Assembly (NCBI RefSeq): GCF_021729865.1
Contig: NZ_CP063400.1
Span: forward strand, 4,836,001 to 4,900,000
Direction of reading: 5' to 3'
Source: Hydrogenophaga sp. SL48
GTDB lineage: Bacteria > Pseudomonadota > Gammaproteobacteria > Burkholderiales > Burkholderiaceae_C
DNA length: 64,000 nucleotides
Numbering within the stretch: position 1 is the first letter of the stretch; each line of letters opens with the position of its first letter. This document shows positions 1 to 64,000 of the stretch, piece by piece. The position numbers were made by a program, and so were the translations under genes. The notes below the pieces were generated by a model that did no database searches, had not been told where the DNA came from, and saw only the letters and a program-made list of their open reading frames with translations.

Positions 1-62
1 GCGAGTTTTCGCTGACGCGCACGTTCAAAGGCCACCCGGCCGACAAAAAAGCCAAGAAGTAA
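1..62 (+). CDS. rpsS: 30S ribosomal protein S19, C-terminal end (partial)
   Basis: Only the last 19 codons and the stop (60-62) are in the window; the reading frame begins at base 3. The peptide ends FKGHPADKKAKK, the usual basic C-terminus of S19, which sits in the head of the 30S subunit. The next gene is rplV, 9 bases downstream, which is the standard S10-operon order rpsS-rplV-rpsC and supports the assignment. Confidence 0.85.
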   Translation, partial: EFSLTRTFKGHPADKKAKK

Positions 63-71
63 GGAACCACC

Positions 72-407
72 ATGACCACAGAAACTAGCTCTGTTGTTCG
101 CGGCGTGCGCCTGTCGGTGGACAAAGGCCGTCTGGTTGCGGACCTGATTCGCGGCAAAAAGGTTGACCAAGCCCTGAACATCCTGTCGTTCACGCAGAAG
201 AAGGCCGCTGGCATTGTCAAGAAAGCCCTTGACTCCGCCATCGCCAACGCTGAACACAACGACGGCGCCGACATCGACGAACTGTTCGTGAAAACGATCT
301 ACATCGAACAAGGCACCACGCTCAAGCGATTCTCGGCCCGCGCCAAAGGCCGTGGCAACCGTATCAGCAAACCCACGTGTCACATTTATGTGACCGTCGG
401 CAACTGA
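72..407 (+). CDS. rplV: 50S ribosomal protein L22
   Basis: The 111-residue protein has the typical L22 length. It carries the conserved N-terminal helix region ([23 protein letters not shown]) and the C-terminal beta-hairpin end with the [13 protein letters not shown] stretch that lines the peptide exit tunnel; the hairpin is where macrolide resistance mutations map in other bacteria. The ATG at 72 follows an AAGGA ribosome-binding site overlapping the rpsS stop. It is a member of the S10 operon between rpsS and rpsC, presumably cotranscribed and under the operon's usual feedback control, which acts from further upstream outside this window. Confidence 0.97.
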
Positions 408-422
408 AGAGGTCACAGGAAT

Positions 423-1298
423 ATGGGACAAAAAATCAACCCAACCGGGTTCCGCCTCGCAGTTTCCCGCAACTGGGCCAGCCGCTGGTACGCCAGCAAC
501 CGTGACTTCGCCGGCATGCTGGCCGAAGACATCAAGGTGCGCGAGTACCTCAAGGGCAAGCTGAAGAACGCCGCCGTGTCGCGCGTCGTGATCGAGCGTC
601 CCGCCAAGAACGCCCGCATCACCATTTACTCGGCACGTCCGGGCGTGGTGATCGGCAAGAAAGGCGAAGACATCGAGAAGCTGAAGAAAGACCTGACCGC
701 CAAGCTGGGCGTGCCGGTTGCTGTGAACATCGAAGAAGTGCGCAAGCCTGAAATCGATGCCAAGCTGATCGCCGACTCCATCACACAGCAGCTCGAAAAG
801 CGGATCATGTTCCGCCGCGCCATGAAGCGCGCGATGCAGAACGCCATGCGTCTGGGTGCCCTTGGCATCAAGATCATGTCGTCCGGTCGTCTGAACGGTA
901 TCGAAATCGCACGCTGCGAGTGGTACCGCGAAGGACGCGTGCCACTTCACACCCTGCGCGCCGACATCGACTACGGCACCTCCGAAGCCAAGACCACCTA
1001 CGGCATCATCGGTGTCAAGGTCTGGGTCTACAAGGGCGACACCCTGGGTCGCAACGATGCGCCCGTGGCCGCCGAGGCACCGCGTGCTGAAGAAGACCGT
1101 CGTCCGCGTGGTCCGCGCCGTGAGCGTCCGGCAGGTCCTCCTGCCCGCGCTGCGGTTCGCCGCCCTGGCGCCAATGCCGCACCGGCCGATGGCAGCGACA
1201 AGCCTGCTGAAGCCACCGCCGGCACCGACAAACCCGCCGTTAAGCGCGTTCGCAAAGACGCACCCGCAGGGGCACCTGCGGACGGCAAAGGAGAATAA
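423..1298 (+). CDS. rpsC: 30S ribosomal protein S3 with long C-terminal tail
   Basis: The protein has 291 residues; S3 in E. coli has 233. The N-terminal part ([13 protein letters not shown]) and the KH type-2 domain around residues 38-106 ([17 protein letters not shown]) are intact, as is the C-terminal S3 domain up to the [11 protein letters not shown] block near residue 210. S3 forms part of the mRNA entry channel of the 30S subunit. The final 75-80 residues are a low-complexity tail rich in Ala, Pro, Arg and Asp, which probably has no fixed fold. The gene is followed after 2 bases by rplP, consistent with translational coupling. Confidence 0.97.
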
Positions 1299-1300
1299 AC

Positions 1301-1717
1301 ATGCTGCAACCCGCTCGCCGCAAGTACCGTAAAGAGCAAAAAGGCCGCAACACCGGCGTCGCCACCAGTGGCGCGACGGTGGCCTTTGGTGACTTCGGTC
1401 TGAAGTCCACCGACCGCGGCCGTCTGACGGCCCGCCAGATCGAAGCCGCACGCCGTGCGATTTCCCGTCACGTGAAACGTGGCGGCCGCATCTGGATCCG
1501 CGTGTTTCCGGACAAGCCGATTTCTCAGAAACCTGCCGAAGTCCGCATGGGCAACGGCAAGGGTTCGGTGGAGTACTACGTGGCTGAAATTCAGCCCGGC
1601 AAGGTGCTGTACGAGATCGTGGGTGTGACCGAAGAGTTGGCTCGTGAAGCCTTCACGCTGGCCGCCGCCAAACTTCCCCTGCGCACCACGTTCGTGACGC
1701 GCATGCTGGGTCAGTGA
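1301..1717 (+). CDS. rplP: 50S ribosomal protein L16
   Basis: The 138-residue protein begins [16 protein letters not shown], the standard L16 N-terminus, and contains the conserved [28 protein letters not shown] region; length matches the family. L16 organises the tRNA A-site and the central protuberance region of the 50S subunit. The AAGGAG ribosome-binding site lies inside the end of rpsC, and the genes are 2 bases apart. It is part of the S10 operon. Confidence 0.97.
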
Positions 1718-1732
1718 TTCAGGAGAACATAG

Positions 1733-1936
1733 ATGAAAACTGCTGAACTGCGCCAAAAGGATGTGGCCGGCCTCGAAGCCGAAGTGAAGTCTCTGCAGAA
1801 GGCCCATTTCGGTCTTCGCATGCAGAAAGCCACGCAACAACTCAACAACAACGCCACGTTGGGCGACACCCGTCGTTCCATCGCCCGTGCCAAGACGATT
1901 CTGGCCGAGAAGCAGCGCGCTGCTGCGGCCAAATAA
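1733..1936 (+). CDS. rpmC: 50S ribosomal protein L29
   Basis: A 67-residue, mainly helical protein beginning [10 protein letters not shown] and containing the conserved [12 protein letters not shown] segment, matching L29 in length and pattern. L29 lies near the peptide exit tunnel, at the docking site of trigger factor and SRP. The ATG follows AGGAGAACATAG. The gene has its usual position between rplP and rpsQ. Confidence 0.96.
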
Positions 1937-1947
1937 GGAGCGAACCC

Positions 1948-2217
1948 ATGACGGAAGCTAAAACATCCCTCAAGCGCACCTTGATCGGCAAGGTCGTGAG
2001 CGACAAGCGCACCAAGACCGTGACGGTTCTGGTGGAGCGTCGCGTCAAGCACGAGCTCTACGACAAGATCGTGGCGAAGTCCAGCAAGTACCACGCCCAT
2101 GACGAAAAGGGCGAGTACAAGATGGGCGACGTGATCGAGATCTCCGAGAGCCGTCCGCTGTCGAAGACCAAAAACTGGGTGGCCACCCGCCTGGTGCAAA
2201 AGGCCGAGCTGGTGTAA
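1948..2217 (+). CDS. rpsQ: 30S ribosomal protein S17
   Basis: The 89-residue protein has the S17 OB-fold signature ([39 protein letters not shown]). S17 is a primary 16S rRNA-binding protein in the 30S body. The ATG is preceded by AAGGAG. It is the last ribosomal gene here: instead of rplN, a strong terminator follows, so the S10 operon and the spc operon are separated in this genome. Confidence 0.97.
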
Positions 2218-2251
2218 GCCTGTTCCCGCTGTTCGCAGCGTGGCCGAGAAA

Positions 2252-2278
2252 AGCGACCGACAATTCGGTCGCTTTTTT
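2252..2278 (+). terminator. Intrinsic terminator ending the S10 operon
   Basis: Perfect 9-bp stem AGCGACCGA (2252-2260) with TCGGTCGCT (2265-2273), a CAAT loop and a run of six T at 2273-2278. It starts 34 bases after the rpsQ stop codon. Confidence 0.93.
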
Positions 2279-2286
2279 CATTTCCG

Positions 2287-2308
2287 GCCCGACATTTTTG
2301 TGTCGGGC
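2287..2308 (+). other. Second hairpin, in the peroxiredoxin leader
   Basis: Perfect 8-bp inverted repeat GCCCGACA (2287-2294) / TGTCGGGC (2301-2308) with a TTTTTG loop, only 8 bases after the rpsQ terminator and 41 bases before the peroxiredoxin start. It has no T-run after it, so it is not a classical terminator. It may back up the first terminator or shape the 5' leader. Confidence 0.45.
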
Positions 2309-2349
2309 TCATCACCACGGCCTGCGGGCCATCTCACGAGGAGCAACAC

Positions 2350-2862
2350 ATGATCCAGGTAGGCGACAAGATTCCGGCGGCCACGCTGATGGAGTACGTC
2401 GAGGTCGAAGGCAACGGCTGCAGCATCGGCCCGAACCCGGTGGACACGGTCAAGGCCAGTGCGGGCAAGACCATCGCCGTGTTCGCCCTGCCGGGTGCGT
2501 TCACCCCCACCTGCTCGGCCAAACACGTGCCGGGTTTCGTCGAGGAGCACGCCGCGTTCAAGTCCGCGGGCGTGGACGAGATCTGGTGCCTGAGCGTGAA
2601 CGATGCGTTCGTGATGGGTGCCTGGGCGCGCGATCAGCAGACCGGCGACAAGGTGCGCATGCTGGGTGACGGTGATGCCACGTTTGCCAAGGCCATGGGC
2701 CTGACCCTGGACTTGACCGGCAAGGGGCTGGGCTTGCGCAGCAACCGCTATTCCATGTTGATCAAGGATGGCGTGGTCAAGACCCTTAACGTCGAAGGTC
2801 CGGGCAAGTTCGAAGTGAGCGATGCCGCCACGTTGCTTGCCCAGGCCAAAGCCGGCGTCTGA
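2350..2862 (+). CDS. Peroxiredoxin of the Prx5/AhpC-TSA (redoxin) type
   Basis: A 170-residue cytosolic thiol peroxidase. The peroxidatic cysteine is Cys55 within PGAFTPTCS, the signature of the Prx5 subfamily; the GLRSNRYSMLIKDG block near residue 126 is also typical. Such enzymes reduce hydrogen peroxide and organic hydroperoxides using glutathione/glutaredoxin or thioredoxin. No glutaredoxin domain is fused to it, unlike some Prx5 homologues. The ATG follows a GAGGAG ribosome-binding site. It lies between two strong terminators, so it is probably a single-gene transcript; no OxyR site could be recognised by eye. Confidence 0.93.
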   Translation: MIQVGDKIPAATLMEYVEVEGNGCSIGPNPVDTVKASAGKTIAVFALPGAFTPTCSAKHVPGFVEEHAAFKSAGVDEIWCLSVNDAFVMGAWARDQQTGDKVRMLGDGDATFAKAMGLTLDLTGKGLGLRSNRYSMLIKDGVVKTLNVEGPGKFEVSDAATLLAQAKAGV

Positions 2863-2880
2863 TTCGCTTCGTGTCAGTGA

Positions 2881-2916
2881 AAAGGGCGGGGTGTCTCAGA
2901 CACCCCGCCCTTTTTT
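2881..2916. terminator. Bidirectional terminator between peroxiredoxin and acetyltransferase
   Basis: Perfect 12-bp GC-rich stem 2884-2895 / 2899-2910 with a 3-base loop, flanked by AAA on the left and six T on the right. It serves the + strand peroxiredoxin gene and, less strongly, the converging - strand acetyltransferase gene. Confidence 0.92.
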
Positions 2917-2939
2917 CATGACCATGCGCGCTCCGCGAT

Positions 2940-3440
2940 CTACAGGTCCAGCTTGAGGTAGTGCGCGCCTGGAATGGGGTTGTGGTAGTAAGGCTCGGTT
3001 TCAACGAAACCCACCTCCTGGTACAGGGCGCGGGCGGACTCCATGTCGTTCAGGGTGTCCAGCAGCATGGTGGTGAAGCCGGCCCGCTGGGCCAGCTCGA
3101 TGATGGCCTCCACGAGCTGCCGGCCCAGGCCCAGGCCCCGAAAGCCCTGGCGCACAAAAAGGCGCTTCATCTCGCAGGCGTTCAGGTGGTCGCTGTTGAG
3201 CAAGGGTCTGAACGCACAGCAACCGGCTGGCTGGCCATCGACGCTGGCCAGCAGCAGTGCACCCGAAGGTTCGGCGTAAGCCCCAGGCAGTTCGTTCAGT
3301 TCCTGTTCAAAACCCTGGAAGCACAGGTCGATGCCCAGATCGGCCTGGTAGTCCTGGAACAGGTGGCGAATGGCGAGCAATTGCTCGGGCGTCTGGGCCG
3401 GGGTCAGGGACAACGCGGTGGCGTGTTGGGGGGATGACAT
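2940..3440 (-). CDS. GNAT-family N-acetyltransferase
   Basis: The 166-residue protein has the GNAT acetyl-CoA motif in VRQGFRGLGLGRQLVEAII (R/Q-x-x-G-x-G/A type, about residues 96-114) and the C-terminal ARALYQEVGFVETEPYY block. The substrate cannot be read from sequence; closest general types are small-molecule or amino-acid acetyltransferases. It lies 60 bases downstream of the cytochrome b561 gene on the same strand and may be cotranscribed with it, without an obvious functional link. Confidence 0.85.
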   Translation of the reverse strand: MSSPQHATALSLTPAQTPEQLLAIRHLFQDYQADLGIDLCFQGFEQELNELPGAYAEPSGALLLASVDGQPAGCCAFRPLLNSDHLNACEMKRLFVRQGFRGLGLGRQLVEAIIELAQRAGFTTMLLDTLNDMESARALYQEVGFVETEPYYHNPIPGAHYLKLDL

Positions 3441-3500
3441 GGGGGTGCCAAGAAGGTCAAGAGGCGCACTATACGACAGGCGACCGGCATCGAAAGCAGC

Positions 3501-4172
3501 TCATCCGTTCATGTGGCCCAGGCTGACCAGTCCGTACACGGCTGCTGCGCAGAGGCCGAACACCACGAGGGCGGCGATGCGAGACCCGGCCGTGTCGCGG
3601 GCGCTGGGCACAGGGACGACGACGTTCTTGTCGCCGCTCACCATCGGGCGCACGAGGTTGTCCTTCTTCACCAGCTTGTAAAAAGCAATGGCCAGCAGGT
3701 GCAGCACCACCAGGCCGAGCACGATGAACTTGCCGACGTTCTTGTGGTAACTGGTGGCGTCGCTGATGGTCTCCCCTGACACGAAGCGCACCAGCGGCCC
3801 CGTGTAGGCGATCTCGTCGTCGGCGATCAGACCCGTGCCGACCTGCGCCAGCAGGATGCACAGCAGGGCCAGCACGGACAACATGCCCAGCGGGTTGTGC
3901 CCGACCCGGTGCTCGGGTGGGCCATCGCCTCGCAGGTAGGCCAGCACCGTGGCCGGTCCGTAAATGAAAGTGCTGAAACGGGACCAGTACCCTCCGACGA
4001 AGCCCCAGACCAGGCGGAACAACAACAGACTCAACACCGTGTAGCCCAGCCGGAGGTGCCAGTTCATCCAGTTGCCACCCATGTTGGCGGTGATGACCAG
4101 GCCGATGACGCAGACCGCCAAGGTCCAGTGGAAGAGGCGGGTGGGCAGGTCCCAGACGCGAACGGTGTGCAT
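3501..4172 (-). CDS. Cytochrome b561-type membrane protein
   Basis: A 223-residue integral membrane protein beginning MHTVRVWDLPTRLFHW. It shows four hydrophobic segments with heme-ligand-type histidines (FHW near residue 14, the YHKN region and a VLHLLAIAFYK helix), as in the bacterial di-heme b561/Ni-hydrogenase cytochrome b family (Cytb_N). These proteins pass electrons between quinol and a c-type cytochrome. The divergent neighbour encodes a cytochrome c', which suggests a redox pair. The start at 4172 is chosen because the family motif starts there; an upstream in-frame extension has no family character. Confidence 0.88.
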   Translation of the reverse strand: MHTVRVWDLPTRLFHWTLAVCVIGLVITANMGGNWMNWHLRLGYTVLSLLLFRLVWGFVGGYWSRFSTFIYGPATVLAYLRGDGPPEHRVGHNPLGMLSVLALLCILLAQVGTGLIADDEIAYTGPLVRFVSGETISDATSYHKNVGKFIVLGLVVLHLLAIAFYKLVKKDNLVRPMVSGDKNVVVPVPSARDTAGSRIAALVVFGLCAAAVYGLVSLGHMNG

Positions 4173-4322
4173 GTGGTGGCTTCCGGAAATCGGTTGAAGG
4201 ATCGATAGAGAAGATACACGGACTTCGGTTCCTGCGGAACTTCTTCGCAGGCCGTCCACTCACGCCCAGGTAGCTCCCACGGCTACCTTGTCCGACCACC
4301 CTTTTTCTGCTCAGGAGTCCTC
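4173..4322. promoter_or_regulatory. Shared control region of cytochrome b561 and cytochrome c' genes
   Basis: A 150-base spacer between divergent starts. It holds a perfect 7-bp inverted repeat AGGTAGC (4268-4274) / GCTACCT (4282-4288) and a CCTGCG/CGCAGG repeat at about 4232-4252. The ribosome-binding site of cytochrome c' is CAGGAG near 4312-4317. Promoters must lie here; I could not assign -10/-35 boxes with confidence. Confidence 0.4.
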
Positions 4323-4775
4323 ATGAAATTGCTCGCTTCGCTCACGCTCGCTGCTGTCGTGTCCACGCTCGCTTTGCCGGCCATGGCGCAGTTCCAGAAG
4401 CCCGAAGATGCCATCAAGTACCGCAAAGCCGCCTTGACGGTGATGGGCACTCACTTTGGGCGCATCGGCGCGATGGCCAGTGACAAGGCGCCTTTTGATG
4501 CCAAGATCGCGGCCGAAAACGCCGCCATCGTTGAAACCATGAGCAAGCTGCCGTGGGCGGGCTTTGTGGCCGGAACCGACAAGGGCGACACCCGCGCCAA
4601 GCCGGAGATCTGGGCGGAGCAGGCCAAGTTCAAGAAGAGCGCAGACGACATGCAGGCGGCCGTGGCCCAGCTCAACACCGCAGCCAAAACGGGGAATCTG
4701 GATGCCATCAAGACGGCGTTCGGTGCGGCCGGCAAGAGCTGCAAAGCCTGCCACGACGCGTTTCGCAAGGAGTGA
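4323..4775 (+). CDS. Cytochrome c' (periplasmic c-type cytochrome)
   Basis: A 150-residue precursor with a clear signal peptide (cleavage after PAMA, residue 22). The mature part is a four-helix protein with a single C-terminal heme site CKACH at residues 140-144, the layout of cytochrome c' (class II). The MGTHFGRIGAMA segment provides the helix that packs over the heme. Cytochromes c' bind nitric oxide and are thought to protect against it. The gene diverges from a b561 gene. A hairpin at 4806-4835 follows. Confidence 0.93.
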   Translation: MKLLASLTLAAVVSTLALPAMAQFQKPEDAIKYRKAALTVMGTHFGRIGAMASDKAPFDAKIAAENAAIVETMSKLPWAGFVAGTDKGDTRAKPEIWAEQAKFKKSADDMQAAVAQLNTAAKTGNLDAIKTAFGAAGKSCKACHDAFRKE

Positions 4776-4805
4776 GCCTGGACGGAGGCCGATGGCCTGA
4801 ATGAA

Positions 4806-4835
4806 GAAAGGGCTGGTGCAACCACCAGCCCTTTC
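4806..4835. terminator. Long hairpin between cytochrome c' and TlpA-like genes
   Basis: Perfect 13-bp stem (4806-4818 / 4823-4835) with a CAAC loop, placed between two converging genes. No long T-run follows on either strand, so its strength as an intrinsic terminator is uncertain. Confidence 0.6.
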
Positions 4836-4856
4836 CTATGACGTGTCCGGCGCGGT

Positions 4857-5372
4857 TCAACCTTTCGCCAGAAGCTCCTCGATCAGGCCGTGCAGCGCGG
4901 TGAAGTCGGGTTCGCCGACGAAGCGTTTGACGATCCGACCCTGCTTGTCCACCAGGTAGGTGGTGGGCGTGAGCTTCACGTCGCCCCAGCTTTTGGCGAT
5001 GTCCCCGGTGTTGTCGAGCGCCACCTTGAAAGGCAGTTGGCGGGTCTGCGCGTAGTTGAGCACCCAGGCGGGCTGGTCGTAGCTCATGGCCACCGCCACC
5101 GTCTCGAAGCCCTTGTCCTGGTATTTTTTGTAGGTGGACACCAGCGACGGCATTTCCTTGACACAGGTCACGCAGGTGGTGGCCCAGAAGTTCACCAAGG
5201 TCACCTTGCCCTTGAGTTGCTCGGTGGTGGTGGTGGTGCCGTCCAGCAGCACGAAGTTGGAGGCCGGGGCCTCATCGCCGGCGGCGCATCCGCCCAGACC
5301 CAGCATCCCGGCGCCCCCCAGGGCGAGCAAGACGGTGAGGGTTCGGCGACGGAGGGAAGAATCGGGTGTCAT
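4857..5372 (-). CDS. TlpA/ResA-like thioredoxin lipoprotein
   Basis: A 171-residue protein with a lipoprotein signal (LGLGGC, lipid-modified Cys29), so it is anchored in the cell envelope facing the periplasm. The thioredoxin fold has the active site W-A-T-T-C-V-T-C (Cys67 and Cys70). TlpA/ResA proteins reduce disulfides, for example in apocytochrome c or copper-binding proteins. The start at 5372 (MTPDSSLRRRT) gives a standard signal peptide; no strong ribosome-binding site precedes it. It is the last gene of a minus-strand run: CoA-transferase, thioredoxin-fold protein, TlpA. Confidence 0.87.
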   Translation of the reverse strand: MTPDSSLRRRTLTVLLALGGAGMLGLGGCAAGDEAPASNFVLLDGTTTTTEQLKGKVTLVNFWATTCVTCVKEMPSLVSTYKKYQDKGFETVAVAMSYDQPAWVLNYAQTRQLPFKVALDNTGDIAKSWGDVKLTPTTYLVDKQGRIVKRFVGEPDFTALHGLIEELLAKG

Positions 5373-5434
5373 GGCATGTTGTGGAAAGGGGCACACGGAA
5401 CGTGTGATCACCCGATTGTCCGGGAGTTCAGCAT

Positions 5435-5457
5435 TTGACGCGAATATCCCTCGTCAA
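5435..5457. promoter_or_regulatory. Inverted repeat before the TlpA gene
   Basis: TTGACG (5435-5440) and CGTCAA (5452-5457) form a perfect 6-bp inverted repeat with 11 bases between. It overlaps the stop codon of the upstream gene and precedes the TlpA start. On the minus strand the TTGACG also resembles a -35 box, but no good -10 follows. Weak evidence. Confidence 0.25.
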
Positions 5458-5864
5458 CGAAGCCGCTGTCGGGCCGCCTGGAGGCGCGCGTCCAGGTACT
5501 CGCCGTAAAAGTCGGCCACCGCCACGCCCACCAGCCGCTCGGCCAGTTCCTGACCTTGCGGGCCCAGAAACAGCACCGTGGGCGCAAAGCGTGCCTTCCA
5601 CACGCTGGCCTGTTCAGCAGGCGTGGTGTTTTCGCCCTGAAAGCCTTGCAGGTTGCTGGTGCGGTCGCGGGTGTCGATCTGCACCGCGTGCACTTGGCCC
5701 GCGCGCCGCATGGGCAGCAGGTGGTGGTTGCGCACCAGGTCGCAGTAGGGGCAACCGGCCAGCGTGGTCATCACCACCAGCGGTTCGCCCAGCGCGGCGG
5801 CGGCTTGGGCGGCGCCGCGCAGCGACGCCGGGGTGGGCAGGGCGGTTGGTGTGGGAGCGTTCAT
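5454..5864 (-). CDS. Thioredoxin-fold protein with CPYC motif
   Basis: The 136-residue protein has a redox-active CPYC at residues 38-41 after VVMTTLAGCPYC, a glutaredoxin-like motif, followed by a longer thioredoxin-like domain (RFAPTVLFLGPQGQELAERLVG). The central part resembles SoxW/DsbD-type periplasmic thioredoxins, yet the N-terminus (MNAPTPTALPTPASL) is not a signal peptide, so it may be cytoplasmic. Function beyond thiol-disulfide exchange is unknown. It lies between the CoA-transferase and TlpA genes on the same strand, with a perfect palindrome just upstream of its start. Confidence 0.75.
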   Translation of the reverse strand: MNAPTPTALPTPASLRGAAQAAAALGEPLVVMTTLAGCPYCDLVRNHHLLPMRRAGQVHAVQIDTRDRTSNLQGFQGENTTPAEQASVWKARFAPTVLFLGPQGQELAERLVGVAVADFYGEYLDARLQAARQRLR

Positions 5865-5884
5865 GGAACCTCGGTGTGGTGAAT

Positions 5885-5900
5885 ATCAGCAATTGCTGAT
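5885..5900. promoter_or_regulatory. Perfect 16-bp palindrome in the CoA-transferase/thioredoxin spacer
   Basis: ATCAGCAATTGCTGAT reads the same on both strands with no central spacer. It lies 5 bases after the CoA-transferase stop codon and 20 bases before the thioredoxin-fold start. A loopless perfect palindrome suits a dimeric DNA-binding protein better than a terminator. The protein that might bind it is not identifiable. Confidence 0.5.
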
Positions 5901-5905
5901 GAACT

Positions 5906-7171
5906 TCAGACGATACCGCGAGCGCGAAGTTCCGCCAAGCGTGCTTCGTCGGAGCCGAGCCAGTCGGCCAGCACCGCGGCGGTGTGCTCGCCCAGCAGGG
6001 GCGGCGGCAGGTCGCTGCGCACGGGTGTGGCGCTGAGCTTGAGCGGGCTGGCGACCAGGTCCACCCGGTCAGCCCATGGGTGCTGCCAGGTCTGCACCAT
6101 CTGACGCGCCTGCACGTGGGGGTTGGCAAACACCTCGGCCAGGTTGTTGATCGGGCCGCCGGGCACCTTGGCGGCTTCGAGCGCGGCGAGCCAGTCGGCC
6201 TTGCTCCGGGTCTTCATGGTGTTTTCCAACAGGGGCACCAGCACGGCTCGGTGGCGCACGCGGTTCTGGTTGCGGGCGAAGCGTTCGTCGGTGGCCAGCT
6301 CAGGGCAACCGGCCACCTCGCAGAATTTGGCGAACTGGCTGTCGTTGCCCACGGCCAGGATGACGTGTTGCGGCTGCCCCTGGGCGTCGGGTGCGACCTC
6401 GAACACCTGGTAGGGCACGATGTTGACATGGGCGTTGCCGGCGCGACCGGGCACCTGGCCGTCCTCGCGGCCGCGCACCAGGTAGTTGGCACCCAGGTTG
6501 GCGAGCATGGCGACCTGCGTGTCGAGCAGGGCCATGTCGATGTGTTGTCCCTCGCCGGTGCGTTCGGCGTGCCGCAGCGCGGCCTGGATGGCGACCGTGG
6601 CGTAGAGCCCAGTGAACAGATCGGCCACCGCCACGCCCACCTTCTGTGGGCCGCCGCCAGGCAGGTCGTCACGTTCGCCGGTCACGCTCATCAAGCCGCC
6701 CATGCCCTGGATCGCGTAGTCGTAGCCCGCGCGGTCTTTGTACGGCCCGGTCTGGCCGAAGCCGGTGATGGAGCAATAGACCAGCTTCGGGTTGATCGCG
6801 TGCAGCGAAGCGAAATCGAGCCCGTAGCGCGCCATGTCGCCGACCTTGTAGTTCTCCACGAACACGTCGGCCTTGGCGGCGAGTTCGCGGATCAGCGCCT
6901 GGCCTTCGGGTTGGGCGATGTCGCAGGTGATGGATCGCTTGTTGCGGTTCGCGCCGAGGTAGTAGGCGGCCTCGGCGGTGTCGGCGCCGTCGCGGCCTTT
7001 CAGGAAGGGCGGGCCCCAGCCGCGGGTGTCGTCGCCGCCGGGGTGGCTGGGGCCGGGCGGGCGCTCCACCTTCACCACGTCGGCGCCCAGATCGGCCAGC
7101 GTTTGCGTGCACCAGGGCCCGGCGAGCACGCGGGACAAATCGAGTATGCGGATACCATCCAGAGCGTTCAT
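5906..7171 (-). CDS. CaiB/BaiF family (class III) CoA-transferase
   Basis: A 421-residue protein starting MNALDGIRILDLSRVLAGPW, the typical class III CoA-transferase N-terminus; it keeps the VKVERP, NKRSITCD, DVFVENYKVG and GFGQTGPYKDRAGYD blocks. These enzymes move CoA between carboxylic acids (formyl-, succinyl-, carnitine-, benzylsuccinate-type donors) through an aspartyl-CoA intermediate. The substrate cannot be predicted. The start at 7171 is supported by the family motif; longer in-frame sequence upstream is not family-like. Confidence 0.92.
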   Translation of the reverse strand: MNALDGIRILDLSRVLAGPWCTQTLADLGADVVKVERPPGPSHPGGDDTRGWGPPFLKGRDGADTAEAAYYLGANRNKRSITCDIAQPEGQALIRELAAKADVFVENYKVGDMARYGLDFASLHAINPKLVYCSITGFGQTGPYKDRAGYDYAIQGMGGLMSVTGERDDLPGGGPQKVGVAVADLFTGLYATVAIQAALRHAERTGEGQHIDMALLDTQVAMLANLGANYLVRGREDGQVPGRAGNAHVNIVPYQVFEVAPDAQGQPQHVILAVGNDSQFAKFCEVAGCPELATDERFARNQNRVRHRAVLVPLLENTMKTRSKADWLAALEAAKVPGGPINNLAEVFANPHVQARQMVQTWQHPWADRVDLVASPLKLSATPVRSDLPPPLLGEHTAAVLADWLGSDEARLAELRARGIV

Positions 7172-7227
7172 CGGGCCATTGTGCCCGCCGCGGCGGCGCC
7201 ATGCTGTCGCGCATTTCGGAGACTCCG

Positions 7228-7764
7228 TTGACGTTTTCTTCCCGCGCCGCTGCACTGTCGGCGCTGCTCGTCCTGGGCGCCTGCAGCCCCACCCTCAACT
7301 GGCGCGAACTGCGACTGGATGGTGTGCCGCTGCTGGCACTCATGCCCTGCAAACCCGAGCGCGCGACGCGCCCTGTGCCTCTCGCAGGCACGCCCACCGA
7401 GTTGCACATGCACAGCTGTGAGGCCGGCGGCATGCGCTTTGCCGTCGCCTGGGCCGATGTGGGCAATGCCGCCCAGGTGGCGCCCGCGCTCGTGGCCTGG
7501 CGCAGCGCGAGCCTGCAATCCATCCGTGTGGCGCCCACGCCGGCCGATGACCCGTCCACCCGGTGGGCGGTGACCGTGGCAGGGGCGCCCTCGGTGCTGG
7601 GTGTGAGGGCGCAAGGCCAGGACCCGCAGGGCCAGCCGGTGCAGACGCGCGCCGCGTACTTCGCCCAGGGATCACGGGTCTTTCAGGCGGCGGTCTACGG
7701 CGTGACACTGCCGGACGAGGCGGTGGAGGCGTTCTACGCCGGCCTGCGCCTGTCGGCCCCATGA
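7228..7764 (+). CDS. Putative lipoprotein of unknown function
   Basis: With a TTG start at 7228 the 178-residue product begins MTFSSRAAALSALLVLGAC, a clean lipoprotein signal with Cys19 as the lipid-modified residue. GGAGA at 7218-7222 is well spaced for this start. An ATG at 7201 in the same frame is the alternative, but it lacks a ribosome-binding site and spoils the signal peptide. The mature part has no family I recognise. Its stop overlaps the ATG of the MFS gene (ATGA), so the two are translationally coupled. Confidence 0.72.
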   Translation: MTFSSRAAALSALLVLGACSPTLNWRELRLDGVPLLALMPCKPERATRPVPLAGTPTELHMHSCEAGGMRFAVAWADVGNAAQVAPALVAWRSASLQSIRVAPTPADDPSTRWAVTVAGAPSVLGVRAQGQDPQGQPVQTRAAYFAQGSRVFQAAVYGVTLPDEAVEAFYAGLRLSAP

Positions 7765-9029
7765 GGTCGTCCGCCGAGCCGTTGGCGCCGACGGAGAACG
7801 AATGGCTGGGCGCGCGCCAGGCGGTCTGGGTGTTCCTGGCGTTTGCGCTCGCCTATTTCCTGTCGGCGCTGGTGCGCGCCGTCACGGCCACGCTCTCGCC
7901 GGTGCTCAGCACCGAGTTGGCGCTCACGGCCAGTGACCTGGGCTTGCTGGCGGGCGGCTACTTTTTCGGGTTCGCGCTCACCCAGTTGCCGCTGGGTGCC
8001 TGGCTGGACCGCCACGGCCCGCGCCGGGTGATCCTCGCTTTTCTCGGTGTGGCGGTGCTGGGCTGCGCAGCGTTTGCGCTGGCCACCAGCTTCGCCGGTC
8101 TGCTGGCCGCGCGCGTGCTGACCGGCATGGGCGTGAGCGCCTGCCTCATGGCGCCGCTCACGGGCTACCGGCGCTGGCTGCCACCGGCCACGCAGATGCG
8201 CGCCAACTCCTGGATGCTGATGACGGGCTCGCTGGGCATGGTGGCCTCCACGCTGCCGGTGCAGTGGCTGATGCCGGTGCTGGGCTGGCGAGGCCTGTTC
8301 TGGTTGCTGGCGGGGTTGGTGCTGGTGTCGATGCTGGGCCTGGCCGCGATGGTGCCGGCCTGGCGAAAGGCGGCGGACGCGCCTTCGTTGGCCGCACCCC
8401 CGGTGGGCTACCGGGACATCTGGCGTCACCCCTATTTCAGGCAGATGCTGCCGATCGGCTTTTTCAACTACGGCGGCATGGTCGCGGTGCAGACGCTGTG
8501 GGCCGGGCCGTGGATGGTGAAGGTGGCCGACTACACGCCAGCGCAGTCGGCACTCGGCCTGTTCGGCATCAACCTGTGCATGCTCACGGCGTTCTGGCTC
8601 TGGGGCATGGTCAATCCGCACCTCGCGCGCCGGGGCCTGCGGGCCGAGCGGCTCATCGCCTGGGGATTGCCGTCGAGCTTTCTGGTGCTGGGTGCCATCG
8701 TCTGGCTCGGTGCGGGCGCCGGCTGGCCGATGTGGGCGGCGTTCTGCGTCTGCAGCACCTTCGTGTCCCTGTCACAGCCCGCGGTGGCGCTGGCGCTGCC
8801 GGCGCACGCGGCGGGGCGTGCGCTCTCGGCCTACAACCTGGTGATTTTCGCGGGCGTGTTCACCGTGCAGTGGGTGATCGGCCTGCTGATCGATGCCTTC
8901 GGCAGGCTGGGTTGGGACACCCCGGACAGCTTTCGCGGCGCCATCGGTGTCTTCGGTCTGTGCTGTCTGGGGGCGTACACCCTCTTTCTGCGCGGACACC
9001 GCCTGCAGCTCAGGAGCGGCCGGGGCTAA
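7761..9029 (+). CDS. MFS transporter
   Basis: The 422-residue protein has about 12 membrane segments, the MFS loop 2-3 motif (GAWLDRHGPRRV, about residue 77-88) and a second half with similar topology. It is an inner-membrane secondary carrier of unknown substrate. The start at 7761 overlaps the lipoprotein stop codon by 4 bases; the EIIA gene follows its stop after only 10 bases, so lipoprotein, MFS, EIIA, HPr and EI may form one operon. Confidence 0.9.
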   Translation: MRSSAEPLAPTENEWLGARQAVWVFLAFALAYFLSALVRAVTATLSPVLSTELALTASDLGLLAGGYFFGFALTQLPLGAWLDRHGPRRVILAFLGVAVLGCAAFALATSFAGLLAARVLTGMGVSACLMAPLTGYRRWLPPATQMRANSWMLMTGSLGMVASTLPVQWLMPVLGWRGLFWLLAGLVLVSMLGLAAMVPAWRKAADAPSLAAPPVGYRDIWRHPYFRQMLPIGFFNYGGMVAVQTLWAGPWMVKVADYTPAQSALGLFGINLCMLTAFWLWGMVNPHLARRGLRAERLIAWGLPSSFLVLGAIVWLGAGAGWPMWAAFCVCSTFVSLSQPAVALALPAHAAGRALSAYNLVIFAGVFTVQWVIGLLIDAFGRLGWDTPDSFRGAIGVFGLCCLGAYTLFLRGHRLQLRSGRG

Positions 9030-9039
9030 ACTCCCGGGG

Positions 9040-9486
9040 ATGAACGGCATCCTCATCATTGCCCACGCGCCGCTGGCTTCGGCCTTGCGCCAGTGTGTGT
9101 TGCATGTGTTTCCCGACAGCGCTGACGCGGTGTCGGCCCTGGATGTTCAGCCCAATGCGCCACCCGAAGAGTCGCTGGCCCAGGCGCGCATCCTCATGCG
9201 GCAGCTGAACCAGCCCAACACCCTGGTCGTGGCCGATGTGTTTGGCGCCACCCCCTGCAACGTGGCACAGAAGCTCGTGGATGGTGTGCGCTCCAAGCTG
9301 ATCACCGGCGTCAACCTGCCCATGCTGCTGCGCACCGTGTCCTACCGGCACGAGTCGCTGGACGCGCTGATTTCGCGCGCCATGATCGGGGCAACGCAGG
9401 GCGTGATCCAGGTGGCCGTGACCGCACCCCAAAATCAGGCGAGAAGAACCACCCATGATCAAGACCACCGTGACCATCAGCAATAA
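9040..9486 (+). CDS. PTS EIIA component, mannose-type
   Basis: The 148-residue cytosolic protein begins MNGILIIAHAPLA, with His9 as the expected phosphorylation site of a Man-family EIIA domain; the VVADVFGATPCNVAQ block is also typical. It would receive phosphate from HPr. No EIIB, EIIC or EIID follows, so it is probably regulatory rather than part of a sugar importer. Its last 32 bases overlap the start of ptsH in another frame, which gives the protein a polar, His-rich C-terminal tail. Confidence 0.88.
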   Translation: MNGILIIAHAPLASALRQCVLHVFPDSADAVSALDVQPNAPPEESLAQARILMRQLNQPNTLVVADVFGATPCNVAQKLVDGVRSKLITGVNLPMLLRTVSYRHESLDALISRAMIGATQGVIQVAVTAPQNQARRTTHDQDHRDHQQ

Positions 9487-9724
9487 GCTCGGGCTGCACG
9501 CCCGTGCTTCGGCCAAACTCACCAAACTGGCGGGCAGCCACAGCTGCGAGGTCTGGATGTCGCGCGGCGAGCGCCGCATCAACGCGAAAAGCATCATGGG
9601 CGTCATGATGCTGGCCGCCGGTCTGGGGACCACGGTCGAGGTCGAAACCAACGGTGCCGACGAGCAGGCCGCGATGGACGCCATCGTCGCGCTGATCAAC
9701 GACAAGTTCGGCGAGGGGGAGTGA
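9455..9724 (+). CDS. ptsH: Phosphocarrier protein HPr
   Basis: An 89-residue HPr. The phosphocarrier His15 is in GLHARAS, and Ser46 is present in NAKSIMGVMML, the region recognised by HPr(Ser) kinase/phosphorylase. It takes phosphate from EI at His15 and passes it to EIIA proteins; Ser46 suggests a second layer of control if hprK is present elsewhere. It overlaps the end of the EIIA gene by 32 bases and precedes ptsI. Confidence 0.97.
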   Translation: MIKTTVTISNKLGLHARASAKLTKLAGSHSCEVWMSRGERRINAKSIMGVMMLAAGLGTTVEVETNGADEQAAMDAIVALINDKFGEGE

Positions 9725-9754
9725 TCTTGAAATACGGGCGCATGTCGGAGCAAG

Positions 9755-9836
9755 GGCGTTTCGCCGCCGGGCCGCCCCAAGGCGAAACAGCCCCCTTGGG
9801 GGGCAGCGACCCGCGCACGCGGCGGAGCGTGGGGGC
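9755..9836 (+). repeat. Variant gene-end repeat between ptsH and ptsI
   Basis: GC-rich structured element with GTTTCGCC (9758-9765) / GGCGAAAC (9781-9788) and a CCCCCTTGGGGGG hairpin (9791-9803), ending GCGTGGGGGC. It shares the C-run/G-run hairpin and location with the eight other repeats but differs in the rest, so it is a related variant. It ends 9 bases before the ptsI start codon. Confidence 0.7.
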
Positions 9837-9845
9837 ACGCTGCGC

Positions 9846-11618
9846 ATGAGCTTCACCGTCCACGGTCTCGCGGTCTCACGCGGCATCGCCATCGGGCGGG
9901 CGGTGATCGTGGCGTCCAGTCGCATGGACGTGGCGCACTACTTCGTCAAGCCCGAGCAGGTCGATGCAGAGATCCTGCGCCTGCGCCATGCACGCAACGC
10001 CGTGGTCGAAGAAATCGAGCGGGTGCAGGGCAGCCTGGGCGAGCTGGGCTCCAACGACGCCCACCCCGAACTCAGCGCCCTGCTTGACGTGCACCTCATG
10101 CTGCTGCAGGACGAGCAGCTCACCAGCGGCGTCAAGCACTGGATCGTGGACCGCCACTACAACGCCGAGTGGGCGCTGACCACCCAGCTGGAGGTGATCG
10201 CGCGCCAGTTCGACGAGATGGAAGATCCCTACCTGCGCGAGCGCAAGGCCGACCTGGAGCAGGTGGTCGAACGCATGCTTCGCTACATGCGCGGCGTCGC
10301 TTCGCCCGTGGCCGCTCCGGCCCCGGCGGGCGCGGCCGGCAAAGGTGAGACCCTGTTCGACCCCACGGTGGACGTGCCGCTGGTGCTGATCGCACACGAC
10401 CTCTCGCCGGCCGACATGCTGCAGTTCAAGCAGAGCGTGTTCGCCGGGTTCGTCACCGACGTGGGCGGCAAGACCAGCCACACCGCCATTGTCGCGCGCA
10501 GCATGGACATCCCGGCCGTGGTCGGGGCGCGCTCGGCCAGCCACCTGATCAATCAGGACGACTGGGTCATCATCGACGGCGACGCCGGCGTGGTGGTGGT
10601 CGACCCCTCGCCCATCCTGCTCGCCGAATACGGTTTCAAGCAGCGGCAGGGTGAGGTCGAGCGCGAGCGGCTGTCGCGCCTGAAAAACACGCCCGCCGTC
10701 ACGCTCGACGGCCAGAAGATCGAGCTGCTCGCCAACATCGAACAGCCCGAAGACGCGGTCGGTGCGCTCAAGGCCGGCGCTGTGGGCGTGGGCCTGTTCC
10801 GCACCGAGTTCCTCTTCATGGGGCGCAACGGCAAACTGCCCGACGAAGAAGAGCAGTTCGGCGCCTACCGGCGCGCGGTGGATGGCATGCAGGGGCTGCC
10901 GGTGACCATCCGCACGGTGGATGTGGGGGCCGACAAACCGCTGGACCGCTCCCCTGTGCGCGCCGGCGAAGACCACCTCAACCCGGCGCTGGGCCTGCGC
11001 GCCATCCGCTGGAGCCTGGCCGACCCGGCCATGTTCCTGGTGCAGCTGCGCGCCATCCTGCGTGCCGCGGCGTTCGGGCCGATCAACCTGCTCGTGCCCA
11101 TGCTGGCCCACGCCAGCGAAATCCGCCAGACGTTGGCATTGGTCGACAAGGCCCGCGCACAGCTCGATGCGCGCGGCCAGGTGCACGGCCCGGTGCGGCT
11201 GGGCGCGATGATCGAGGTGCCCGCCGCGGCGCTGACGATCCCGCTGTTCCTGCGTCACTTCGATTTCCTGTCCATCGGCACCAACGACCTCATCCAGTAC
11301 ACACTGGCGATCGACCGCGCCGATGAGGCCGTGTCCCACCTCTACGACCCGGTGCACCCGGCCGTGCTGCACCTGCTGGCCAGCACCATCGCTCAGGCGC
11401 GGGCGCAGGGCAAGGGGGTGAGCGTCTGCGGCGAAATGGCCGGCGACGTGAGCATGACGCGCCTGCTGCTCGGCCTGGGCCTGCGCAGCTTTTCCATGCA
11501 CCCCTCACAGATCCTGGCGGTCAAACAGCAGATCCTGCGCTGCGACACCACCAAGCTCGCCACCTGGGCGCAAACGGTGCTGGCGGCCGAGGACCCGGCA
11601 GCACTCATGGCGGATTAG
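9846..11618 (+). CDS. ptsI: PTS enzyme I (phosphoenolpyruvate-protein phosphotransferase)
   Basis: A 590-residue EI of normal length. It has the N-terminal HPr-binding helical domain, the phosphohistidine domain with His212 in GGKTSHTAIVARS, and the C-terminal PEP-binding barrel (GLFRTEFLFMGR, GTNDLIQYTLAIDR, SVCGEMAGD with the catalytic cysteine). It starts PEP-dependent phosphate flow to HPr. The ATG at 9846 has no classical ribosome-binding site; the only purine run upstream (GTGGGGG) belongs to the repeat. A gene-end repeat begins directly after its stop codon. Confidence 0.97.
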   Translation: MSFTVHGLAVSRGIAIGRAVIVASSRMDVAHYFVKPEQVDAEILRLRHARNAVVEEIERVQGSLGELGSNDAHPELSALLDVHLMLLQDEQLTSGVKHWIVDRHYNAEWALTTQLEVIARQFDEMEDPYLRERKADLEQVVERMLRYMRGVASPVAAPAPAGAAGKGETLFDPTVDVPLVLIAHDLSPADMLQFKQSVFAGFVTDVGGKTSHTAIVARSMDIPAVVGARSASHLINQDDWVIIDGDAGVVVVDPSPILLAEYGFKQRQGEVERERLSRLKNTPAVTLDGQKIELLANIEQPEDAVGALKAGAVGVGLFRTEFLFMGRNGKLPDEEEQFGAYRRAVDGMQGLPVTIRTVDVGADKPLDRSPVRAGEDHLNPALGLRAIRWSLADPAMFLVQLRAILRAAAFGPINLLVPMLAHASEIRQTLALVDKARAQLDARGQVHGPVRLGAMIEVPAAALTIPLFLRHFDFLSIGTNDLIQYTLAIDRADEAVSHLYDPVHPAVLHLLASTIAQARAQGKGVSVCGEMAGDVSMTRLLLGLGLRSFSMHPSQILAVKQQILRCDTTKLATWAQTVLAAEDPAALMAD

Positions 11619-11708
11619 GCCCCCCCCCGCGCCGCTGCGCGTCACCCCCCAAGGGGCGATGCCTGCGGCCCGGCGGAGCCGGTTCCGCGGCATCCTGGGT
11701 TGGGGCAC
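11619..11708 (-). repeat. Gene-end repeat, copy after ptsI
   Basis: Begins at the first base after the ptsI stop. On the minus strand it reads GCCCCAACCCAGGATG, then CCGCGGAACCGGCTCCGCCGGG, the CGCCCCTTGGGGGG hairpin and a GCGCGGGGGGG end. Same element as copies near 27.9, 35.9, 38.3, 41.0, 47.6, 52.4 and 53.5 kb. Confidence 0.85.
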
Positions 11709-11774
11709 GCGCTTCGACCCGGTCCCTTGTCAGCGCCGCATTGCTTTGATGTGTGCCTCAACCTTTGGAGGAGG

Positions 11775-12653
11775 CTATCGGCGCGTCGCCATCACCGCCG
11801 CGCCGATGATCATCACTGCCGCCACGGCGACCGACGCGCTGGGTGTTTCGCCGCGCACCCAGAGCAGCGTGAGCGTGGACAGCAGCGGCGTGAGGAAGCT
11901 GAGCACGCCGATCTGCCGCGCGTCGCCGCGCTTGAGCGCCGCGTCCCACAGGAAGAACGCGCCGCCCAGCGGGCCCAGGCCGAGCATGGCGATCAGGCCC
12001 CAGTCGCGGGCCGACAGCGCCACCGCCGGCTCCAGCACCGCGTGGCACAGCAGCGAGAGCAGGCCCGAGACCAGGGCGAAGCTGCCGATGGCCGCGGTGG
12101 GGAAGGCACGCACGCGTTTCGTCATCAGCGAGTAGCTGGCCCAGATGAAGGCCGAGGCCGCGGCCGGGATGTAGCCCCAGGCCCACACCGCCTGGGCACC
12201 ATCACCACCTCGCCCGAGGATCGCGAGCGCCGCACCGGCGAAGCCGAGCAGCGCCGCGAACACGTGGCGCGTGGTGAGCGACACGCCGGGCAGGAACAGC
12301 GGCGCCATGACCACGATGCCCAGCGGCCACAGGTAGTTCACCAGGTTCGCCTGCACCGGCGGCGCGTGGCGCAGCGCGATGAAGAGCAGGAAGTGGAAGC
12401 CGAACAGACCGTACACGCCGAGCGCCAGCGTAGCGCCGGGCACGCGCCACTGGCGCCAGTCGAAGCGCGAGAGTGGCAAGGCGATCAGGCTGCCGATCAG
12501 CAGCGAGAGGCCGGTGAGCAGGAAGGGCGGGACGTGGGACAGTGACACGCCCAGCGCCGCCAAGGACGCCCACAGGGCAATGGCGCCCAGCGCCAGCGGG
12601 TTGGCGCTCACGCGAAGGCTCCGGTCGGTGTGTGTTTCATGAGGACCATCCAT
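11775..12653 (-). CDS. EamA/DMT-family transporter
   Basis: The 292-residue protein has about ten membrane segments in two EamA repeats, as in the drug/metabolite transporter superfamily (YddG/RhaT-like exporters). The substrate is unknown; relatives export amino acids or other metabolites. ATG 12653 is chosen; a TTG four codons upstream is possible. An AraC-family regulator lies upstream on the same strand, a common pairing for such exporters. Confidence 0.86.
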   Translation of the reverse strand: MDGPHETHTDRSLRVSANPLALGAIALWASLAALGVSLSHVPPFLLTGLSLLIGSLIALPLSRFDWRQWRVPGATLALGVYGLFGFHFLLFIALRHAPPVQANLVNYLWPLGIVVMAPLFLPGVSLTTRHVFAALLGFAGAALAILGRGGDGAQAVWAWGYIPAAASAFIWASYSLMTKRVRAFPTAAIGSFALVSGLLSLLCHAVLEPAVALSARDWGLIAMLGLGPLGGAFFLWDAALKRGDARQIGVLSFLTPLLSTLTLLWVRGETPSASVAVAAVMIIGAAVMATRR

Positions 12654-12960
12654 GGGCGTGTTCAATCACGGCGGATGGGTGTGTGATCGGTGTGACGCAG
12701 CGTTGCTCGGTGGCACGGACCTCATGTGAAGGCCGTGCCCCAGCGGGAGTGCACACACGCCGAGAGTGAGGTGTCGTGTGTGGAGTGGGCCTGTCGGGCG
12801 CTGGGCCACCGCTGATGCCTGCGCCCGACGCCACGACCGCTCGGGAGAGGATGAATCCGGCCCCAAAAGGTGATGGAGGAGGGGGAAGGCGCATCCCTGC
12901 GACCTTACCGCTTGCGCCGTCGCCAGCCGCGGGCAGATCGTCGAGATCCGGTGGTTCGTG
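12654..12960. promoter_or_regulatory. Spacer between the EamA and AraC genes
   Basis: 307 bases without a convincing gene. It must hold the EamA promoter if the gene is transcribed separately. The only structure I see is a perfect 8-bp inverted repeat CACACACG (12752-12759) / CGTGTGTG (12775-12782), about 100 bases before the EamA start, a possible target of the neighbouring AraC protein. Confidence 0.35.
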
Positions 12961-13644
12961 TCAGCGACCGGCCAGACGGCGCTGGGCTGCGGTCAGTGCC
13001 GACGGTGAGCGGTAGCCGGTGCGCCGGGCCACCTCGGCCACGGGCAGGCCCTGGCCCCGAAGCCGCCGAGCCTCCGCCAGGCGCAGCTCGCGGACCCACG
13101 CCATGGGGCTCATGCCGCGTTCTTCGCGGCAACGGGTGGTGAACTGTGCGGCGCTCAGGTGAGCGCACGCCGCCAAATCATCCACCTGCAAAGGCTCGTG
13201 ACCGCGTGCCTGCACCCAGGCGGTCAGCGCGCTCCAGTCGATGGCGCGACGGGGCCGCTGAGGCACGAGAGGGGGTGTCCAGGCTTCCAGCAGCAGATCG
13301 GGGCCCAGCAGCCGGGCTCGCGGCAGGGCGCTGTCACAGGCGGTCGCGAGGTAGCGGGCGAGGGGCGCCAGCGCCCGGGGCTCCGGGTGGCCGAGCGCGT
13401 ATTGCCAGCGGGTGTCGTTCGAATCCAGCACCAGGCACCGCGCGATGCTGGCGGCCACGAAATCGTGGCGGTCTCCCGGAGCGATCACCGCACCGTCACC
13501 GGCTGAGATGCGACGGCCTCGGCCGTTCACCTCCAGTTCCAGCACGCCGTCCAATCCCAGCAGGATCTGGAAGTGTTCGTGCGTGTGGCTGCCGTGCGAG
13601 GCGCCGTAGCGCCGGACCGACAAGGCATCGGCCCGGTGGCTCAC
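12961..13644 (-). CDS. AraC-family transcriptional regulator
   Basis: A 227-residue protein with an N-terminal cupin-like sensing domain (HTHEHFQILLGLDGVLELEVNG, GDGAVIAPGDRHDF) and two C-terminal helix-turn-helix motifs (LAACAHLSAAQFTTRCREERG and PVAEVARRTGYRSPSALT). The start is a GTG at 13644, only 2 bases after the lipA stop, so it is probably cotranscribed with lipB-lipA. It likely controls the downstream EamA exporter gene; the inducer is unknown. Confidence 0.88.
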   Translation of the reverse strand: MSHRADALSVRRYGASHGSHTHEHFQILLGLDGVLELEVNGRGRRISAGDGAVIAPGDRHDFVAASIARCLVLDSNDTRWQYALGHPEPRALAPLARYLATACDSALPRARLLGPDLLLEAWTPPLVPQRPRRAIDWSALTAWVQARGHEPLQVDDLAACAHLSAAQFTTRCREERGMSPMAWVRELRLAEARRLRGQGLPVAEVARRTGYRSPSALTAAQRRLAGR

Positions 13645-13646
13645 GC

Positions 13647-14663
13647 TCAGGCCTTGCTGGCGTTCAGCACGCCGTGCGCCTGCTGGTCGGCGTGGTACGA
13701 GCTGCGCACCATGGCGCCCACGGCGGCGTGGGTGAAGCCCATCTTGTAGGCCTCGGCCTCGAACATCTTGAAGGTGTCGGGGTGCACGTAGCGGCGCACC
13801 GGCAGGTGGTGGCCGCTGGGCGCGAGGTATTGGCCGATGGTCAGCATCTCGATGTCGTGCGCGCGCATGTCGCGCATCACGTCGAGGATTTCCTCGTCGG
13901 TTTCGCCCAGCCCGACCATCAGGCCGCTCTTGGTGGGCACGTGCGGGAACAGGGCCTTGAACTTCTTGAGCAGGTTCAGGCTGAACTGGTAGTCCGAGCC
14001 GGGGCGCGCCTCCTTGTACAGGCGGGGCGCGGTCTCCAGGTTGTGGTTCATCACGTCGGGGGGTGCCGCCTTGAGAATCTCCAGCGCGCGGTCATCGCGG
14101 CCGCGGAAGTCGGGCACCAGCACTTCGATCTGGGTGCCGGGCGAGAGCTCGCGCGTCTTGCGAATGCACTCGACGAAGTGGCCGGCGCCACCGTCACGCA
14201 GGTCGTCGCGGTCCACGCTGGTGATCACCACGTACTTGAGTTTGAGCTGGGCGATGGTCTTGGCGAGGTTCTCGGGCTCGTTCACGTCCAGCGGGTCCGG
14301 GCGGCCATGGCCCACGTCGCAGAACGGGCAGCGGCGTGTGCACTTGTCGCCCATGATCATGAAGGTGGCTGTGCCCTTGCCGAAGCATTCGCCGATGTTG
14401 GGGCAGCTGGCTTCCTCGCACACCGTCACCAGCTTGTTGGCGCGCAACACGTCCTTGATCTCGTAGAAACGCGTGGTCGGCGAACCGGCCTTGACGCGGA
14501 TCCAATCGGGCTTCTTCAGCACCTCGGCCGGCACGATCTTGATCGGGATGCGCGAGGTCTTGGCCTGGCTCTTCTGCTTGGCCGTGGCGTCGTAGCCGGC
14601 GGCGGGCTGGGCTTCGCGGACCGTGTTCTGGGCGTCGGCTGTGGGTGTGTCGGGGCGGGTCAT
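13647..14663 (-). CDS. lipA: Lipoyl synthase
   Basis: The 338-residue radical-SAM enzyme inserts two sulfur atoms into octanoyl groups on lipoyl domains. It has both iron-sulfur sites: [12 protein letters not shown] for the auxiliary cluster and CTRRCPFC for the radical-SAM cluster. The C-terminal RSSYHADQ holds the conserved RSSY serine that ligates the auxiliary cluster. The start [12 protein letters not shown] at 14663 fits the family; the longer in-frame extension runs into the lipB coding region. It is 38 bases downstream of lipB. Confidence 0.97.
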
Positions 14664-14701
14664 GGCTTGGGCGCGGGCGGCGAAATGGAGGAGCGGGGGG
14701 A

Positions 14702-15394
14702 TCAGGGGCTGAGGGTGGCGCCGAGCTTCTGACTCAGAACCTGGGCCGCTTCGTCCCATGAAACGGCAACCCCGATTGTAGAAAGATCCACCGTCTGCAG
14801 GCCCGCATACCCGCACGGGTTGATGCGCCAGTAGGGCTGCAGGTCCATGGCGACGTTGAGCGCCACCCCGTGATAGGTGCAGTGGCGGCTGACCTTGATG
14901 CCGAGCGCAGCGATCTTGCCCAGCCCGGTGAAGTCGGGCTCGGCGGCGGGTTGGCCAACCACCTTCTTTTGGGGACGTTGTGGCAGCAGGGCGTGGCTGG
15001 CCGGGTCGTCCAGCCGCACATAGATGCCCGGCGCGCCACCCACGCGGTGGCCAGTCACGCCGAAGTGGTTCAGGGTGCGGATCACCGCCTCCTCGATGCG
15101 GTAGACGTATTCCTTGACGAAGTAGCCAGCGCGTTGCAGATCGATCAGCGGGTAGGCCACCACCTGCCCAGGTCCGTGGTACGTGACCTGGCCGCCGCGG
15201 TTGGTCTGGATCACCGGGATGTCGCCCGGCGCCAGCAGATGGCCTTCTTTGCCAGCGATGCCCTGGGTGAACACGGGCGGATGCTCACAGACCCAGAGCT
15301 CGTCGGCTGTCTCGGGCGTCCGGGCTGCGGTGAAGGCCACCATGGCGTCGCAGGTGGGCGCGCAGTTCACCCGGCCGAGGTTGCGGACCTGCAT
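14702..15394 (-). CDS. lipB: Octanoyl-[ACP]:protein N-octanoyltransferase
   Basis: A 230-residue enzyme that moves octanoate from acyl carrier protein to lipoyl domains, the step before LipA. Recognised by [12 protein letters not shown] and the NPCGYAG segment, whose cysteine is the acyl-thioester nucleophile, with the invariant lysine in ALGIKVSR. An insertion around residues 130-150 ([22 protein letters not shown]) is longer than in E. coli. The gene starts 2 bases after the DUF493 gene, so the two are coupled. Confidence 0.97.
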
Positions 15395-15396
15395 GG

Positions 15397-15681
15397 TCAG
15401 AGAACGATCTTGACCATCGGGTGTGTGGTCAGTGTGCGGTACAGCTCGTCGAGCTGCTCGCGACTGGTCACGTACACCGACAGCGTCAGACCCATGTAGT
15501 TGCCGGCCTTGCTCGGACGCAGCTCAATGGTCGAGGCGTCGAAACTGGCGTCGAAGGCCTTGGCCACATGGGTCATGGCGGTCACATAGCCGTCCACGTT
15601 GGCCCCCATCACCTTGATGGGGAAGTGGCAGGGGTACTCGATGAGGGATTGCTCGGGAGGAATGGGGCGGGGCAGGTCCAT
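15397..15681 (-). CDS. ybeD: DUF493 (YbeD-like) protein
   Basis: The 94-residue protein matches YbeD/DUF493 in length and pattern ([37 protein letters not shown]). The fold is an ACT-like alpha/beta domain. The biochemical role is not known, but the gene is commonly upstream of lipB, as here with a 2-base gap, so a link with lipoate attachment or regulation is likely. Confidence 0.92.
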
Positions 15682-16096
15682 GGCGAACTCCTCAGGTTGA
15701 CGTGCTGGCCGTGTGAAACACGGTGATGGGCGCTCCGCACGGGCGGCAGGGAGCCGGGGCAGTGGGCATCGGAGAGAGCGTGGTTTGTGCCATTCTGAGA
15801 ATTTTGAGGTCTGGGGCCGTCATCACTTGATGGCGCCCGTCGTCGACAATCAGCGCCTGGTCGGGCATTCTGCTGGTCGCCGCACGAGCGCGTGTGACCC
15901 GCTTTCAAGAGGAGCAGGCCATCTGACCGAAGCTTGTTGCGGCCAGGTTCGACCTTTGCAACAGGAGATTATCAGGCGCCACTTGCGGCCGAGGGGTAGC
16001 CTGCCCAGCGGCTTGACGGAGCCATGGGGTTTCTACGTATAATCAGCGGCTTTGCGAAACTTCACGCTTTCATTTGTAACCTGTGAGTAATTTGCC
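15682..16096. promoter_or_regulatory. Divergent spacer between ybeD-lip and atp operons
   Basis: 415 bases between divergent starts. No convincing coding sequence or RNA gene is visible. It contains the candidate atp promoter (16013-16043) and must carry the lip operon promoter. Several short GC-rich dyads occur but none is strong enough to call. Confidence 0.5.
16013..16043 (+). promoter_or_regulatory. Candidate sigma-70 promoter of the atp operon
   Basis: TTGACG (16013-16018) and a consensus TATAAT (16038-16043) with a 19-base spacer, longer than the ideal 17. The start of transcription would be near 16050, giving a leader of about 45 bases before atpI. Confidence 0.65.
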
Positions 16097-16615
16097 ATGC
16101 CGACAATGCCGAGGCTTGAGTCGACAGCGCAACCAGGCGATGAGTGGGACGAAGATGGGTCGCAAGAGCCCGAATTCAAGCCCCTGACGCGGGAGGAAGC
16201 GCAGCAGTGGCGAGCGAGCCAGCCGGAGATTTCGGTCTGGCGGCTGGTGGGGATGCAGTTGCTGGTGGGGCTGACGGCGGGATTGTTGGGGTGGTTGCTG
16301 ACGCAGCGCGCTCCGGTGGCCTGGTCGGTTCTTTACGGCGCGGCAGCGGTGGTGTTTCCTTCGGCCCTGATGGCCTACGGGTTGACCTCCAGTTTTCTGT
16401 CCCGGCTGTTGGCAGGTGTGGCGCAGGCTGCATTTGCAGGTTTTTTGCTGTGGGAAGGGGTCAAGATTTTGCTGGCGGTCGCCATGTTGTGGCTGGCTCC
16501 GAAAATCGTCCCGGAACTCAGCTGGCTCGGCCTTCTGGCCGGTCTGGTGTTGACTCTCAAGGTGTACTGGTTTGGGTTTTGGGCCCAAGCCAGGCGTTCA
16601 AACGTAAACGGTTGA
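16097..16615 (+). CDS. atpI: ATP synthase subunit I (assembly factor)
   Basis: The 172-residue protein has a charged N-terminus and four hydrophobic segments (LVGMQLLVGLTAGLLGWLL, SVLYGAAAVVFPSALMAYG and two more), as in AtpI, which helps assemble the c-ring. It is poorly conserved in sequence; the assignment rests on topology and on its place directly before atpB. The ribosome-binding site is weak, consistent with low expression. Confidence 0.85.
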   Translation: MPTMPRLESTAQPGDEWDEDGSQEPEFKPLTREEAQQWRASQPEISVWRLVGMQLLVGLTAGLLGWLLTQRAPVAWSVLYGAAAVVFPSALMAYGLTSSFLSRLLAGVAQAAFAGFLLWEGVKILLAVAMLWLAPKIVPELSWLGLLAGLVLTLKVYWFGFWAQARRSNVNG

Positions 16616-16630
16616 TTGGCGCGAACGAAC

Positions 16631-17509
16631 ATGGCTGCAGAAGGTATCGGTCCCACCCCTGGTGAGTACATTCGCCACCACTTGACCCATCTGACGAACC
16701 AGAAGCAGGGCTTCATCGTCGACTTTTCGGTCATCAACATCGACTCCGTCATCTTCAGCTCGCTGCTGGGTGCGATCGTGTGTTTCTTCCTCTGGCGTGC
16801 GGCGCGCACGGCGCACGCCGGTGTGCCGGGTCGTTTCCAGGCGGCGGTGGAAATGCTGGTCGAGATGGTGGACAGCCAGGCGAAGGGCGTGATCCACAAC
16901 GCCCACAGCCGCAAGCTGGTCGCCCCGCTGGCGCTCACCGTGTTCTGCTGGATCTTCGCCATGAACTTCATGGACATGCTGCCGGTGGATCTGCTCCCGA
17001 AGATCTGGGAGGGGATTTATGGCGCTGCTGGCCACGATCCGCACCACGCCTACCTGCGTGTCGTGCCCACCGCCGACCTCTCCACCACGCTGGGCCTGTC
17101 GGTCTCCGTGCTGCTGATGTGTGTGTTCTACAACCTCAAGATCAAGGGTCTGGGCGGTTGGGCGCACGAATTGGTGACCGCCCCGTTCGGCACCAGCAAG
17201 AATCCTGTCTGGGCGCTCCTTCTGGGTGTGACCAACTTCCTGATGCAGATGATCGAGTTCGTGGCGAAGACGGTTTCGCACGGCATGCGGTTGTTTGGCA
17301 ACATGTTCGCGGGTGAACTGGTGTTCATGCTGATCGCGCTGCTGGGTGGCTTCGCCTCCCTCTCGTTGTCGGGTGGGCTCTTCTTCGTCGGACACGTGAT
17401 CGCAGGCACGGTGTGGACCTTGTTCCATATCCTGGTCATCACCTTGCAGGCGTTCATTTTCATGATGCTGGCCCTGATTTATCTGGGTCAAGCGCATGAC
17501 GCTCACTAA
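16631..17509 (+). CDS. atpB: ATP synthase Fo subunit a
   Basis: The 292-residue membrane protein forms the proton half-channels against the c-ring. The key arginine lies in the SHGMRLFGNMFAGE helix, and the C-terminal ALIYLGQAHDAH end is typical of betaproteobacterial AtpB. ATG 16631 (MAAEGIGPTPGEYI) is chosen over a TTG at 16616. It is 15 bases downstream of atpI. Confidence 0.97.
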   Translation: MAAEGIGPTPGEYIRHHLTHLTNQKQGFIVDFSVINIDSVIFSSLLGAIVCFFLWRAARTAHAGVPGRFQAAVEMLVEMVDSQAKGVIHNAHSRKLVAPLALTVFCWIFAMNFMDMLPVDLLPKIWEGIYGAAGHDPHHAYLRVVPTADLSTTLGLSVSVLLMCVFYNLKIKGLGGWAHELVTAPFGTSKNPVWALLLGVTNFLMQMIEFVAKTVSHGMRLFGNMFAGELVFMLIALLGGFASLSLSGGLFFVGHVIAGTVWTLFHILVITLQAFIFMMLALIYLGQAHDAH

Positions 17510-17839
<330 letters not shown>

Positions 17840-17963
17840 TGGGTTTTGCTGCCGTGCGCGGCGGCGCCCCGCAGGCCGGTTGGTTCTGGTCTGCAATCCG
17901 GTGGCCCGCTGACGCTGCAGCAAGCGCGTCACCACTCTTGTCAACACACAGAAAGGCGTTGCG

Positions 17964-18434
17964 ATGAATATCAATGCAACCCTCTTTGCGCAGGCTGTCG
18001 TCTTTGCGATCCTGGTGTGGTTCACGATGAAATTCGTGTGGCCCCCGATCGCCAAAGCTCTTGACGAGCGTGCGTTGAAGATTTCCGAAGGACTGGCATC
18101 GGCCGAGAAGGCCAAGTCCGAACTGGCCGTGGCCAACAAGCGCGTGGAAGCAGAGTTGAGCCAGTCGCGCAACGAGGCCGCCACCCGCCTGGCCGACGCC
18201 GAGCGCCGTGCCCAGACCGTGATCGAAGAGGCGAAAGCCCGCGCCACGGACGAAGCAGCCAAGATCGTGGCCGCCGCACGCCAGGAAGCCGAACAGCAGG
18301 TCGTCAAGGCCCGTGAAGCGCTGCGCGAAGAAGTGGCCGCACTGGCCGTCAAGGGTGCCGAGCAGATCCTCAAGCGCGAAGTCAACGCCGGCGTTCACGC
18401 CGAGTTGCTGGGTCGCCTGAAGACCGAACTCTGA
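17964..18434 (+). CDS. atpF: ATP synthase Fo subunit b
   Basis: The 156-residue protein has one N-terminal membrane helix ([22 protein letters not shown]) followed by a long Ala/Glu/Lys-rich coiled coil, as expected for the peripheral stalk. It separates from atpE by 124 bases, unusually long for this operon; the spacer is GC-rich and could hold a processing or attenuation signal. The ribosome-binding site AGAAAGG lies about 8 bases before the ATG. Confidence 0.96.
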
Positions 18435-18487
18435 ATCGCCTGACGCTCACGTTCCATTCGATACCCGCAGGCATCCAAAGGTAGACC

Positions 18488-19018
18488 ATGGCCGAAATTG
18501 CCACCATTGCCCGCCCCTACGCCGAGGCGCTGTTCCAGTCCGCTGGTGCTGACGCGGCCGGTACCGCCGTCTGGCTCGATGAGCTGGCCGCAGTTGCTTC
18601 CAATGAGCAGCTCCGCCAGTTCGCCGATGCGCCCAAGTCCTCGTCCGAGCAGGTGTTCGGCGTCATCACCGGTGTGCTCAAGAATGCACTGCCGGTCATG
18701 GCCCAGAACTTCCTGCGAACGGTGATCGACAACGGCCGCATTGCCGCCTTGCCCGAAATCGCAGCGCAGTTCCGCGTGTTGAAGAACGCCCAGCAGGGCA
18801 GTTTCGACGCCGTGGTGCACAGCGCCTTCGAGATGGACAGCGCTGCGCTGGCCGATCTCTCGGGTGTGCTGGAAAAACGCTTTGGCCGCAAGCTCAACCT
18901 GCAGGTCCAACTGCAGCCCGATCTGATCGGTGGTGTGCGTGTGGTGGTGGGCGACGAGGTGCTCGACACCTCGATCAAAGCCCGCCTGGAACAAATGAAA
19001 CTGGCCCTGACGGCTTGA
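18488..19018 (+). CDS. atpH: ATP synthase F1 subunit delta
   Basis: The 176-residue delta subunit connects the peripheral stalk to the top of F1. It begins [17 protein letters not shown] and ends in the conserved [23 protein letters not shown] block. It sits in normal order between atpF and atpA, 53 bases after atpF. Confidence 0.97.
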
Positions 19019-19077
19019 TTGCCCGACAGCCCATCGCAGTGCGCCCTCATCCCATTTAACGAAAGAAGGAAAGAGTC

Positions 19078-20634
<1,557 letters not shown>

Positions 20635-20665
20635 TCCGGCCCATTGACCCGATAAAGGAGCAGCA

Positions 20666-21532
20666 ATGGCAGCAGGCAAGGAAATACGCGGCAAGATCAA
20701 ATCGGTGGAGAACACCAAGAAGATCACCAAAGCCATGGAAATGGTCGCCGCCTCCAAAATGCGCAAGGCGCAGGACCGCATGCGTGCGGCCCGGCCTTAC
20801 GCCGAAAAAGTGCGTCAGATCACCGGCAACCTGAGCCGTGCGAACCCGGAGTACACGCACCCGTTCATGCAGACCAACGACGCCAAGACCGCCGGTTTTG
20901 TCGTGGTCACGACCGACAAAGGTCTGTGCGGCGGCATGAACACCAACGTGCTGCGTGCACTCACGAACCAGCTCAAGGATCTGCAGAGCAAAGGCGTGAG
21001 CGCTGAGGCCGTGGCCATTGGCAACAAGGGCCTGGGCTTTCTCAACCGCATCAACGCCAAGGTGGTGTCCAGCGCTGTCGGCCTGGGGGACACGCCCCAC
21101 CTCGACAAGCTGATCGGCCCCGTCAAGGTGCTGCTCGATGCATACACCGAAGGTCGCATCAACGCGGTCTACCTCTGCTACACCCGCTTCATCAACACGA
21201 TGAAACAGGAAGCGGTGTCCGAGCAGCTGTTGCCCCTGAATGCGGGCGACCTGCAGGATGGTGCAAAAGGCCGGGACTGGGATTACGTCTACGAGCCCGA
21301 TGCGGCCTCCGTGATCGACGAGCTGCTGCTGCGTTATGTGGAAGCCCAGGTCTACCAGGCCGTCGCCGAGAACATGGCTTCGGAGCAGTCCGCGCGCATG
21401 GTGGCCATGAAGGCCGCCACCGACAACGCCGGCAGCGTCATCGGCGAACTCAAGCTGGTCTACAACAAGACCCGTCAGGCCGCGATCACGAAAGAACTTT
21501 CGGAAATCGTCGCTGGCGCCGCAGCGGTCTGA
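20666..21532 (+). CDS. atpG: ATP synthase F1 subunit gamma
   Basis: The 288-residue central rotor shaft. The N-terminal coiled-coil helix ([26 protein letters not shown]) and C-terminal helix ([36 protein letters not shown]) are both conserved. The gene starts 31 bases after atpA with an AAAGGAG ribosome-binding site. Confidence 0.98.
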
Positions 21533-21564
21533 AGCAGCCGTTCAACAGAATTCAGAGAATTTAA

Positions 21565-22983
<1,419 letters not shown>

Positions 22984-23051
22984 GCATGACCGGGGCCGCG
23001 CAAGCGGTTCCTCATCGCTGAAACCTCTTTCACCTTTTCTCTGGAGTAACT

Positions 23052-23468
23052 ATGAGCACCATCCACGTCGATGTGGTCAGCGCCGAGGAGTCCATCTTCT
23101 CCGGTGAAGCCAAGTTCGTGGCCCTGCCGGGTGAAGCCGGTGAGCTGGGCATCCTGCCCGGTCACATCCCGCTGATCACCCGCATCAAGCCCGGTGCCGT
23201 GCGCATCGAAAAAGCCGACGGTGGCGAAGAGTTCGTGTTCGTGGCCGGTGGCATTTTGGAGGTGCAGCCGCACTGCATCACCGTGCTGTCCGACACCGCC
23301 ATCCGTGGCAAGGACCTGGACGAAGCCAAGGCCACCGACGCGCGCAAGCACGCCGAAGAAGCGGTCAAGAACGCCAAGAGCGATATCGACCTGGCCAAGG
23401 CCACGTCCGAGCTGGCGGTCATGGCCGCCCAGATCGCCGCGCTGCGCAAATACCGTCAGAAAAAGTGA
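23052..23468 (+). CDS. atpC: ATP synthase F1 subunit epsilon
   Basis: The 138-residue protein has the N-terminal beta-sandwich ([37 protein letters not shown]) and the C-terminal two-helix hairpin that can insert into F1 and inhibit ATP hydrolysis. It is the last gene of the atp operon and is followed by a terminator. Confidence 0.97.
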
Positions 23469-23490
23469 CATGCCTTCGCGCGTTGCATGA

Positions 23491-23517
23491 AAAAGCCGGC
23501 ACATGCCGGCTTTTTTT
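23491..23517 (+). terminator. Intrinsic terminator of the atp operon
   Basis: Stem AGCCGGC (23494-23500) / GCCGGCT with an ACAT loop, an A-run before and seven T after. It starts 22 bases after the atpC stop. Confidence 0.93.
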
Positions 23518-23588
23518 CGTCGAGGCGTGGCAGGCTCTGGTGGCGGTGGGATCATTGATGGAAGGTGAACATCCCGGATGAACAAGCG

Positions 23589-24158
23589 ATGACCTCGATA
23601 TTTGAAAGCCCTGAAATGGCGCCGGAAGAGGTGGCGGCTCGGTTGCTGGTGACGCCGTCCGCGCTGGATGACCTGACCCTGGGCGATGCCATGCGTGTCG
23701 TCGCCTACATGCGTCCCCACCGGATCAAGTCCGGCACCGTCTTCATTCACGAGGGTGAGGTCAAGCGCAACGACTACATGTTGCTGGTGCTGGAAGGGGA
23801 CATCTCGGTGGAGAACGAACTGCCTGGCCACGAGGGCAGCATGGTGGTCAACATCATCGGCCCCGGACATCTCATCGGCGAGATGGGGGTGCTCGATGGC
23901 TCGCCGCGTTCGGCCACCTGCACCGCCACCACCGACATCGCCGCCGCGGTGCTGTCCCGCACGGCGCTCATGCGTCTGCTCAAGGCCGAGCCCGCTGTGG
24001 GTGCCCGGCTGCTGCTGGCCATTTCCAAGCGCATGGCCGACCGGCTGCGCGAAACCACCCGCAAGTTGCGAACGTTTGCCCAGATGAACAAGGCCCTGCA
24101 GCAGGAGCTTCAGGTGGTGATGAACAACCGCACCCCCCGCAGCGGCAGGAAGCACTGA
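23589..24158 (+). CDS. Cyclic-nucleotide-binding domain protein without DNA-binding domain
   Basis: The 189-residue protein carries one Crp-type cyclic-nucleotide-binding domain (GTVFIHEGEVKRNDYMLLVLEGDISV, then GPGHLIGEMGVLDGSPRSATCTA, which resembles the phosphate-binding cassette). After it come a helix and a short basic, possibly coiled-coil tail; there is no helix-turn-helix. It therefore probably senses a nucleotide or acts through protein contacts rather than as a transcription factor. ATG 23589 is preferred over a GTG eight codons upstream. Its stop is 4 bases from the stop of the converging TPM gene. Confidence 0.82.
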   Translation: MTSIFESPEMAPEEVAARLLVTPSALDDLTLGDAMRVVAYMRPHRIKSGTVFIHEGEVKRNDYMLLVLEGDISVENELPGHEGSMVVNIIGPGHLIGEMGVLDGSPRSATCTATTDIAAAVLSRTALMRLLKAEPAVGARLLLAISKRMADRLRETTRKLRTFAQMNKALQQELQVVMNNRTPRSGRKH

Positions 24159-24162
24159 GGGC

Positions 24163-24690
24163 TCAAGCCCTGACCACGCTGTCGGGCAGCTCGTTGGGGC
24201 TGACCCCGTCATCCCCGGTCGGGAAATGTGCCACGAGCAGGGCCGACACTTCTTCGAGCGCCTGCGTCAAGCCGTCCTCAAACTCACCCGACCTCAGGCG
24301 TGCCCCGAGGCGATCGACGATGGCCTGCCACTGGGCGTGATCGACGTGCGCGCTCAAGGCCCGGTCGGCGACGAACTCGATGGCGTGCTCGGCCAGCAGC
24401 AGGTAGATCAGCACGCCGTTGTTGTGCTCGGTGTCCCACACCCCCAGGCGTCCGAACCAGCTCACAGCGCGCTCCCTGGTCAGCATGCCCACGCTGGTGG
24501 TCCGGTCGAGGCGCCACAGGTAGGACAGCGGCAGCGCCGCCTCCACACACAGGCGGACCTCCCCCGAGTGGCGGGTTTCGCTTGCCGCGACCCGTTGGGC
24601 GAGGCGCTGCGCCATGTCGTCGGGGATGAGACGGTGGGTGTCGGCGCTGTCGAGCCAGCGGTGTTTGAGGATGCGCAGAAATTTGTTCAT
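24163..24690 (-). CDS. TPM-domain protein, short form
   Basis: The 175-residue protein has a TPM-type domain (HSGEVRLCVEAALPLSYL, GVLIYLLLAEHAIEFVADRALSAH, FEDGLTQALEEVSALLVAHFP) but neither a signal peptide nor a Gly-rich tail. TPM domains occur in phosphatase-like and LemA-associated proteins; the function in bacteria is unclear. It is 5 bases downstream of a longer TPM gene and forms an operon with it and lemA. The ATG at 24690 starts MNKFLRILKHRWLD. Confidence 0.83.
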   Translation of the reverse strand: MNKFLRILKHRWLDSADTHRLIPDDMAQRLAQRVAASETRHSGEVRLCVEAALPLSYLWRLDRTTSVGMLTRERAVSWFGRLGVWDTEHNNGVLIYLLLAEHAIEFVADRALSAHVDHAQWQAIVDRLGARLRSGEFEDGLTQALEEVSALLVAHFPTGDDGVSPNELPDSVVRA

Positions 24691-24695
24691 CACGA

Positions 24696-25604
24696 TCACC
24701 AGCCGCCCGAAGCGCCGCCGCCACCGAAGTTGCCACCACCCCCCGAGCTGAAGCCGCCACCGCCGCCAAAGCCGCCGCTGCCGCCACCAAAACCGCCCCC
24801 GCCCCAGGAACCACCGCCCCCCCGCCCGCCGCGGCCGGAACTCGGCATGGACGGCAACATCTGCAAAAAGAGCGCGGCGAGCATGGCCAGCAGGCCGGCA
24901 CCCACCGACAGCCAGACCACGGCGGTCAACACCCAGGCCAGCCCGCCGGCCCCGGCGCCTGTCAGCAAGGTGCCCAGCTTGTTGCCGAAGATGCTGCGCA
25001 GCACGGCGGACCCGATGGGCACGGCAAACGCGAGAAAGATCAGGATGTCCAGCGGCGCCATCCCGCCGACACCGGATGCGGGCGGGCCGTCGCCGGGCAG
25101 CGGCAGGTCCTCGCCGGCCACACGGGCCAGGATCTGGTCCACCCCGGCCTGGATGCCGCCGGCGTAGTCGTTGTTGCGGAACGCGGGCGCCACGGCCTGG
25201 TCGATGATGCGGCGCGCCATGAGGTCGGGCAAGGCGCCTTCCAGCACCTTGCTGGTGGCGATGCGCATGCGCCGGTCGTTCTTGGCCACCACGAACAGCA
25301 CACCATCGCCCACGTCCTTGCGTCCGATCTTCCACGCGTCACCCAGGCGCTGCGTGTAGTCGGCGATGTCCTCGGGCTGGGTGGTGGGCACGATCACCAC
25401 CGCCACCTGGGTGCCGCGCTCCGCCTCGAACGCCGCCAGCCGGGCTTCCAGCGACGCGATGCTGGCCGCGTCCAGGGTGCCCGTCTGGTCCGTCACGCGC
25501 GCCCGCAACTCGGGCAGGGGCAGCACGCCCTGTGCATGGGCCGAGACAGCGCCCACGAGCCAGAGCGCGCCCAACAGCAGCGCGCGGAACCAGCGGACGG
25601 TCAT
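24696..25604 (-). CDS. TPM-domain membrane protein (YgcG-like) with Gly/Ser-rich C-terminus
   Basis: A 302-residue protein: signal peptide (to AHAQG, about residue 25), a periplasmic TPM domain (VTDQTGTLDAASIASLEARL, TQVAVVIVPTTQPEDIADY, GVLFVVAKNDRRMRIATS), two or three hydrophobic segments (about 183-270) and a very glycine-rich tail ending GGGGASGGW. This layout matches the YgcG group that accompanies LemA. Its start overlaps the lemA stop by 4 bases. Confidence 0.88.
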   Translation of the reverse strand: MTVRWFRALLLGALWLVGAVSAHAQGVLPLPELRARVTDQTGTLDAASIASLEARLAAFEAERGTQVAVVIVPTTQPEDIADYTQRLGDAWKIGRKDVGDGVLFVVAKNDRRMRIATSKVLEGALPDLMARRIIDQAVAPAFRNNDYAGGIQAGVDQILARVAGEDLPLPGDGPPASGVGGMAPLDILIFLAFAVPIGSAVLRSIFGNKLGTLLTGAGAGGLAWVLTAVVWLSVGAGLLAMLAALFLQMLPSMPSSGRGGRGGGGSWGGGGFGGGSGGFGGGGGFSSGGGGNFGGGGASGGW

Positions 25605-26209
25605 GGCTTGTTGAAGTCCACCTTCGGCGGGGTGCTGATGGCCGCTTCGTCCGCCACCTGGAAGCCGGCCTTGGGCTTGTAACCAAACACCATGGCGGTC
25701 AGGTTGCTCGGGAAGCTGCGCGCCAGGACGTTGTAGGCCTGCACCGTCTCGATGTAGCGGTTGCGCGCCACGGTGATGCGGTTTTCGGTGCCTTCGAGCT
25801 GCACGCGCAGGTCGCTGAAGGCCTGGTTGGCCTTCAGGTTGGGGTACTGCTCCACGACCACCATCAGGCGGCTCAATGCACTGCCCACCTCGCCCTGCGC
25901 GGCCTGGAATTTTTCCATCGCTGCCGGATCGTTCACCATCTCGGGCGTCACCTGGATCGATGTGGCTTTGGAGCGCGCCTCGATCACCTTGGTCAGCGTG
26001 TCCTGTTCGAAACTGGCCTCGCCCTTGACAGTGGCGACGATGTTGGGGATCAGGTCGGCTCGGCGCTGGTACTGGTTGAGCACCTCGGACCAGGCCGACT
26101 TGCTCTTTTCATCCAGGCTCTGGAAATCGTTGTAGCCACAACCGGTGAGCCCGGCGGCGAGGCACAGGGCCAGCGCCCAGGTGGTGAGGGATTGGGTCAA
26201 AGCGCGCAT
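25601..26209 (-). CDS. lemA: LemA family protein
   Basis: The 202-residue LemA protein has a lipoprotein-like N-terminus ending LTGCGYN, then the conserved long helices (SEVLNQYQRRADLIPNIVATVKGEASFEQ, VVVEQYPNLKANQAF, VARNRYIETVQAYN, FPSNLTAMVFGYKPKAGFQ). The role is unknown; it commonly pairs with TPM proteins, as here. ATG 26209 is preceded by an excellent GGAGG and is chosen over an earlier in-frame start. Confidence 0.93.
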   Translation of the reverse strand: MRALTQSLTTWALALCLAAGLTGCGYNDFQSLDEKSKSAWSEVLNQYQRRADLIPNIVATVKGEASFEQDTLTKVIEARSKATSIQVTPEMVNDPAAMEKFQAAQGEVGSALSRLMVVVEQYPNLKANQAFSDLRVQLEGTENRITVARNRYIETVQAYNVLARSFPSNLTAMVFGYKPKAGFQVADEAAISTPPKVDFNKP

Positions 26210-26398
26210 GAAACCTCCATCGGCCGACGTTGCGGCCACAGGTGAAAAAGGGCAAGGCCCGGAACTCTCGCGGACTATACCCCCAGGACTTCTGCGCCGG
26301 TCACCCGATAGCGGCCATGCGGCAGAGGGTCATCCGAAGGGCGGCACCCGGAAGCACAAGGACGCCGCCAGCCGCCGGGCGCACGGCAAAATAGGCCC

Positions 26399-26836
26399 AT
26401 GCGCAAACCCAAAATGCCTCCGGGCTCCGCCGACGACACCGAACACGCGTTCTACGACGCGCTGCAGCACGGTGACCTCGAACGCCTCATGGCCTGCTGG
26501 GCCGACGAAGAGGACATCGTGTGCGTGCACCCCGGCGGACCGCGCCTGGTGGGGCCGGCCGCGATCCGCGCGGCCTTCGAGGCCCTGTTCTCGAACGGCA
26601 GCGTCAAGGCCCACCCGGAGCGGGTGCGCCGGCAGGACGCGGGCGGTTGCAGCGTGCACAGCGTGGTCGAGCGGGTCGAGGTGCTGACCGACGACGGGCT
26701 CGCGCACGCCTGGGTGGTGGCCACCAACGTCTACGCCAAGACGGCGCAGGGCTGGCGCCTGGTGGCGCACCACGCGAGCCCGGGCAGCCGCACGGAACCC
26801 GACGACGCGCTGAGTGCGCCCACGGTGTTGCACTGA
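26399..26836 (+). CDS. NTF2-like/SnoaL-like domain protein
   Basis: The 145-residue protein shows the NTF2-like cone fold pattern (DTEHAFYDALQHGDLERLMACWADEEDIVCVHPGG, AHAWVVATNVYAKTAQGWRLVAHHASPG). Such domains bind small ligands or act as simple enzymes; no catalytic set can be assigned. It lies just upstream of a YheT-like hydrolase on the same strand. The spacer before it shows no recognisable promoter. Confidence 0.83.
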   Translation: MRKPKMPPGSADDTEHAFYDALQHGDLERLMACWADEEDIVCVHPGGPRLVGPAAIRAAFEALFSNGSVKAHPERVRRQDAGGCSVHSVVERVEVLTDDGLAHAWVVATNVYAKTAQGWRLVAHHASPGSRTEPDDALSAPTVLH

Positions 26837-26876
26837 GCCTGTGGTCCCTTTGCACCCTTCGCTCCTGCCTTCTTCG

Positions 26877-28004
26877 ATGAGCTTCGCGCAACGGTACCGG
26901 GCGCCCTGGTGGCTGCCGGGCGGCAACGCCCAGACGCTGTGGGCGGCGTTGTACGCGCGCCGCCACTGGGGCCCTGCGCCCACCTGGCAGCGCCAGCGCT
27001 GGACCACGCCCGACGGCGACTTCATCGACGTGGACACGGCCCGGCACGCCAGCGCCCCCGACGCGCCCCTGCTGGTGTTGTTCCATGGCCTGGAGGGCTC
27101 GTCGGCCAGCCAGTACGCGGTGGCGTTTGCCGATTTCGCCGCGTCGCAGGGCCTGGCGTTCGCGGTGCCCCATTTCCGGGGCTGCTCGGGCGAACTGAAC
27201 CTGGCGCCCCGGGCCTACCACTCGGGCGATTTTGATGAGATTGACTGGGTGCTCCGGCGCTTCGCTGCCGAGCATCCGGGGCGGCCGTTGCTGGCGGCCG
27301 GCGTTTCGCTGGGGGGCAACGCGCTGCTGCGCTGGGCGGGTGAAATGGGGCACAGCGCGGCGGACACGGTGCGAGCCGTGGCGGCGGTGTGTTCGCCGCT
27401 GGATCTGGCGGCGGGCGGGCACGCCATCGGGCGTGGCTTCAACCGGCTGGTCTACACGCGCATGTTCCTTTCCAGCATGGTGCCCAAGGCCTTGAAAAAA
27501 CTGGAACAGCACCCGGGCCTGTTCGACCGCGAGGCGCTGCTCGCCGCGCGCGATCTCTACGAGTTCGACAACCTGTTCACCGCGCCGCTGCACGGGTTCC
27601 GGGACACCGACGACTACTGGGCGCGCGCCTCGGCCAAGCCGGTGCTGCGCGACATCCGCGTGCCGGCGCTTGCGCTCAATGCGCGGAACGACCCGTTCGT
27701 CCCGGCGCCCTCGCTGCCCACCGCCGCCGAAGCCGGCAGCCACGTCACCCTCTGGCAACCTGCAGAGGGGGGGCATGTGGGGTTCCCGGTGTCGCTCGGC
27801 CCACTGGGCCTGCCGGGCCATGTGCGGGCGATGCCGGAGGCCGTGGGGCGATGGCTGATTCAGCAGCTTCCCCCCGAGGCGCCTTCGGCGCTTCTCCCTC
27901 AGGGGGCAACACCAGCGGCCCGGCAAAGCCGGTTCCGCGGTGTTCCCGGTCACGCCCCCTCGACCGACGCCGACGCTGCAGCTGAGCGGGAAACCGGGGT
28001 GTAA
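26877..28004 (+). CDS. YheT-like alpha/beta hydrolase with a repeat-derived C-terminus
   Basis: A 375-residue hydrolase of the YheT/AB-hydrolase type: PWWLPGGNAQTLWAAL near the N-terminus, HGLEGSSASQYA oxyanion region, nucleophile Ser in GVSLGGNALL, Asp in NARNDPF and His in GGHVGFP. The fold ends near WLIQQLPP (about residue 332); the following 40 or so residues are encoded by a gene-end repeat (27870-27946) and beyond and are not family sequence. ATG 26877 is chosen by comparison with the family; earlier in-frame starts overlap the upstream gene. Confidence 0.87.
   Translation: MSFAQRYRAPWWLPGGNAQTLWAALYARRHWGPAPTWQRQRWTTPDGDFIDVDTARHASAPDAPLLVLFHGLEGSSASQYAVAFADFAASQGLAFAVPHFRGCSGELNLAPRAYHSGDFDEIDWVLRRFAAEHPGRPLLAAGVSLGGNALLRWAGEMGHSAADTVRAVAAVCSPLDLAAGGHAIGRGFNRLVYTRMFLSSMVPKALKKLEQHPGLFDREALLAARDLYEFDNLFTAPLHGFRDTDDYWARASAKPVLRDIRVPALALNARNDPFVPAPSLPTAAEAGSHVTLWQPAEGGHVGFPVSLGPLGLPGHVRAMPEAVGRWLIQQLPPEAPSALLPQGATPAARQSRFRGVPGHAPSTDADAAAERETGV
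27870..27946 (-). repeat. Gene-end repeat, copy inside the hydrolase 3' end
   Basis: On the minus strand it reads CCGCGGAACCGGCTTTGCCGGGCCGC and then the CCCCCTGAGGG hairpin and the GAAGCGCCGAAGGCGC segment. The orientation is the same relative to the hydrolase gene as in the other copies, but here the coding frame runs through it instead of stopping first. Confidence 0.82.
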
Positions 28005-28011
28005 TCGCGAC

Positions 28012-28596
28012 ATGGATGACATCGTCAAAGCCGCCCTCGCCAAATGGCCCAACGTGCCGCACTGTGTCGGCTGGCTCGGGCTGGACGCGCGGGGCAACTG
28101 GTTCATGCGCGACGACCGCTGCCAGCGCAGCGGGCCGTTCGCGGTCGAGCCGGGCGAGGCGGTGATGGCGAGCAAGGGCTCGCTGCTCAAACACGACAAG
28201 CTCATCGACTTCATCCACCGCAACTGCGCGGCCGACGAGGCGGGCCAGTGGTTCTTCCAGAACGGGCCGCAGCGTGTCTACCTGGAGCTGGAGGCCACGC
28301 CCTTCATCTGGCGCCTGCAGCCCGATGGGCGTGTGCTGGCGCACAGCGGACAGGACGCGGGTGAGGCGCGCCAGAGCCTGCTCGATGAACTCGGGCGGCT
28401 GTACCTCGTGACGGCGCTCGGCATCGGTCTGGTGCACACCAGCGACATGGCGCTGGCCGCCGATACGGTGGAGGTCGGGCGGTGGACGCCCGAGCCGGTG
28501 CAGGCCGCCGCGTTGCCCGCCGACTGGGGTTTTGTGCGCAGCCCGCAGCGCCGGCAGTCGGGTGCCGCCGCGCCCTGGCTCGCACCGGCGGGCTGA
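28012..28596 (+). CDS. Conserved hypothetical protein (DUF-type)
   Basis: The 194-residue protein starts MDDIVKAALAKWPNVPHC, with features such as GWLGLDARGNWFMRDD and GQWFFQNGPQRVYLELEATPFIWRL. I recognise it as a conserved betaproteobacterial type without known function and do not assign a family number. No signal peptide or membrane segment is seen, so it is probably cytosolic. The start at 28012 follows the hydrolase stop by 7 bases; a strong terminator follows. Confidence 0.78.
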   Translation: MDDIVKAALAKWPNVPHCVGWLGLDARGNWFMRDDRCQRSGPFAVEPGEAVMASKGSLLKHDKLIDFIHRNCAADEAGQWFFQNGPQRVYLELEATPFIWRLQPDGRVLAHSGQDAGEARQSLLDELGRLYLVTALGIGLVHTSDMALAADTVEVGRWTPEPVQAAALPADWGFVRSPQRRQSGAAAPWLAPAG

Positions 28597-28615
28597 ACCT
28601 CGCCGACCCGGGCGC

Positions 28616-28646
28616 AAAAAAAAGCCGGTCAGTGACCGGCTTTTTT
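28616..28646. terminator. Bidirectional terminator
   Basis: A-run (28616-28623), 8-bp stem AGCCGGTC (28623-28630) / GACCGGCT (28634-28641) and T-run to 28646, between the hypothetical gene (+) and the cytochrome c gene (-). Confidence 0.92.
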
Positions 28647-28663
28647 GTGGGAGCGTGAAGGGC

Positions 28664-29527
28664 TTACTTCACCGCCGCCAGCATGTACTGCACGGCGGCC
28701 TTGATGTCGGCGTCCGATGCGGTGGAACCGCCCTTGGCGGGCATCGCGTTCTTGCCCTTGATGGCGCTGGCGGTCAGGCCGTCGAGGCCGAGCGCGACAC
28801 GAGGGGCCCAGGCGGTCTTGTCGCCGAACTTGGGTGCACCGGCGACCCCCGCGGCGTGGCACACCGCGCAGGCTTGTTTGTACAGGGCTTCACCACCCAC
28901 GCCGGCCGCAGCGGCCACCGGCGCGGCAGCGGCAGGTGCGGCAGCCGCGACAGGAGCCGGCGCGGCGGCAGCGGCAGCCGCCGGAGCGGCCTCCGCAGCG
29001 GGTGCGGCTGCTGCGGCTGCATCGCCGACGGCAGCAGGGGCCGCGGGTTCGGCCAGCTTGCCACCTGCGGCGTTCGCCATGTGCACCACGGCGCGGCCGA
29101 TTTCCACGTCGCTGAAGGCGCCGCCACCCTGGGCGCCCATGGCGTTCTTGCCTTTGAGGGCCGAGTTCAGCAAGGCCTCGTAGCCCTGGCCGAGGCGCGG
29201 TGCCCAGGCCGCGACGTCACCGAACTTGGGGGCGCCGGCCAGGCCCGCGGCGTGGCAGGCCGAGCACTGGGCCGTGTACACGGCGTCGCCGGCGGCGAGC
29301 GGGCGGTTGGCATCGCGCAGTTCGACAGTGCCCACTCGCTGGATGCGCTGGGCCGTGGCCAGCTCGGGGTCCACCGCGCCGGCGGCCGGCTTGTCGCCGG
29401 AGGTGACGTAGTACACCAGGCCGATGATGATGAAGATGGGGCCGACGAAGGAGAAGAACGACGTCCAGAGCAGTTGGGCGGGCGTCTTGATCGGGCCGGT
29501 GTGGGAGTCGTGCGCGTGGTCGCTCAT
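28664..29527 (-). CDS. Membrane-anchored diheme cytochrome c (c5-type domains)
   Basis: A 287-residue protein with one N-terminal membrane helix (LLWTSFFSFVGPIFIIIGLVYYV) and two c5-like heme domains with CSACH and CAVCH. Both share HAAGxAGAPKFGDxxAWAPR and GKNAM, so they come from an internal duplication. The domains are joined by about 55 residues that are almost only Ala and Pro. It probably carries electrons in the periplasm near a terminal oxidase. A TATAAT box lies about 80 bases before the start. Confidence 0.9.
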   Translation of the reverse strand: MSDHAHDSHTGPIKTPAQLLWTSFFSFVGPIFIIIGLVYYVTSGDKPAAGAVDPELATAQRIQRVGTVELRDANRPLAAGDAVYTAQCSACHAAGLAGAPKFGDVAAWAPRLGQGYEALLNSALKGKNAMGAQGGGAFSDVEIGRAVVHMANAAGGKLAEPAAPAAVGDAAAAAAPAAEAAPAAAAAAAPAPVAAAAPAAAAPVAAAAGVGGEALYKQACAVCHAAGVAGAPKFGDKTAWAPRVALGLDGLTASAIKGKNAMPAKGGSTASDADIKAAVQYMLAAVK

Positions 29528-29604
29528 GGTGTCCTCTGGGGTGGCGAAACGGTGCCGGGAAGGGAGAAATGGGGGCTCGCCCGACGGAGGGCAAACAACC
29601 CGCG

Positions 29605-29610
29605 ATTATA
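29605..29610 (-). promoter_or_regulatory. Candidate -10 box of the cytochrome c gene
   Basis: TATAAT on the minus strand, 78 bases upstream of the cytochrome c start. No good -35 box stands at 16-18 bases, so the call rests on the -10 hexamer alone. Confidence 0.35.
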
Positions 29611-29682
29611 GACAGCGCCCCATTGCACGGGGCTTGCGCCGCCCCTTGCAACGGCCAGGTGTGTGATCAGCGCATCCAGGCA

Positions 29683-31029
29683 TCAGCGCGGCTTGCGCAG
29701 CCCGCGCAGCGTTTCCCGCGCATGGGGCAACCAGCCCTTGCCGCGCCAGCGCCACCACATGAGCAGGCCGCGCAGGCATTCGTCGGCCACGTAGGCCAGC
29801 CAGATGCCGGGCAGGCCCCAGGCGCGGCCCATGAAGTACGAGCCCGCGCCCAGCAGCAGCGCGAAGGAGCCGATGCTGGCGTAGACGGGGTAGTTCACGT
29901 CGCCGGTGGCGCGCAGCGCACCGATCACCACCAGGTTGAACACGCGACCGAGTTCGAGCGCCACCGAGATCCACAGCAGGGTCTGGGCCGCTTCGATGAT
30001 GGCCGGGTCTTTGGTGAAGGCCCGCATGATCCAGGGCGCGGCCAGCGCCGCGATCAGCACCAGCGAGCCCGAGGCCAACATGCCGTTGCGCACGCCCTTC
30101 TTCACCATCTGGTCCGCCTCGCGCAGCCGGCCGGCGCCCACCAGGCGGCCGACCATGATTTCGCAGGCCCAGCCGATGGCCATGCTGATCAGCAGCACGT
30201 ACTTCAGCGTCTGCAGCGTGTAGGAGTGGGTGGCCAGCGCGGCCACGCCCAGGCGCGCGGTGGCCGAGAGCGAGACCATGAAGGCCAGCCGGTAGCCCAG
30301 CTCCTGCGCGGCGCCTGGCAGGCCGATGCGCAGCACCGGCCCCAGCGTGCGCATGGGCAGGGACCACCAGTGGTGCAGCTGGGGCCGCAGGTCCATGCGC
30401 CGCTGCCAGAAGCGCAGGTGCAGCAGCAGGCCGAGCCCACGGCTGAGCAGGAAGGCCACGGCGTAGCCGTTGAGCCCCCAGCCGTCCCAGCTGCCCAGGC
30501 CGCGCATGAACACGAAGGCCAGCAGCAGGTGGCAGCCGTGCATGGCGATCATGATGAAGAGCGATTCGCGCGCAAACAGGTGGGCGCGCAGCACGGCGGC
30601 CATGCTGATGTTGTAGGCCTCCAGCACCATGGCCGGCGCGAGCAGCAGCATGTAGCTGATGGCCAGCGGCACCACCTCGGCCGGGGCGTTGAGCACGTCC
30701 AGCGTGAGGGCCTTGCCGAACAGCAGCCAGCTCGCGGCCAGCAGGCCGGCCCAGGTGCTGGCCGCCAGCGCCATGTACGAGGTGCGCTTCACCGCGTCCG
30801 GCTGACCGCTGCCGATCAACTGCGTGACCATCACACCCAGGCCGATGGCCAGCACGCGGAAGATCACGAACAGGGTTTCGAGCACCTGCTGCGTGAGGCC
30901 GAAGGTGCCGGCCGCCGCGTCCGACGTGTCCGAGGCCAGGTAGAGCCCGGCCATGGCCACCGTCATGCCCAGCAGGAACTCGCCAAAGATGGGCGCCGCG
31001 ACGGCGTTGAGGCTGGGGCGGGCTTTCAT
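29683..31029 (-). CDS. MATE family efflux transporter
   Basis: The 448-residue protein has about 12 membrane segments in two similar halves, as in MATE/NorM transporters (FGEFLLGMTVAMAGLYLAS, GVMVTQLIGSGQPDAVKR, GWACEIMVGRLVGAGRLREAD). It would export cationic compounds or metabolites with Na+ or H+. It starts 19 bases after pgm on the same strand, so it may be read with the glucoside operon, although the link is unexpected. Confidence 0.9.
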   Translation of the reverse strand: MKARPSLNAVAAPIFGEFLLGMTVAMAGLYLASDTSDAAAGTFGLTQQVLETLFVIFRVLAIGLGVMVTQLIGSGQPDAVKRTSYMALAASTWAGLLAASWLLFGKALTLDVLNAPAEVVPLAISYMLLLAPAMVLEAYNISMAAVLRAHLFARESLFIMIAMHGCHLLLAFVFMRGLGSWDGWGLNGYAVAFLLSRGLGLLLHLRFWQRRMDLRPQLHHWWSLPMRTLGPVLRIGLPGAAQELGYRLAFMVSLSATARLGVAALATHSYTLQTLKYVLLISMAIGWACEIMVGRLVGAGRLREADQMVKKGVRNGMLASGSLVLIAALAAPWIMRAFTKDPAIIEAAQTLLWISVALELGRVFNLVVIGALRATGDVNYPVYASIGSFALLLGAGSYFMGRAWGLPGIWLAYVADECLRGLLMWWRWRGKGWLPHARETLRGLRKPR

Positions 31030-31048
31030 GCGGGCGGTGTGTGGGCGC

Positions 31049-34464
<3,416 letters not shown>

Positions 34465-34501
34465 GGGTGAAGCGGTGCAGGAAGCGAAAGAGGTTGGGTG
34501 G

Positions 34502-35851
34502 TCAGGCGGGCGTGGTGACGTGGCGCTGCATGAGCGCCTGCAGCCACCGCGCGCTGTGTTTGGGGGTGCGGGCCTGGGTGGCGTAGTCCACATGGACCAT
34601 ACCGAAACGCTGGGTGTAGCCGTGGGCCCACTCGAAGTTGTCGAGCAGGCTCCAGACGTAATAACCCCGGATGTCGATGCCCGCGGCCACCATGGCGGCG
34701 AGCTGGGTCAGGTGGGTCTGCAGGTAACGCAGCCGCGTCTCGTCATGGCACTCGCCATTCGCCACGCCGGTGTTGTCGGCGGCGCCGTTCTCGGTGATCC
34801 AGATCGGCGGCAGCGGCCACTCGTTCAGCAGGTTCTCGACCACGCGGCGCAGGCCCACGGGGTAGATCTCCCAGCCGATGTCGGTCAGGGGCAGCTGGTC
34901 GCCGTCGGGCGCGACGAAGGTGTAGCCCCGGACCGCATCGCCCTGGCTCACGGGCGCGCGCGCGACCGAGCGGGTGTAGTAGTTCAGCCCGATGAAGTCC
35001 AGCGGCTGGGCGCAGATCGCCAGGTCGCCCGCGCGGCGATTCTCGGCGCGGGAGCCGATCTGGGCCAGCATCTCGGCCGGCCATTCGCGGCCGAACAGCG
35101 GGTTGAGGAACACGTGGTTGCGCTCCAGCTCGGCCATGCGCGCGGCGGCCGCGTCGGCGGGCGCGCCGCTGAACGGGTCGCACAGCTCGGGGTTGAGCAC
35201 GATGCCGAGCGACGTGTCGCTGCGCACCGCGCGCCAGGCCTGCACGCCCAGGCCGTGCGCGAGCATCAGGTGGTGGGCGGCGAGCAACGAGGCTTCGCGG
35301 TCCTGCACGCCGGGCGCGAACACGCCGACGTCGTGGCCGAGGAAGGCGCTGCACCAGGGCTCGTTGAGCGTGGCCACACGCGGCAGGCGGTCGCCCAGCT
35401 CGCGCGCGACCAGGGCCGCGTAGTCGGCAAAGCGGTGCGCCGTGTCGCGGTTCAACCAGCCGCCTTCGAGGTGCGAGGGCAGGTCCCAGTGGAACAGCGT
35501 GGCGTTGGGCGTGATGCCGTGTTGCTGCAGCTGATCGAGCAGGCGGCGGTAGAAATCGAGGCCGGCCTGATTGGCGCGGCCCTGCGCGTTCACCACGCGG
35601 GTCCAGGCGATGGAGAAGCGGTAGTGCCGGAACCCCAGCGAGGCCATCAGCGCGACGTCCTCGGGGTAGCGGTGGTAGTGGTCGCAGGCGACCATGCCGT
35701 CGCTCGCGTCCTTGATGCGCCCGGGCTGCGCGCAGAAGTCGTCCCAGATGCTGGGCAGCTTGCCCCCCTCGCGGCCGCCCCCCTCGATCTGGAAAGCGGC
35801 GGTCGCGCAACCCCATTCAAAAGCGGCAGGAAAAATGAGTCCGTCGGTCAT
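34502..35851 (-). CDS. GH1 beta-glucosidase
   Basis: The 449-residue family 1 glycosidase has the acid/base Glu164 in TLNEPW and nucleophile Glu354 in ITENG. The N-terminal FEWGCATAAFQIEGG is the standard GH1 opening and the C-terminal block NFEWAHGYTQRFGMVHVDY is intact. It is cytosolic and would cut beta-glucosides such as cellobiose. It lies 37 bases upstream of the alpha-glucosidase gene on the minus strand, downstream of the permease genes. ATG 35851 (MTDGLIFP) is preferred over upstream in-frame sequence that runs through the repeat. Confidence 0.94.
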   Translation of the reverse strand: MTDGLIFPAAFEWGCATAAFQIEGGGREGGKLPSIWDDFCAQPGRIKDASDGMVACDHYHRYPEDVALMASLGFRHYRFSIAWTRVVNAQGRANQAGLDFYRRLLDQLQQHGITPNATLFHWDLPSHLEGGWLNRDTAHRFADYAALVARELGDRLPRVATLNEPWCSAFLGHDVGVFAPGVQDREASLLAAHHLMLAHGLGVQAWRAVRSDTSLGIVLNPELCDPFSGAPADAAAARMAELERNHVFLNPLFGREWPAEMLAQIGSRAENRRAGDLAICAQPLDFIGLNYYTRSVARAPVSQGDAVRGYTFVAPDGDQLPLTDIGWEIYPVGLRRVVENLLNEWPLPPIWITENGAADNTGVANGECHDETRLRYLQTHLTQLAAMVAAGIDIRGYYVWSLLDNFEWAHGYTQRFGMVHVDYATQARTPKHSARWLQALMQRHVTTPA

Positions 35852-35913
35852 CGGTGATGGGAAGAAAAAAGAGTGGTCGGAGAAGGGGTGTCTCTTCAAA
35901 CACACGCCGAAGA

Positions 35914-35978
35914 TCCGGCTCCGCCGGTCCAAGGGCGTGGTCCCCCTGGGGGGAAGCCGCAAAGCGGCGCAGGGGGGA
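35914..35978 (+). repeat. Gene-end repeat, copy after aglG
   Basis: Reads CCGGCTCCGCCGGTCC, then a TCCCCCTGGGGGGA hairpin and GCCGCAAAGCGGCGCAGGGGGGA. It ends 3 bases before the stop codon of the minus-strand permease gene, so it is the first sequence transcribed after that gene. Confidence 0.82.
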
Positions 35979-35981
35979 TCT

Positions 35982-37154
35982 CTACTTGACCGAGCCGGAC
36001 AGCAGCCCCCGCACAAAGAAACGCTGCAGCGAGAAGAACACCAGCACCGGCACCGCAATCGAGACGAAGGCGCTGGCGGTCAGGATCTCCCAGCTCTCGC
36101 CGCGCGAGCCCAGCAGGTCGTTGAGCTTGATGGTGAGCACCACCTGGTCGGGCGCCTTGCCCAGGAAGACCAGTGCCACCAGGAAGTCGTTCCAGACCCA
36201 GAGGAACTGGAAGATCGCGAAGCTCGCCAGCGCCGGCACCGACAGTGGCAGCACGATGCTGGTGAAGATCTGGAAGTGCGTGGCGCCGTCCATGCGCGCG
36301 CTTTCGATGATGTCGCGCGGCAGCGAAGCGATGTAGTTGCGCAGCAGGTAGATCGCCAGAGGCAGACCAAAAGCCGAGTGCGCGAGCCACACCCCCAGGT
36401 ACGACTTGGACGGCATGCCCAGCGAGGCGCCCAGGTCGTTGTAGAGCTTCAGCAGCGGGATCAGCGACATCTGCAGCGGCACCACCAGCATGGCGACCAC
36501 CAGCACGAACAGCCAGCGCCGGCCGGGGAACTCCATCCAGCTGAAGGCGTAGGCGGCGAACGCGGCGATCAGGATGGGGATGAAGGTGGCGGGGATCGTG
36601 ACCTTGAATGTGTTGAGGAAGGCGTCGCCCACGCCCTCGGACGCCACCACCTTCTGGTAGTTGGTGGTCGAGAAGGAGGGCGGTGTTTCGGCCACGAAGA
36701 AGATGCGGATGCCCCGGTCCTTTTCGTAGGCCTGGTTCAGCACCATGCGGTAGCTGCCGTCGGCGTTCACGGTGAGCGTGCCGTCGGGCTGACCGTCTTC
36801 GTCGTCGAACACCTGGGCGTCCGTCAGCTCGACCGCCTGGCCCACGGGGAACTCACCGGGGTTGGCCGACTTGAGCGAGAAGCGGCTCAGCTTCGCCGAG
36901 GCGCCCTCGGGGAACAGGCGCCCGGCCAACACGAAGCGGTCGCCCTCGGGCACCACACTCTGGGCGCCGGCGGTGCGGCGCATGTCGGGCCGGGTCTGGG
37001 TGGACAGGGCGGTCCACCAGCCGCTGCTCACGATCTGCTCGCGGTCGCGGAAGCTGGAGACCAGCAGGCCGAAGGTGGGCAGCACCCAGGCCAGCACGAT
37101 GGCCAGCAGCAGGGCGTGCGAGAACAGGGACGTGGCGTTGAATCGGAGTTTCAT
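35982..37154 (-). CDS. aglG: Sugar ABC transporter permease (MalG/AglG type)
   Basis: The 390-residue inner-membrane permease has the EAA-loop motif near [24 protein letters not shown], which contacts the ATPase. Compared with MalG it has a large periplasmic insertion of about 120 residues between the first two membrane segments (around residues 35-160, including [11 protein letters not shown]), a trait of the AglG group. ATG 37154 overlaps the aglF stop by 4 bases. A gene-end repeat follows its stop codon. Confidence 0.91.
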
Positions 37155-38155
37155 CGCTGGGCCTCCTCGGCGCGGAATCGGCGGATGTTGAAGGCCATCA
37201 CGGGGATCACGGCGAACATGAGCACCATGGCCAGCGTGGAGCTGCGCCCGTAGTCGCCGCCGCCCCGGAACATCCAGTCGTACATCAGGTTGGCCAGCAC
37301 GCTGGTGTCCCACTGCCCGCCGGTCATGGCCATGACGATGTCGAACACCTTGAGCACGGTGATGGTGATGGTGGTCCAGACCACGAGGATGGTGGACATC
37401 ACCTGCGGCACCATGATTTCAAAGAAGATCTGCAGCTCGGTGGCGCCGTCGATGCGCGCCGCCTCGATGGTGTCGTTGGGCACGCCGCGCAGCGCGGCCG
37501 AGAGGATCACCATGGCGAAGCCGGTCTGGATCCAGATCAGGATCGCCATGAGAAAGAAGTTGTTCCAGAACGGCACCGTCACCCAGGCCTGCGGCTCCAT
37601 GCCCATGCCTTGGACGAGGGCGTTGAGGATGCCGATCTGCTCGTTGTCGGGGCCCCGGAAGTCGTAGACGAATTTCCAGATCACGCTGGCGCCGACGAAG
37701 CTGATCGCCATCGGCATGAACACCAGCGTCTTGGCCACGTTGCCCCACCACACGCGGTCGGCCAGCACGGCCACGATCAGGCCCAGCGCCGTCGACACGG
37801 CGGGCACCACCAGCAGCCACAAAAAGTTGTTGCGGATGGTGATGAAAAAATTCTCGTCCTTGAACACCCAGACGTAGTTGGCCAGGCCCACGAAAGTTTC
37901 GCCGACCGCGTCGAAGAAACTCAGCCGGAAGGTCTCGACCAGGGGGTAGACGAGGTAGACGCCCAGCAGCAACAGCGCCGGCGCCATGAACAGCCAGGGC
38001 TGCACGTTCGAGCGGATCGCCTCGCGCCGGTTGCGCGTCGCAAAGGGCAAGGCCAGGATGCGGTCGAGCACGAAATTGCTGCCCGCGAAATACAGCAGGC
38101 AGGCACCGATGCTGACCACCACGGCAAGCAGGGTTTGAAAGATCGAATCACTCAT
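37151..38155 (-). CDS. aglF: Sugar ABC transporter permease (MalF/AglF type)
   Basis: The 334-residue permease has about seven or eight membrane segments and the EAA motif at [25 protein letters not shown]. It pairs with AglG. It starts [21 protein letters not shown] at 38155; longer in-frame upstream sequence is not family-like. A gene-end repeat lies in the spacer between aglE and this gene. Confidence 0.92.
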
Positions 38156-38227
38156 GGTGGTCAGTGCAAGTGGGTGGTCAGCGGGAACAACCGCAAAAGA
38201 AGGAACTGAAGAGAGCTGTCCGGTGCG

Positions 38228-38340
38228 CGGCGTCCCCACCGGGGATGCCGCGGAACCGGCTCCGCCGGGCCGCTGGCATCGCCCCCTTGGGGGTGACGCC
38301 GAAGGCGGCGCGGGGGGAGAAATTACTGCGCGGGGGGAGC
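38228..38340 (+). repeat. Gene-end repeat, copy between aglE and aglF
   Basis: Core at 38244-38319: GATGCCGCGGAACCGGCTCCG, GCCGGGCCGC, the CCCCCTTGGGGG hairpin and GACGCCGAAGGCGGCGCGGGGGGAG. A partial second copy of the last 12 bases follows at 38328-38339. It lies directly downstream of the aglE stop (minus strand), inside the operon. Confidence 0.87.
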
Positions 38341-38341
38341 T

Positions 38342-39643
38342 CTATTTCAAGGCTTCCCAGGACTTCTGGATGTCATCGGCCACGGCCTGGGCCGACTTGC
38401 CGCCCGAATAATCGACCATGCCTTTCCAGAAGCTGCCAGCACCCACAGCGCCGGGCATCAGGTCGGAACCGTCGAAGCGGAAGGTGGTCGCGCCCTGCAG
38501 GATCTCGCCTTGCTTGCGCAGGGCCTTGGTTTTGTACTTGGCCAGGTCGGCGCCCTTGTGCGGGGTCAGGAAGCCGCCTTCGGCCATCCAGATCTCGTGC
38601 GCTTGCGGGTGTTGCAGGTACTCCATGAAGGCCTTGGCGCCCTTGCTGTCCTTGGTGATCGTCAGGATCGTGCCGCCACCCAGGACCGGGTTGCCCAGCT
38701 TCTTGCCGGCGTAGGACGGGAAGTAGAAGAAGTCGGCGTCCTCGGCCTTGCCGTCGGGGAAGAAGGCCGGGATGAACGAGGCCTGGCGGTGCATGTAGCA
38801 CTTGGGCGGCGAGCCGAACATGCCCTTGGGGCTGTCCTTGAAGCTCACCGTGGCCACGGCCTTGGCGCCGCCATCCACATACGCGTCATTGCGGGCGAAC
38901 CAGCCATAGGCCTCGATCGCTTCGACCACGCGCTTGTCGTTGAACTTCATCTTGTTGCTGGTCCAGTCGTCGTAGACGGCAGGGGTCTGGGTGCGCAGCA
39001 TCATGTCTTCGACCCAGTCGGTGGCGGGCCAGCCGGTGGCGGCGTCGCTGCCCAGGCCGATGCACCAGGGCTTGCCACCGTCGGCGGCGATCTTCTTGGT
39101 CAGGTCCTGCAGTTCTTCCATGGACTTGGGCACCTTGTAGCCCTTTTCCTTGAAGTTCTCCGGGATGTACCAGACCAGGCTCTTGACGTTGACGTTGTAG
39201 AAGAAGCCGTAGAACTCTTCCTTGCCCGCCTTGTTCTTGTAGGTGCCGAGGTCGGCCCACGAGCTGCCGGCGGCGTAGTTGGCCTTGACCCAGTCGCGGG
39301 CCTTGTTGCCCAGGGGCGTGAGGCCACCGACGGCGGCCATGTTGGCGGCCAGGCCGGGCTGCGGGAACACCGAGATGTTGGACGGCGAGCCGGCCTTGAT
39401 GTCGATCACGATCTGCTGCTCGGAGCTTTGTGAGCACGAGTGCTTCACGGTGGCGCCGGTGGCCTTCTCGAAGTTGGCCACGACCTTCTTGAACATGCCC
39501 TCTTCGGCGCCGGTCCAGGGGCAGGTGACGGTGATGACTTCGCCCTTGAGGTCGGGCCCTTTGTAGTCTGCGGCCATCGCGGGAGCGACGGATGCGGCCA
39601 GCGCCAGGGTGGCGGCGCCGGCCATTGCGGTTTTCTTGAACAT
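38342..39643 (-). CDS. aglE: ABC transporter sugar-binding protein (AglE-like)
   Basis: The 433-residue precursor has a signal peptide (cleaved after APAMA, about residue 24) and matches the alpha-glucoside binding protein group: VITVTCPWTGAEEGMFKK, HSCSQSSEQQIVIDIKAGSPSNI. It captures the substrate in the periplasm. ATG 39643 (MFKKTAMAGAATLAL) is preceded by GAGAGA. It lies between the ATPase gene and the permease genes; the repeat after its stop may favour its mRNA over the permease mRNA. Confidence 0.93.
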   Translation of the reverse strand: MFKKTAMAGAATLALAASVAPAMAADYKGPDLKGEVITVTCPWTGAEEGMFKKVVANFEKATGATVKHSCSQSSEQQIVIDIKAGSPSNISVFPQPGLAANMAAVGGLTPLGNKARDWVKANYAAGSSWADLGTYKNKAGKEEFYGFFYNVNVKSLVWYIPENFKEKGYKVPKSMEELQDLTKKIAADGGKPWCIGLGSDAATGWPATDWVEDMMLRTQTPAVYDDWTSNKMKFNDKRVVEAIEAYGWFARNDAYVDGGAKAVATVSFKDSPKGMFGSPPKCYMHRQASFIPAFFPDGKAEDADFFYFPSYAGKKLGNPVLGGGTILTITKDSKGAKAFMEYLQHPQAHEIWMAEGGFLTPHKGADLAKYKTKALRKQGEILQGATTFRFDGSDLMPGAVGAGSFWKGMVDYSGGKSAQAVADDIQKSWEALK

Positions 39644-39727
39644 GTCTCTCTTGCTCCACAAAATGCGCCGCAGACCATCCACAGCGCAAAAACGGTGACA
39701 GGCCCGCAGGCCCGTGAAAGGGGTGGC

Positions 39728-40729
<1,002 letters not shown>

Positions 40730-40823
40730 GTGCGGAATGCCTCAAGGAAAGACCAGGGGTGCTGGGCCGCCGCGTGAGATCGCATCAGATCGCTTCAGCC
40801 CGAATGACTGGATTTGAGCATCA

Positions 40824-40839
40824 ATGCAAACGATTGCAT
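40824..40839. promoter_or_regulatory. LacI-family operator upstream of aglK
   Basis: ATGCAAACGATTGCAT, an inverted repeat of ATGCAA/TTGCAT around a central ACGA containing the CG step typical of LacI-family sites. It differs at one base from the perfect palindrome TGCAAACGTTTGCA upstream of the porin gene. Confidence 0.82.
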
Positions 40840-40954
40840 GATCGGGTTTGCCCTAGGTTTCCGGCTTGTTCTGGGTACGTAACAGGACATCGCGGCGCGC
40901 GAAGCGCGGCGGAAACAGCTATTGACTTACCGGAGCGAAGTGTCCAGCCCAGAA

Positions 40955-41027
40955 CGCGGCGGAACTGGCTCCGCCAGGCCGCACCGCGTTGCCCCCTTCA
41001 GGGGGTCGCGCGCAGCGCGGCGGGGGT
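40955..41027 (+). repeat. Gene-end repeat, copy after lacI
   Basis: Reads CGCGGCGGAACTGGCTCCGCC, AGGCCGCACCGCGTTG, the CCCCCTTCAGGGGG hairpin and TCGCGCGCAGCGCGGCGGGGG. It ends 8 bases before the lacI stop codon (minus strand). Confidence 0.85.
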
Positions 41028-41035
41028 GCTCTCAC

Positions 41036-42133
41036 TCACCGGCTGCTTTCGCGCTCGATCAGCTGCGCCGGCAGGGTGATCGCGCGCTGGGGCAGCCCGG
41101 CGATCGACTCGAACAGCAGCTCCACCAGGGCCTTGCCGGCCGTTTCCGTGGGCTGCCGGATGGAGGTCAGCGAAGGGTGCACGTGCTCCGCGAGGGCGAT
41201 GTCGTCGTAGCCCACGATCCGGATCTGGCCCGGCACATCGATGCCGCGTTCCTTGAGCGCGCCCATGAGGGAAATGGCGGTGACGTCGCTGCTGGCAAAG
41301 ATCGAGTCGAACTGCAGGTCGCGAGCGAGCCATTCGTCGATGGTCTGGCGGATGCGCACGTCACCAAACAGGAACGACTGCAGCAGGCGTGGGTCTTCCT
41401 CGATGCCCGCCTCGGACAGCGCCCGCTGGTAACCCCGGTACCGCAGTCCGGCCTCGGGGTGCGTGGAGTCGCCAAAGAACGCGATGCGCCGGCAGCCGCG
41501 TTCGACCAGGTGGCGCGTGGCGAGGTAGCCACCCTGCTCGTTGTCGCCGCCCACGACGGGGTACATCGCGTCCGGGAGGCAGGCGCCCCAGACCGCCATG
41601 GGCATGCGCTGCGCGGCCAGCCGGTTGAGGTGGTCGTGCCAGGTCAGCTGACCGATCACGATCAGCCCGGCCACCTGGCCGCTCTCGACGAACGCGGGCA
41701 GCTGGTGCGGCTGGCCCTCCTTGAGGCGCGAGAGCAGCAGGCTCATGCCGCGCTCGTCCAGCGTGTCGGCGACGGTGCCGAGGATGCTGAGCAGGAACGG
41801 GTCCGAGATGGACTGCATGCTGTCGCCCAGGATGATCACGCCCACCGTGTGCACGTCCTTGCGCCGCAGGTTGGCCGCGCCGACGTTGACGCGGTAGTTG
41901 AGCGAACTGGCCAGCTCGGTGATGCGGTTGCGGGTGGCCTCCGGGATCAGCGGGCTGCCACTGAGCGCGCGCGACACGGTGGACGCGGACACGCCGGCCA
42001 GGCGTGCGATGTCGGCCATCTGCATGCGCCGGCGGCCCTGATCGGGGGGCGCGGGGCTGGTCGAAGGGTCTGAAAGGGCCGCAGGGGCCGGGGCAGCGCT
42101 GGCAGCGGGAGTCTTGCGAGGGGAGCGGGGCAT
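41036..42133 (-). CDS. LacI-family transcriptional repressor of the glucoside genes
   Basis: The 365-residue protein has an N-terminal helix-turn-helix (MADIARLAGVSASTVSRALSGSPLIPEATRNRI, residues about 35-70, including the minor-groove LAG-type hinge region) after a Pro/Ala-rich extension of about 35 residues, and a periplasmic-binding-like sensor domain. It lies directly upstream of the aglK operon and next to the porin gene. Matching LacI-type operators stand before both, so it is the likely shared repressor; the inducer would be a glucoside or breakdown product. ATG 42133 is chosen over a GTG two codons upstream. Confidence 0.92.
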   Translation of the reverse strand: MPRSPRKTPAASAAPAPAALSDPSTSPAPPDQGRRRMQMADIARLAGVSASTVSRALSGSPLIPEATRNRITELASSLNYRVNVGAANLRRKDVHTVGVIILGDSMQSISDPFLLSILGTVADTLDERGMSLLLSRLKEGQPHQLPAFVESGQVAGLIVIGQLTWHDHLNRLAAQRMPMAVWGACLPDAMYPVVGGDNEQGGYLATRHLVERGCRRIAFFGDSTHPEAGLRYRGYQRALSEAGIEEDPRLLQSFLFGDVRIRQTIDEWLARDLQFDSIFASSDVTAISLMGALKERGIDVPGQIRIVGYDDIALAEHVHPSLTSIRQPTETAGKALVELLFESIAGLPQRAITLPAQLIERESSR

Positions 42134-42199
42134 CGGCACATTATTTCATTCCATAACGACCCGCACGTGAGGTCGGACATGGAGAGGGCCACAAGGGCG

Positions 42200-42233
42200 A
42201 AAAAAGGCCCGGGCACCTTGCGGAACCCGGGCC
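42200..42233 (-). terminator. Terminator of the porin gene
   Basis: On the minus strand the stem GGCCCGGG/CCCGGGCC (42226-42233 with 42206-42213) is followed by six T (42205-42200). It lies about 80 bases past the porin stop. Confidence 0.88.
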
Positions 42234-42311
42234 AAACTCTGATTGCCGAGAGGAAAAAGTGGGCTTGCCTTACGGCTCCGCCCACCGGGGAGTGACCGGG
42301 TGTGACCCCGA

Positions 42312-43217
42312 TCAGAACGCGTAGTTGATGCGCACGCGGGCAGCGGTCTGGTTCTTGCTGCCCGAACCACCCTTGGCGAAGCTGAGGGCGGGGGTGATGG
42401 TGGCGCCCTTGACGCCCATCAGCGGCAGCGAGTAGGCGGCGTAGAACGTGTTGTTCTTGGCACCGTTGGCACCCTTGTCCAGGATCAGGCCAAAACCGGC
42501 CGGGCCGAACGTGCCGTTCAGGCCGACGGACTTGTCGTCTTCCATCTTGGCGAAGCTCAGGTTCATGCTGGCGTCCTTGCTCAGTGCATAACCCAGCGAC
42601 ACGCCGGCGCCGTTGGTGCTCTCGGTGCCGCCGACCACCTTGACCGATTCGACGCCCAAGCGCAAGGTCATCGGGCCGGAAGCGAAACTGACGGCCGGGC
42701 GCACGCCGCGTGCTTCACCCGCTTCCTTGCTGTAGACCAGGCCGACTTCGATGCGGGCCGGGCCGGCGTTGAAGCCAGGGGCGATGTGCACCGTGTCCTT
42801 GCCGAAACGGCCACGCAGCTTGTTGGCGTGGTAGCCGCCGTAGCCGCTGTTCTCGACCAGGACGTCTTTGCCCAGCGGGAACAGGTCCATGGCTTCGAAG
42901 CGGCCCATCTTCACGTCGCCGGCGGCATTGCCGAACTGGACCCACATGTCGTCGGTGGCGGTGTCGCCGTCTTTCTTGATCAGCAGGGAAGCGCGTGCGG
43001 CGACGAAGGCGTCGCCGTTGGTGGCCTTGGCGCCGACGTTGAATTCCACGCGGCCGCCCATGTTCAGGTCGCTGTCACGGGCGTTGGAGGCGTCCTTCAC
43101 CTTGCTCTGGTAGGTGGTGTCGAGTTCCAGGTTGGCGTCCATGGCGACGTCGGCGTGGGCGGCCGCGGCAGAGGCGCAGAGGGCGGCGACGGCCGCGAGT
43201 TTGAAAACGTGTTGCAT
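42312..43217 (-). CDS. Outer-membrane porin, probably for glucosides
   Basis: The 301-residue precursor has a signal peptide (cleaved after AAAHA, about residue 22), alternating beta-strand character and a C-terminal phenylalanine (RINYAF) for outer-membrane insertion. The strands resemble Gram-negative general or sugar porins of beta- and gammaproteobacteria; family assignment is uncertain. The control region carries two LacI-type operators matching the one before aglK, which points to sugar passage into the periplasm for the AglE system. Confidence 0.82.
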   Translation of the reverse strand: MQHVFKLAAVAALCASAAAAHADVAMDANLELDTTYQSKVKDASNARDSDLNMGGRVEFNVGAKATNGDAFVAARASLLIKKDGDTATDDMWVQFGNAAGDVKMGRFEAMDLFPLGKDVLVENSGYGGYHANKLRGRFGKDTVHIAPGFNAGPARIEVGLVYSKEAGEARGVRPAVSFASGPMTLRLGVESVKVVGGTESTNGAGVSLGYALSKDASMNLSFAKMEDDKSVGLNGTFGPAGFGLILDKGANGAKNNTFYAAYSLPLMGVKGATITPALSFAKGGSGSKNQTAARVRINYAF

Positions 43218-43321
43218 GAGGGGACTCCGGTGTAGATGTTGTGAATCGCTCTCCCCTGTACCGATGTTTCAACCCTTGGCGGAAGTGATCGTGCAGGAAA
43301 GCAGGGCAATTCGACCACCGG

Positions 43322-43335
43322 TGCAAACGTTTGCA
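43322..43335. promoter_or_regulatory. LacI-family operator O1 upstream of the porin gene
   Basis: TGCAAACGTTTGCA is a perfect 14-bp palindrome with central CG, centred 111 bases before the porin start codon. Confidence 0.85.
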
Positions 43336-43422
43336 GTGAGTGGAAACCCTGAAGAAGCAGGGCGTAACCAGTACGTAACCGCAGAAAAACAACGAAATTT
43401 GGGGGTGGGAAAACCCGTGTGG

Positions 43423-43436
43423 TGCAAAGGATTGCA
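43423..43436. promoter_or_regulatory. Second, weaker operator-like site (O2) upstream of the porin gene
   Basis: TGCAAAGGATTGCA, with GTGCAA/TTGCAC arms preserved and a changed centre (AGGA). Its centre is 101 bases from O1. The same spacing and direction suggest cooperative or looped repression. Confidence 0.6.
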
Positions 43437-43566
43437 CTGTAATAAAAGTACGCCCGATTTGGGGTGCTGGGCGCCGGAGTCGTGCCGTCTGAAATGGCCC
43501 GCAGCACCGTCGCAGGGCGAAGCCAGCGCGGCGGCTGTGCGAGAATGACGGGTTCGTTGAACGCGT

Positions 43567-43642
43567 GCGGCTGTAGCTCAGTGGATAGAGTATTGGCCTC
43601 CGAAGCCAAGGGTCGTGGGTTCGATCCCCGCCAGCCGCACCA
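43567..43642 (+). tRNA. tRNA-Arg (anticodon CCG)
   Basis: A 76-base cloverleaf: acceptor GCGGCTG/CAGCCGC, D-arm GCTC..GAGT, anticodon stem TTGGC/GCCAA around loop CTCCGAA (anticodon CCG, reading CGG), T-arm GTGGGTTCGATCCCC, and an encoded CCA end. No integrase gene or direct repeat of its 3' end is nearby. Confidence 0.96.
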
Positions 43643-43779
43643 AAGTCAACAGCCTGCGTGTGCATTGCAGCCATGCAGCGCTCCATGAAGGCCCCGGCCG
43701 CCCCTGCGGGCCCGCCCCGGGCACCGTCTCACAGACCCCGTCTGTTGCCCTCTCCCCTCCCGCCGGATGACTTTCACGG

Positions 43780-44823
43780 ATGACCCAGTTCAGTCTCGAC
43801 TTTGATGCGCCCAGGCCCGAGGCGCCGCCGGTGGCCCCGTCCGTGGTGTCCAACGACGCGCTGACGCCGGAGCAGATGGCGCAGCGGCTGGCGCAGCACC
43901 CCGATTACCGCGTCCTGCGCCGCCTGCTGCCCCGCATGGACTTCGGGCCGGACCCCGGCGACGCGGTCGCCCGCCAGCGCGTGCTGGTGCTCGACACCGA
44001 AACCACCGGGCTCTCGCATCAGAGCGACAAGGTCATCGAGCTGGCCATGTTGCTGGTGCAGGTGGACGGCGCCACGGGCCTGCCGTTCGGGCCCGTCGAG
44101 GTGTTCGAAGGGTTCGAAGACCCGGGCATGCCGATCCCGAAGATCGCCCAGGAGGTCACGGGCATCAGCGACGACATGGTCCGGGGCCAACGGCTCGACG
44201 ACGCCCAGGTCGCGGCCATGGTGGCCCGGGCCGACCTGATCGTGGCGCACAACGCCGGGTTCGACCGGCCGTTCGTGGAGGCCCGCTTTCCCTGTTTTGC
44301 CGACCGGGCCTGGGCCTGTTCGTTCGCGGACATTCACTGGGCCGCGGCCGGCGCGGGCTCGGCCAAGCTGAGCGCCCTGGCCCAGGACCGGGGCTGGTTC
44401 TACGACGCGCACCGCGCCCAGGTGGATTGCCATGCCCTGTTGCAGGTGCTGAGCCAGCCCGTCGGCAGCACGACCACCACCGGCCTGAGCCAGCTGATGG
44501 CCGCCGCCGCGTTGCCCAGTTACCGGTTGCGGGCCACCGGAGCACCCTTCGAGACGAAGGACAAGCTGAAGGCCCGGGGTTACCGGTGGGACGCCGAAGC
44601 CCGTGTCTGGGCCTGCACCCTGGCGAGCCGGGCGCTGCTCGACGCCGAGCTGGCGTGGCTGCAGGCCGAGGTCTATGGCCGGCGCCACGTGCGGCCCGAG
44701 GTGGAAGCGCTGGACAGCCGGGTTCGCTACTCGGCCAGGGCCGGGCGGCCCGTGGACGCGCTCGATCTCGCCGGCCGGGACCCGGCCGCGCTGGAGGCCC
44801 TGGAGCCGCGCCCGGAACCGTGA
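43780..44823 (+). CDS. 3'-5' exonuclease of the DnaQ (DEDDh) type
   Basis: A 347-residue protein. The exonuclease domain (about residues 68-235) has Asp72 and Glu74 in LDTETTGL, an Asp in VAHNAGFDRPF, and the HRAQVDCHAL block of the DEDDh class. The N-terminal region and the C-terminal 110 residues (KLKARGYRWDAEARVWACTL and following) are not part of the exonuclease fold; the KARGYRWD segment recurs in other DnaQ-like proteins. It could act in DNA repair or RNA processing. Confidence 0.87.
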   Translation: MTQFSLDFDAPRPEAPPVAPSVVSNDALTPEQMAQRLAQHPDYRVLRRLLPRMDFGPDPGDAVARQRVLVLDTETTGLSHQSDKVIELAMLLVQVDGATGLPFGPVEVFEGFEDPGMPIPKIAQEVTGISDDMVRGQRLDDAQVAAMVARADLIVAHNAGFDRPFVEARFPCFADRAWACSFADIHWAAAGAGSAKLSALAQDRGWFYDAHRAQVDCHALLQVLSQPVGSTTTTGLSQLMAAAALPSYRLRATGAPFETKDKLKARGYRWDAEARVWACTLASRALLDAELAWLQAEVYGRRHVRPEVEALDSRVRYSARAGRPVDALDLAGRDPAALEALEPRPEP

Positions 44824-44872
44824 ATGCCCGGCGGGTGACTGCGGGCGCGCGGCGCGGCGCGGGGCCTGCCGG

Positions 44873-45688
44873 TCAGGCGGCCGGTGCGTCGCCGAAGCGA
44901 AAGCTCGATGTGGTCAGGGTGCCGGAAAACGCGTCCTCGTGGTAGACGCAGGCGCCGGCCTCATCGTGGGCCGCGCCCACCGCCACCATCAGCGGGATCA
45001 GGTGGTCTTCGCGCGCGTGCGCGATGCGGGCCGAGGGCGCACGCTCCCACTGCGTGAGCAGCGCATCGCGTTCGGCCGGCGTGGACGCGGTGAGCGTGGT
45101 CTGCAGCCAGGCGTCGAACTGCTGCGAAGGCAGCGCGCCGCTGGCGTTGAACATCCGCAGGTTGTGGTAACTCAGGCCGCTGCCGATGATCAGCACGCCC
45201 TCATCGCGCAGCGGCGCCAGCAGGCGGCCCGCGGCGAGGTGGGCCGCCGGGTCGAAGTCCGCGCGCAGCGAGAGCTGCACCACCGGCAGGCGCGCCTCCG
45301 GGTAGGTCGCCTGCATCACCGAGAACGTGCCGTGGTCGAAGCCGCGCTCCGGGTCGAGGCCGGCCTCCACGCCGCCCGCATGCAGCAGCGCCTGCACGCG
45401 CTGCGCCAGCGCCGGTGAGCCGGGCGCGCGGTAGTGGATCTGGTAGGTGTGCGGGGGGAATCCGTAGTAGTCGTACAGCATGCCCGGCTGCGCGGCCGAC
45501 GACACCATGAACTCAGGCGTTTCCCAGTGGGCGGTGACCACCAGCACGGCGCGCACCTGCTCGCCCACTTCGCGGGCCATGGCCTGCAGCGAGGCCTCGA
45601 GCTGGTCGTAGCGCGAGCCGTTCTGCTCGCGCATCCAGGGCCACGGGCCGCCGCCGTGGGAGACGTAGTAGGTGGGAAGACGGGACAT
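44873..45688 (-). CDS. LigB-type (class III) extradiol dioxygenase, YgiD/DODA-like
   Basis: A 271-residue cytosolic protein of the DOPA-4,5-dioxygenase (DODA/YgiD) group. Metal-binding histidines are visible in YYVSHGGGP (about residue 10) and FDHGTFSVM, plus the conserved HAREDHLIPLMVAVGAA. In relatives it opens catechol rings next to a hydroxyl group. The in vivo substrate is unknown; the SulP and sulfatase genes lie upstream on the same strand. Confidence 0.88.
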   Translation of the reverse strand: MSRLPTYYVSHGGGPWPWMREQNGSRYDQLEASLQAMAREVGEQVRAVLVVTAHWETPEFMVSSAAQPGMLYDYYGFPPHTYQIHYRAPGSPALAQRVQALLHAGGVEAGLDPERGFDHGTFSVMQATYPEARLPVVQLSLRADFDPAAHLAAGRLLAPLRDEGVLIIGSGLSYHNLRMFNASGALPSQQFDAWLQTTLTASTPAERDALLTQWERAPSARIAHAREDHLIPLMVAVGAAHDEAGACVYHEDAFSGTLTTSSFRFGDAPAA

Positions 45689-45781
45689 GGTGCAGCTCCT
45701 GAAAGGTGTCAGATGGGGTCGTGGGGTCGCCCGTTCAAGGCGCCGGGCCCGCGCCTGCTCATTGGAGCACCACCGTGGCCC

Positions 45782-47458
45782 TCACGGGCTCACCCACTCT
45801 TCGTCGCTGCGCAACACGGCGCAGGCCCGCAGCGCCTCTGCTTCGGTGCGGTAGAGGCGCAGGCCGGGGCCGTCCTGCAGGTGGCCGGCGGTCCTGAGCA
45901 GGGTCTCCACCGGCAGCTTGATGCCCACCAGATGCAGGGTGATGCCCTGTTCGGCGAGTTGCGCCTGCACGCGGCCGAAGGCCTCCACGCCGGTGGCGTC
46001 GACCCAGTTGATCGGGTGGGCGATCAGCATCACGTGGCGCGTGTCGGGGTGGGCGGTGAGGTGTTCGGTCAGCTGGCGCTCGAAGGCGTTCGCGGTGGCG
46101 AAATCCAGCGCCGCGTCCATGCGCAGCGCGAACATGTGCGGCGCCAGGGGCGCCAGCTGCCAGAGGTGGCGGTCGCGCAGGCTGCCGTCGGCGTGCAGGC
46201 CCACCTCGATGATGCGCGGGTGCAGGCGCAGGTACAGGAAGTGCGAGAGCGACATCAGCACGCCCGCCAGGACCCCCCAGTAGAGCTTCGGCGAGGCCAG
46301 CACCGTGACCGCCAGCGTGGTGCCGGCGATCGACGCCTCGACCCGCGAGATCCGCCACAGCTTCACGAAGGCCCGCGGCTTGATCAGCCCCAGCACCGCG
46401 ACCATCACGATCGCGGCCAGCACCGCCAGCGGCACGTGCGCCAGCAGCGGCGTCAGCAGCAGCACCGCGACCAGCACCACCACCACCGAAAACAGCGTGG
46501 CCCAGCCGGTGCGTGCCCCGGCGTAGAGGTTCAGGGCCGAGCGCGAGAACGACGAGCTGGTGGGAAACGCGCCGACCAGGGCCGACGACAGCTTGGCCAG
46601 GCCCTGGCCGATCAGGTCCTGGTCCTGGTCCCAGCGCTGGCCGCGCTGCGCGTTGTCCACCTTGGCGCTCGATGCGGTTTCCAGGAAGCTCACCAGCGTG
46701 ATCACCAGCGTGGGCAGCAGCAGCTGGCCCAGCGTGTCCCAGCCCGGCCAGCCCGGCGCGTAGAACGCCGGCAAGCCCTGGGGCAGGGCGCCGATCACCG
46801 CACCGCCGTGGGCCTCAAAACCCGTCCCGGCGCTCAGGGCCGCCGAGCCGACCACCAGCAGCAGCACGCTGGGAAAGGCCGGCCGCCAGCGCCGCGCCAG
46901 CATCAGGGCCGCGAGCGACACCACGCCGAACGCCAGCGTGGGCAGGTGCACGGCGGGGTGCGAGAACAGCGTGGCCCAGCCCTGCCCGAAGCCCAGCAGG
47001 GCGGGCAGTTGCGAGCCGATGATCAGCAGCGCCGCGCCCTGGGTGAACGCCATCAGCACCGGCGAGTTCACCAGGTTGAGCAGCCAGCCAAAGCGCGCAA
47101 AGCCCAGCACGATCTGCAGCAAGCCTGTGAGCAGCGCCAGCCACACCGCCAGCTCGATCCAGCGCGCGCTGCCCGGCTCGGCCAGCCCGGTGAGCGAGGC
47201 GCTCACCAGCAGGCAGGTCAGCGCCGTGGGCCCGACCGAGAGCCGCACGGACGCGCTGAACAGCACCGCCACCAGCGCCGGCAGCATCGACGCGTAGATG
47301 CCCGTGACCAGCGGCATGCCCGCCAGCGCCGCGTAGGCCACCCCCTGCGGAATCACCATCAGCCCCACCGTCAACCCCGCCAGCGCCTCGCCACGCAACA
47401 ACGCGGCGTCGGGCCGGGGCCAGTTCAGAAAGGGGACGAGGCGGTGCAGGCGGGACAT
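45782..47458 (-). CDS. SulP-family anion transporter with STAS domain
   Basis: The 558-residue protein has the SulP membrane domain (GLMVIPQGVAYAALAGMPLVTGIYASMLPAL, SVGPTALTCLL) with about 12-14 helices and a C-terminal STAS domain (about residues 440-550). SulP proteins carry sulfate, bicarbonate or dicarboxylates across the inner membrane; the gene downstream of a sulfatase suggests sulfate. ATG 47458 (MSRLHRLVPFLNWP) is chosen over a TTG two codons upstream. Confidence 0.92.
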   Translation of the reverse strand: MSRLHRLVPFLNWPRPDAALLRGEALAGLTVGLMVIPQGVAYAALAGMPLVTGIYASMLPALVAVLFSASVRLSVGPTALTCLLVSASLTGLAEPGSARWIELAVWLALLTGLLQIVLGFARFGWLLNLVNSPVLMAFTQGAALLIIGSQLPALLGFGQGWATLFSHPAVHLPTLAFGVVSLAALMLARRWRPAFPSVLLLVVGSAALSAGTGFEAHGGAVIGALPQGLPAFYAPGWPGWDTLGQLLLPTLVITLVSFLETASSAKVDNAQRGQRWDQDQDLIGQGLAKLSSALVGAFPTSSSFSRSALNLYAGARTGWATLFSVVVVLVAVLLLTPLLAHVPLAVLAAIVMVAVLGLIKPRAFVKLWRISRVEASIAGTTLAVTVLASPKLYWGVLAGVLMSLSHFLYLRLHPRIIEVGLHADGSLRDRHLWQLAPLAPHMFALRMDAALDFATANAFERQLTEHLTAHPDTRHVMLIAHPINWVDATGVEAFGRVQAQLAEQGITLHLVGIKLPVETLLRTAGHLQDGPGLRLYRTEAEALRACAVLRSDEEWVSP

Positions 47459-47534
47459 GGGCAATTATTGGCGATGGCACAGAAGCGCCGGAGAAAGGCG
47501 AGCGAAGCGCAGCAGCACCGCCACCGGCGCGAAA

Positions 47535-47620
47535 TGCCCCAACCCAGGATGCGGTGGAACTGGCTTCGCCAGGCCACTCGCATCGCCCCCTGGGGGGTGA
47601 CGCGAAGCGGCGCGGGGGGA
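47535..47620 (+). repeat. Gene-end repeat, copy after the sulfatase gene
   Basis: Reads GCCCCAACCCAGGATGCGG, TGGAACTGGCTTCGCCAGGCC, the CCCCCTGGGGGG hairpin and GACGCGAAGCGGCGCGGGGGGA. It ends 2 bases before the sulfatase stop codon (minus strand). It is nearly identical to the copy at 52.4 kb, including the left flank. Confidence 0.87.
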
Positions 47621-47622
47621 GC

Positions 47623-48948
47623 CTACCGTGCGGGCATGTCCTTGGCGCCATACCCCAGGCTCACCGTCGCGTCGGCCGGGATCGGCGGCATGGTCGCGTT
47701 CCAGGCCAGCCAGCGCTCGCGCATCGCGTCGAGCCGCTGCGGTTCGCGCTTCGCGAGGTTGGCGCGCTCGCGCGCATCGCTGGCGATGTTGAACAGGTAC
47801 TCGTGGCCGTCGACCATCAGGTACTTCCAGTCGCCCTCGCGCAGCGCGCGCTGGCCGCGGTGGTTCATGCGCCAGTGCATGGGCCGCTCGAAGCGGTGCG
47901 ACGGGTCGCGCAGCACCGCCGCCAGCGAAACGCCGTCCTGCGGGTAGTCAGGATGCGCGTGGCCGCCGCCGAGTTCGAGCATCGTGGCCGACCAGTCCAT
48001 GGTCAGGCTGTGCTGGCCGCTCACAGAGCCGGCCGGAATCACCGCGGGCCAGTGCGCGATCCAGGGCACGCGGATGCCGCCCTCGGTCAGGTCCATCTTG
48101 CCGCCCACCAGCGGCCAGTTGTCGCTGAAACGCTCGCCGCCGTTGTCGCTGGTGAAGACGATCAGCGTGTTCTCCAGCAGGCCTTCTTCGCGCAGCGCGG
48201 AAGTGATCCAGCCGATGCCTTCGTCCATGTGGTGGATCATGCGGCGGTAGGCCTCGACGTTGCCGCCGTCCACGTGGAACAGGTTGGCCGCCACCTCGGG
48301 CGCCACGTGCGCGTCGTCGCGCGTTTCCCAGGGCCAGTGCGGTGCGGTGTAGTGCAGGCTCAGGAAGAAGGGCGTGCCGTCGCGCGCCTCGGCCGCGCGG
48401 GCCTTCACATGCTCGACCGCCTTGTTCGAAAACACGTCGGTGAGGTAGCCCACTTCCTTGTGCGTCTCGTCGTTGATGTACAGGTCGTGATCGCCGCTGG
48501 ACGAGCAGTGGGTGAAGTAGTCCACGCCGCCGGCCATGATGCCGAAGAACTCCTCGTAGCCCGAACGCAGCGGGCCGAAGTGCGGCGGGTAACCCAGGTG
48601 CCACTTGCCGATCAGCGCGGTGCGGTAGCCGGCCTCTTTCAGCAGCGAGGGCAGGGTGGGCATCTCGGGCGGCAGGCCCAGCGTGGCGCTGCCTTTGCTG
48701 CGGCTGTTGATGGGTTCGTCCAGCGCGCCGCGCAGGCGGTACTGGTAGCGCATGGTGGCCATCGCAAAGCGCGTGGGCGAACACACCGGCGAGTTGCTGT
48801 AGCCCTCGGTGAGCTTCAGGCCGCCGGCGGCGAGTGCGTCGATGTTCGGCGACACGGCGCCGAAGCCCGCGGGCCGGCCGCCGTAGCAGCCCAGGTCGGC
48901 GTAGCCCAGGTCGTCGCTGACGATGTAGATGATGTTGGGGCGGGTCAT
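47623..48948 (-). CDS. Arylsulfatase-type sulfatase
   Basis: The 441-residue protein has the sulfatase core: IVSDDLGYADLG near the N-terminus (metal-binding Asp), and CSPTR at residues 56-60, where Cys56 would be converted to formylglycine (C-x-P-x-R). FTSDNGG and IGKWHLG are also present. There is no signal peptide, so it acts in the cytosol on an imported sulfate ester. A maturase is not in the window. It lies 10 bases downstream of the first Bug receptor gene. Confidence 0.93.
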   Translation of the reverse strand: MTRPNIIYIVSDDLGYADLGCYGGRPAGFGAVSPNIDALAAGGLKLTEGYSNSPVCSPTRFAMATMRYQYRLRGALDEPINSRSKGSATLGLPPEMPTLPSLLKEAGYRTALIGKWHLGYPPHFGPLRSGYEEFFGIMAGGVDYFTHCSSSGDHDLYINDETHKEVGYLTDVFSNKAVEHVKARAAEARDGTPFFLSLHYTAPHWPWETRDDAHVAPEVAANLFHVDGGNVEAYRRMIHHMDEGIGWITSALREEGLLENTLIVFTSDNGGERFSDNWPLVGGKMDLTEGGIRVPWIAHWPAVIPAGSVSGQHSLTMDWSATMLELGGGHAHPDYPQDGVSLAAVLRDPSHRFERPMHWRMNHRGQRALREGDWKYLMVDGHEYLFNIASDARERANLAKREPQRLDAMRERWLAWNATMPPIPADATVSLGYGAKDMPAR

Positions 48949-48958
48949 GGGAGGCTGC

Positions 48959-49951
48959 TCACTCCACCTTCATGGCGGTTGCTTTGACGATCTTGGCGTA
49001 GCGCGTCGAGAGGTCGGTCAAGCGCTTCGTCGCGGCGGCGCCCGTGAGGCCCTCAAAGCGCATGTCCATAGAGGCCAGGCGTTCCTTCAGCGCAGGCGAG
49101 CTCACCACGTCGAGCACGGCCTTCTGCATCGCGGCCACCACCGGCTCGGGCGTGGCGCCCGGCACCATGCACAGCGTGATCACCTCGTTTTCCAGATCGG
49201 GGTAGCCCAGCTCGGCCACCGTCGGCACGTCCGGCAGCAGGCCGCTGCGCTGGCGGCTGGTGATGGCGATCGGCACCACCTTGCCCGACTTCACGTGCGG
49301 CAGCATGCCGGTGCTGGAGAGGATGCCGCCGTCCACCTCGCCCGACAGCAGCGCCAGCACGGCGGGCGTGTTGCCTTTGTACGGCACGTGGGTGATCTTG
49401 ACGTTGGCCGCTTGTGAAAAGATGGCCACACCCAGGTGGCCCGGGCTGCCCGGCCCGCCCGAGCTGAAGTTCACCCCGCGCGACTTGCCAGCGCCGATCA
49501 GCTCCGGCATGGAGCGGATGCCCTTGGCCGCCGAGGTGCCGAGCAGCAGGCCGTTGGACGAAATCACCACCAGCGGCCGCAGCTCACCGGCCTTGTTCCC
49601 GAGCTTGAAGGGCATGTTGGGGAAGATGTGCGGGTTGACGGTGAAGGCGGTGTCGATGCCGAAGAACACGGTGTTGCCGTCGGCCGCGGCCCTGGCCACC
49701 TCGGCCGCACCGATGTTGCCGCCAGCGCCCGGTTTGTTTTCCACGATCACGCTCTGACCGCTGCTTTTCTGCAGCGCCTCGGCGACCGCGCGCGCGATGA
49801 TGTCCGCCGGCCCGCCGGCCGGGAAGTTGTTGACGATGCGCACCGGCTTGCTCGGCCAGGCGGGTGCCTGCGCCAGCGCAGCGGTGCAGAAGGTGGCGGT
49901 CAGGGAAGCGGCGCCCAGGGCGAGCAGGGCATTGCGGCGGATCGGGTTCAT
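48959..49951 (-). CDS. Bug-type (TctC) tripartite tricarboxylate receptor 1
   Basis: The 330-residue periplasmic receptor has a signal peptide ending AALAQ, then FPAGGPADIIARAVAEAL, VIVENKPGAGGNIGAAEVA, and THVPYKGNTPAVLALLSGEV, typical of the Bug family. These bind carboxylates or aromatic acids and usually work with the TctA/TctB membrane proteins, which are not in the window. It is the middle gene of the MarR-controlled minus-strand group. Confidence 0.92.
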   Translation of the reverse strand: MNPIRRNALLALGAASLTATFCTAALAQAPAWPSKPVRIVNNFPAGGPADIIARAVAEALQKSSGQSVIVENKPGAGGNIGAAEVARAAADGNTVFFGIDTAFTVNPHIFPNMPFKLGNKAGELRPLVVISSNGLLLGTSAAKGIRSMPELIGAGKSRGVNFSSGGPGSPGHLGVAIFSQAANVKITHVPYKGNTPAVLALLSGEVDGGILSSTGMLPHVKSGKVVPIAITSRQRSGLLPDVPTVAELGYPDLENEVITLCMVPGATPEPVVAAMQKAVLDVVSSPALKERLASMDMRFEGLTGAAATKRLTDLSTRYAKIVKATAMKVE

Positions 49952-49979
49952 GTGAAGTCTCTGCGAGGTGAAGAAGGGA

Positions 49980-50945
49980 TCAGTCCAGCTGCACGCCGGT
50001 GGCCTTGATCGGGCCTTCCCAGCGCTTGAGGTCGGCGGCCTGTGCGGCGGCCAGTTCGGCGGACGTGGAGCCCACCGGCTCGTAGCCCTGCTCGATCAGC
50101 TTGGCCTTCAGCGCGGGCGTGCGCACGGCTTTGGCCACGGCGGCGCTCAGCATGTCGCGCACCTCGGGCTTGAGGCCGGCCGGGCCGTACATGCCGAACC
50201 AGGCCGTGGCCACCATGTCCACGCCCTGTTCCTGCAGCGTGGGCACCTCGGGCACCTGTGGGTCGCGTTTGCTGCCGGTCACGCCGATGATGCGCACCTT
50301 GCCCGCGCGGTGCAGCTCGGCGGTTTCGGTCACCACGTCGAACTTGTAGTCGATGTGGCCACCCAGCAGCGCCGTGTTGGCCGGGCCACCGCCCTGGAAC
50401 GGCACATGGTTCAGCTCGGCGCCGGCCTTCTGGCCGAACATCACACCCATGAAATGCGGCAACGAACCCTGGCCGGGCGTGCCGTAGGTGCCTTTGCCCG
50501 GCTCGGCCTTGGCGCGCGCGATCATGTCCTTCACGTTCTTCACCGGCACCCCGGCGCCGGAGACCACGCTGAACTGGAAATTCGCCAGCAGGGAGATCGG
50601 CGTGAAATCGTTCACCGCGTCGTAGTCCAGCTTTTTGTAGACGTGCGGGAACAGCACCATGGGCCCGCTGGGCAGCAGCACCACGGTCTGGCCGTCGGCC
50701 GGTGCGCGCTTGACCAGGCCCAGTGCGATGCGGCCGGCCGCGCCGGGTTTGTTCTCCACGATCACCTGCGAGAAGTCGTTCTTCAGGCCTTCGGCCATCA
50801 GCCGGGCCAGCAGGTCGGCCGATCCGCCGGGCGGGAAGCCCACCACGATTTTCAGCGGCGGTTTGTCCTGTGCCAGGGCTGGCAGGGTGATGCAGGCCAT
50901 GGCGGCCAGGGGCAGTGCACAGAGTGCGAGGGAACGTCGTTGCAT
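49980..50945 (-). CDS. Bug-type (TctC) tripartite tricarboxylate receptor 2
   Basis: The 321-residue second receptor has a signal peptide (LPALAQD), GFPPGGSADLLARLMAEGL, VIVENKPGAAGRIALG, and NHVPFQGGGPANTALLGGHI. It is clearly not a recent copy of the first, so the two probably bind different ligands. ATG 50945 follows CAGGAGACCACC and is chosen over the upstream in-frame ATG. Its start faces the MarR gene. Confidence 0.92.
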   Translation of the reverse strand: MQRRSLALCALPLAAMACITLPALAQDKPPLKIVVGFPPGGSADLLARLMAEGLKNDFSQVIVENKPGAAGRIALGLVKRAPADGQTVVLLPSGPMVLFPHVYKKLDYDAVNDFTPISLLANFQFSVVSGAGVPVKNVKDMIARAKAEPGKGTYGTPGQGSLPHFMGVMFGQKAGAELNHVPFQGGGPANTALLGGHIDYKFDVVTETAELHRAGKVRIIGVTGSKRDPQVPEVPTLQEQGVDMVATAWFGMYGPAGLKPEVRDMLSAAVAKAVRTPALKAKLIEQGYEPVGSTSAELAAAQAADLKRWEGPIKATGVQLD

Positions 50946-51068
50946 GGTGGTCTCCTGATTGATGTGCATCAGACGGGTGTTTCCCCGCTGGAACCGGCCA
51001 TGCTAGGCATTCACAATGAATTGCAGAAATCAATCGTTCCCGGTGTTTTCCCTGAGGCCCTGTCCCCG

Positions 51069-51578
51069 ATGTCCGCCCACGACCGCATGACCGACCCGCA
51101 GGGGCAGAACGACCTGCTGCTCTACCGGCTCTACCGCATCCATGCCACTGCCGGCCCGCTGGTGGTGCGCATGTGCGAGCGCGACTACGGCATCACTCGG
51201 CGCGAGTGGCGCGTGTTGTCCTGCCTGGCCGATGTGGAGGGCGTGCTGAGTTCCGAGCTGGCCGAGCGGGCCTTGCTCGACCGCGCGCGCACCTCGCGCA
51301 CGCTCACGCGCCTGGTCGAGAAAAAGCTGGTGCGGCGCGAGCCCAAACCCTCCGACCGGCGCGAGGTGCACGTGTTCCTGACCGACGAGGGGCGGCGGGT
51401 CTACGCCGAGGTGTTCCCGCGCATCGCGGTCATCCAGCGCGAGTTGCTGGCGCCTTTTTCAACCGAGCAACGCGAGCGCCTGAGCGAGCTGATGGACCTG
51501 CTGCTGGCCCAGGCGCGTGCGCTGAACACGGAGGGCGGTTTGCTGCCGCCCCTGGAAGACGCGGGCGACGACGCCTGA
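51069..51578 (+). CDS. MarR-family regulator
   Basis: A 169-residue protein with the winged-helix domain (RREWRVLSCLADVEGVLSSELAERALLDRARTSRTLTRLVEKKLVRREP) and the wing SDRREVHVFLTDEGRR. It is divergent from the Bug/sulfatase genes and is probably their repressor, responding to an aromatic or other organic acid. Two ATGs at 51069 and 51087 are possible, as is a longer form from 51000. A loose dyad near 51015-51037 is the only visible operator candidate. Confidence 0.87.
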   Translation: MSAHDRMTDPQGQNDLLLYRLYRIHATAGPLVVRMCERDYGITRREWRVLSCLADVEGVLSSELAERALLDRARTSRTLTRLVEKKLVRREPKPSDRREVHVFLTDEGRRVYAEVFPRIAVIQRELLAPFSTEQRERLSELMDLLLAQARALNTEGGLLPPLEDAGDDA

Positions 51579-51650
51579 GCGCCGCGCCGGGCCGTTCCCA
51601 AGCCAGCTCGCACCGCAGCCCGAAGGGCGGAGGTACGCCATCCAGTGGAT

Positions 51651-52238
51651 TCAGGGCGTGGCCTTCAAGGCGGCCTCGATCGCCGCCGTCAGCGCCGCGC
51701 TGCCCGGCTCCACCGCGCTCGGGAAGCTGCTCACCGTCTTGCCGTCGCGCGCGACCAGGTACTTGTGGAAGTTCCACTGCGGCCCGGCCTTCGTGGCCTG
51801 GAACAGCTGGGTGTAGAAGGCGTTGCGCTGCGGGCCGACCACGGCGGTTTTGCTGAACATCGGGAACTTCACGCCGTAGGTGTTGAAGCACAGGTCGGCG
51901 ATGGCCTGGGCGTTGCCCGGCTCCTGCGACCCGAAGTCGTTGGCCGGGAAGCCGAGGATCACCAGGCCCCGTTGCGCGTACTTCGCGTGCAGCGCCTCCA
52001 GCCCCTCGTACTGGCGGGTGAAGCCGCAGTAGCTCGCCGTGTTCACCACCAGCAGCACCTTGCCCGCGTACTGGCACAGGTTCTGCGGCGCCTCGTCCTG
52101 CAGGCGGGCAAAACGGTGCGAAAGCAGGGCGGGGCAGGCGGTGGGTGTCTTGGTGGTCTGGGCCGCCGTGGTCAACGGCAGGAGCGCCGTGATCAGACCC
52201 GACAGGGCGATGGCGAAGAGGGTGCGTGGGCGGTTCAT
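51651..52238 (-). CDS. Glutathione peroxidase-family protein, exported
   Basis: The 195-residue protein starts MNRPRTLFAIALSGLITALL, a signal peptide ending about TTAAQ (residue 27), so it is periplasmic. The peroxidatic Cys71 is in NTASYCGFT, and GFPANDFGSQEPG and WNFHKYLV are conserved. Unlike cytosolic bacterial homologues it is directed to the periplasm and has extra cysteines at 35 and 55. It reduces hydroperoxides with thioredoxin-like donors. Confidence 0.88.
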   Translation of the reverse strand: MNRPRTLFAIALSGLITALLPLTTAAQTTKTPTACPALLSHRFARLQDEAPQNLCQYAGKVLLVVNTASYCGFTRQYEGLEALHAKYAQRGLVILGFPANDFGSQEPGNAQAIADLCFNTYGVKFPMFSKTAVVGPQRNAFYTQLFQATKAGPQWNFHKYLVARDGKTVSSFPSAVEPGSAALTAAIEAALKATP

Positions 52239-52350
52239 CGCGCCATTGTGGAGGTGTGGCGTCAACCCTGCGGAGGAAAGGGTGCCGCTTTCTGGAGCGG
52301 GGCGCAGCGCGGTCGGAGCAGGCGCTTTCCCGGCGCGAAATGACCTACCT

Positions 52351-52427
52351 CAGGATGCGGTGGAACCGGCTTCGCCGGGCCACTCGCATCGCCCCCTTGA
52401 GGGGGTCGCGCGCAGCGCGGCGGGGGT
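52351..52427 (+). repeat. Gene-end repeat, copy after the ornithine cyclodeaminase-like gene
   Basis: Reads CAGGATGCGGTGGAACCGGC, TTCGCCGGGCCACTCGCATCG, the CCCCCTTGAGGGGG hairpin and TCGCGCGCAGCGCGGCGGGGG. It ends 5 bases before the stop codon of the minus-strand gene. Confidence 0.87.
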
Positions 52428-52431
52428 GTGT

Positions 52432-53385
52432 CTACCGCTCATGCACCAGGATCGCCGCGGCCAGGTCTTCCAGCGCCGTGCCGACCGACTTGAACACCGT
52501 GCGCTCGGTGTCGTTCTTGCGGCCGGTGGCCACGCCCTTGGACAGCGTGGTCAGCGTGCCGCGCACGTCTTCGGCGCGCAGCGCGCCGTGCTGCATGGGG
52601 ATCAGCAGGTCGCCGCTTTTCTGCAGCGCCTCGTCGGTGTCGAGGAACAGGCGCGCGCCTTCGAAGCAGGCGTCGTCGGCCTCGCGCATCGCGGGCGTGA
52701 AGCTGCCGATCAGGTCGAGGTGCGAGCCCGGCGCGAGCCAGGCACCGCGCACCAGCGCCTCGGTCGAGAGCGTCGCGCAGCTCACGATGTCGGCCTCGCC
52801 GCAGGCCGCCGCGAGCTGGCTGGTGGCGCTGGCGTTGAAGCCCTGGCCGCGCAGCTGATCGGCCAGCGCCTGCGCCTCGCTCTCGCGCCGCGCCCAGACC
52901 GTCACGCGCTCGATGGGCCGCACCGTGCGGTGGGCCTCGGGCAGCAGCCGCGCCACGCGGCCCGCGCCCACCAGCAGCAGGTGGCTGGCGTTGGCCCGTG
53001 CCATGTACGAGGCCGCGAGCGCCGAGGCGGCCGCCGTGCGCCGCGCGGTGACCACGTCACCGTCCATCTGGGCCAGCGGTGCGCCGGTGCGCGCGTCGAA
53101 CAGCATGTAGGTGGCGTGCAAGCCGGGCAGGCCACGCTTGGCGTTGCCGGGCGCGATGTTCACGATCTTCACGCCGTAGTACCGGCCGGCGATCCAGGCC
53201 GGCATGATCAGCGAGGTCATGCGCCGGGCGGCCGGGTCGCCGCCCGCCTCGCCGATGGGGCTGATGAGCTCGTGGACGTGGCGGGGAGGGACTTCGCAGC
53301 CGCCCGCGAAGCGCTCGCGCAGCGCGGGGATCAGTTGGTCAAAAGGCAGGGCGGCCAGGGTGGCATCGGCATCGAAGAAGTGCAT
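52432..53385 (-). CDS. Ornithine cyclodeaminase/mu-crystallin family protein
   Basis: The 317-residue protein has the family blocks VVTARRTAAASALAASYMAR and the Rossmann loop LLLVGAGRVARLLPEAHR, with the substrate region PPRHVHEL. Members include ornithine cyclodeaminase, delta1-pyrroline-2-carboxylate reductase and alanine dehydrogenase; the exact reaction cannot be fixed. The start at 53385 (MHFFDADATLAALP) fits the family. Confidence 0.88.
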   Translation of the reverse strand: MHFFDADATLAALPFDQLIPALRERFAGGCEVPPRHVHELISPIGEAGGDPAARRMTSLIMPAWIAGRYYGVKIVNIAPGNAKRGLPGLHATYMLFDARTGAPLAQMDGDVVTARRTAAASALAASYMARANASHLLLVGAGRVARLLPEAHRTVRPIERVTVWARRESEAQALADQLRGQGFNASATSQLAAACGEADIVSCATLSTEALVRGAWLAPGSHLDLIGSFTPAMREADDACFEGARLFLDTDEALQKSGDLLIPMQHGALRAEDVRGTLTTLSKGVATGRKNDTERTVFKSVGTALEDLAAAILVHER

Positions 53386-53499
53386 CGCCTGATGGTAGCC
53401 GCCTGCCAGACCGCTCACGGTGTTGACGGCGTTGAATGTGTCAGTTTTACATGTCGTCGCAGCGCCCCCTCCCGACGCCATCAACCGGTGCAGCCCAGT

Positions 53500-53590
53500 G
53501 GCACCGCCGGGCCGGCTTTGCCGGACGGCCAGTGCCGTCCCCCTCCCGCCGAAGGCGAGAGAGGGGGGTGACGCGAAGCGGCGCGGGGGG
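53500..53590 (+). repeat. Gene-end repeat, copy after the MipA gene
   Basis: Longest and most divergent full copy: GGCACCGCCGGGCCGGCTTT, a longer C-rich hairpin (CCCCCTCCCGCC ... GAGAGGGGGG) and GACGCGAAGCGGCGCGGGGGG. It ends 15 bases before the MipA stop codon (minus strand). Confidence 0.78.
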
Positions 53591-53605
53591 TGTCTTTCTT
53601 CAGCT

Positions 53606-54388
53606 TCAGAAGCGGTAAACGTAGCCCAGCCGCGCGGCCGACACCCAGCGGCGGTCCACCAGGGGGCTGTCCTGGATGGCCGAGCCCAGCGCGGTGGCAC
53701 TCAGGTCGAGAAACACCGACTGCTGTGGGGCCAGCCGGTGCAGCAGGCGCACGCCGATCTCGGTGCTCACGGCGGCTTTTCCAGCGTAGGCATCGCGTCC
53801 GGTGCGCGCCTCTGAAGCGTTCACGCCGAAGTGGTAGTCCACGTGCTTCCGGTCCTGCCAGACCAGGCCCAGGCGAGGCACGATACCCACCGGCCCCAGG
53901 TGTTTCAAGGTTTCGGCGACCACCTTCAGCTGCTGCCCTTTGCTGTGGCCCGACGCGTCGGCCAGCCACTCGCCCGAGAGCTGCCCGATGCCGTTGCGCC
54001 ACTCGCCCTTCGCACCCAGCCAGACGCTGTTCTTGCGCTCGCCCATGCCCGCCAGAAAGGCCGAGTCCCTCGCCTTGTAGCCGGTGTCGGCGTAGCGCAG
54101 GCGCAGGGCGAGGTTGCTGCTCTCGGCGTCGTGCAGCTTGAGGTCGATCACCGGGCCGAAGACCCGGACCCACGGGTTGTCAAACTGCAGCGCCGGCAGC
54201 ACGCGCAGCTCGCTGCCCACCCCCCGGTAGGGCGACACCTCGGCGCTCAGCAGCAGCCCGGCGCCCCAGGTGGCGGTGGGGGCTTCGGGGGCTGCGGACG
54301 CTGGGGCGGTGCTTTGCGCACAGGCGCCCACGGCGGCAAGGCTCAGGGCCATGGACAGGGCACAGCGGGGCAGGGCGGAGATGGGCAT
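53606..54388 (-). CDS. MipA/OmpV-family outer-membrane protein
   Basis: The 260-residue precursor has a signal peptide (cleavage near ACAQ, about residue 25) and beta-barrel strands ending in a C-terminal aromatic residue (GYVYRF). It matches the MipA/OmpV group (VSPYRGVGSELRVLPALQFDNPWVRVFGP). The gene follows an ABC export operon by 34 bases and may provide its outer-membrane part or a sensor of envelope state. Confidence 0.83.
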   Translation of the reverse strand: MPISALPRCALSMALSLAAVGACAQSTAPASAAPEAPTATWGAGLLLSAEVSPYRGVGSELRVLPALQFDNPWVRVFGPVIDLKLHDAESSNLALRLRYADTGYKARDSAFLAGMGERKNSVWLGAKGEWRNGIGQLSGEWLADASGHSKGQQLKVVAETLKHLGPVGIVPRLGLVWQDRKHVDYHFGVNASEARTGRDAYAGKAAVSTEIGVRLLHRLAPQQSVFLDLSATALGSAIQDSPLVDRRWVSAARLGYVYRF

Positions 54389-54422
54389 GGCGGGCGGCGG
54401 TTCAAGTGGCGAAGCGCCGATG

Positions 54423-54803
54423 CTACGACGGCTGCCGCCACCCCACCGCGGCCACCACCACCCAGAACCCGAGGCGCAGGGCCAGCGCGCCCACCGTGCG
54501 CATCTCGAACGCACCGCCGCCCAGCACATGCACCCCGAAAGCCGCGGCCACCAGCGCGGTGCCCAGCGCCAGCGCCGTCGCGAGCCACAGGCCCCAGCGC
54601 GCACCGCGCCACAGGCCCCACCCGGCCGCCACGTAGGCGAAGCCCGCGAGGAAGTTGAACCACAGCACGTAGCCCACCGTGTGGCCCAGGGCCGCGCGGG
54701 TGGCCGCGTCGCCGAACAGGCCCTGCCAGCCGCTGAACACCGTGAGCGCGCCGAACACCACGGCGATGCCGGCCAGCGTTGTCATGAGACGGGACGTTGT
54801 CAT
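54423..54803 (-). CDS. Small four-helix membrane protein
   Basis: The 126-residue protein has four hydrophobic segments (LAGIAVVFGALTVFSGWQGLF, TVGYVLWFNFLAGFAYVAAGWGLW, WLATALALGTALVAAAFGVHVLGG, ALALRLGFWVVVAAVGW). No family is recognised. It is 14 bases downstream of the ABC ATPase gene and 34 upstream of MipA, so it belongs to the export operon. Confidence 0.75.
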   Translation of the reverse strand: MTTSRLMTTLAGIAVVFGALTVFSGWQGLFGDAATRAALGHTVGYVLWFNFLAGFAYVAAGWGLWRGARWGLWLATALALGTALVAAAFGVHVLGGGAFEMRTVGALALRLGFWVVVAAVGWRQPS

Positions 54804-54817
54804 GGAAGCTCCTTCGC

Positions 54818-55570
54818 TCAAAGGGTTGTGGGGGTGATGGTGTCGTCCAGCGCGCGGCCTTCGCCGGCTTCTTCCACCGTCTGGCCATCGCGGATGTGGT
54901 AGATCCGCTTGAAGGTCGGGATGATCTTTTCGTCGTGCGTCACCACGATGATCGCGGTCTGCGCCTGTTGCGCCATCTGGTTCAGGATGCGCATCACCGC
55001 CAGCGCGCGTTCGCTGTCCAGCGGCGCGGTGGGTTCGTCGGCCAGGATCACCGGCGGCTTGTTCGCCAGCGCCCGCGCAATCGACACGCGCTGCTGCTCG
55101 CCGCCCGAGAGCTGTGAAGGCTCGGCCTTCGCACGGTGCAACACGTCCAGCGCGGTCAGCAACTCCATCGCCCGCTCGCGCGCACCCGCGTTGGGTGTGC
55201 CCGCCAGCATCGGCAGCAGCGCCACGTTGTCGGTCACGTCCAGGAAGGGAATGAGGTAGGGCGCCTGGAACACGAAGCCGATGCGGTCGCGCCGCAGTTC
55301 GCGCAGGTCTTTCACCTTCCAGCCGTTGTCGTAGATCACTTCGTTGCCCAGCGTCATGCGGCCGCTGGTGGGTTCGATGATGGCGCCCAGGCATTTAAGC
55401 AGCGTGCTCTTGCCCGAGCCCGAAGGCCCGACCAGGCCCACCACCTCGCCGGGGGCCACCTGCATGTTCACGTGTTTCAGCGCTTCCACGGCCGTGTCGC
55501 CACTGCCATAGACCTTGCGCAGGCCTTCGATCAGGATGCCGCCCTGGGTGTTGGTGTTCATGGGGGTCAT
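54818..55570 (-). CDS. ABC transporter ATP-binding protein (LolD/MacB type)
   Basis: The 250-residue ATPase has Walker A GPSGSGKST, signature LSGGEQQRVSIARAL, Walker B VILADEPTAPLD and His in VTHDEKII. The group pairs with FtsX-like permeases (LolCDE, MacB, DevA). The start codon overlaps the permease stop in an ATGA; a second ATG three codons later is the alternative. Confidence 0.92.
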   Translation of the reverse strand: MTPMNTNTQGGILIEGLRKVYGSGDTAVEALKHVNMQVAPGEVVGLVGPSGSGKSTLLKCLGAIIEPTSGRMTLGNEVIYDNGWKVKDLRELRRDRIGFVFQAPYLIPFLDVTDNVALLPMLAGTPNAGARERAMELLTALDVLHRAKAEPSQLSGGEQQRVSIARALANKPPVILADEPTAPLDSERALAVMRILNQMAQQAQTAIIVVTHDEKIIPTFKRIYHIRDGQTVEEAGEGRALDDTITPTTL

Positions 55571-56757
55571 CCGATCGCTGCGCCCGGGTCGACCTTGAGC
55601 GCCACACGGATCGCCAGCGTGCTCGCCAGCGCGCACATCAGCAGCGTGGCCACCAGGCCGGCCACCGCGTCGCCCGGCAGCAGCAGCACGTATTTCGGGA
55701 ACGCCGGCCCCCACACCGTGGCCGCCACCTTGCCCACCGCAAAGCCGATCAGGCCCAGGCCCAGCGCCTGCTGCAGGATCATGCCGGCGATGGTGCGGTC
55801 GCGCGTGCCGATGAGCTTCAAGACCGCGATCTCGCGCAGCTTGCCCATGGTCATGGTGTAGATGATGAAGGCCACGATGGCCGCGCTGACGATGGCGAGG
55901 ATCACGAGGAACATGCCGATCTGCTTCGCCGAATTCGCGATCAGTTTCACCACCAGGATGTCTTCCATGCCGTCGCGCGTGTACACGCTCAGGTGCTTCC
56001 AGCGCCGTATCGGTTCGGCCACCTGTTCGGGTGTGAAGCCCGGCGCGATCTGCACCAGCACCGCGTTCACATTGCGGCTGCTGGTCTGCAGGGCCTGCAC
56101 CGCCTCCAGCAGGCCGGGGCTGCCCGGGCGGTTGAAGGCCGGGTTGGCGGCGGTGCGCGCGCGGTCGTTGACGATGGCGTCGTTGTCTTTCAGGAACTGC
56201 GTTTCCTGCGCGTCCTTCATCGGCACGAACAGCATCGGGTCGCCGCCCGACGACACCATGCGCCGCGTCAGCCCGACCACCGTGTAGTGATGGCGGCGGA
56301 TGCGCACCGTGTCGCCCAGCGCAAAGCCGGTTTTCACATCGGCCACCGCTTCGTAATGGTTGCGTGTGATGTGCCGGCCCGCCACCAGGTAACCCGGCGC
56401 GCCGGGCATGCCCGGCTCCATGCCCACCACCATCACGCGCTGGTCCTGCCCGCCCTTCTGCACCTGCATGGTGAGGTAGGCCACGTTGGCCGCCGCGGCC
56501 ACGCCCGGCATGCCGCGCACGCTGCGCACCACGTCGTCCTTGATGCTCGACGATTCGGCGTAAGGCCCCTGCGTGTCTTTCTGCACCACCCACAGGTCGG
56601 CGCGGCTGTTGGCCAGCAGCGCGTGCGCGTCGTCCACCATGCCCCGGTACACGCCCGCCATGGTCAGCGTCACGCCGATCAAGAGCCCCAGGCCCAGCCC
56701 GGTCAGCACGTACTTGCTCCAGCCGTGCAGGATGTCGCGACCTGCGAGGCTGATCAC
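55567..56757 (-). CDS. FtsX-like ABC permease
   Basis: The 396-residue protein has an N-terminal membrane helix, a periplasmic MacB-type domain and three C-terminal helices containing the FtsX fold (MGKLREIAVLKLIGTRDRTI). It works with the ATPase and the HlyD-type protein as a DevBCA-like exporter. It overlaps both neighbours by 4 bases. Confidence 0.92.
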   Translation of the reverse strand: MISLAGRDILHGWSKYVLTGLGLGLLIGVTLTMAGVYRGMVDDAHALLANSRADLWVVQKDTQGPYAESSSIKDDVVRSVRGMPGVAAAANVAYLTMQVQKGGQDQRVMVVGMEPGMPGAPGYLVAGRHITRNHYEAVADVKTGFALGDTVRIRRHHYTVVGLTRRMVSSGGDPMLFVPMKDAQETQFLKDNDAIVNDRARTAANPAFNRPGSPGLLEAVQALQTSSRNVNAVLVQIAPGFTPEQVAEPIRRWKHLSVYTRDGMEDILVVKLIANSAKQIGMFLVILAIVSAAIVAFIIYTMTMGKLREIAVLKLIGTRDRTIAGMILQQALGLGLIGFAVGKVAATVWGPAFPKYVLLLPGDAVAGLVATLLMCALASTLAIRVALKVDPGAAIG

Positions 56758-57962
56758 TTCGCGCCTCCCGCGGGCACCAGTTGCTCCACCACCGCGATGC
56801 GCGCGCCGGGTTTCAGCGCGGTCTGGCTGTACAGCACCACCGTGTCGCCTTCATCCAGGCCGCCGAGGGCCTGCACCGTGCCGTCCAGCCCTTGCACGCC
56901 CAGCGTCACCGGCGCGAATTCCAGCGTGCCGTCCTTCAGCCGCCACACGCCGGTCTGGCCTTCGTGCTGCACCACCGCCGCGTTCGGCAGCAGCAGGCTC
57001 TGTGCCGTGGCCGGCAACTGCAGCGTCACCTCGGCCATTTCGCCCACGGAAGCGCCCAACGAAGCGCCCGCGGGCAGCGCGTCAAACGCCACCATCGCCA
57101 GCCGCTCCTCGGTCACGCTGTCGGCCAGCGGCTCCACGCGCGCCACCTGGCCGGCCAGCGTTTCGCCCGGGCGCGAGCGCAGCGTGATGCGCGCCATCAG
57201 CCCCGGTGCCAGCCCGGCGGACCGGCCCTGGTCCACCCGCAGCTTCACCCACAGGCTGGCCGGGTCCATCAGCCGCAGCACCGCCTGGCCCGCCACCACC
57301 GTGGTGCCGGCCTCGGCCTCGCGCGCGGTCACCACCGCGGCGGCGGGCGCCACCAGCTTGAGGTTGCCACGCTGCTGCGCCAGCGCCGCGCGTTCGGCGC
57401 GCAGGCGGGTGATGTCTTGCGCGCTGCCGCCCAGGTTGGCCTGCGCCGCCGCCACGCCCGCGTTGGCCGAAGCCACCTCTTGCGAGCGCGCCTCCAGCGC
57501 CCCGGCGCTGATGAAGTTCTGCCGCGCCAGGTCTTCATTGCGCTTCAGGTTCGCCGCCGCCAGCGCGCGCCGCGCCTGCGCATCGGCCACCTGCGCGCCC
57601 GACGCCTGCTGCGCGCTCTGCGCGCGGGCGAGCGAGGCGTCCAGTGCCGCCAAGCGCTGGTCCAGGTCCACCGGGTCCATCTCGGCCAGCGCCTGGCCCG
57701 GCAACACCGCCTGGCCCACGTCCACCTTCACGCCCAGCACGCGCCCGGCCACCGTCGGCCCGACCATCCAGCTGCGCTGCGCCTCCACCTGGCCAATGCC
57801 GAAGATGGCCGGGCTCACGCTGCCTTTTTTCACCTCGACCACCTGCACCTTGATGGGCGCCAGCGGCCCGGTGCGCAGCGCCACAAAAGCCAGCGCCGCC
57901 ACCAGCGCGAGCGCCAGGCCACCCAGCAGCAGCCGGCGCGAGGTTTGAGGGTTCATCTTCAT
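56754..57962 (-). CDS. HlyD-type periplasmic adaptor
   Basis: The 402-residue protein has an N-terminal membrane anchor, a lipoyl-like domain (VAGRVLGVKVDVGQAVLPGQALAEMD), a long coiled coil (about 105-200) and beta-barrel domains (ASLWVKLRVDQG). It connects the inner-membrane pump with the outer membrane. It is upstream of FtsX and overlaps the tetR stop by 4 bases. Confidence 0.92.
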   Translation of the reverse strand: MKMNPQTSRRLLLGGLALALVAALAFVALRTGPLAPIKVQVVEVKKGSVSPAIFGIGQVEAQRSWMVGPTVAGRVLGVKVDVGQAVLPGQALAEMDPVDLDQRLAALDASLARAQSAQQASGAQVADAQARRALAAANLKRNEDLARQNFISAGALEARSQEVASANAGVAAAQANLGGSAQDITRLRAERAALAQQRGNLKLVAPAAAVVTAREAEAGTTVVAGQAVLRLMDPASLWVKLRVDQGRSAGLAPGLMARITLRSRPGETLAGQVARVEPLADSVTEERLAMVAFDALPAGASLGASVGEMAEVTLQLPATAQSLLLPNAAVVQHEGQTGVWRLKDGTLEFAPVTLGVQGLDGTVQALGGLDEGDTVVLYSQTALKPGARIAVVEQLVPAGGAK

Positions 57963-58591
57963 GCGGGGCTCTCCTGGGTGCGCCGGGCCCGGGTGGGCGG
58001 CGCGGTGATCGCTTGTTGAAAAAGCTCGAACACGGCGGGCGCCAGCGCGCGCATCGCGCCCACCTGGCCGCTCAGCAGCGACTGCATCACCAGCCCCTGC
58101 ACCGAACCGATGAACAGCACGGCGGCGGCCTTCAGGTCGGTGTCCGGCGCCAGCTGCTCTGCGGTCTGTGCGCGCTCCAGCAGACCGGCCAGCAGCGCGC
58201 GGTAGGCCTGCATCAGCCCGCGCACGCGCGCCTTGAGCGGCGTGTCCTCGGGGTGCTGCAGCTCCTGAAAAATCACCCGCGGCACGCCCGGCTGCTCCAC
58301 CACGAAATCCACGTGCGCCATGAACACGCCGCGCAGCGCCGCCAGCGGCAAGGTCTGCGCGGTGGCCGCCGCGTGCAGGCGGGCCAGCAGGTCCTGGTGC
58401 GCGAAGTCGATCACCGCGAGCCAGATCGCTTCCTTGCTCTCGAAGTGCCGGAACACCGCGCCCTGCGTGATGCCCACCGCTTTCGCCAGGTCGGCCGTGG
58501 TCACGCTGGCCGGGCTGCGCTCGGCGGCCAGTGCCAGGGCTGCGGCCACCAGGGCGGTCTGTCGTGTTTCAGTGGGTTGTTTGTGGGGCAT
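57959..58591 (-). CDS. TetR-family repressor of the export operon
   Basis: The 210-residue protein has an N-terminal helix-turn-helix (SVTTADLAKAVGITQGAVFRHFESKEAIWLAV) and a ligand-binding helical domain. It is the first gene of the operon it presumably represses. ATG 58591 has no ribosome-binding site; the predicted promoter places the transcription start at about the A of this ATG, so the mRNA could be leaderless. Confidence 0.9.
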   Translation of the reverse strand: MPHKQPTETRQTALVAAALALAAERSPASVTTADLAKAVGITQGAVFRHFESKEAIWLAVIDFAHQDLLARLHAAATAQTLPLAALRGVFMAHVDFVVEQPGVPRVIFQELQHPEDTPLKARVRGLMQAYRALLAGLLERAQTAEQLAPDTDLKAAAVLFIGSVQGLVMQSLLSGQVGAMRALAPAVFELFQQAITAPPTRARRTQESPA

Positions 58592-58963
58592 GGTGACAAA
58601 TGTAATTGAGCAATTACTTATATTCAAGCCCGACCCCAGCATCGGACCTTTCGCAGGTGCCTGTCCAGGCACGATGGCGCCGGTGCGCGGGAGACCCTCA
58701 ACGGCGCGCCGCGTCCGCAAGCCAGCCCCCTCCATGCCAGCCCGACCCCTCAATTTCTGGCGTTTCGTGACGAAATGGATGGGATACTGGTTACCGTATC
58801 AGCAGGGCGCAAGGTCCCCGCGCGAGAATCAGGGACAGCCAGCCAGTCAGCCGCCCGCCGGACAAGCGGACGGGCCTTATCCAAGAGAGACAGTCGTTGT
58901 GAATCGGTGCCATGCAGCAGCGCGCTTCGTGCGGGGCCTCGCCCTGGGTGGGGGGGCTCCCCG
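58592..58963. promoter_or_regulatory. Spacer between the tetR operon and the kinase gene
   Basis: 372 bases. The left end carries the tetR promoter/operator. Towards the kinase it contains a perfect 13-bp palindrome TTTCGTGACGAAA (58763-58775) and a GATAC/GTATC dyad (58783-58800). I see no coding sequence that looks real. Confidence 0.5.
58596..58631 (-). promoter_or_regulatory. Promoter with TetR operator in its spacer
   Basis: On the minus strand TTGAAT is followed by 17 bases and TACATT, an acceptable -35/-10 pair. The palindrome GTAATTG-AG-CAATTAC (58602-58617) covers the spacer and part of the -10 box. TACATT ends 7 bases before the tetR ATG. Confidence 0.7.
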
Positions 58964-61051
58964 GTGAAGCCACGCAAGCGTTCGTTTGCCCTGCTGGCGG
59001 CGGCATTCACCGTGGTTGCGGCGGGGGTGCTGTGGTGGCAGTCGCTGCACTCGCAGGCACAGCTGCGCGAGCAGGTGCTGCAGCAGGCCGAGCAGCGCAG
59101 CCTGCACGTGGCCGATGCCATGGCCGGGCAGGTGCAGGCGCAGCTCAACACGATGGACATCACGCTCAGGACGCTGCGCGATCACTGGGTGCGCGAGCCA
59201 CGGGAACGTTTCGACGTGCTGGCGAAGGACGCCCTGAACAGCCTGCCGCCGGGCCTGGTCTCGCACGTGTCGGTGGCCGACGGCAGTGGCCATCTGGTCT
59301 ACAACAGCCTGGGGCTGGAAACAGGGCGCTATGTGGGCGACCGCGACAGCTTCCAGGTGGCGCGCCTGGGCCCCGACGCGATGCGGGTGTCGGCGCCGGT
59401 GCGTTCGCGCCTGACCGGGCGCTGGGCGTTTGCGGTGGATCGACCGGTGCTGCGCGAGGGGCGTTTCGACGGGGTGGTCTACATGGTGGTGGAGTCGGCG
59501 TACATCGCCCGTGAGCTGGGCCGGCTGGAGCTGTCGGACCAGGACGTGGTGTCGCTGGTGCACCCGGACGGCCACTACCTGGCGCGCAGCAAGAACAACG
59601 AGGCGTCGATGGGCCAGCTGGCGCCGGCGGACCGCCCGTTCCGGGTCGATCCGGCCCTGGTGCGTGGCACCTACCGGGTGGACGACGCCGTCGACCATGC
59701 GCCTCGCACCTACGGCTGGCGCCGCCTGGCCGACCCGGGGCTGGTGGTGTCGGTGGGCCTGGCCGACGACTCGGTGCTGGCGCCGCTGGCGCCCGCGCTG
59801 CGGCGCAACCTGCTGGTGACGGGGGTGCTGTCGCTGCTGCTGCTGGGCTTTGGCGGGGTGAACGTGCGCGACCAGCTTCGCATGGCGCGCAGCCAGCGGG
59901 CGCTGGCGCGCAGCGAGGCTGGGTTGAAAGAGGCACAGCAGCTGGCGGGCCTGGGCAGCTGGGAGCACGACCTGGCTTCGGGCCGGCTGCTGTGGTCCGA
60001 CGAGGTGTACCGCATCTTCGAGGTCGATCCGGGGCTGTTGCAGCCGTCGTTCGAGCGTTTCCTGGATTTGGTGCACCCGGACGACCGCACCATGGTGCAG
60101 CAGGCCTTCGACGCCTCGGTCAAGGACCGCCGGACCTACAACGTGGTGCACCGGGTGCTGCTGCCCGGCGGGCGGGTGAAATACGTGCGCGAGCGGGGCG
60201 CGACCGAATACGACGGCGACCGGCCGGTGCGCAGCATGGGCACGGTGCTGGACATCACCGAGGTGCGCACGGCGCAGCTGGCGCTGCAGCAGCTCAACGA
60301 CGAGCTGGAGTCGCGCGTGACCGAGCGCACGCGCGAGCTGGCGCAGGCCAACCGGGAGCTGGAGGCCTTCGCCTACAGCGTGTCGCACGACCTGCGCACA
60401 CCGCTGCGCAGCATCCACGGCTTTGCCTGCGTGCTGGAGGAAGAGGAAGCCGGCCAACTCTCCGATGCGGGCCGCAGGCACCTCAAACGCATCCAGGACG
60501 GTTCGCGCCGCATGGGGCAGCTCATCACGGACCTGCTGTCGCTGACGCACCTGAACCGCGCCAGGATGCACCAGGAGCCGGTGAACCTGAGCGAGCTGGC
60601 GCTGTCGATCGCGGGCGAACTGCGGCGCTCCGAGCCACAGCGGGAAGTGGACTGGCACATCGATGTCGGGCTGCAGGCGATGGCCGACCCGGGCCTGATG
60701 CGGGTGGTGCTGCAGAACCTGCTGGGCAACGCCTGGAAATACACCAGCCAGACGCCGCAGGCCCGGATTTCGTTCACCCAGGAGCACAGCGCCGACGGGA
60801 TGACCACCTTCTGTGTGCGCGACAACGGTGCGGGCTTCGACATGGCCTACGCGGGGCAGCTGTTCCAGCCTTTCCGGCGGCTGCACGCGCACCATGAATT
60901 CGAGGGCTCGGGTGTGGGGCTGGCGACGGTGAGCCGGGTGATCCGCCGCCACGGTGGCGAGGTGCGCGGCGAGGGCGCCGTCGGCCAGGGCGCGGCCTTC
61001 TACTTCACGCTGCCCGAGGTGGCGGTGGCCTCGGATCTGTCGACCTGGTGA
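58964..61051 (+). CDS. PAS-domain sensor histidine kinase
   Basis: A 695-residue kinase from a GTG start (VKPRKRSFALLAA). Layout: membrane helix, periplasmic sensor (about 30-275, dCache-like), second membrane helix (about 281-300), PAS domain (about 320-440, GSWEHDLASGRLLWSDEVYRIF), coiled coil, HisKA with phospho-acceptor His475 in YSVSHDLRTPLRSI, and ATPase domain (NLLGNAWKYTS, DNGAGFDM, GSGVGLATV). The FAYSVSHDLRTPLR motif is of the phytochrome-kinase type. No response regulator gene is adjacent in the window. Confidence 0.9.
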   Translation: MKPRKRSFALLAAAFTVVAAGVLWWQSLHSQAQLREQVLQQAEQRSLHVADAMAGQVQAQLNTMDITLRTLRDHWVREPRERFDVLAKDALNSLPPGLVSHVSVADGSGHLVYNSLGLETGRYVGDRDSFQVARLGPDAMRVSAPVRSRLTGRWAFAVDRPVLREGRFDGVVYMVVESAYIARELGRLELSDQDVVSLVHPDGHYLARSKNNEASMGQLAPADRPFRVDPALVRGTYRVDDAVDHAPRTYGWRRLADPGLVVSVGLADDSVLAPLAPALRRNLLVTGVLSLLLLGFGGVNVRDQLRMARSQRALARSEAGLKEAQQLAGLGSWEHDLASGRLLWSDEVYRIFEVDPGLLQPSFERFLDLVHPDDRTMVQQAFDASVKDRRTYNVVHRVLLPGGRVKYVRERGATEYDGDRPVRSMGTVLDITEVRTAQLALQQLNDELESRVTERTRELAQANRELEAFAYSVSHDLRTPLRSIHGFACVLEEEEAGQLSDAGRRHLKRIQDGSRRMGQLITDLLSLTHLNRARMHQEPVNLSELALSIAGELRRSEPQREVDWHIDVGLQAMADPGLMRVVLQNLLGNAWKYTSQTPQARISFTQEHSADGMTTFCVRDNGAGFDMAYAGQLFQPFRRLHAHHEFEGSGVGLATVSRVIRRHGGEVRGEGAVGQGAAFYFTLPEVAVASDLSTW

Positions 61052-61122
61052 GCCCGGGACACGACGGTGGCCTGAAACCCGTGTCCGGTCCCGAACCGGG
61101 GGCGGCCGATACACTCCGTTGC

Positions 61123-61518
61123 GTGAAATCCGCCCTCACCACTTGGCTCCTGCTGTTCGGCCTGCTGCTGCAGTCCGTGGCGTGGGCGCTGCCCGCCCAG
61201 CGGGCCGGGCAGGCCGAGCGGCTGGCGCACGAGGTAGCCCACGCGATCGACCATGGCCACCACCAGCACCTCGACCCACACGGGGCGCTGGGCCACGACC
61301 TCGACCCCACGCTGCTGATGAGCGAGGCCCCAGACGGCGACGACCACGGCCCCCACCACTCACACGCCAGCGAGGGGGTGCAGTTCCAGGGCTGGCCGGT
61401 GGCTGCGGCCCTGCCGTCGCCGTCGATGCCGCGTGGTGCACCCAGGGCGTGGACCTCGGTCCAGCCGCCCTCGGCCGATCTGGCAGGTCTGCTCCGGCCT
61501 CCCCAGCCCTCGGTCTGA
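61123..61518 (+). CDS. His-rich secreted small protein
   Basis: The 131-residue product (GTG start, MKSALTTWLLLFGLLLQSVAWA signal peptide) carries a His/Asp-rich middle (HEVAHAIDHGHHQHLDPHG, DGDDHGPHHSHASEG), so it probably binds metal in the periplasm. No family is recognised. It is followed 112 bases later by a HupE/UreJ gene; the next genes also encode metal-linked proteins. Confidence 0.68.
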   Translation: MKSALTTWLLLFGLLLQSVAWALPAQRAGQAERLAHEVAHAIDHGHHQHLDPHGALGHDLDPTLLMSEAPDGDDHGPHHSHASEGVQFQGWPVAAALPSPSMPRGAPRAWTSVQPPSADLAGLLRPPQPSV

Positions 61519-61630
61519 CGCCTCCCGGGCGCCCGCGTGGCGCCCAGCCTCGCGCCGCGTTGCGCGCGCGAGGTGGCCCGTGCCGCAGGCCCTGCGGCCG
61601 GTTGTTTCATCAGACCCACAGGATTCTTCA

Positions 61631-62419
61631 ATGCATGTCTCTCGCTTGCGAAGCGCGGCCGTCTGGCTGCTGCTCGCCCTCGCGCCGCTGGCCGCCCTGG
61701 CCCACGGCATTTCCGACGCCGACCGTCAGCGCATGCTCGACGGTGGTTACCTGCAATACGTGGGCCTGGGCGCCAGCCACATGCTCACCGGGTACGACCA
61801 CCTGCTGTTCCTCTTCGGCGTGGTGTTCTTCCTGGCCTCGTTCAAAGACGTGGTCAAGTTCGTCTCGATCTTCACACTGGGGCATTGCATCACCCTGATC
61901 TTTGCCACCTACTTCAAGATCACCTGGAACTACTACCTCATCGACGCCATCATCGCCATCAGCGTGATGTACAAAGCCTTCGACAACAACGGCGGCTTCC
62001 AGAAGCACTTCCAGATGGCCTCGCCCAACCTGCTGTGGATGGTGTTCGGCTTCGGCCTGCTGCACGGCTTTGGCCTGTCCACCCGGTTGCAGCAGCTGCC
62101 GCTGGGCGACGACCCGATGGCCATGCTCGGGCGCATCCTCAGCTTCAACGTCGGTGTCGAACTCGGCCAGGTCGCCGCGCTGGTGGTGATGGTGGGCGCG
62201 CTGTCGCTGTGGCGCCACCGGCCGTCGTTCAAACGCTTCGCCTACATGGCCAACCTGGGGCTGCTCTACGCCGGTGTCTACCTGCTGTTCATGCAGTTGC
62301 ACGGCTACCAGCACGACGTTGATCCGGACAGCTTCCGTTTCCCTGCCGCCGAACACCGCCACGCCCACGAAGACCTCGATGTCGAAAACACCGAAGACAC
62401 CAGCCGTGACGGCCTCTGA
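61631..62419 (+). CDS. HupE/UreJ-family membrane protein
   Basis: A 262-residue protein with a signal peptide (PLAALAH), then six or so membrane helices and the family motifs HMLTGYDHLLFLFGVVFF, FTLGHCITLIFA and FGFGLLHGFGLSTRL with conserved His residues. HupE/UreJ proteins are nickel- or cobalt-type permeases or accessory proteins. The C-terminus adds more His and Asp/Glu (EHRHAHEDLDVEN). Confidence 0.88.
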   Translation: MHVSRLRSAAVWLLLALAPLAALAHGISDADRQRMLDGGYLQYVGLGASHMLTGYDHLLFLFGVVFFLASFKDVVKFVSIFTLGHCITLIFATYFKITWNYYLIDAIIAISVMYKAFDNNGGFQKHFQMASPNLLWMVFGFGLLHGFGLSTRLQQLPLGDDPMAMLGRILSFNVGVELGQVAALVVMVGALSLWRHRPSFKRFAYMANLGLLYAGVYLLFMQLHGYQHDVDPDSFRFPAAEHRHAHEDLDVENTEDTSRDGL

Positions 62420-62468
62420 TGTTTCTCGCTCCCATTCCCGCTTTTTCCAACCCCTCAAAGGACTCCCC

Positions 62469-62816
62469 ATGAAATCCCTCGTCATCGCCGCCGCCCTGGT
62501 CTCCACCCTCATCGCCGCCCCCGCCCTGGCCGCCGAAGGCGGCAGCTGCCACTTCCACGGCAGCAAGCCCGCCACCGAAGCCGTCGTCACCGACTGCGCC
62601 GCGCAGCGCAAGGCCTCGCTGGTCAAGGCCGGCAAGCTGGACGCTTCGTGGCAGGCCGTCAAACAAGACAAGGCCGAGCTGGTGGACGGCAAGAAGGGCA
62701 AGGAGTGGAAGGTGTCGTTCAAGAACCCCGCCGCGCCCGACGCCGCCAAGCAGACGCTCTACATCTTCTTCTCGCAGCCCGGCAACTTCATCGCCGCCAA
62801 CCACACCGGGCAGTGA
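62469..62816 (+). CDS. Secreted His/Cys-containing small protein (DUF6488-like)
   Basis: The 115-residue precursor has a signal peptide (PALAA, about residue 22) and mature N-terminus EGGSCHFHGSKPATEAVVTDC. From memory this resembles the DUF6488 group; I could not check. Cys/His placement suggests metal binding. It ends where the next gene begins (GTGA overlap). The ATG at 62469 follows AAAGGA. Confidence 0.78.
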   Translation: MKSLVIAAALVSTLIAAPALAAEGGSCHFHGSKPATEAVVTDCAAQRKASLVKAGKLDASWQAVKQDKAELVDGKKGKEWKVSFKNPAAPDAAKQTLYIFFSQPGNFIAANHTGQ

Positions 62817-63862
62817 GCGCCGTGGCCTCGCCCGTTCTGCGCGGTGGTGGGCTCGCGCTGCTGGCCGCGGCGCTGTTTGGCCTGAGCACGCCGCTGGTGC
62901 AGCGTTTTGGCCAGGGCCTTGGGGCCTTCAGCACCGCCGCGCTGCTCTACGCCGGCGCTGCGCTGGTGGCGCTGCTGCAGCGCAGGGGCGCCCAGGTGGA
63001 GGCGCCCCTGCGCCGCAGCGACGCCCCGCGCCTGCTCGCCATGGTGGCGGCGGGCGCCGTCATTGGCCCGGTGGCGCTGGCCTGGGGCCTGCAGCGCACC
63101 AGCGGCGCCAGCGCCTCGCTGCTGCTCACGCTCGAAGCCGTGTTCACGGCGGTGCTGGCCTGGCGCTGGTACGGCGAGGTGCTGGACGGGCGCGTCAAAA
63201 CCGCCGTGGCGCTGCTGCTGGCCGGCGGCGCCCTGCTGGTGATCGACCAGGGTCTCACGGGCCAGGTGCAGTTGCTCGGCCTGCTCGCGGTGGCGGTGGC
63301 CACCGTGGCCTGGGGCGTGGACAACACGCTCTCGCGCGGCGTCGCCGACCGCGACCCCGGGCAGGTGGTGCTGGCCAAGGCCGCGCTGGGGGCCAGTGTC
63401 ACCACCGCGCTCGCGCTGGCCTGGGGCGAGCCGATGCCGGCGTGGCGGGCGGCATCGGCCCTGCTCGCCGTGGGCGCCACCGGTTACGGGCTGAGCCTGC
63501 GCTTCTATTTGCTGGCGCAGCGCAGCTTTGGCGCGGCGCGCACCGGCTCGGTGTTCGCGTTTGCACCCTTCATCGGCGCCCTCGGCGCGTTCGCCCTGGG
63601 CGAGCGTTCGGCCAGCGGGTGGCTGCTGGCGGGCGGCGTGCTCATGGTGGCCGGGGTGCTGATCCACCTGGCCGAAGACCACGGCCACGACCACGATCAC
63701 GAGGCCATGGACCACGAACACGCCCACACCCACGACGACGGCCACCACCTGCACCGCCACAGCCCCATGCCCGCCGGCCCGCACAGCCACCCGCACCACC
63801 ACAGCCCGCTGCACCACGCCCACCCGCACGCGCCCGACGTGCACCACCGGCACCCGCACTGA
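62813..63862 (+). CDS. DMT/EamA transporter with a His-rich tail
   Basis: The 349-residue protein has ten hydrophobic segments in two EamA repeats up to about residue 285, then a 65-residue cytosolic tail with 26 His residues interspersed with Asp and Pro. This would bind or deliver metal ions. The GTG start at 62813 overlaps the upstream stop as GTGA; a second GTG at 62822 is possible. The gene converges with an MFS gene. Confidence 0.85.
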   Translation: MSAVASPVLRGGGLALLAAALFGLSTPLVQRFGQGLGAFSTAALLYAGAALVALLQRRGAQVEAPLRRSDAPRLLAMVAAGAVIGPVALAWGLQRTSGASASLLLTLEAVFTAVLAWRWYGEVLDGRVKTAVALLLAGGALLVIDQGLTGQVQLLGLLAVAVATVAWGVDNTLSRGVADRDPGQVVLAKAALGASVTTALALAWGEPMPAWRAASALLAVGATGYGLSLRFYLLAQRSFGAARTGSVFAFAPFIGALGAFALGERSASGWLLAGGVLMVAGVLIHLAEDHGHDHDHEAMDHEHAHTHDDGHHLHRHSPMPAGPHSHPHHHSPLHHAHPHAPDVHHRHPH

Positions 63863-63871
63863 GCGACCCGC

Positions 63872-64000
63872 TCAGCGACTGCGCAGGGCCAGTCCCAGCA
63901 AGGCCAGGCCGCTGAATGTAGCCCCGGCGTAGAAGGTGAACGAGGCGCCCATCTGGTCCCACAACAGGCCGGCGATGGCGCTGGACAGCAACAGGGCCAC
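63872..64000 (-). CDS. Major facilitator superfamily transporter, C-terminal end (partial)
   Basis: On the minus strand 42 codons run in from the window edge and end in TGA at 63872-63874. The peptide includes SSAIAGLLWDQMGASFTFYAG and ends LLGLALRSR; such G-x-L-W-D/E segments and a final membrane helix are typical of MFS carriers. The start lies outside the window. Its stop is 9 bases from that of the converging DMT gene. Confidence 0.72.
   Translation of the reverse strand: MALLLSSAIAGLLWDQMGASFTFYAGATFSGLALLGLALRSR

Follow-up and report, generated by a model that had tools for sequence, protein, structure and literature searches.

A three-hairpin repeat placed behind stop codons in Hydrogenophaga sp. 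SL48, a candidate 3'-UTR module for mRNA stability

A repeat that lies close behind the ends of genes raises the question of whether it acts there, as part of the messenger RNA, or has only accumulated there. The window (the 64,000-nucleotide stretch of the Hydrogenophaga sp. SL48 genome that was analysed) contains eight copies of such a repeat (Table 1), for which the original prediction had proposed a 3' untranslated region (3'-UTR) module serving termination, mRNA stability or protein binding.

Census and layout

The repeat family was modelled with a covariance model (R1) of 48 repeats, among which were seven of the eight window copies, the copy at 53480-53596 being left out. All eight are real, and the model recovers every one of them. 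The core originally quoted for them describes seven copies (at most 4 mismatches); the eighth, near 53500, belongs to a divergent subtype, in which the core is CCGTCCGGC...GCCGGCCCGG and hairpin 2 is longer. Copy 3 is of a subtype with GGACCGGC...GCCGGATCT. Genes were called by our own codon-usage caller, and nine frames of the window and three more were checked against Pfam.

Table 1. Copies of the repeat in the window and one related variant, with their neighbouring genes
Feature	Position	Strand	R1 score (bits)	Location	C-run past stop codon (nt)	Pfam matches of neighbouring frames
Copy 1	11617..11714	+	83.5	behind ptsI (stop TAG, 11616-11618)	1	PEP-utilizers, ptsI frame 9846-11618
Copy 2	27864..27964	+	80.4	alpha/beta-hydrolase ORF 26877-28004, sense, within its called C-terminal end		Abhydrolase_1, residues 85-324 of the 396-aa frame starting at 26814
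Copy 3	35883..35982	-	81.7	behind permease gene (aglG), before glycosyl hydrolase family 1 gene	4	BPD_transp_1 (permease); Glyco_hydro_1, 34502-35851
Copy 4	38224..38323	-	90.8	between solute-binding protein gene (aglE) and permease gene	24 (main C-run); 4 (partial C-run preceding the copy)	SBP_bac_8, 38342-39682; BPD_transp_1, 37151-38155; ABC_tran, 39728-40729
Copy 5	40933..41033	-	80.8	behind LacI-family gene (lacI)	9	LacI/Peripla_BP_3
Copy 6	47528..47625	-	98.0	behind sulfatase gene	3	Sulfatase
Copy 7	52334..52433	-	96.8	behind ornithine cyclodeaminase-like gene	5	OCD_Mu_crystall
Copy 8	53480..53596	-	67.0	behind mipA	15	MipA
Related variant, other hairpin-1 cassette (direct sequence reading; outside R1 matches at E<=0.01)	9756..9835	-		antisense to ptsI, C-run about 10 nt ahead of the ptsI start codon		

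Read in the sense direction, the layout is a stop codon, usually 0-13 nt, a C-run, a GC-rich hairpin 1, a short C5/G5 hairpin 2 and a long hairpin 3, which contains a near-invariant core (GGCCYGGCRRAGCCRGTTCC) and is often followed by a CTGG-type tail. The module spans 100 model positions and three hairpins. A covariance-model scan of 1.664 Mb of the SL48 genome (E<=0.01) found 131 copies. Across the whole genome, 273 sites match the 20-nt core when up to 1 mismatch is allowed, compared with 0 for the reversed control; a slightly different core pattern, allowed no more than 2 mismatches, has 308 matches, compared with 2. A repeat lies near the stop codon at 116 of 1341 sampled gene ends. The sole Rfam match in the 64-kb window at E<=1 is a tRNA, and the repeat itself matches no curated RNA family. 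Among the best-ranked titles in the open-licence PMC literature there was no paper on this repeat family, the Betaproteobacterial repeat BRE being the only exception.

Placement and RNA structure

Almost all copies (128/131) lie outside called genes with called neighbours on both sides, and 120 of these 128 follow a gene on the same strand. The C-run begins 0-13 nt past the stop codon in 105 of the 120 sense copies, and the base that directly follows the C-run lies a median of 11 nt from the stop codon. In the window, seven copies had been placed close behind a stop codon, and their C-runs do begin 1-24 nt past it. A preference for position and orientation, the absence of which had been set beforehand as grounds for refutation, is therefore evident genome-wide. 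The further claim that every copy faces the same way relative to its gene is strong as a tendency and not absolute: eight of the 128 copies are antisense, six of them with the C-run at most 18 nt from a start codon, and three of the eight are halves of inverted dimers. Six antisense cases were inspected and, by this caller, are not overlooked sense genes.

Tight spacing between genes does not force the adjacency to stop codons, because copies with ample room downstream still adjoin the stop: of 44 copies followed by more than 100 nt of free sequence, 41 lie within 13 nt of it (a count that omits 4 of the 120 sense copies, at odd distances). Between convergent genes the same is true of 27 of 31 copies. 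The final codons ahead of the repeat are AT-rich, and TAG or TAA stops terminate 39 of 116 repeat-bearing genes compared with 159 of 1225 others.

Compensatory changes in the stems, which had also been predicted, were found: 336 stem cells are changed on both sides, compared with 83.5 +/- 10.4 in shuffles. Stem cells are paired in 98.3% of cases, and both-side changes occur at 13 of 18 pairs. In hairpin 3, which has 98 distinct forms among the 131 copies, G.U outnumbers A.C by 66 to 10, or by 22 to 10 when one column pair is removed. Part of this covariation may reflect whole hairpins inherited as blocks rather than paired point changes. Together, stop-codon placement, orientation and compensatory stem changes support a 3'-UTR module well. 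Folding energy failed as evidence for action as RNA: mean folding energy is slightly lower for the antisense strand than for the sense strand (-51.3 vs -49.3 kcal/mol), and sense is the better in only 31 of 128 copies, so that folding energy lends no support to strand-specific selection on the RNA. Six window copies fold only modestly better than shuffled sequences (z -0.95 to -2.67), and their minimum-energy folds often mix hairpins.

Known repeats and related genomes

REP-like gene-end repeats are already known as a kind. In the available text of Di Nocera et al. (2013, PMC3733652), REP elements with GTAG or CGTC tags are described as high-copy, mostly intergenic palindromes located mainly behind ORFs. 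In Pseudomonas entomophila and S. wittichii, REPs that separate convergent genes mostly lie less than 20 bp from both ORF ends and those between co-directional genes sit near the upstream ORF; the TAG stop codon is often provided by a GTAG REP (same text). The SL48 repeat is likewise high-copy, intergenic and close behind ORFs. However, a REP as described there is a single palindrome of 20-40 bp, whereas the SL48 module has about 100 nt and three hairpins, hairpin 3 alone being of REP size. A constant GTAG tag is lacking (10 of 130 copies have GTAG in the 12 nt ahead of the C-run); CGTC is contained in the first 45 nt by 80 of the 130, but within the hairpin 1 region and not as a constant terminal tag. 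The SL48 repeat occurs mostly as single copies with a strict sense orientation, and no orientation rule for REPs was met in the available text. Unlike REPs associated with RAYTs, it has no link to a Y1 transposase that could be seen.

Two further repeats come from Betaproteobacteria. BRE, of about 90 bp, is described for Bordetella and several Comamonadaceae in the available portion of Hot et al. (2011, PMC3110155). A genome has no more than 29 copies, some of them wholly intragenic, and as many as 8 can follow one another in a tandem array. By our own count, none of the 13 Bordetella loci in Table 3 of that paper lies between divergent genes. Length and GC content are similar to those of the SL48 repeat, but that portion gives neither function nor orientation rule for BRE, and the two are set apart by description, not by sequence. 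The Bor repeats of Bordetella, for which mRNA stabilisation has been suggested (Petrillo et al. 2006, PMC1590033, as far as the text was available), are also REP-like hairpins near coding regions in a beta-proteobacterium; as described, they are single hairpins of 26-30 bp, in contrast to the three-hairpin module, and this distinction too is one of description.

Of 250 genomes from the order, 5 contain the exact core, and four of these are among the seven that belong to the family of SL48. With 1 mismatch allowed, the core turns up in 127 out of 200 family members and, within the genus, in 63 of 67 genomes. The architecture pattern was found in 3 of 5 genomes of the family and in 1 of 195 genomes of the order outside it, that one near a contig start. 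A covariance-model scan of another family found the repeat in none of 150 genomes, a weak negative since there was no positive control and few candidates were scored per genome (at most 27 in each of the 20 genomes listed). Among 72,556 plasmid records there was a single partial match. Within one genus, core counts range from 0 to 273, which indicates that the module is dispensable. The sense orientation also prevails in two further genera of this GTDB family, with 27 of 30 examined copies in G345 and 30 of 30 in G421, by gene calls made with the SL48 codon table; their layout is that of SL48, with other hairpin-1 and tail sequences.

When orthologous gene ends of SL48 (G000) were compared with those of a close relative (G483), a repeat was present at 11 in both genomes, at 2 in SL48 only, at 2 in G483 only and at 110 in neither, so that 11 of 15 filled slots are common to both. 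Hairpin arms differ in five of those 11. Slots are largely kept while the cassettes within them change. Among the window copies, the slot of copy 4 is filled in all six relatives with an aligned end; that of copy 3 is filled in all five, G483 and G464 having another cassette there. Copy 6 has other hairpin 3 arms in G483, and copy 8 is partly deleted in G483 and G460. The slot of copy 5 is filled in G483 and G460 and empty in G459, G508, G464 and G463. Copy 7 has a counterpart in G483 and none in G460, whose cyclodeaminase-like protein has a longer C-terminus. Among 80 ptsI loci of the named collection, a sense R1 copy lies directly behind ptsI in L053 and L061 only.

Possible roles of the module

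Of the three roles proposed for the module, mRNA stability is the best candidate on the present analysis. On balance we lean towards a REP-like but untagged, three-hairpin, orientation-locked 3'-UTR structure that would cap the end of each cistron and slow its 3'-to-5' decay. The copies are presumably transcribed, and their structure would then start just outside the footprint of the terminating ribosome, at the median distance of 11 nt, while AT-rich last codons would keep the stop region unpaired. The module may block 3'-to-5' exonucleases and so stabilise the upstream cistron, capping it both at transcript ends and between genes within one operon. Copies would first be inserted at the ends of genes and later swap hairpins among themselves, probably by recombination, and selection would account for their orientation and their adjacency to stop codons. 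In Escherichia coli, RNA half-lives show that a 3' structure in the intergenic region stabilises malE (PMC5927463). In both systems a structure lies between the binding-protein and permease genes of a sugar ABC operon, and the position of copy 4, in a slot filled in all six relatives, is the arrangement of malE stabilisation, which argues for such a cap. The malE-malF function was established from RNA half-lives, whereas the SL48 module is known by position and structure only. The cap is also favoured by the excess of G.U over A.C in hairpin 3, by the layout shared with G345 and G421, by the slots kept in G483 and by the other operon-internal copies. Weighing against it are the slightly better folding of the antisense strand, the small gain in folding over shuffles, the share of covariation that may come from blocks, and the dispensability suggested by the core counts.

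More tentatively, and with our doubts the stronger, the modules may form a clade-wide system of cistron caps, mostly locked to stop codons in sense at ribosome-footprint distance, even inside essential operons, with slots kept, hairpins swapped as cassettes, and structure passed on through recombination and not through paired point mutations. If the module does cap cistrons, several hundred genes, some of them operon-internal, would share one post-transcriptional control part. Sister species with different hairpins or none in a given slot would amount to a replicated experiment of nature on how mRNA stability depends on 3' structure, its spacing from the stop codon being constant. Cassette exchange is also a warning that block exchange can yield covariation in repeat families.

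Less probable, though it accounts for several observations, is a REP/MITE-like element, selfish or neutral, with insertion machinery that favours the ends of genes. Its orientation and adjacency would then result from target choice and loss of harmful insertions, and not from any benefit to the host. The spread of core counts within one genus fits such an element, as do the differences in presence at orthologous gene ends: the hoxY-hoxH junction has a copy in SL48 and 4 nt in G483, and G483 bears a copy between two genes that overlap in SL48. The enrichment of TAG and TAA stops looks as if native TGA had often been replaced on insertion, and 14 of the 131 copies are in inverted pairs at most 150 nt apart. 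However, slots mostly remain filled although their sequence changes, and the orientation of 120 of 128 copies would be hard to reach through target choice alone. Inspection of filled/empty pairs by eye revealed no convincing target-site duplications. No dedicated transposase was found among the Y1_Tnp family in 30 relatives: all 30 have a match (29 above the cut-off) whatever their copy number, one each in 27 and two or three in G431, G300 and G306, and nine of these relatives have no core match at all, so that a RAYT-like transposase was rejected as the cause of copy number. SL48 has one Y1_Tnp gene, about 6.5 kb from the nearest R1 copy in the scanned stretch, with QFQ at what we take to be the expected position of the HUH motif.

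Termination proved the least likely of the three proposed roles and is disfavoured as the main one. That the module serves at gene ends as a U-less terminator or a strong pause signal is improbable, even though it is placed at 3' ends, its hairpins are stable and most SL48 gene ends have no canonical hairpin with a T-run: a crude scan for these found them at 8 of 116 repeat ends and at 40 of the 406 ends that lack a repeat and have at least 90 nt free. No T-run follows the module hairpins, and ordinary intrinsic-terminator-like sequence, read by eye, occurs elsewhere, such as behind the gene at 42312. Copies also stand between genes that belong to a single complex or pathway (gcvT-gcvH-gcvP, hoxY-hoxH, ABC ATPase-permease-permease and binding protein-permease), which argues against efficient termination, although internal promoters are possible there. 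Still less likely is a DNA-level site (for a nucleoid protein, gyrase or a replication-related motif) that is tolerated at gene ends; the palindromes are GC-rich and the antisense strand folds as well as the sense strand, but distance and orientation track the stop codon, and the stems vary freely, as the many forms of hairpin 3 attest, where a DNA-binding site would restrict sequence.

Architecture, abundance and folding of the gene-end module

In the orientation of the gene that it follows, a typical copy of the module comprises, in order, the stop codon, a brief spacer, the C-run, hairpin 1 (GC-rich and variable in sequence), a C5/G5 hairpin and a long hairpin with the core GGCCYGGCRRAGCCRGTTCC, often followed by a tail starting CTGG. 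With at most one mismatch, the 20-nt core has 273 matches in the 5.43-Mb genome of Hydrogenophaga sp. SL48 (G000), and the reversed pattern has none. A covariance model, R1, was trained on 48 copies (58 core matches, minus four inside called genes, leaving 54, minus six odd ones); it identified 131 copies in 1.664 Mb, which extrapolates to about 430 per genome, and recovered all eight copies of the window from which the original prediction had started. No matching Rfam family was found in the window. Features with coordinates are collected in the table.

Coordinates of individual features (window positions unless a locus is named)
Position	Feature	Observation
27864-28004	alpha/beta-hydrolase ORF	apparently reads through the repeat; its C-terminal tail would be repeat-encoded
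27870	module copy, sense	within the called end of an ORF
near 38303-38323	aglE slot	C-run and part of hairpin 1 partially tandem-duplicated ahead of the full copy
53500	module copy	sister subtype
L015:8640-9300 (G000:C1:308632)	Y1-transposase-like gene	upstream of a large gene

Within the genus, core counts range from 0 to 273 and at least one core is present in 63 of 67 genomes; three of the four genomes with none are less than 90% complete. The architecture is found in three of five genomes of the family; among 195 genomes from the rest of the order it occurs in one, a single time and close to a contig start. In two genomes of another family in that order, double GC hairpins such as CCCCACCGAAGGTGGGGGAAGGGGTGTACATCCCCTCCCCCGGCTTTGCCGGG have 58 and 130 matches, some sites being counted twice, once per strand; this is apparently a separate repeat of high copy number.

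The compensatory stem changes on which the original prediction depended are present: in the 131 copies, whose alignment was fitted to R1, both sides are altered in 336 cells, versus 83.5 +/- 10.4 in shuffles. In the same alignment 98.3% of stem cells are paired, both-side changes occur in 13 of 18 base pairs, and sliding the partner by 1-3 columns lowers pairing to 42-54%. An unfitted alignment of 48 copies also yields hairpins 2 and 3, with 16-21 compensated sequences at six of seven variable outer pairs. Hairpin 1 was read from the sequences; its shifting position keeps it out of the consensus structure.

Placement behind stop codons and within operons

After exclusion of two copies in called ORFs and one at a stretch edge, 128 copies remained for neighbour analysis. 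The fixed orientation claimed for the window holds as a strong preference, with a same-strand gene directly before the module in 120 copies, and fails as an absolute rule in the other eight. The predicted position just after the stop codon was borne out in the R1 copies: the C-run begins 0-13 nt from the stop in 105 of the 120 sense copies (exactly 0 in 26), and otherwise at 15-37 nt (11 copies), -29, 108, 116 and 239 nt. Copies with more than 100 nt free downstream are still within 13 nt of the stop in 41 of 44 cases. The next gene is co-directional in 89 sense copies and convergent in 31, 27 of the latter lying within 13 nt. As a control, a same-strand gene precedes 1663 of 3195 random intergenic positions, and 9.5% of those 1663 lie at the distance from the stop where nearly all cores are found (35-75 nt). 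Among the first 30 of 100 and first 30 of 94 matches in two other genera of the family (G345 and G421), the sense is the same in 27 and 30, the core being 50-72 nt past the stop in 22 of the 27 sense copies of G345 and 51-83 nt past it in 28 of the 30 of G421; hairpin 1 and the tail are genus-specific.

In 36 co-directional pairs the next gene lies less than 75 nt from the module, and for 16 pairs chosen among them both proteins (30 in all) were scanned with Pfam. In six pairs the two proteins are parts of a single complex or pathway: ABC ATPase-permease, permease-permease, gcvT-gcvH, gcvH-gcvP, hoxY-hoxH-type subunits and CbbQ-VWA protein. The pairings PhoU-response regulator and FKBP-LytB are plausible, and Pfam gave no clear tie for the rest, LytB-seryl-tRNA synthetase included. 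The order in the window operon is ABC ATPase, binding protein, copy, permease, permease, copy, glycosyl hydrolase; all six relatives with an aligned end have the slot after the binding-protein gene filled.

In six of the eight antisense copies the C-run is no more than 18 nt from a start codon, and three of the eight are halves of inverted dimers. Neighbouring copies at most 150 nt apart form seven inverted pairs with tails facing and one tandem pair. Five antisense copies (L013, L031, L043, L044, L255) place the complementary G-run 8-18 nt upstream of the called start, where ribosome-binding sites usually lie, which makes the repeat a candidate source of one. A related variant in antisense orientation precedes the ptsI start by about 10 nt.

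Slots and cassettes among relatives

The close relative G483 matches the window stretch at 88-95% DNA identity in its main matches. Comparison of 140 orthologous pairs, 15 being dropped at edges, gave 125 gene ends, of which 11 are occupied in both genomes, two in G000 only, two in G483 only and 110 in neither, G483 copies being recognised by core patterns; in one of the G000-only cases, mipA, G483 retains a partly deleted copy. The hairpin arms are kept in six of the 11 shared slots (0-1 differences of 19) and differ at 6-13 positions in five; the count allowed no gaps, and a one-base shift therefore raises some of the values. The neighbouring coding DNA has 93-97% identity in the ten pairs measured. 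The arms that G483 carries in three of the five differing slots recur elsewhere in the G000 sample, at a different copy. By sequence comparison, the slot stays while the cassette changes. In two informative empty states, 4 nt separate hoxY from hoxH in G483, where G000 has a copy, and two genes overlapping in G000 are parted by a copy in G483.

The ptsI of G000 shares 98% identity with its counterpart in Hydrogenophaga sp. A37. Behind ptsI in 80 relatives, R1 finds a sense copy in two (L053, L061) and an antisense copy in two (L073, L126); a related variant in sense was seen by eye in L068 and L098. The C-run and part of hairpin 1 are partially tandem-duplicated ahead of a full copy in the aglG slots of two relatives (L139, L141; G508, G459). 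Because CACTKCGTGTAG lies in hairpin 1 of many G345 copies (L165-L194) and also occurs in two G483 copies (L288, L294), hairpin cassettes seem to be shared between genera.

Candidate roles and known repeat families

The favoured reading, held at slightly better than even odds, is an RNA end-cap whose structure would be set just outside the terminating ribosome; from the size of the ribosome footprint, the median of 11 nt between the stop codon and the first base after the C-run fits such a position. The closest worked example of the proposed mechanism is malE-malF, where an intergenic structure shields the binding-protein mRNA from 3'-to-5' exonucleases (PMC5927463). In hairpin 3, G.U outnumbers A.C by 66 to 10, 44 of the G.U cells belonging to one column pair without which the counts are 22 and 10. 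Folding is slightly better for the antisense than for the sense strand, which counts against strand-specific RNA selection.

A selfish element that occupies gene ends is less probable, at roughly half the weight of the end-cap. Genes with the module use TGA/TAG/TAA 77/23/16 times, versus 1066/68/91 in other sampled genes (p about 6e-10) and 339/30/37 where a gene end lacking the module has 90 nt or more free (p about 7e-5). The final codons of module-bearing genes are richer in AT, with T at position -4 in 33% versus 15%. These biases agree with selection that keeps the stop region unpaired, or alternatively with native stops being replaced on insertion. A terminator is improbable, as efficient termination inside operons would starve downstream genes unless they have their own promoters, and a site acting at the level of DNA is the least probable of the four.

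REPs between convergent genes in two well-studied species lie mostly less than 20 bp behind ORFs, and GTAG REPs frequently contribute a TAG stop codon, so gene-end placement as such is already known (PMC3733652). The module is set apart from REPs by its size, the lack of a tag and of a transposase link, its sense locking and its cassette exchange. Literature searches on repeats listed no title on this family apart from BRE, which may be a relative (PMC3110155). The Y1 transposase family has one match each in 27 of 30 relatives. The Y1-transposase-like gene of locus L015 has QFQ at the expected position of the HUH motif, and the large gene downstream of it is, judging by its first residues, presumably glutamate synthase.
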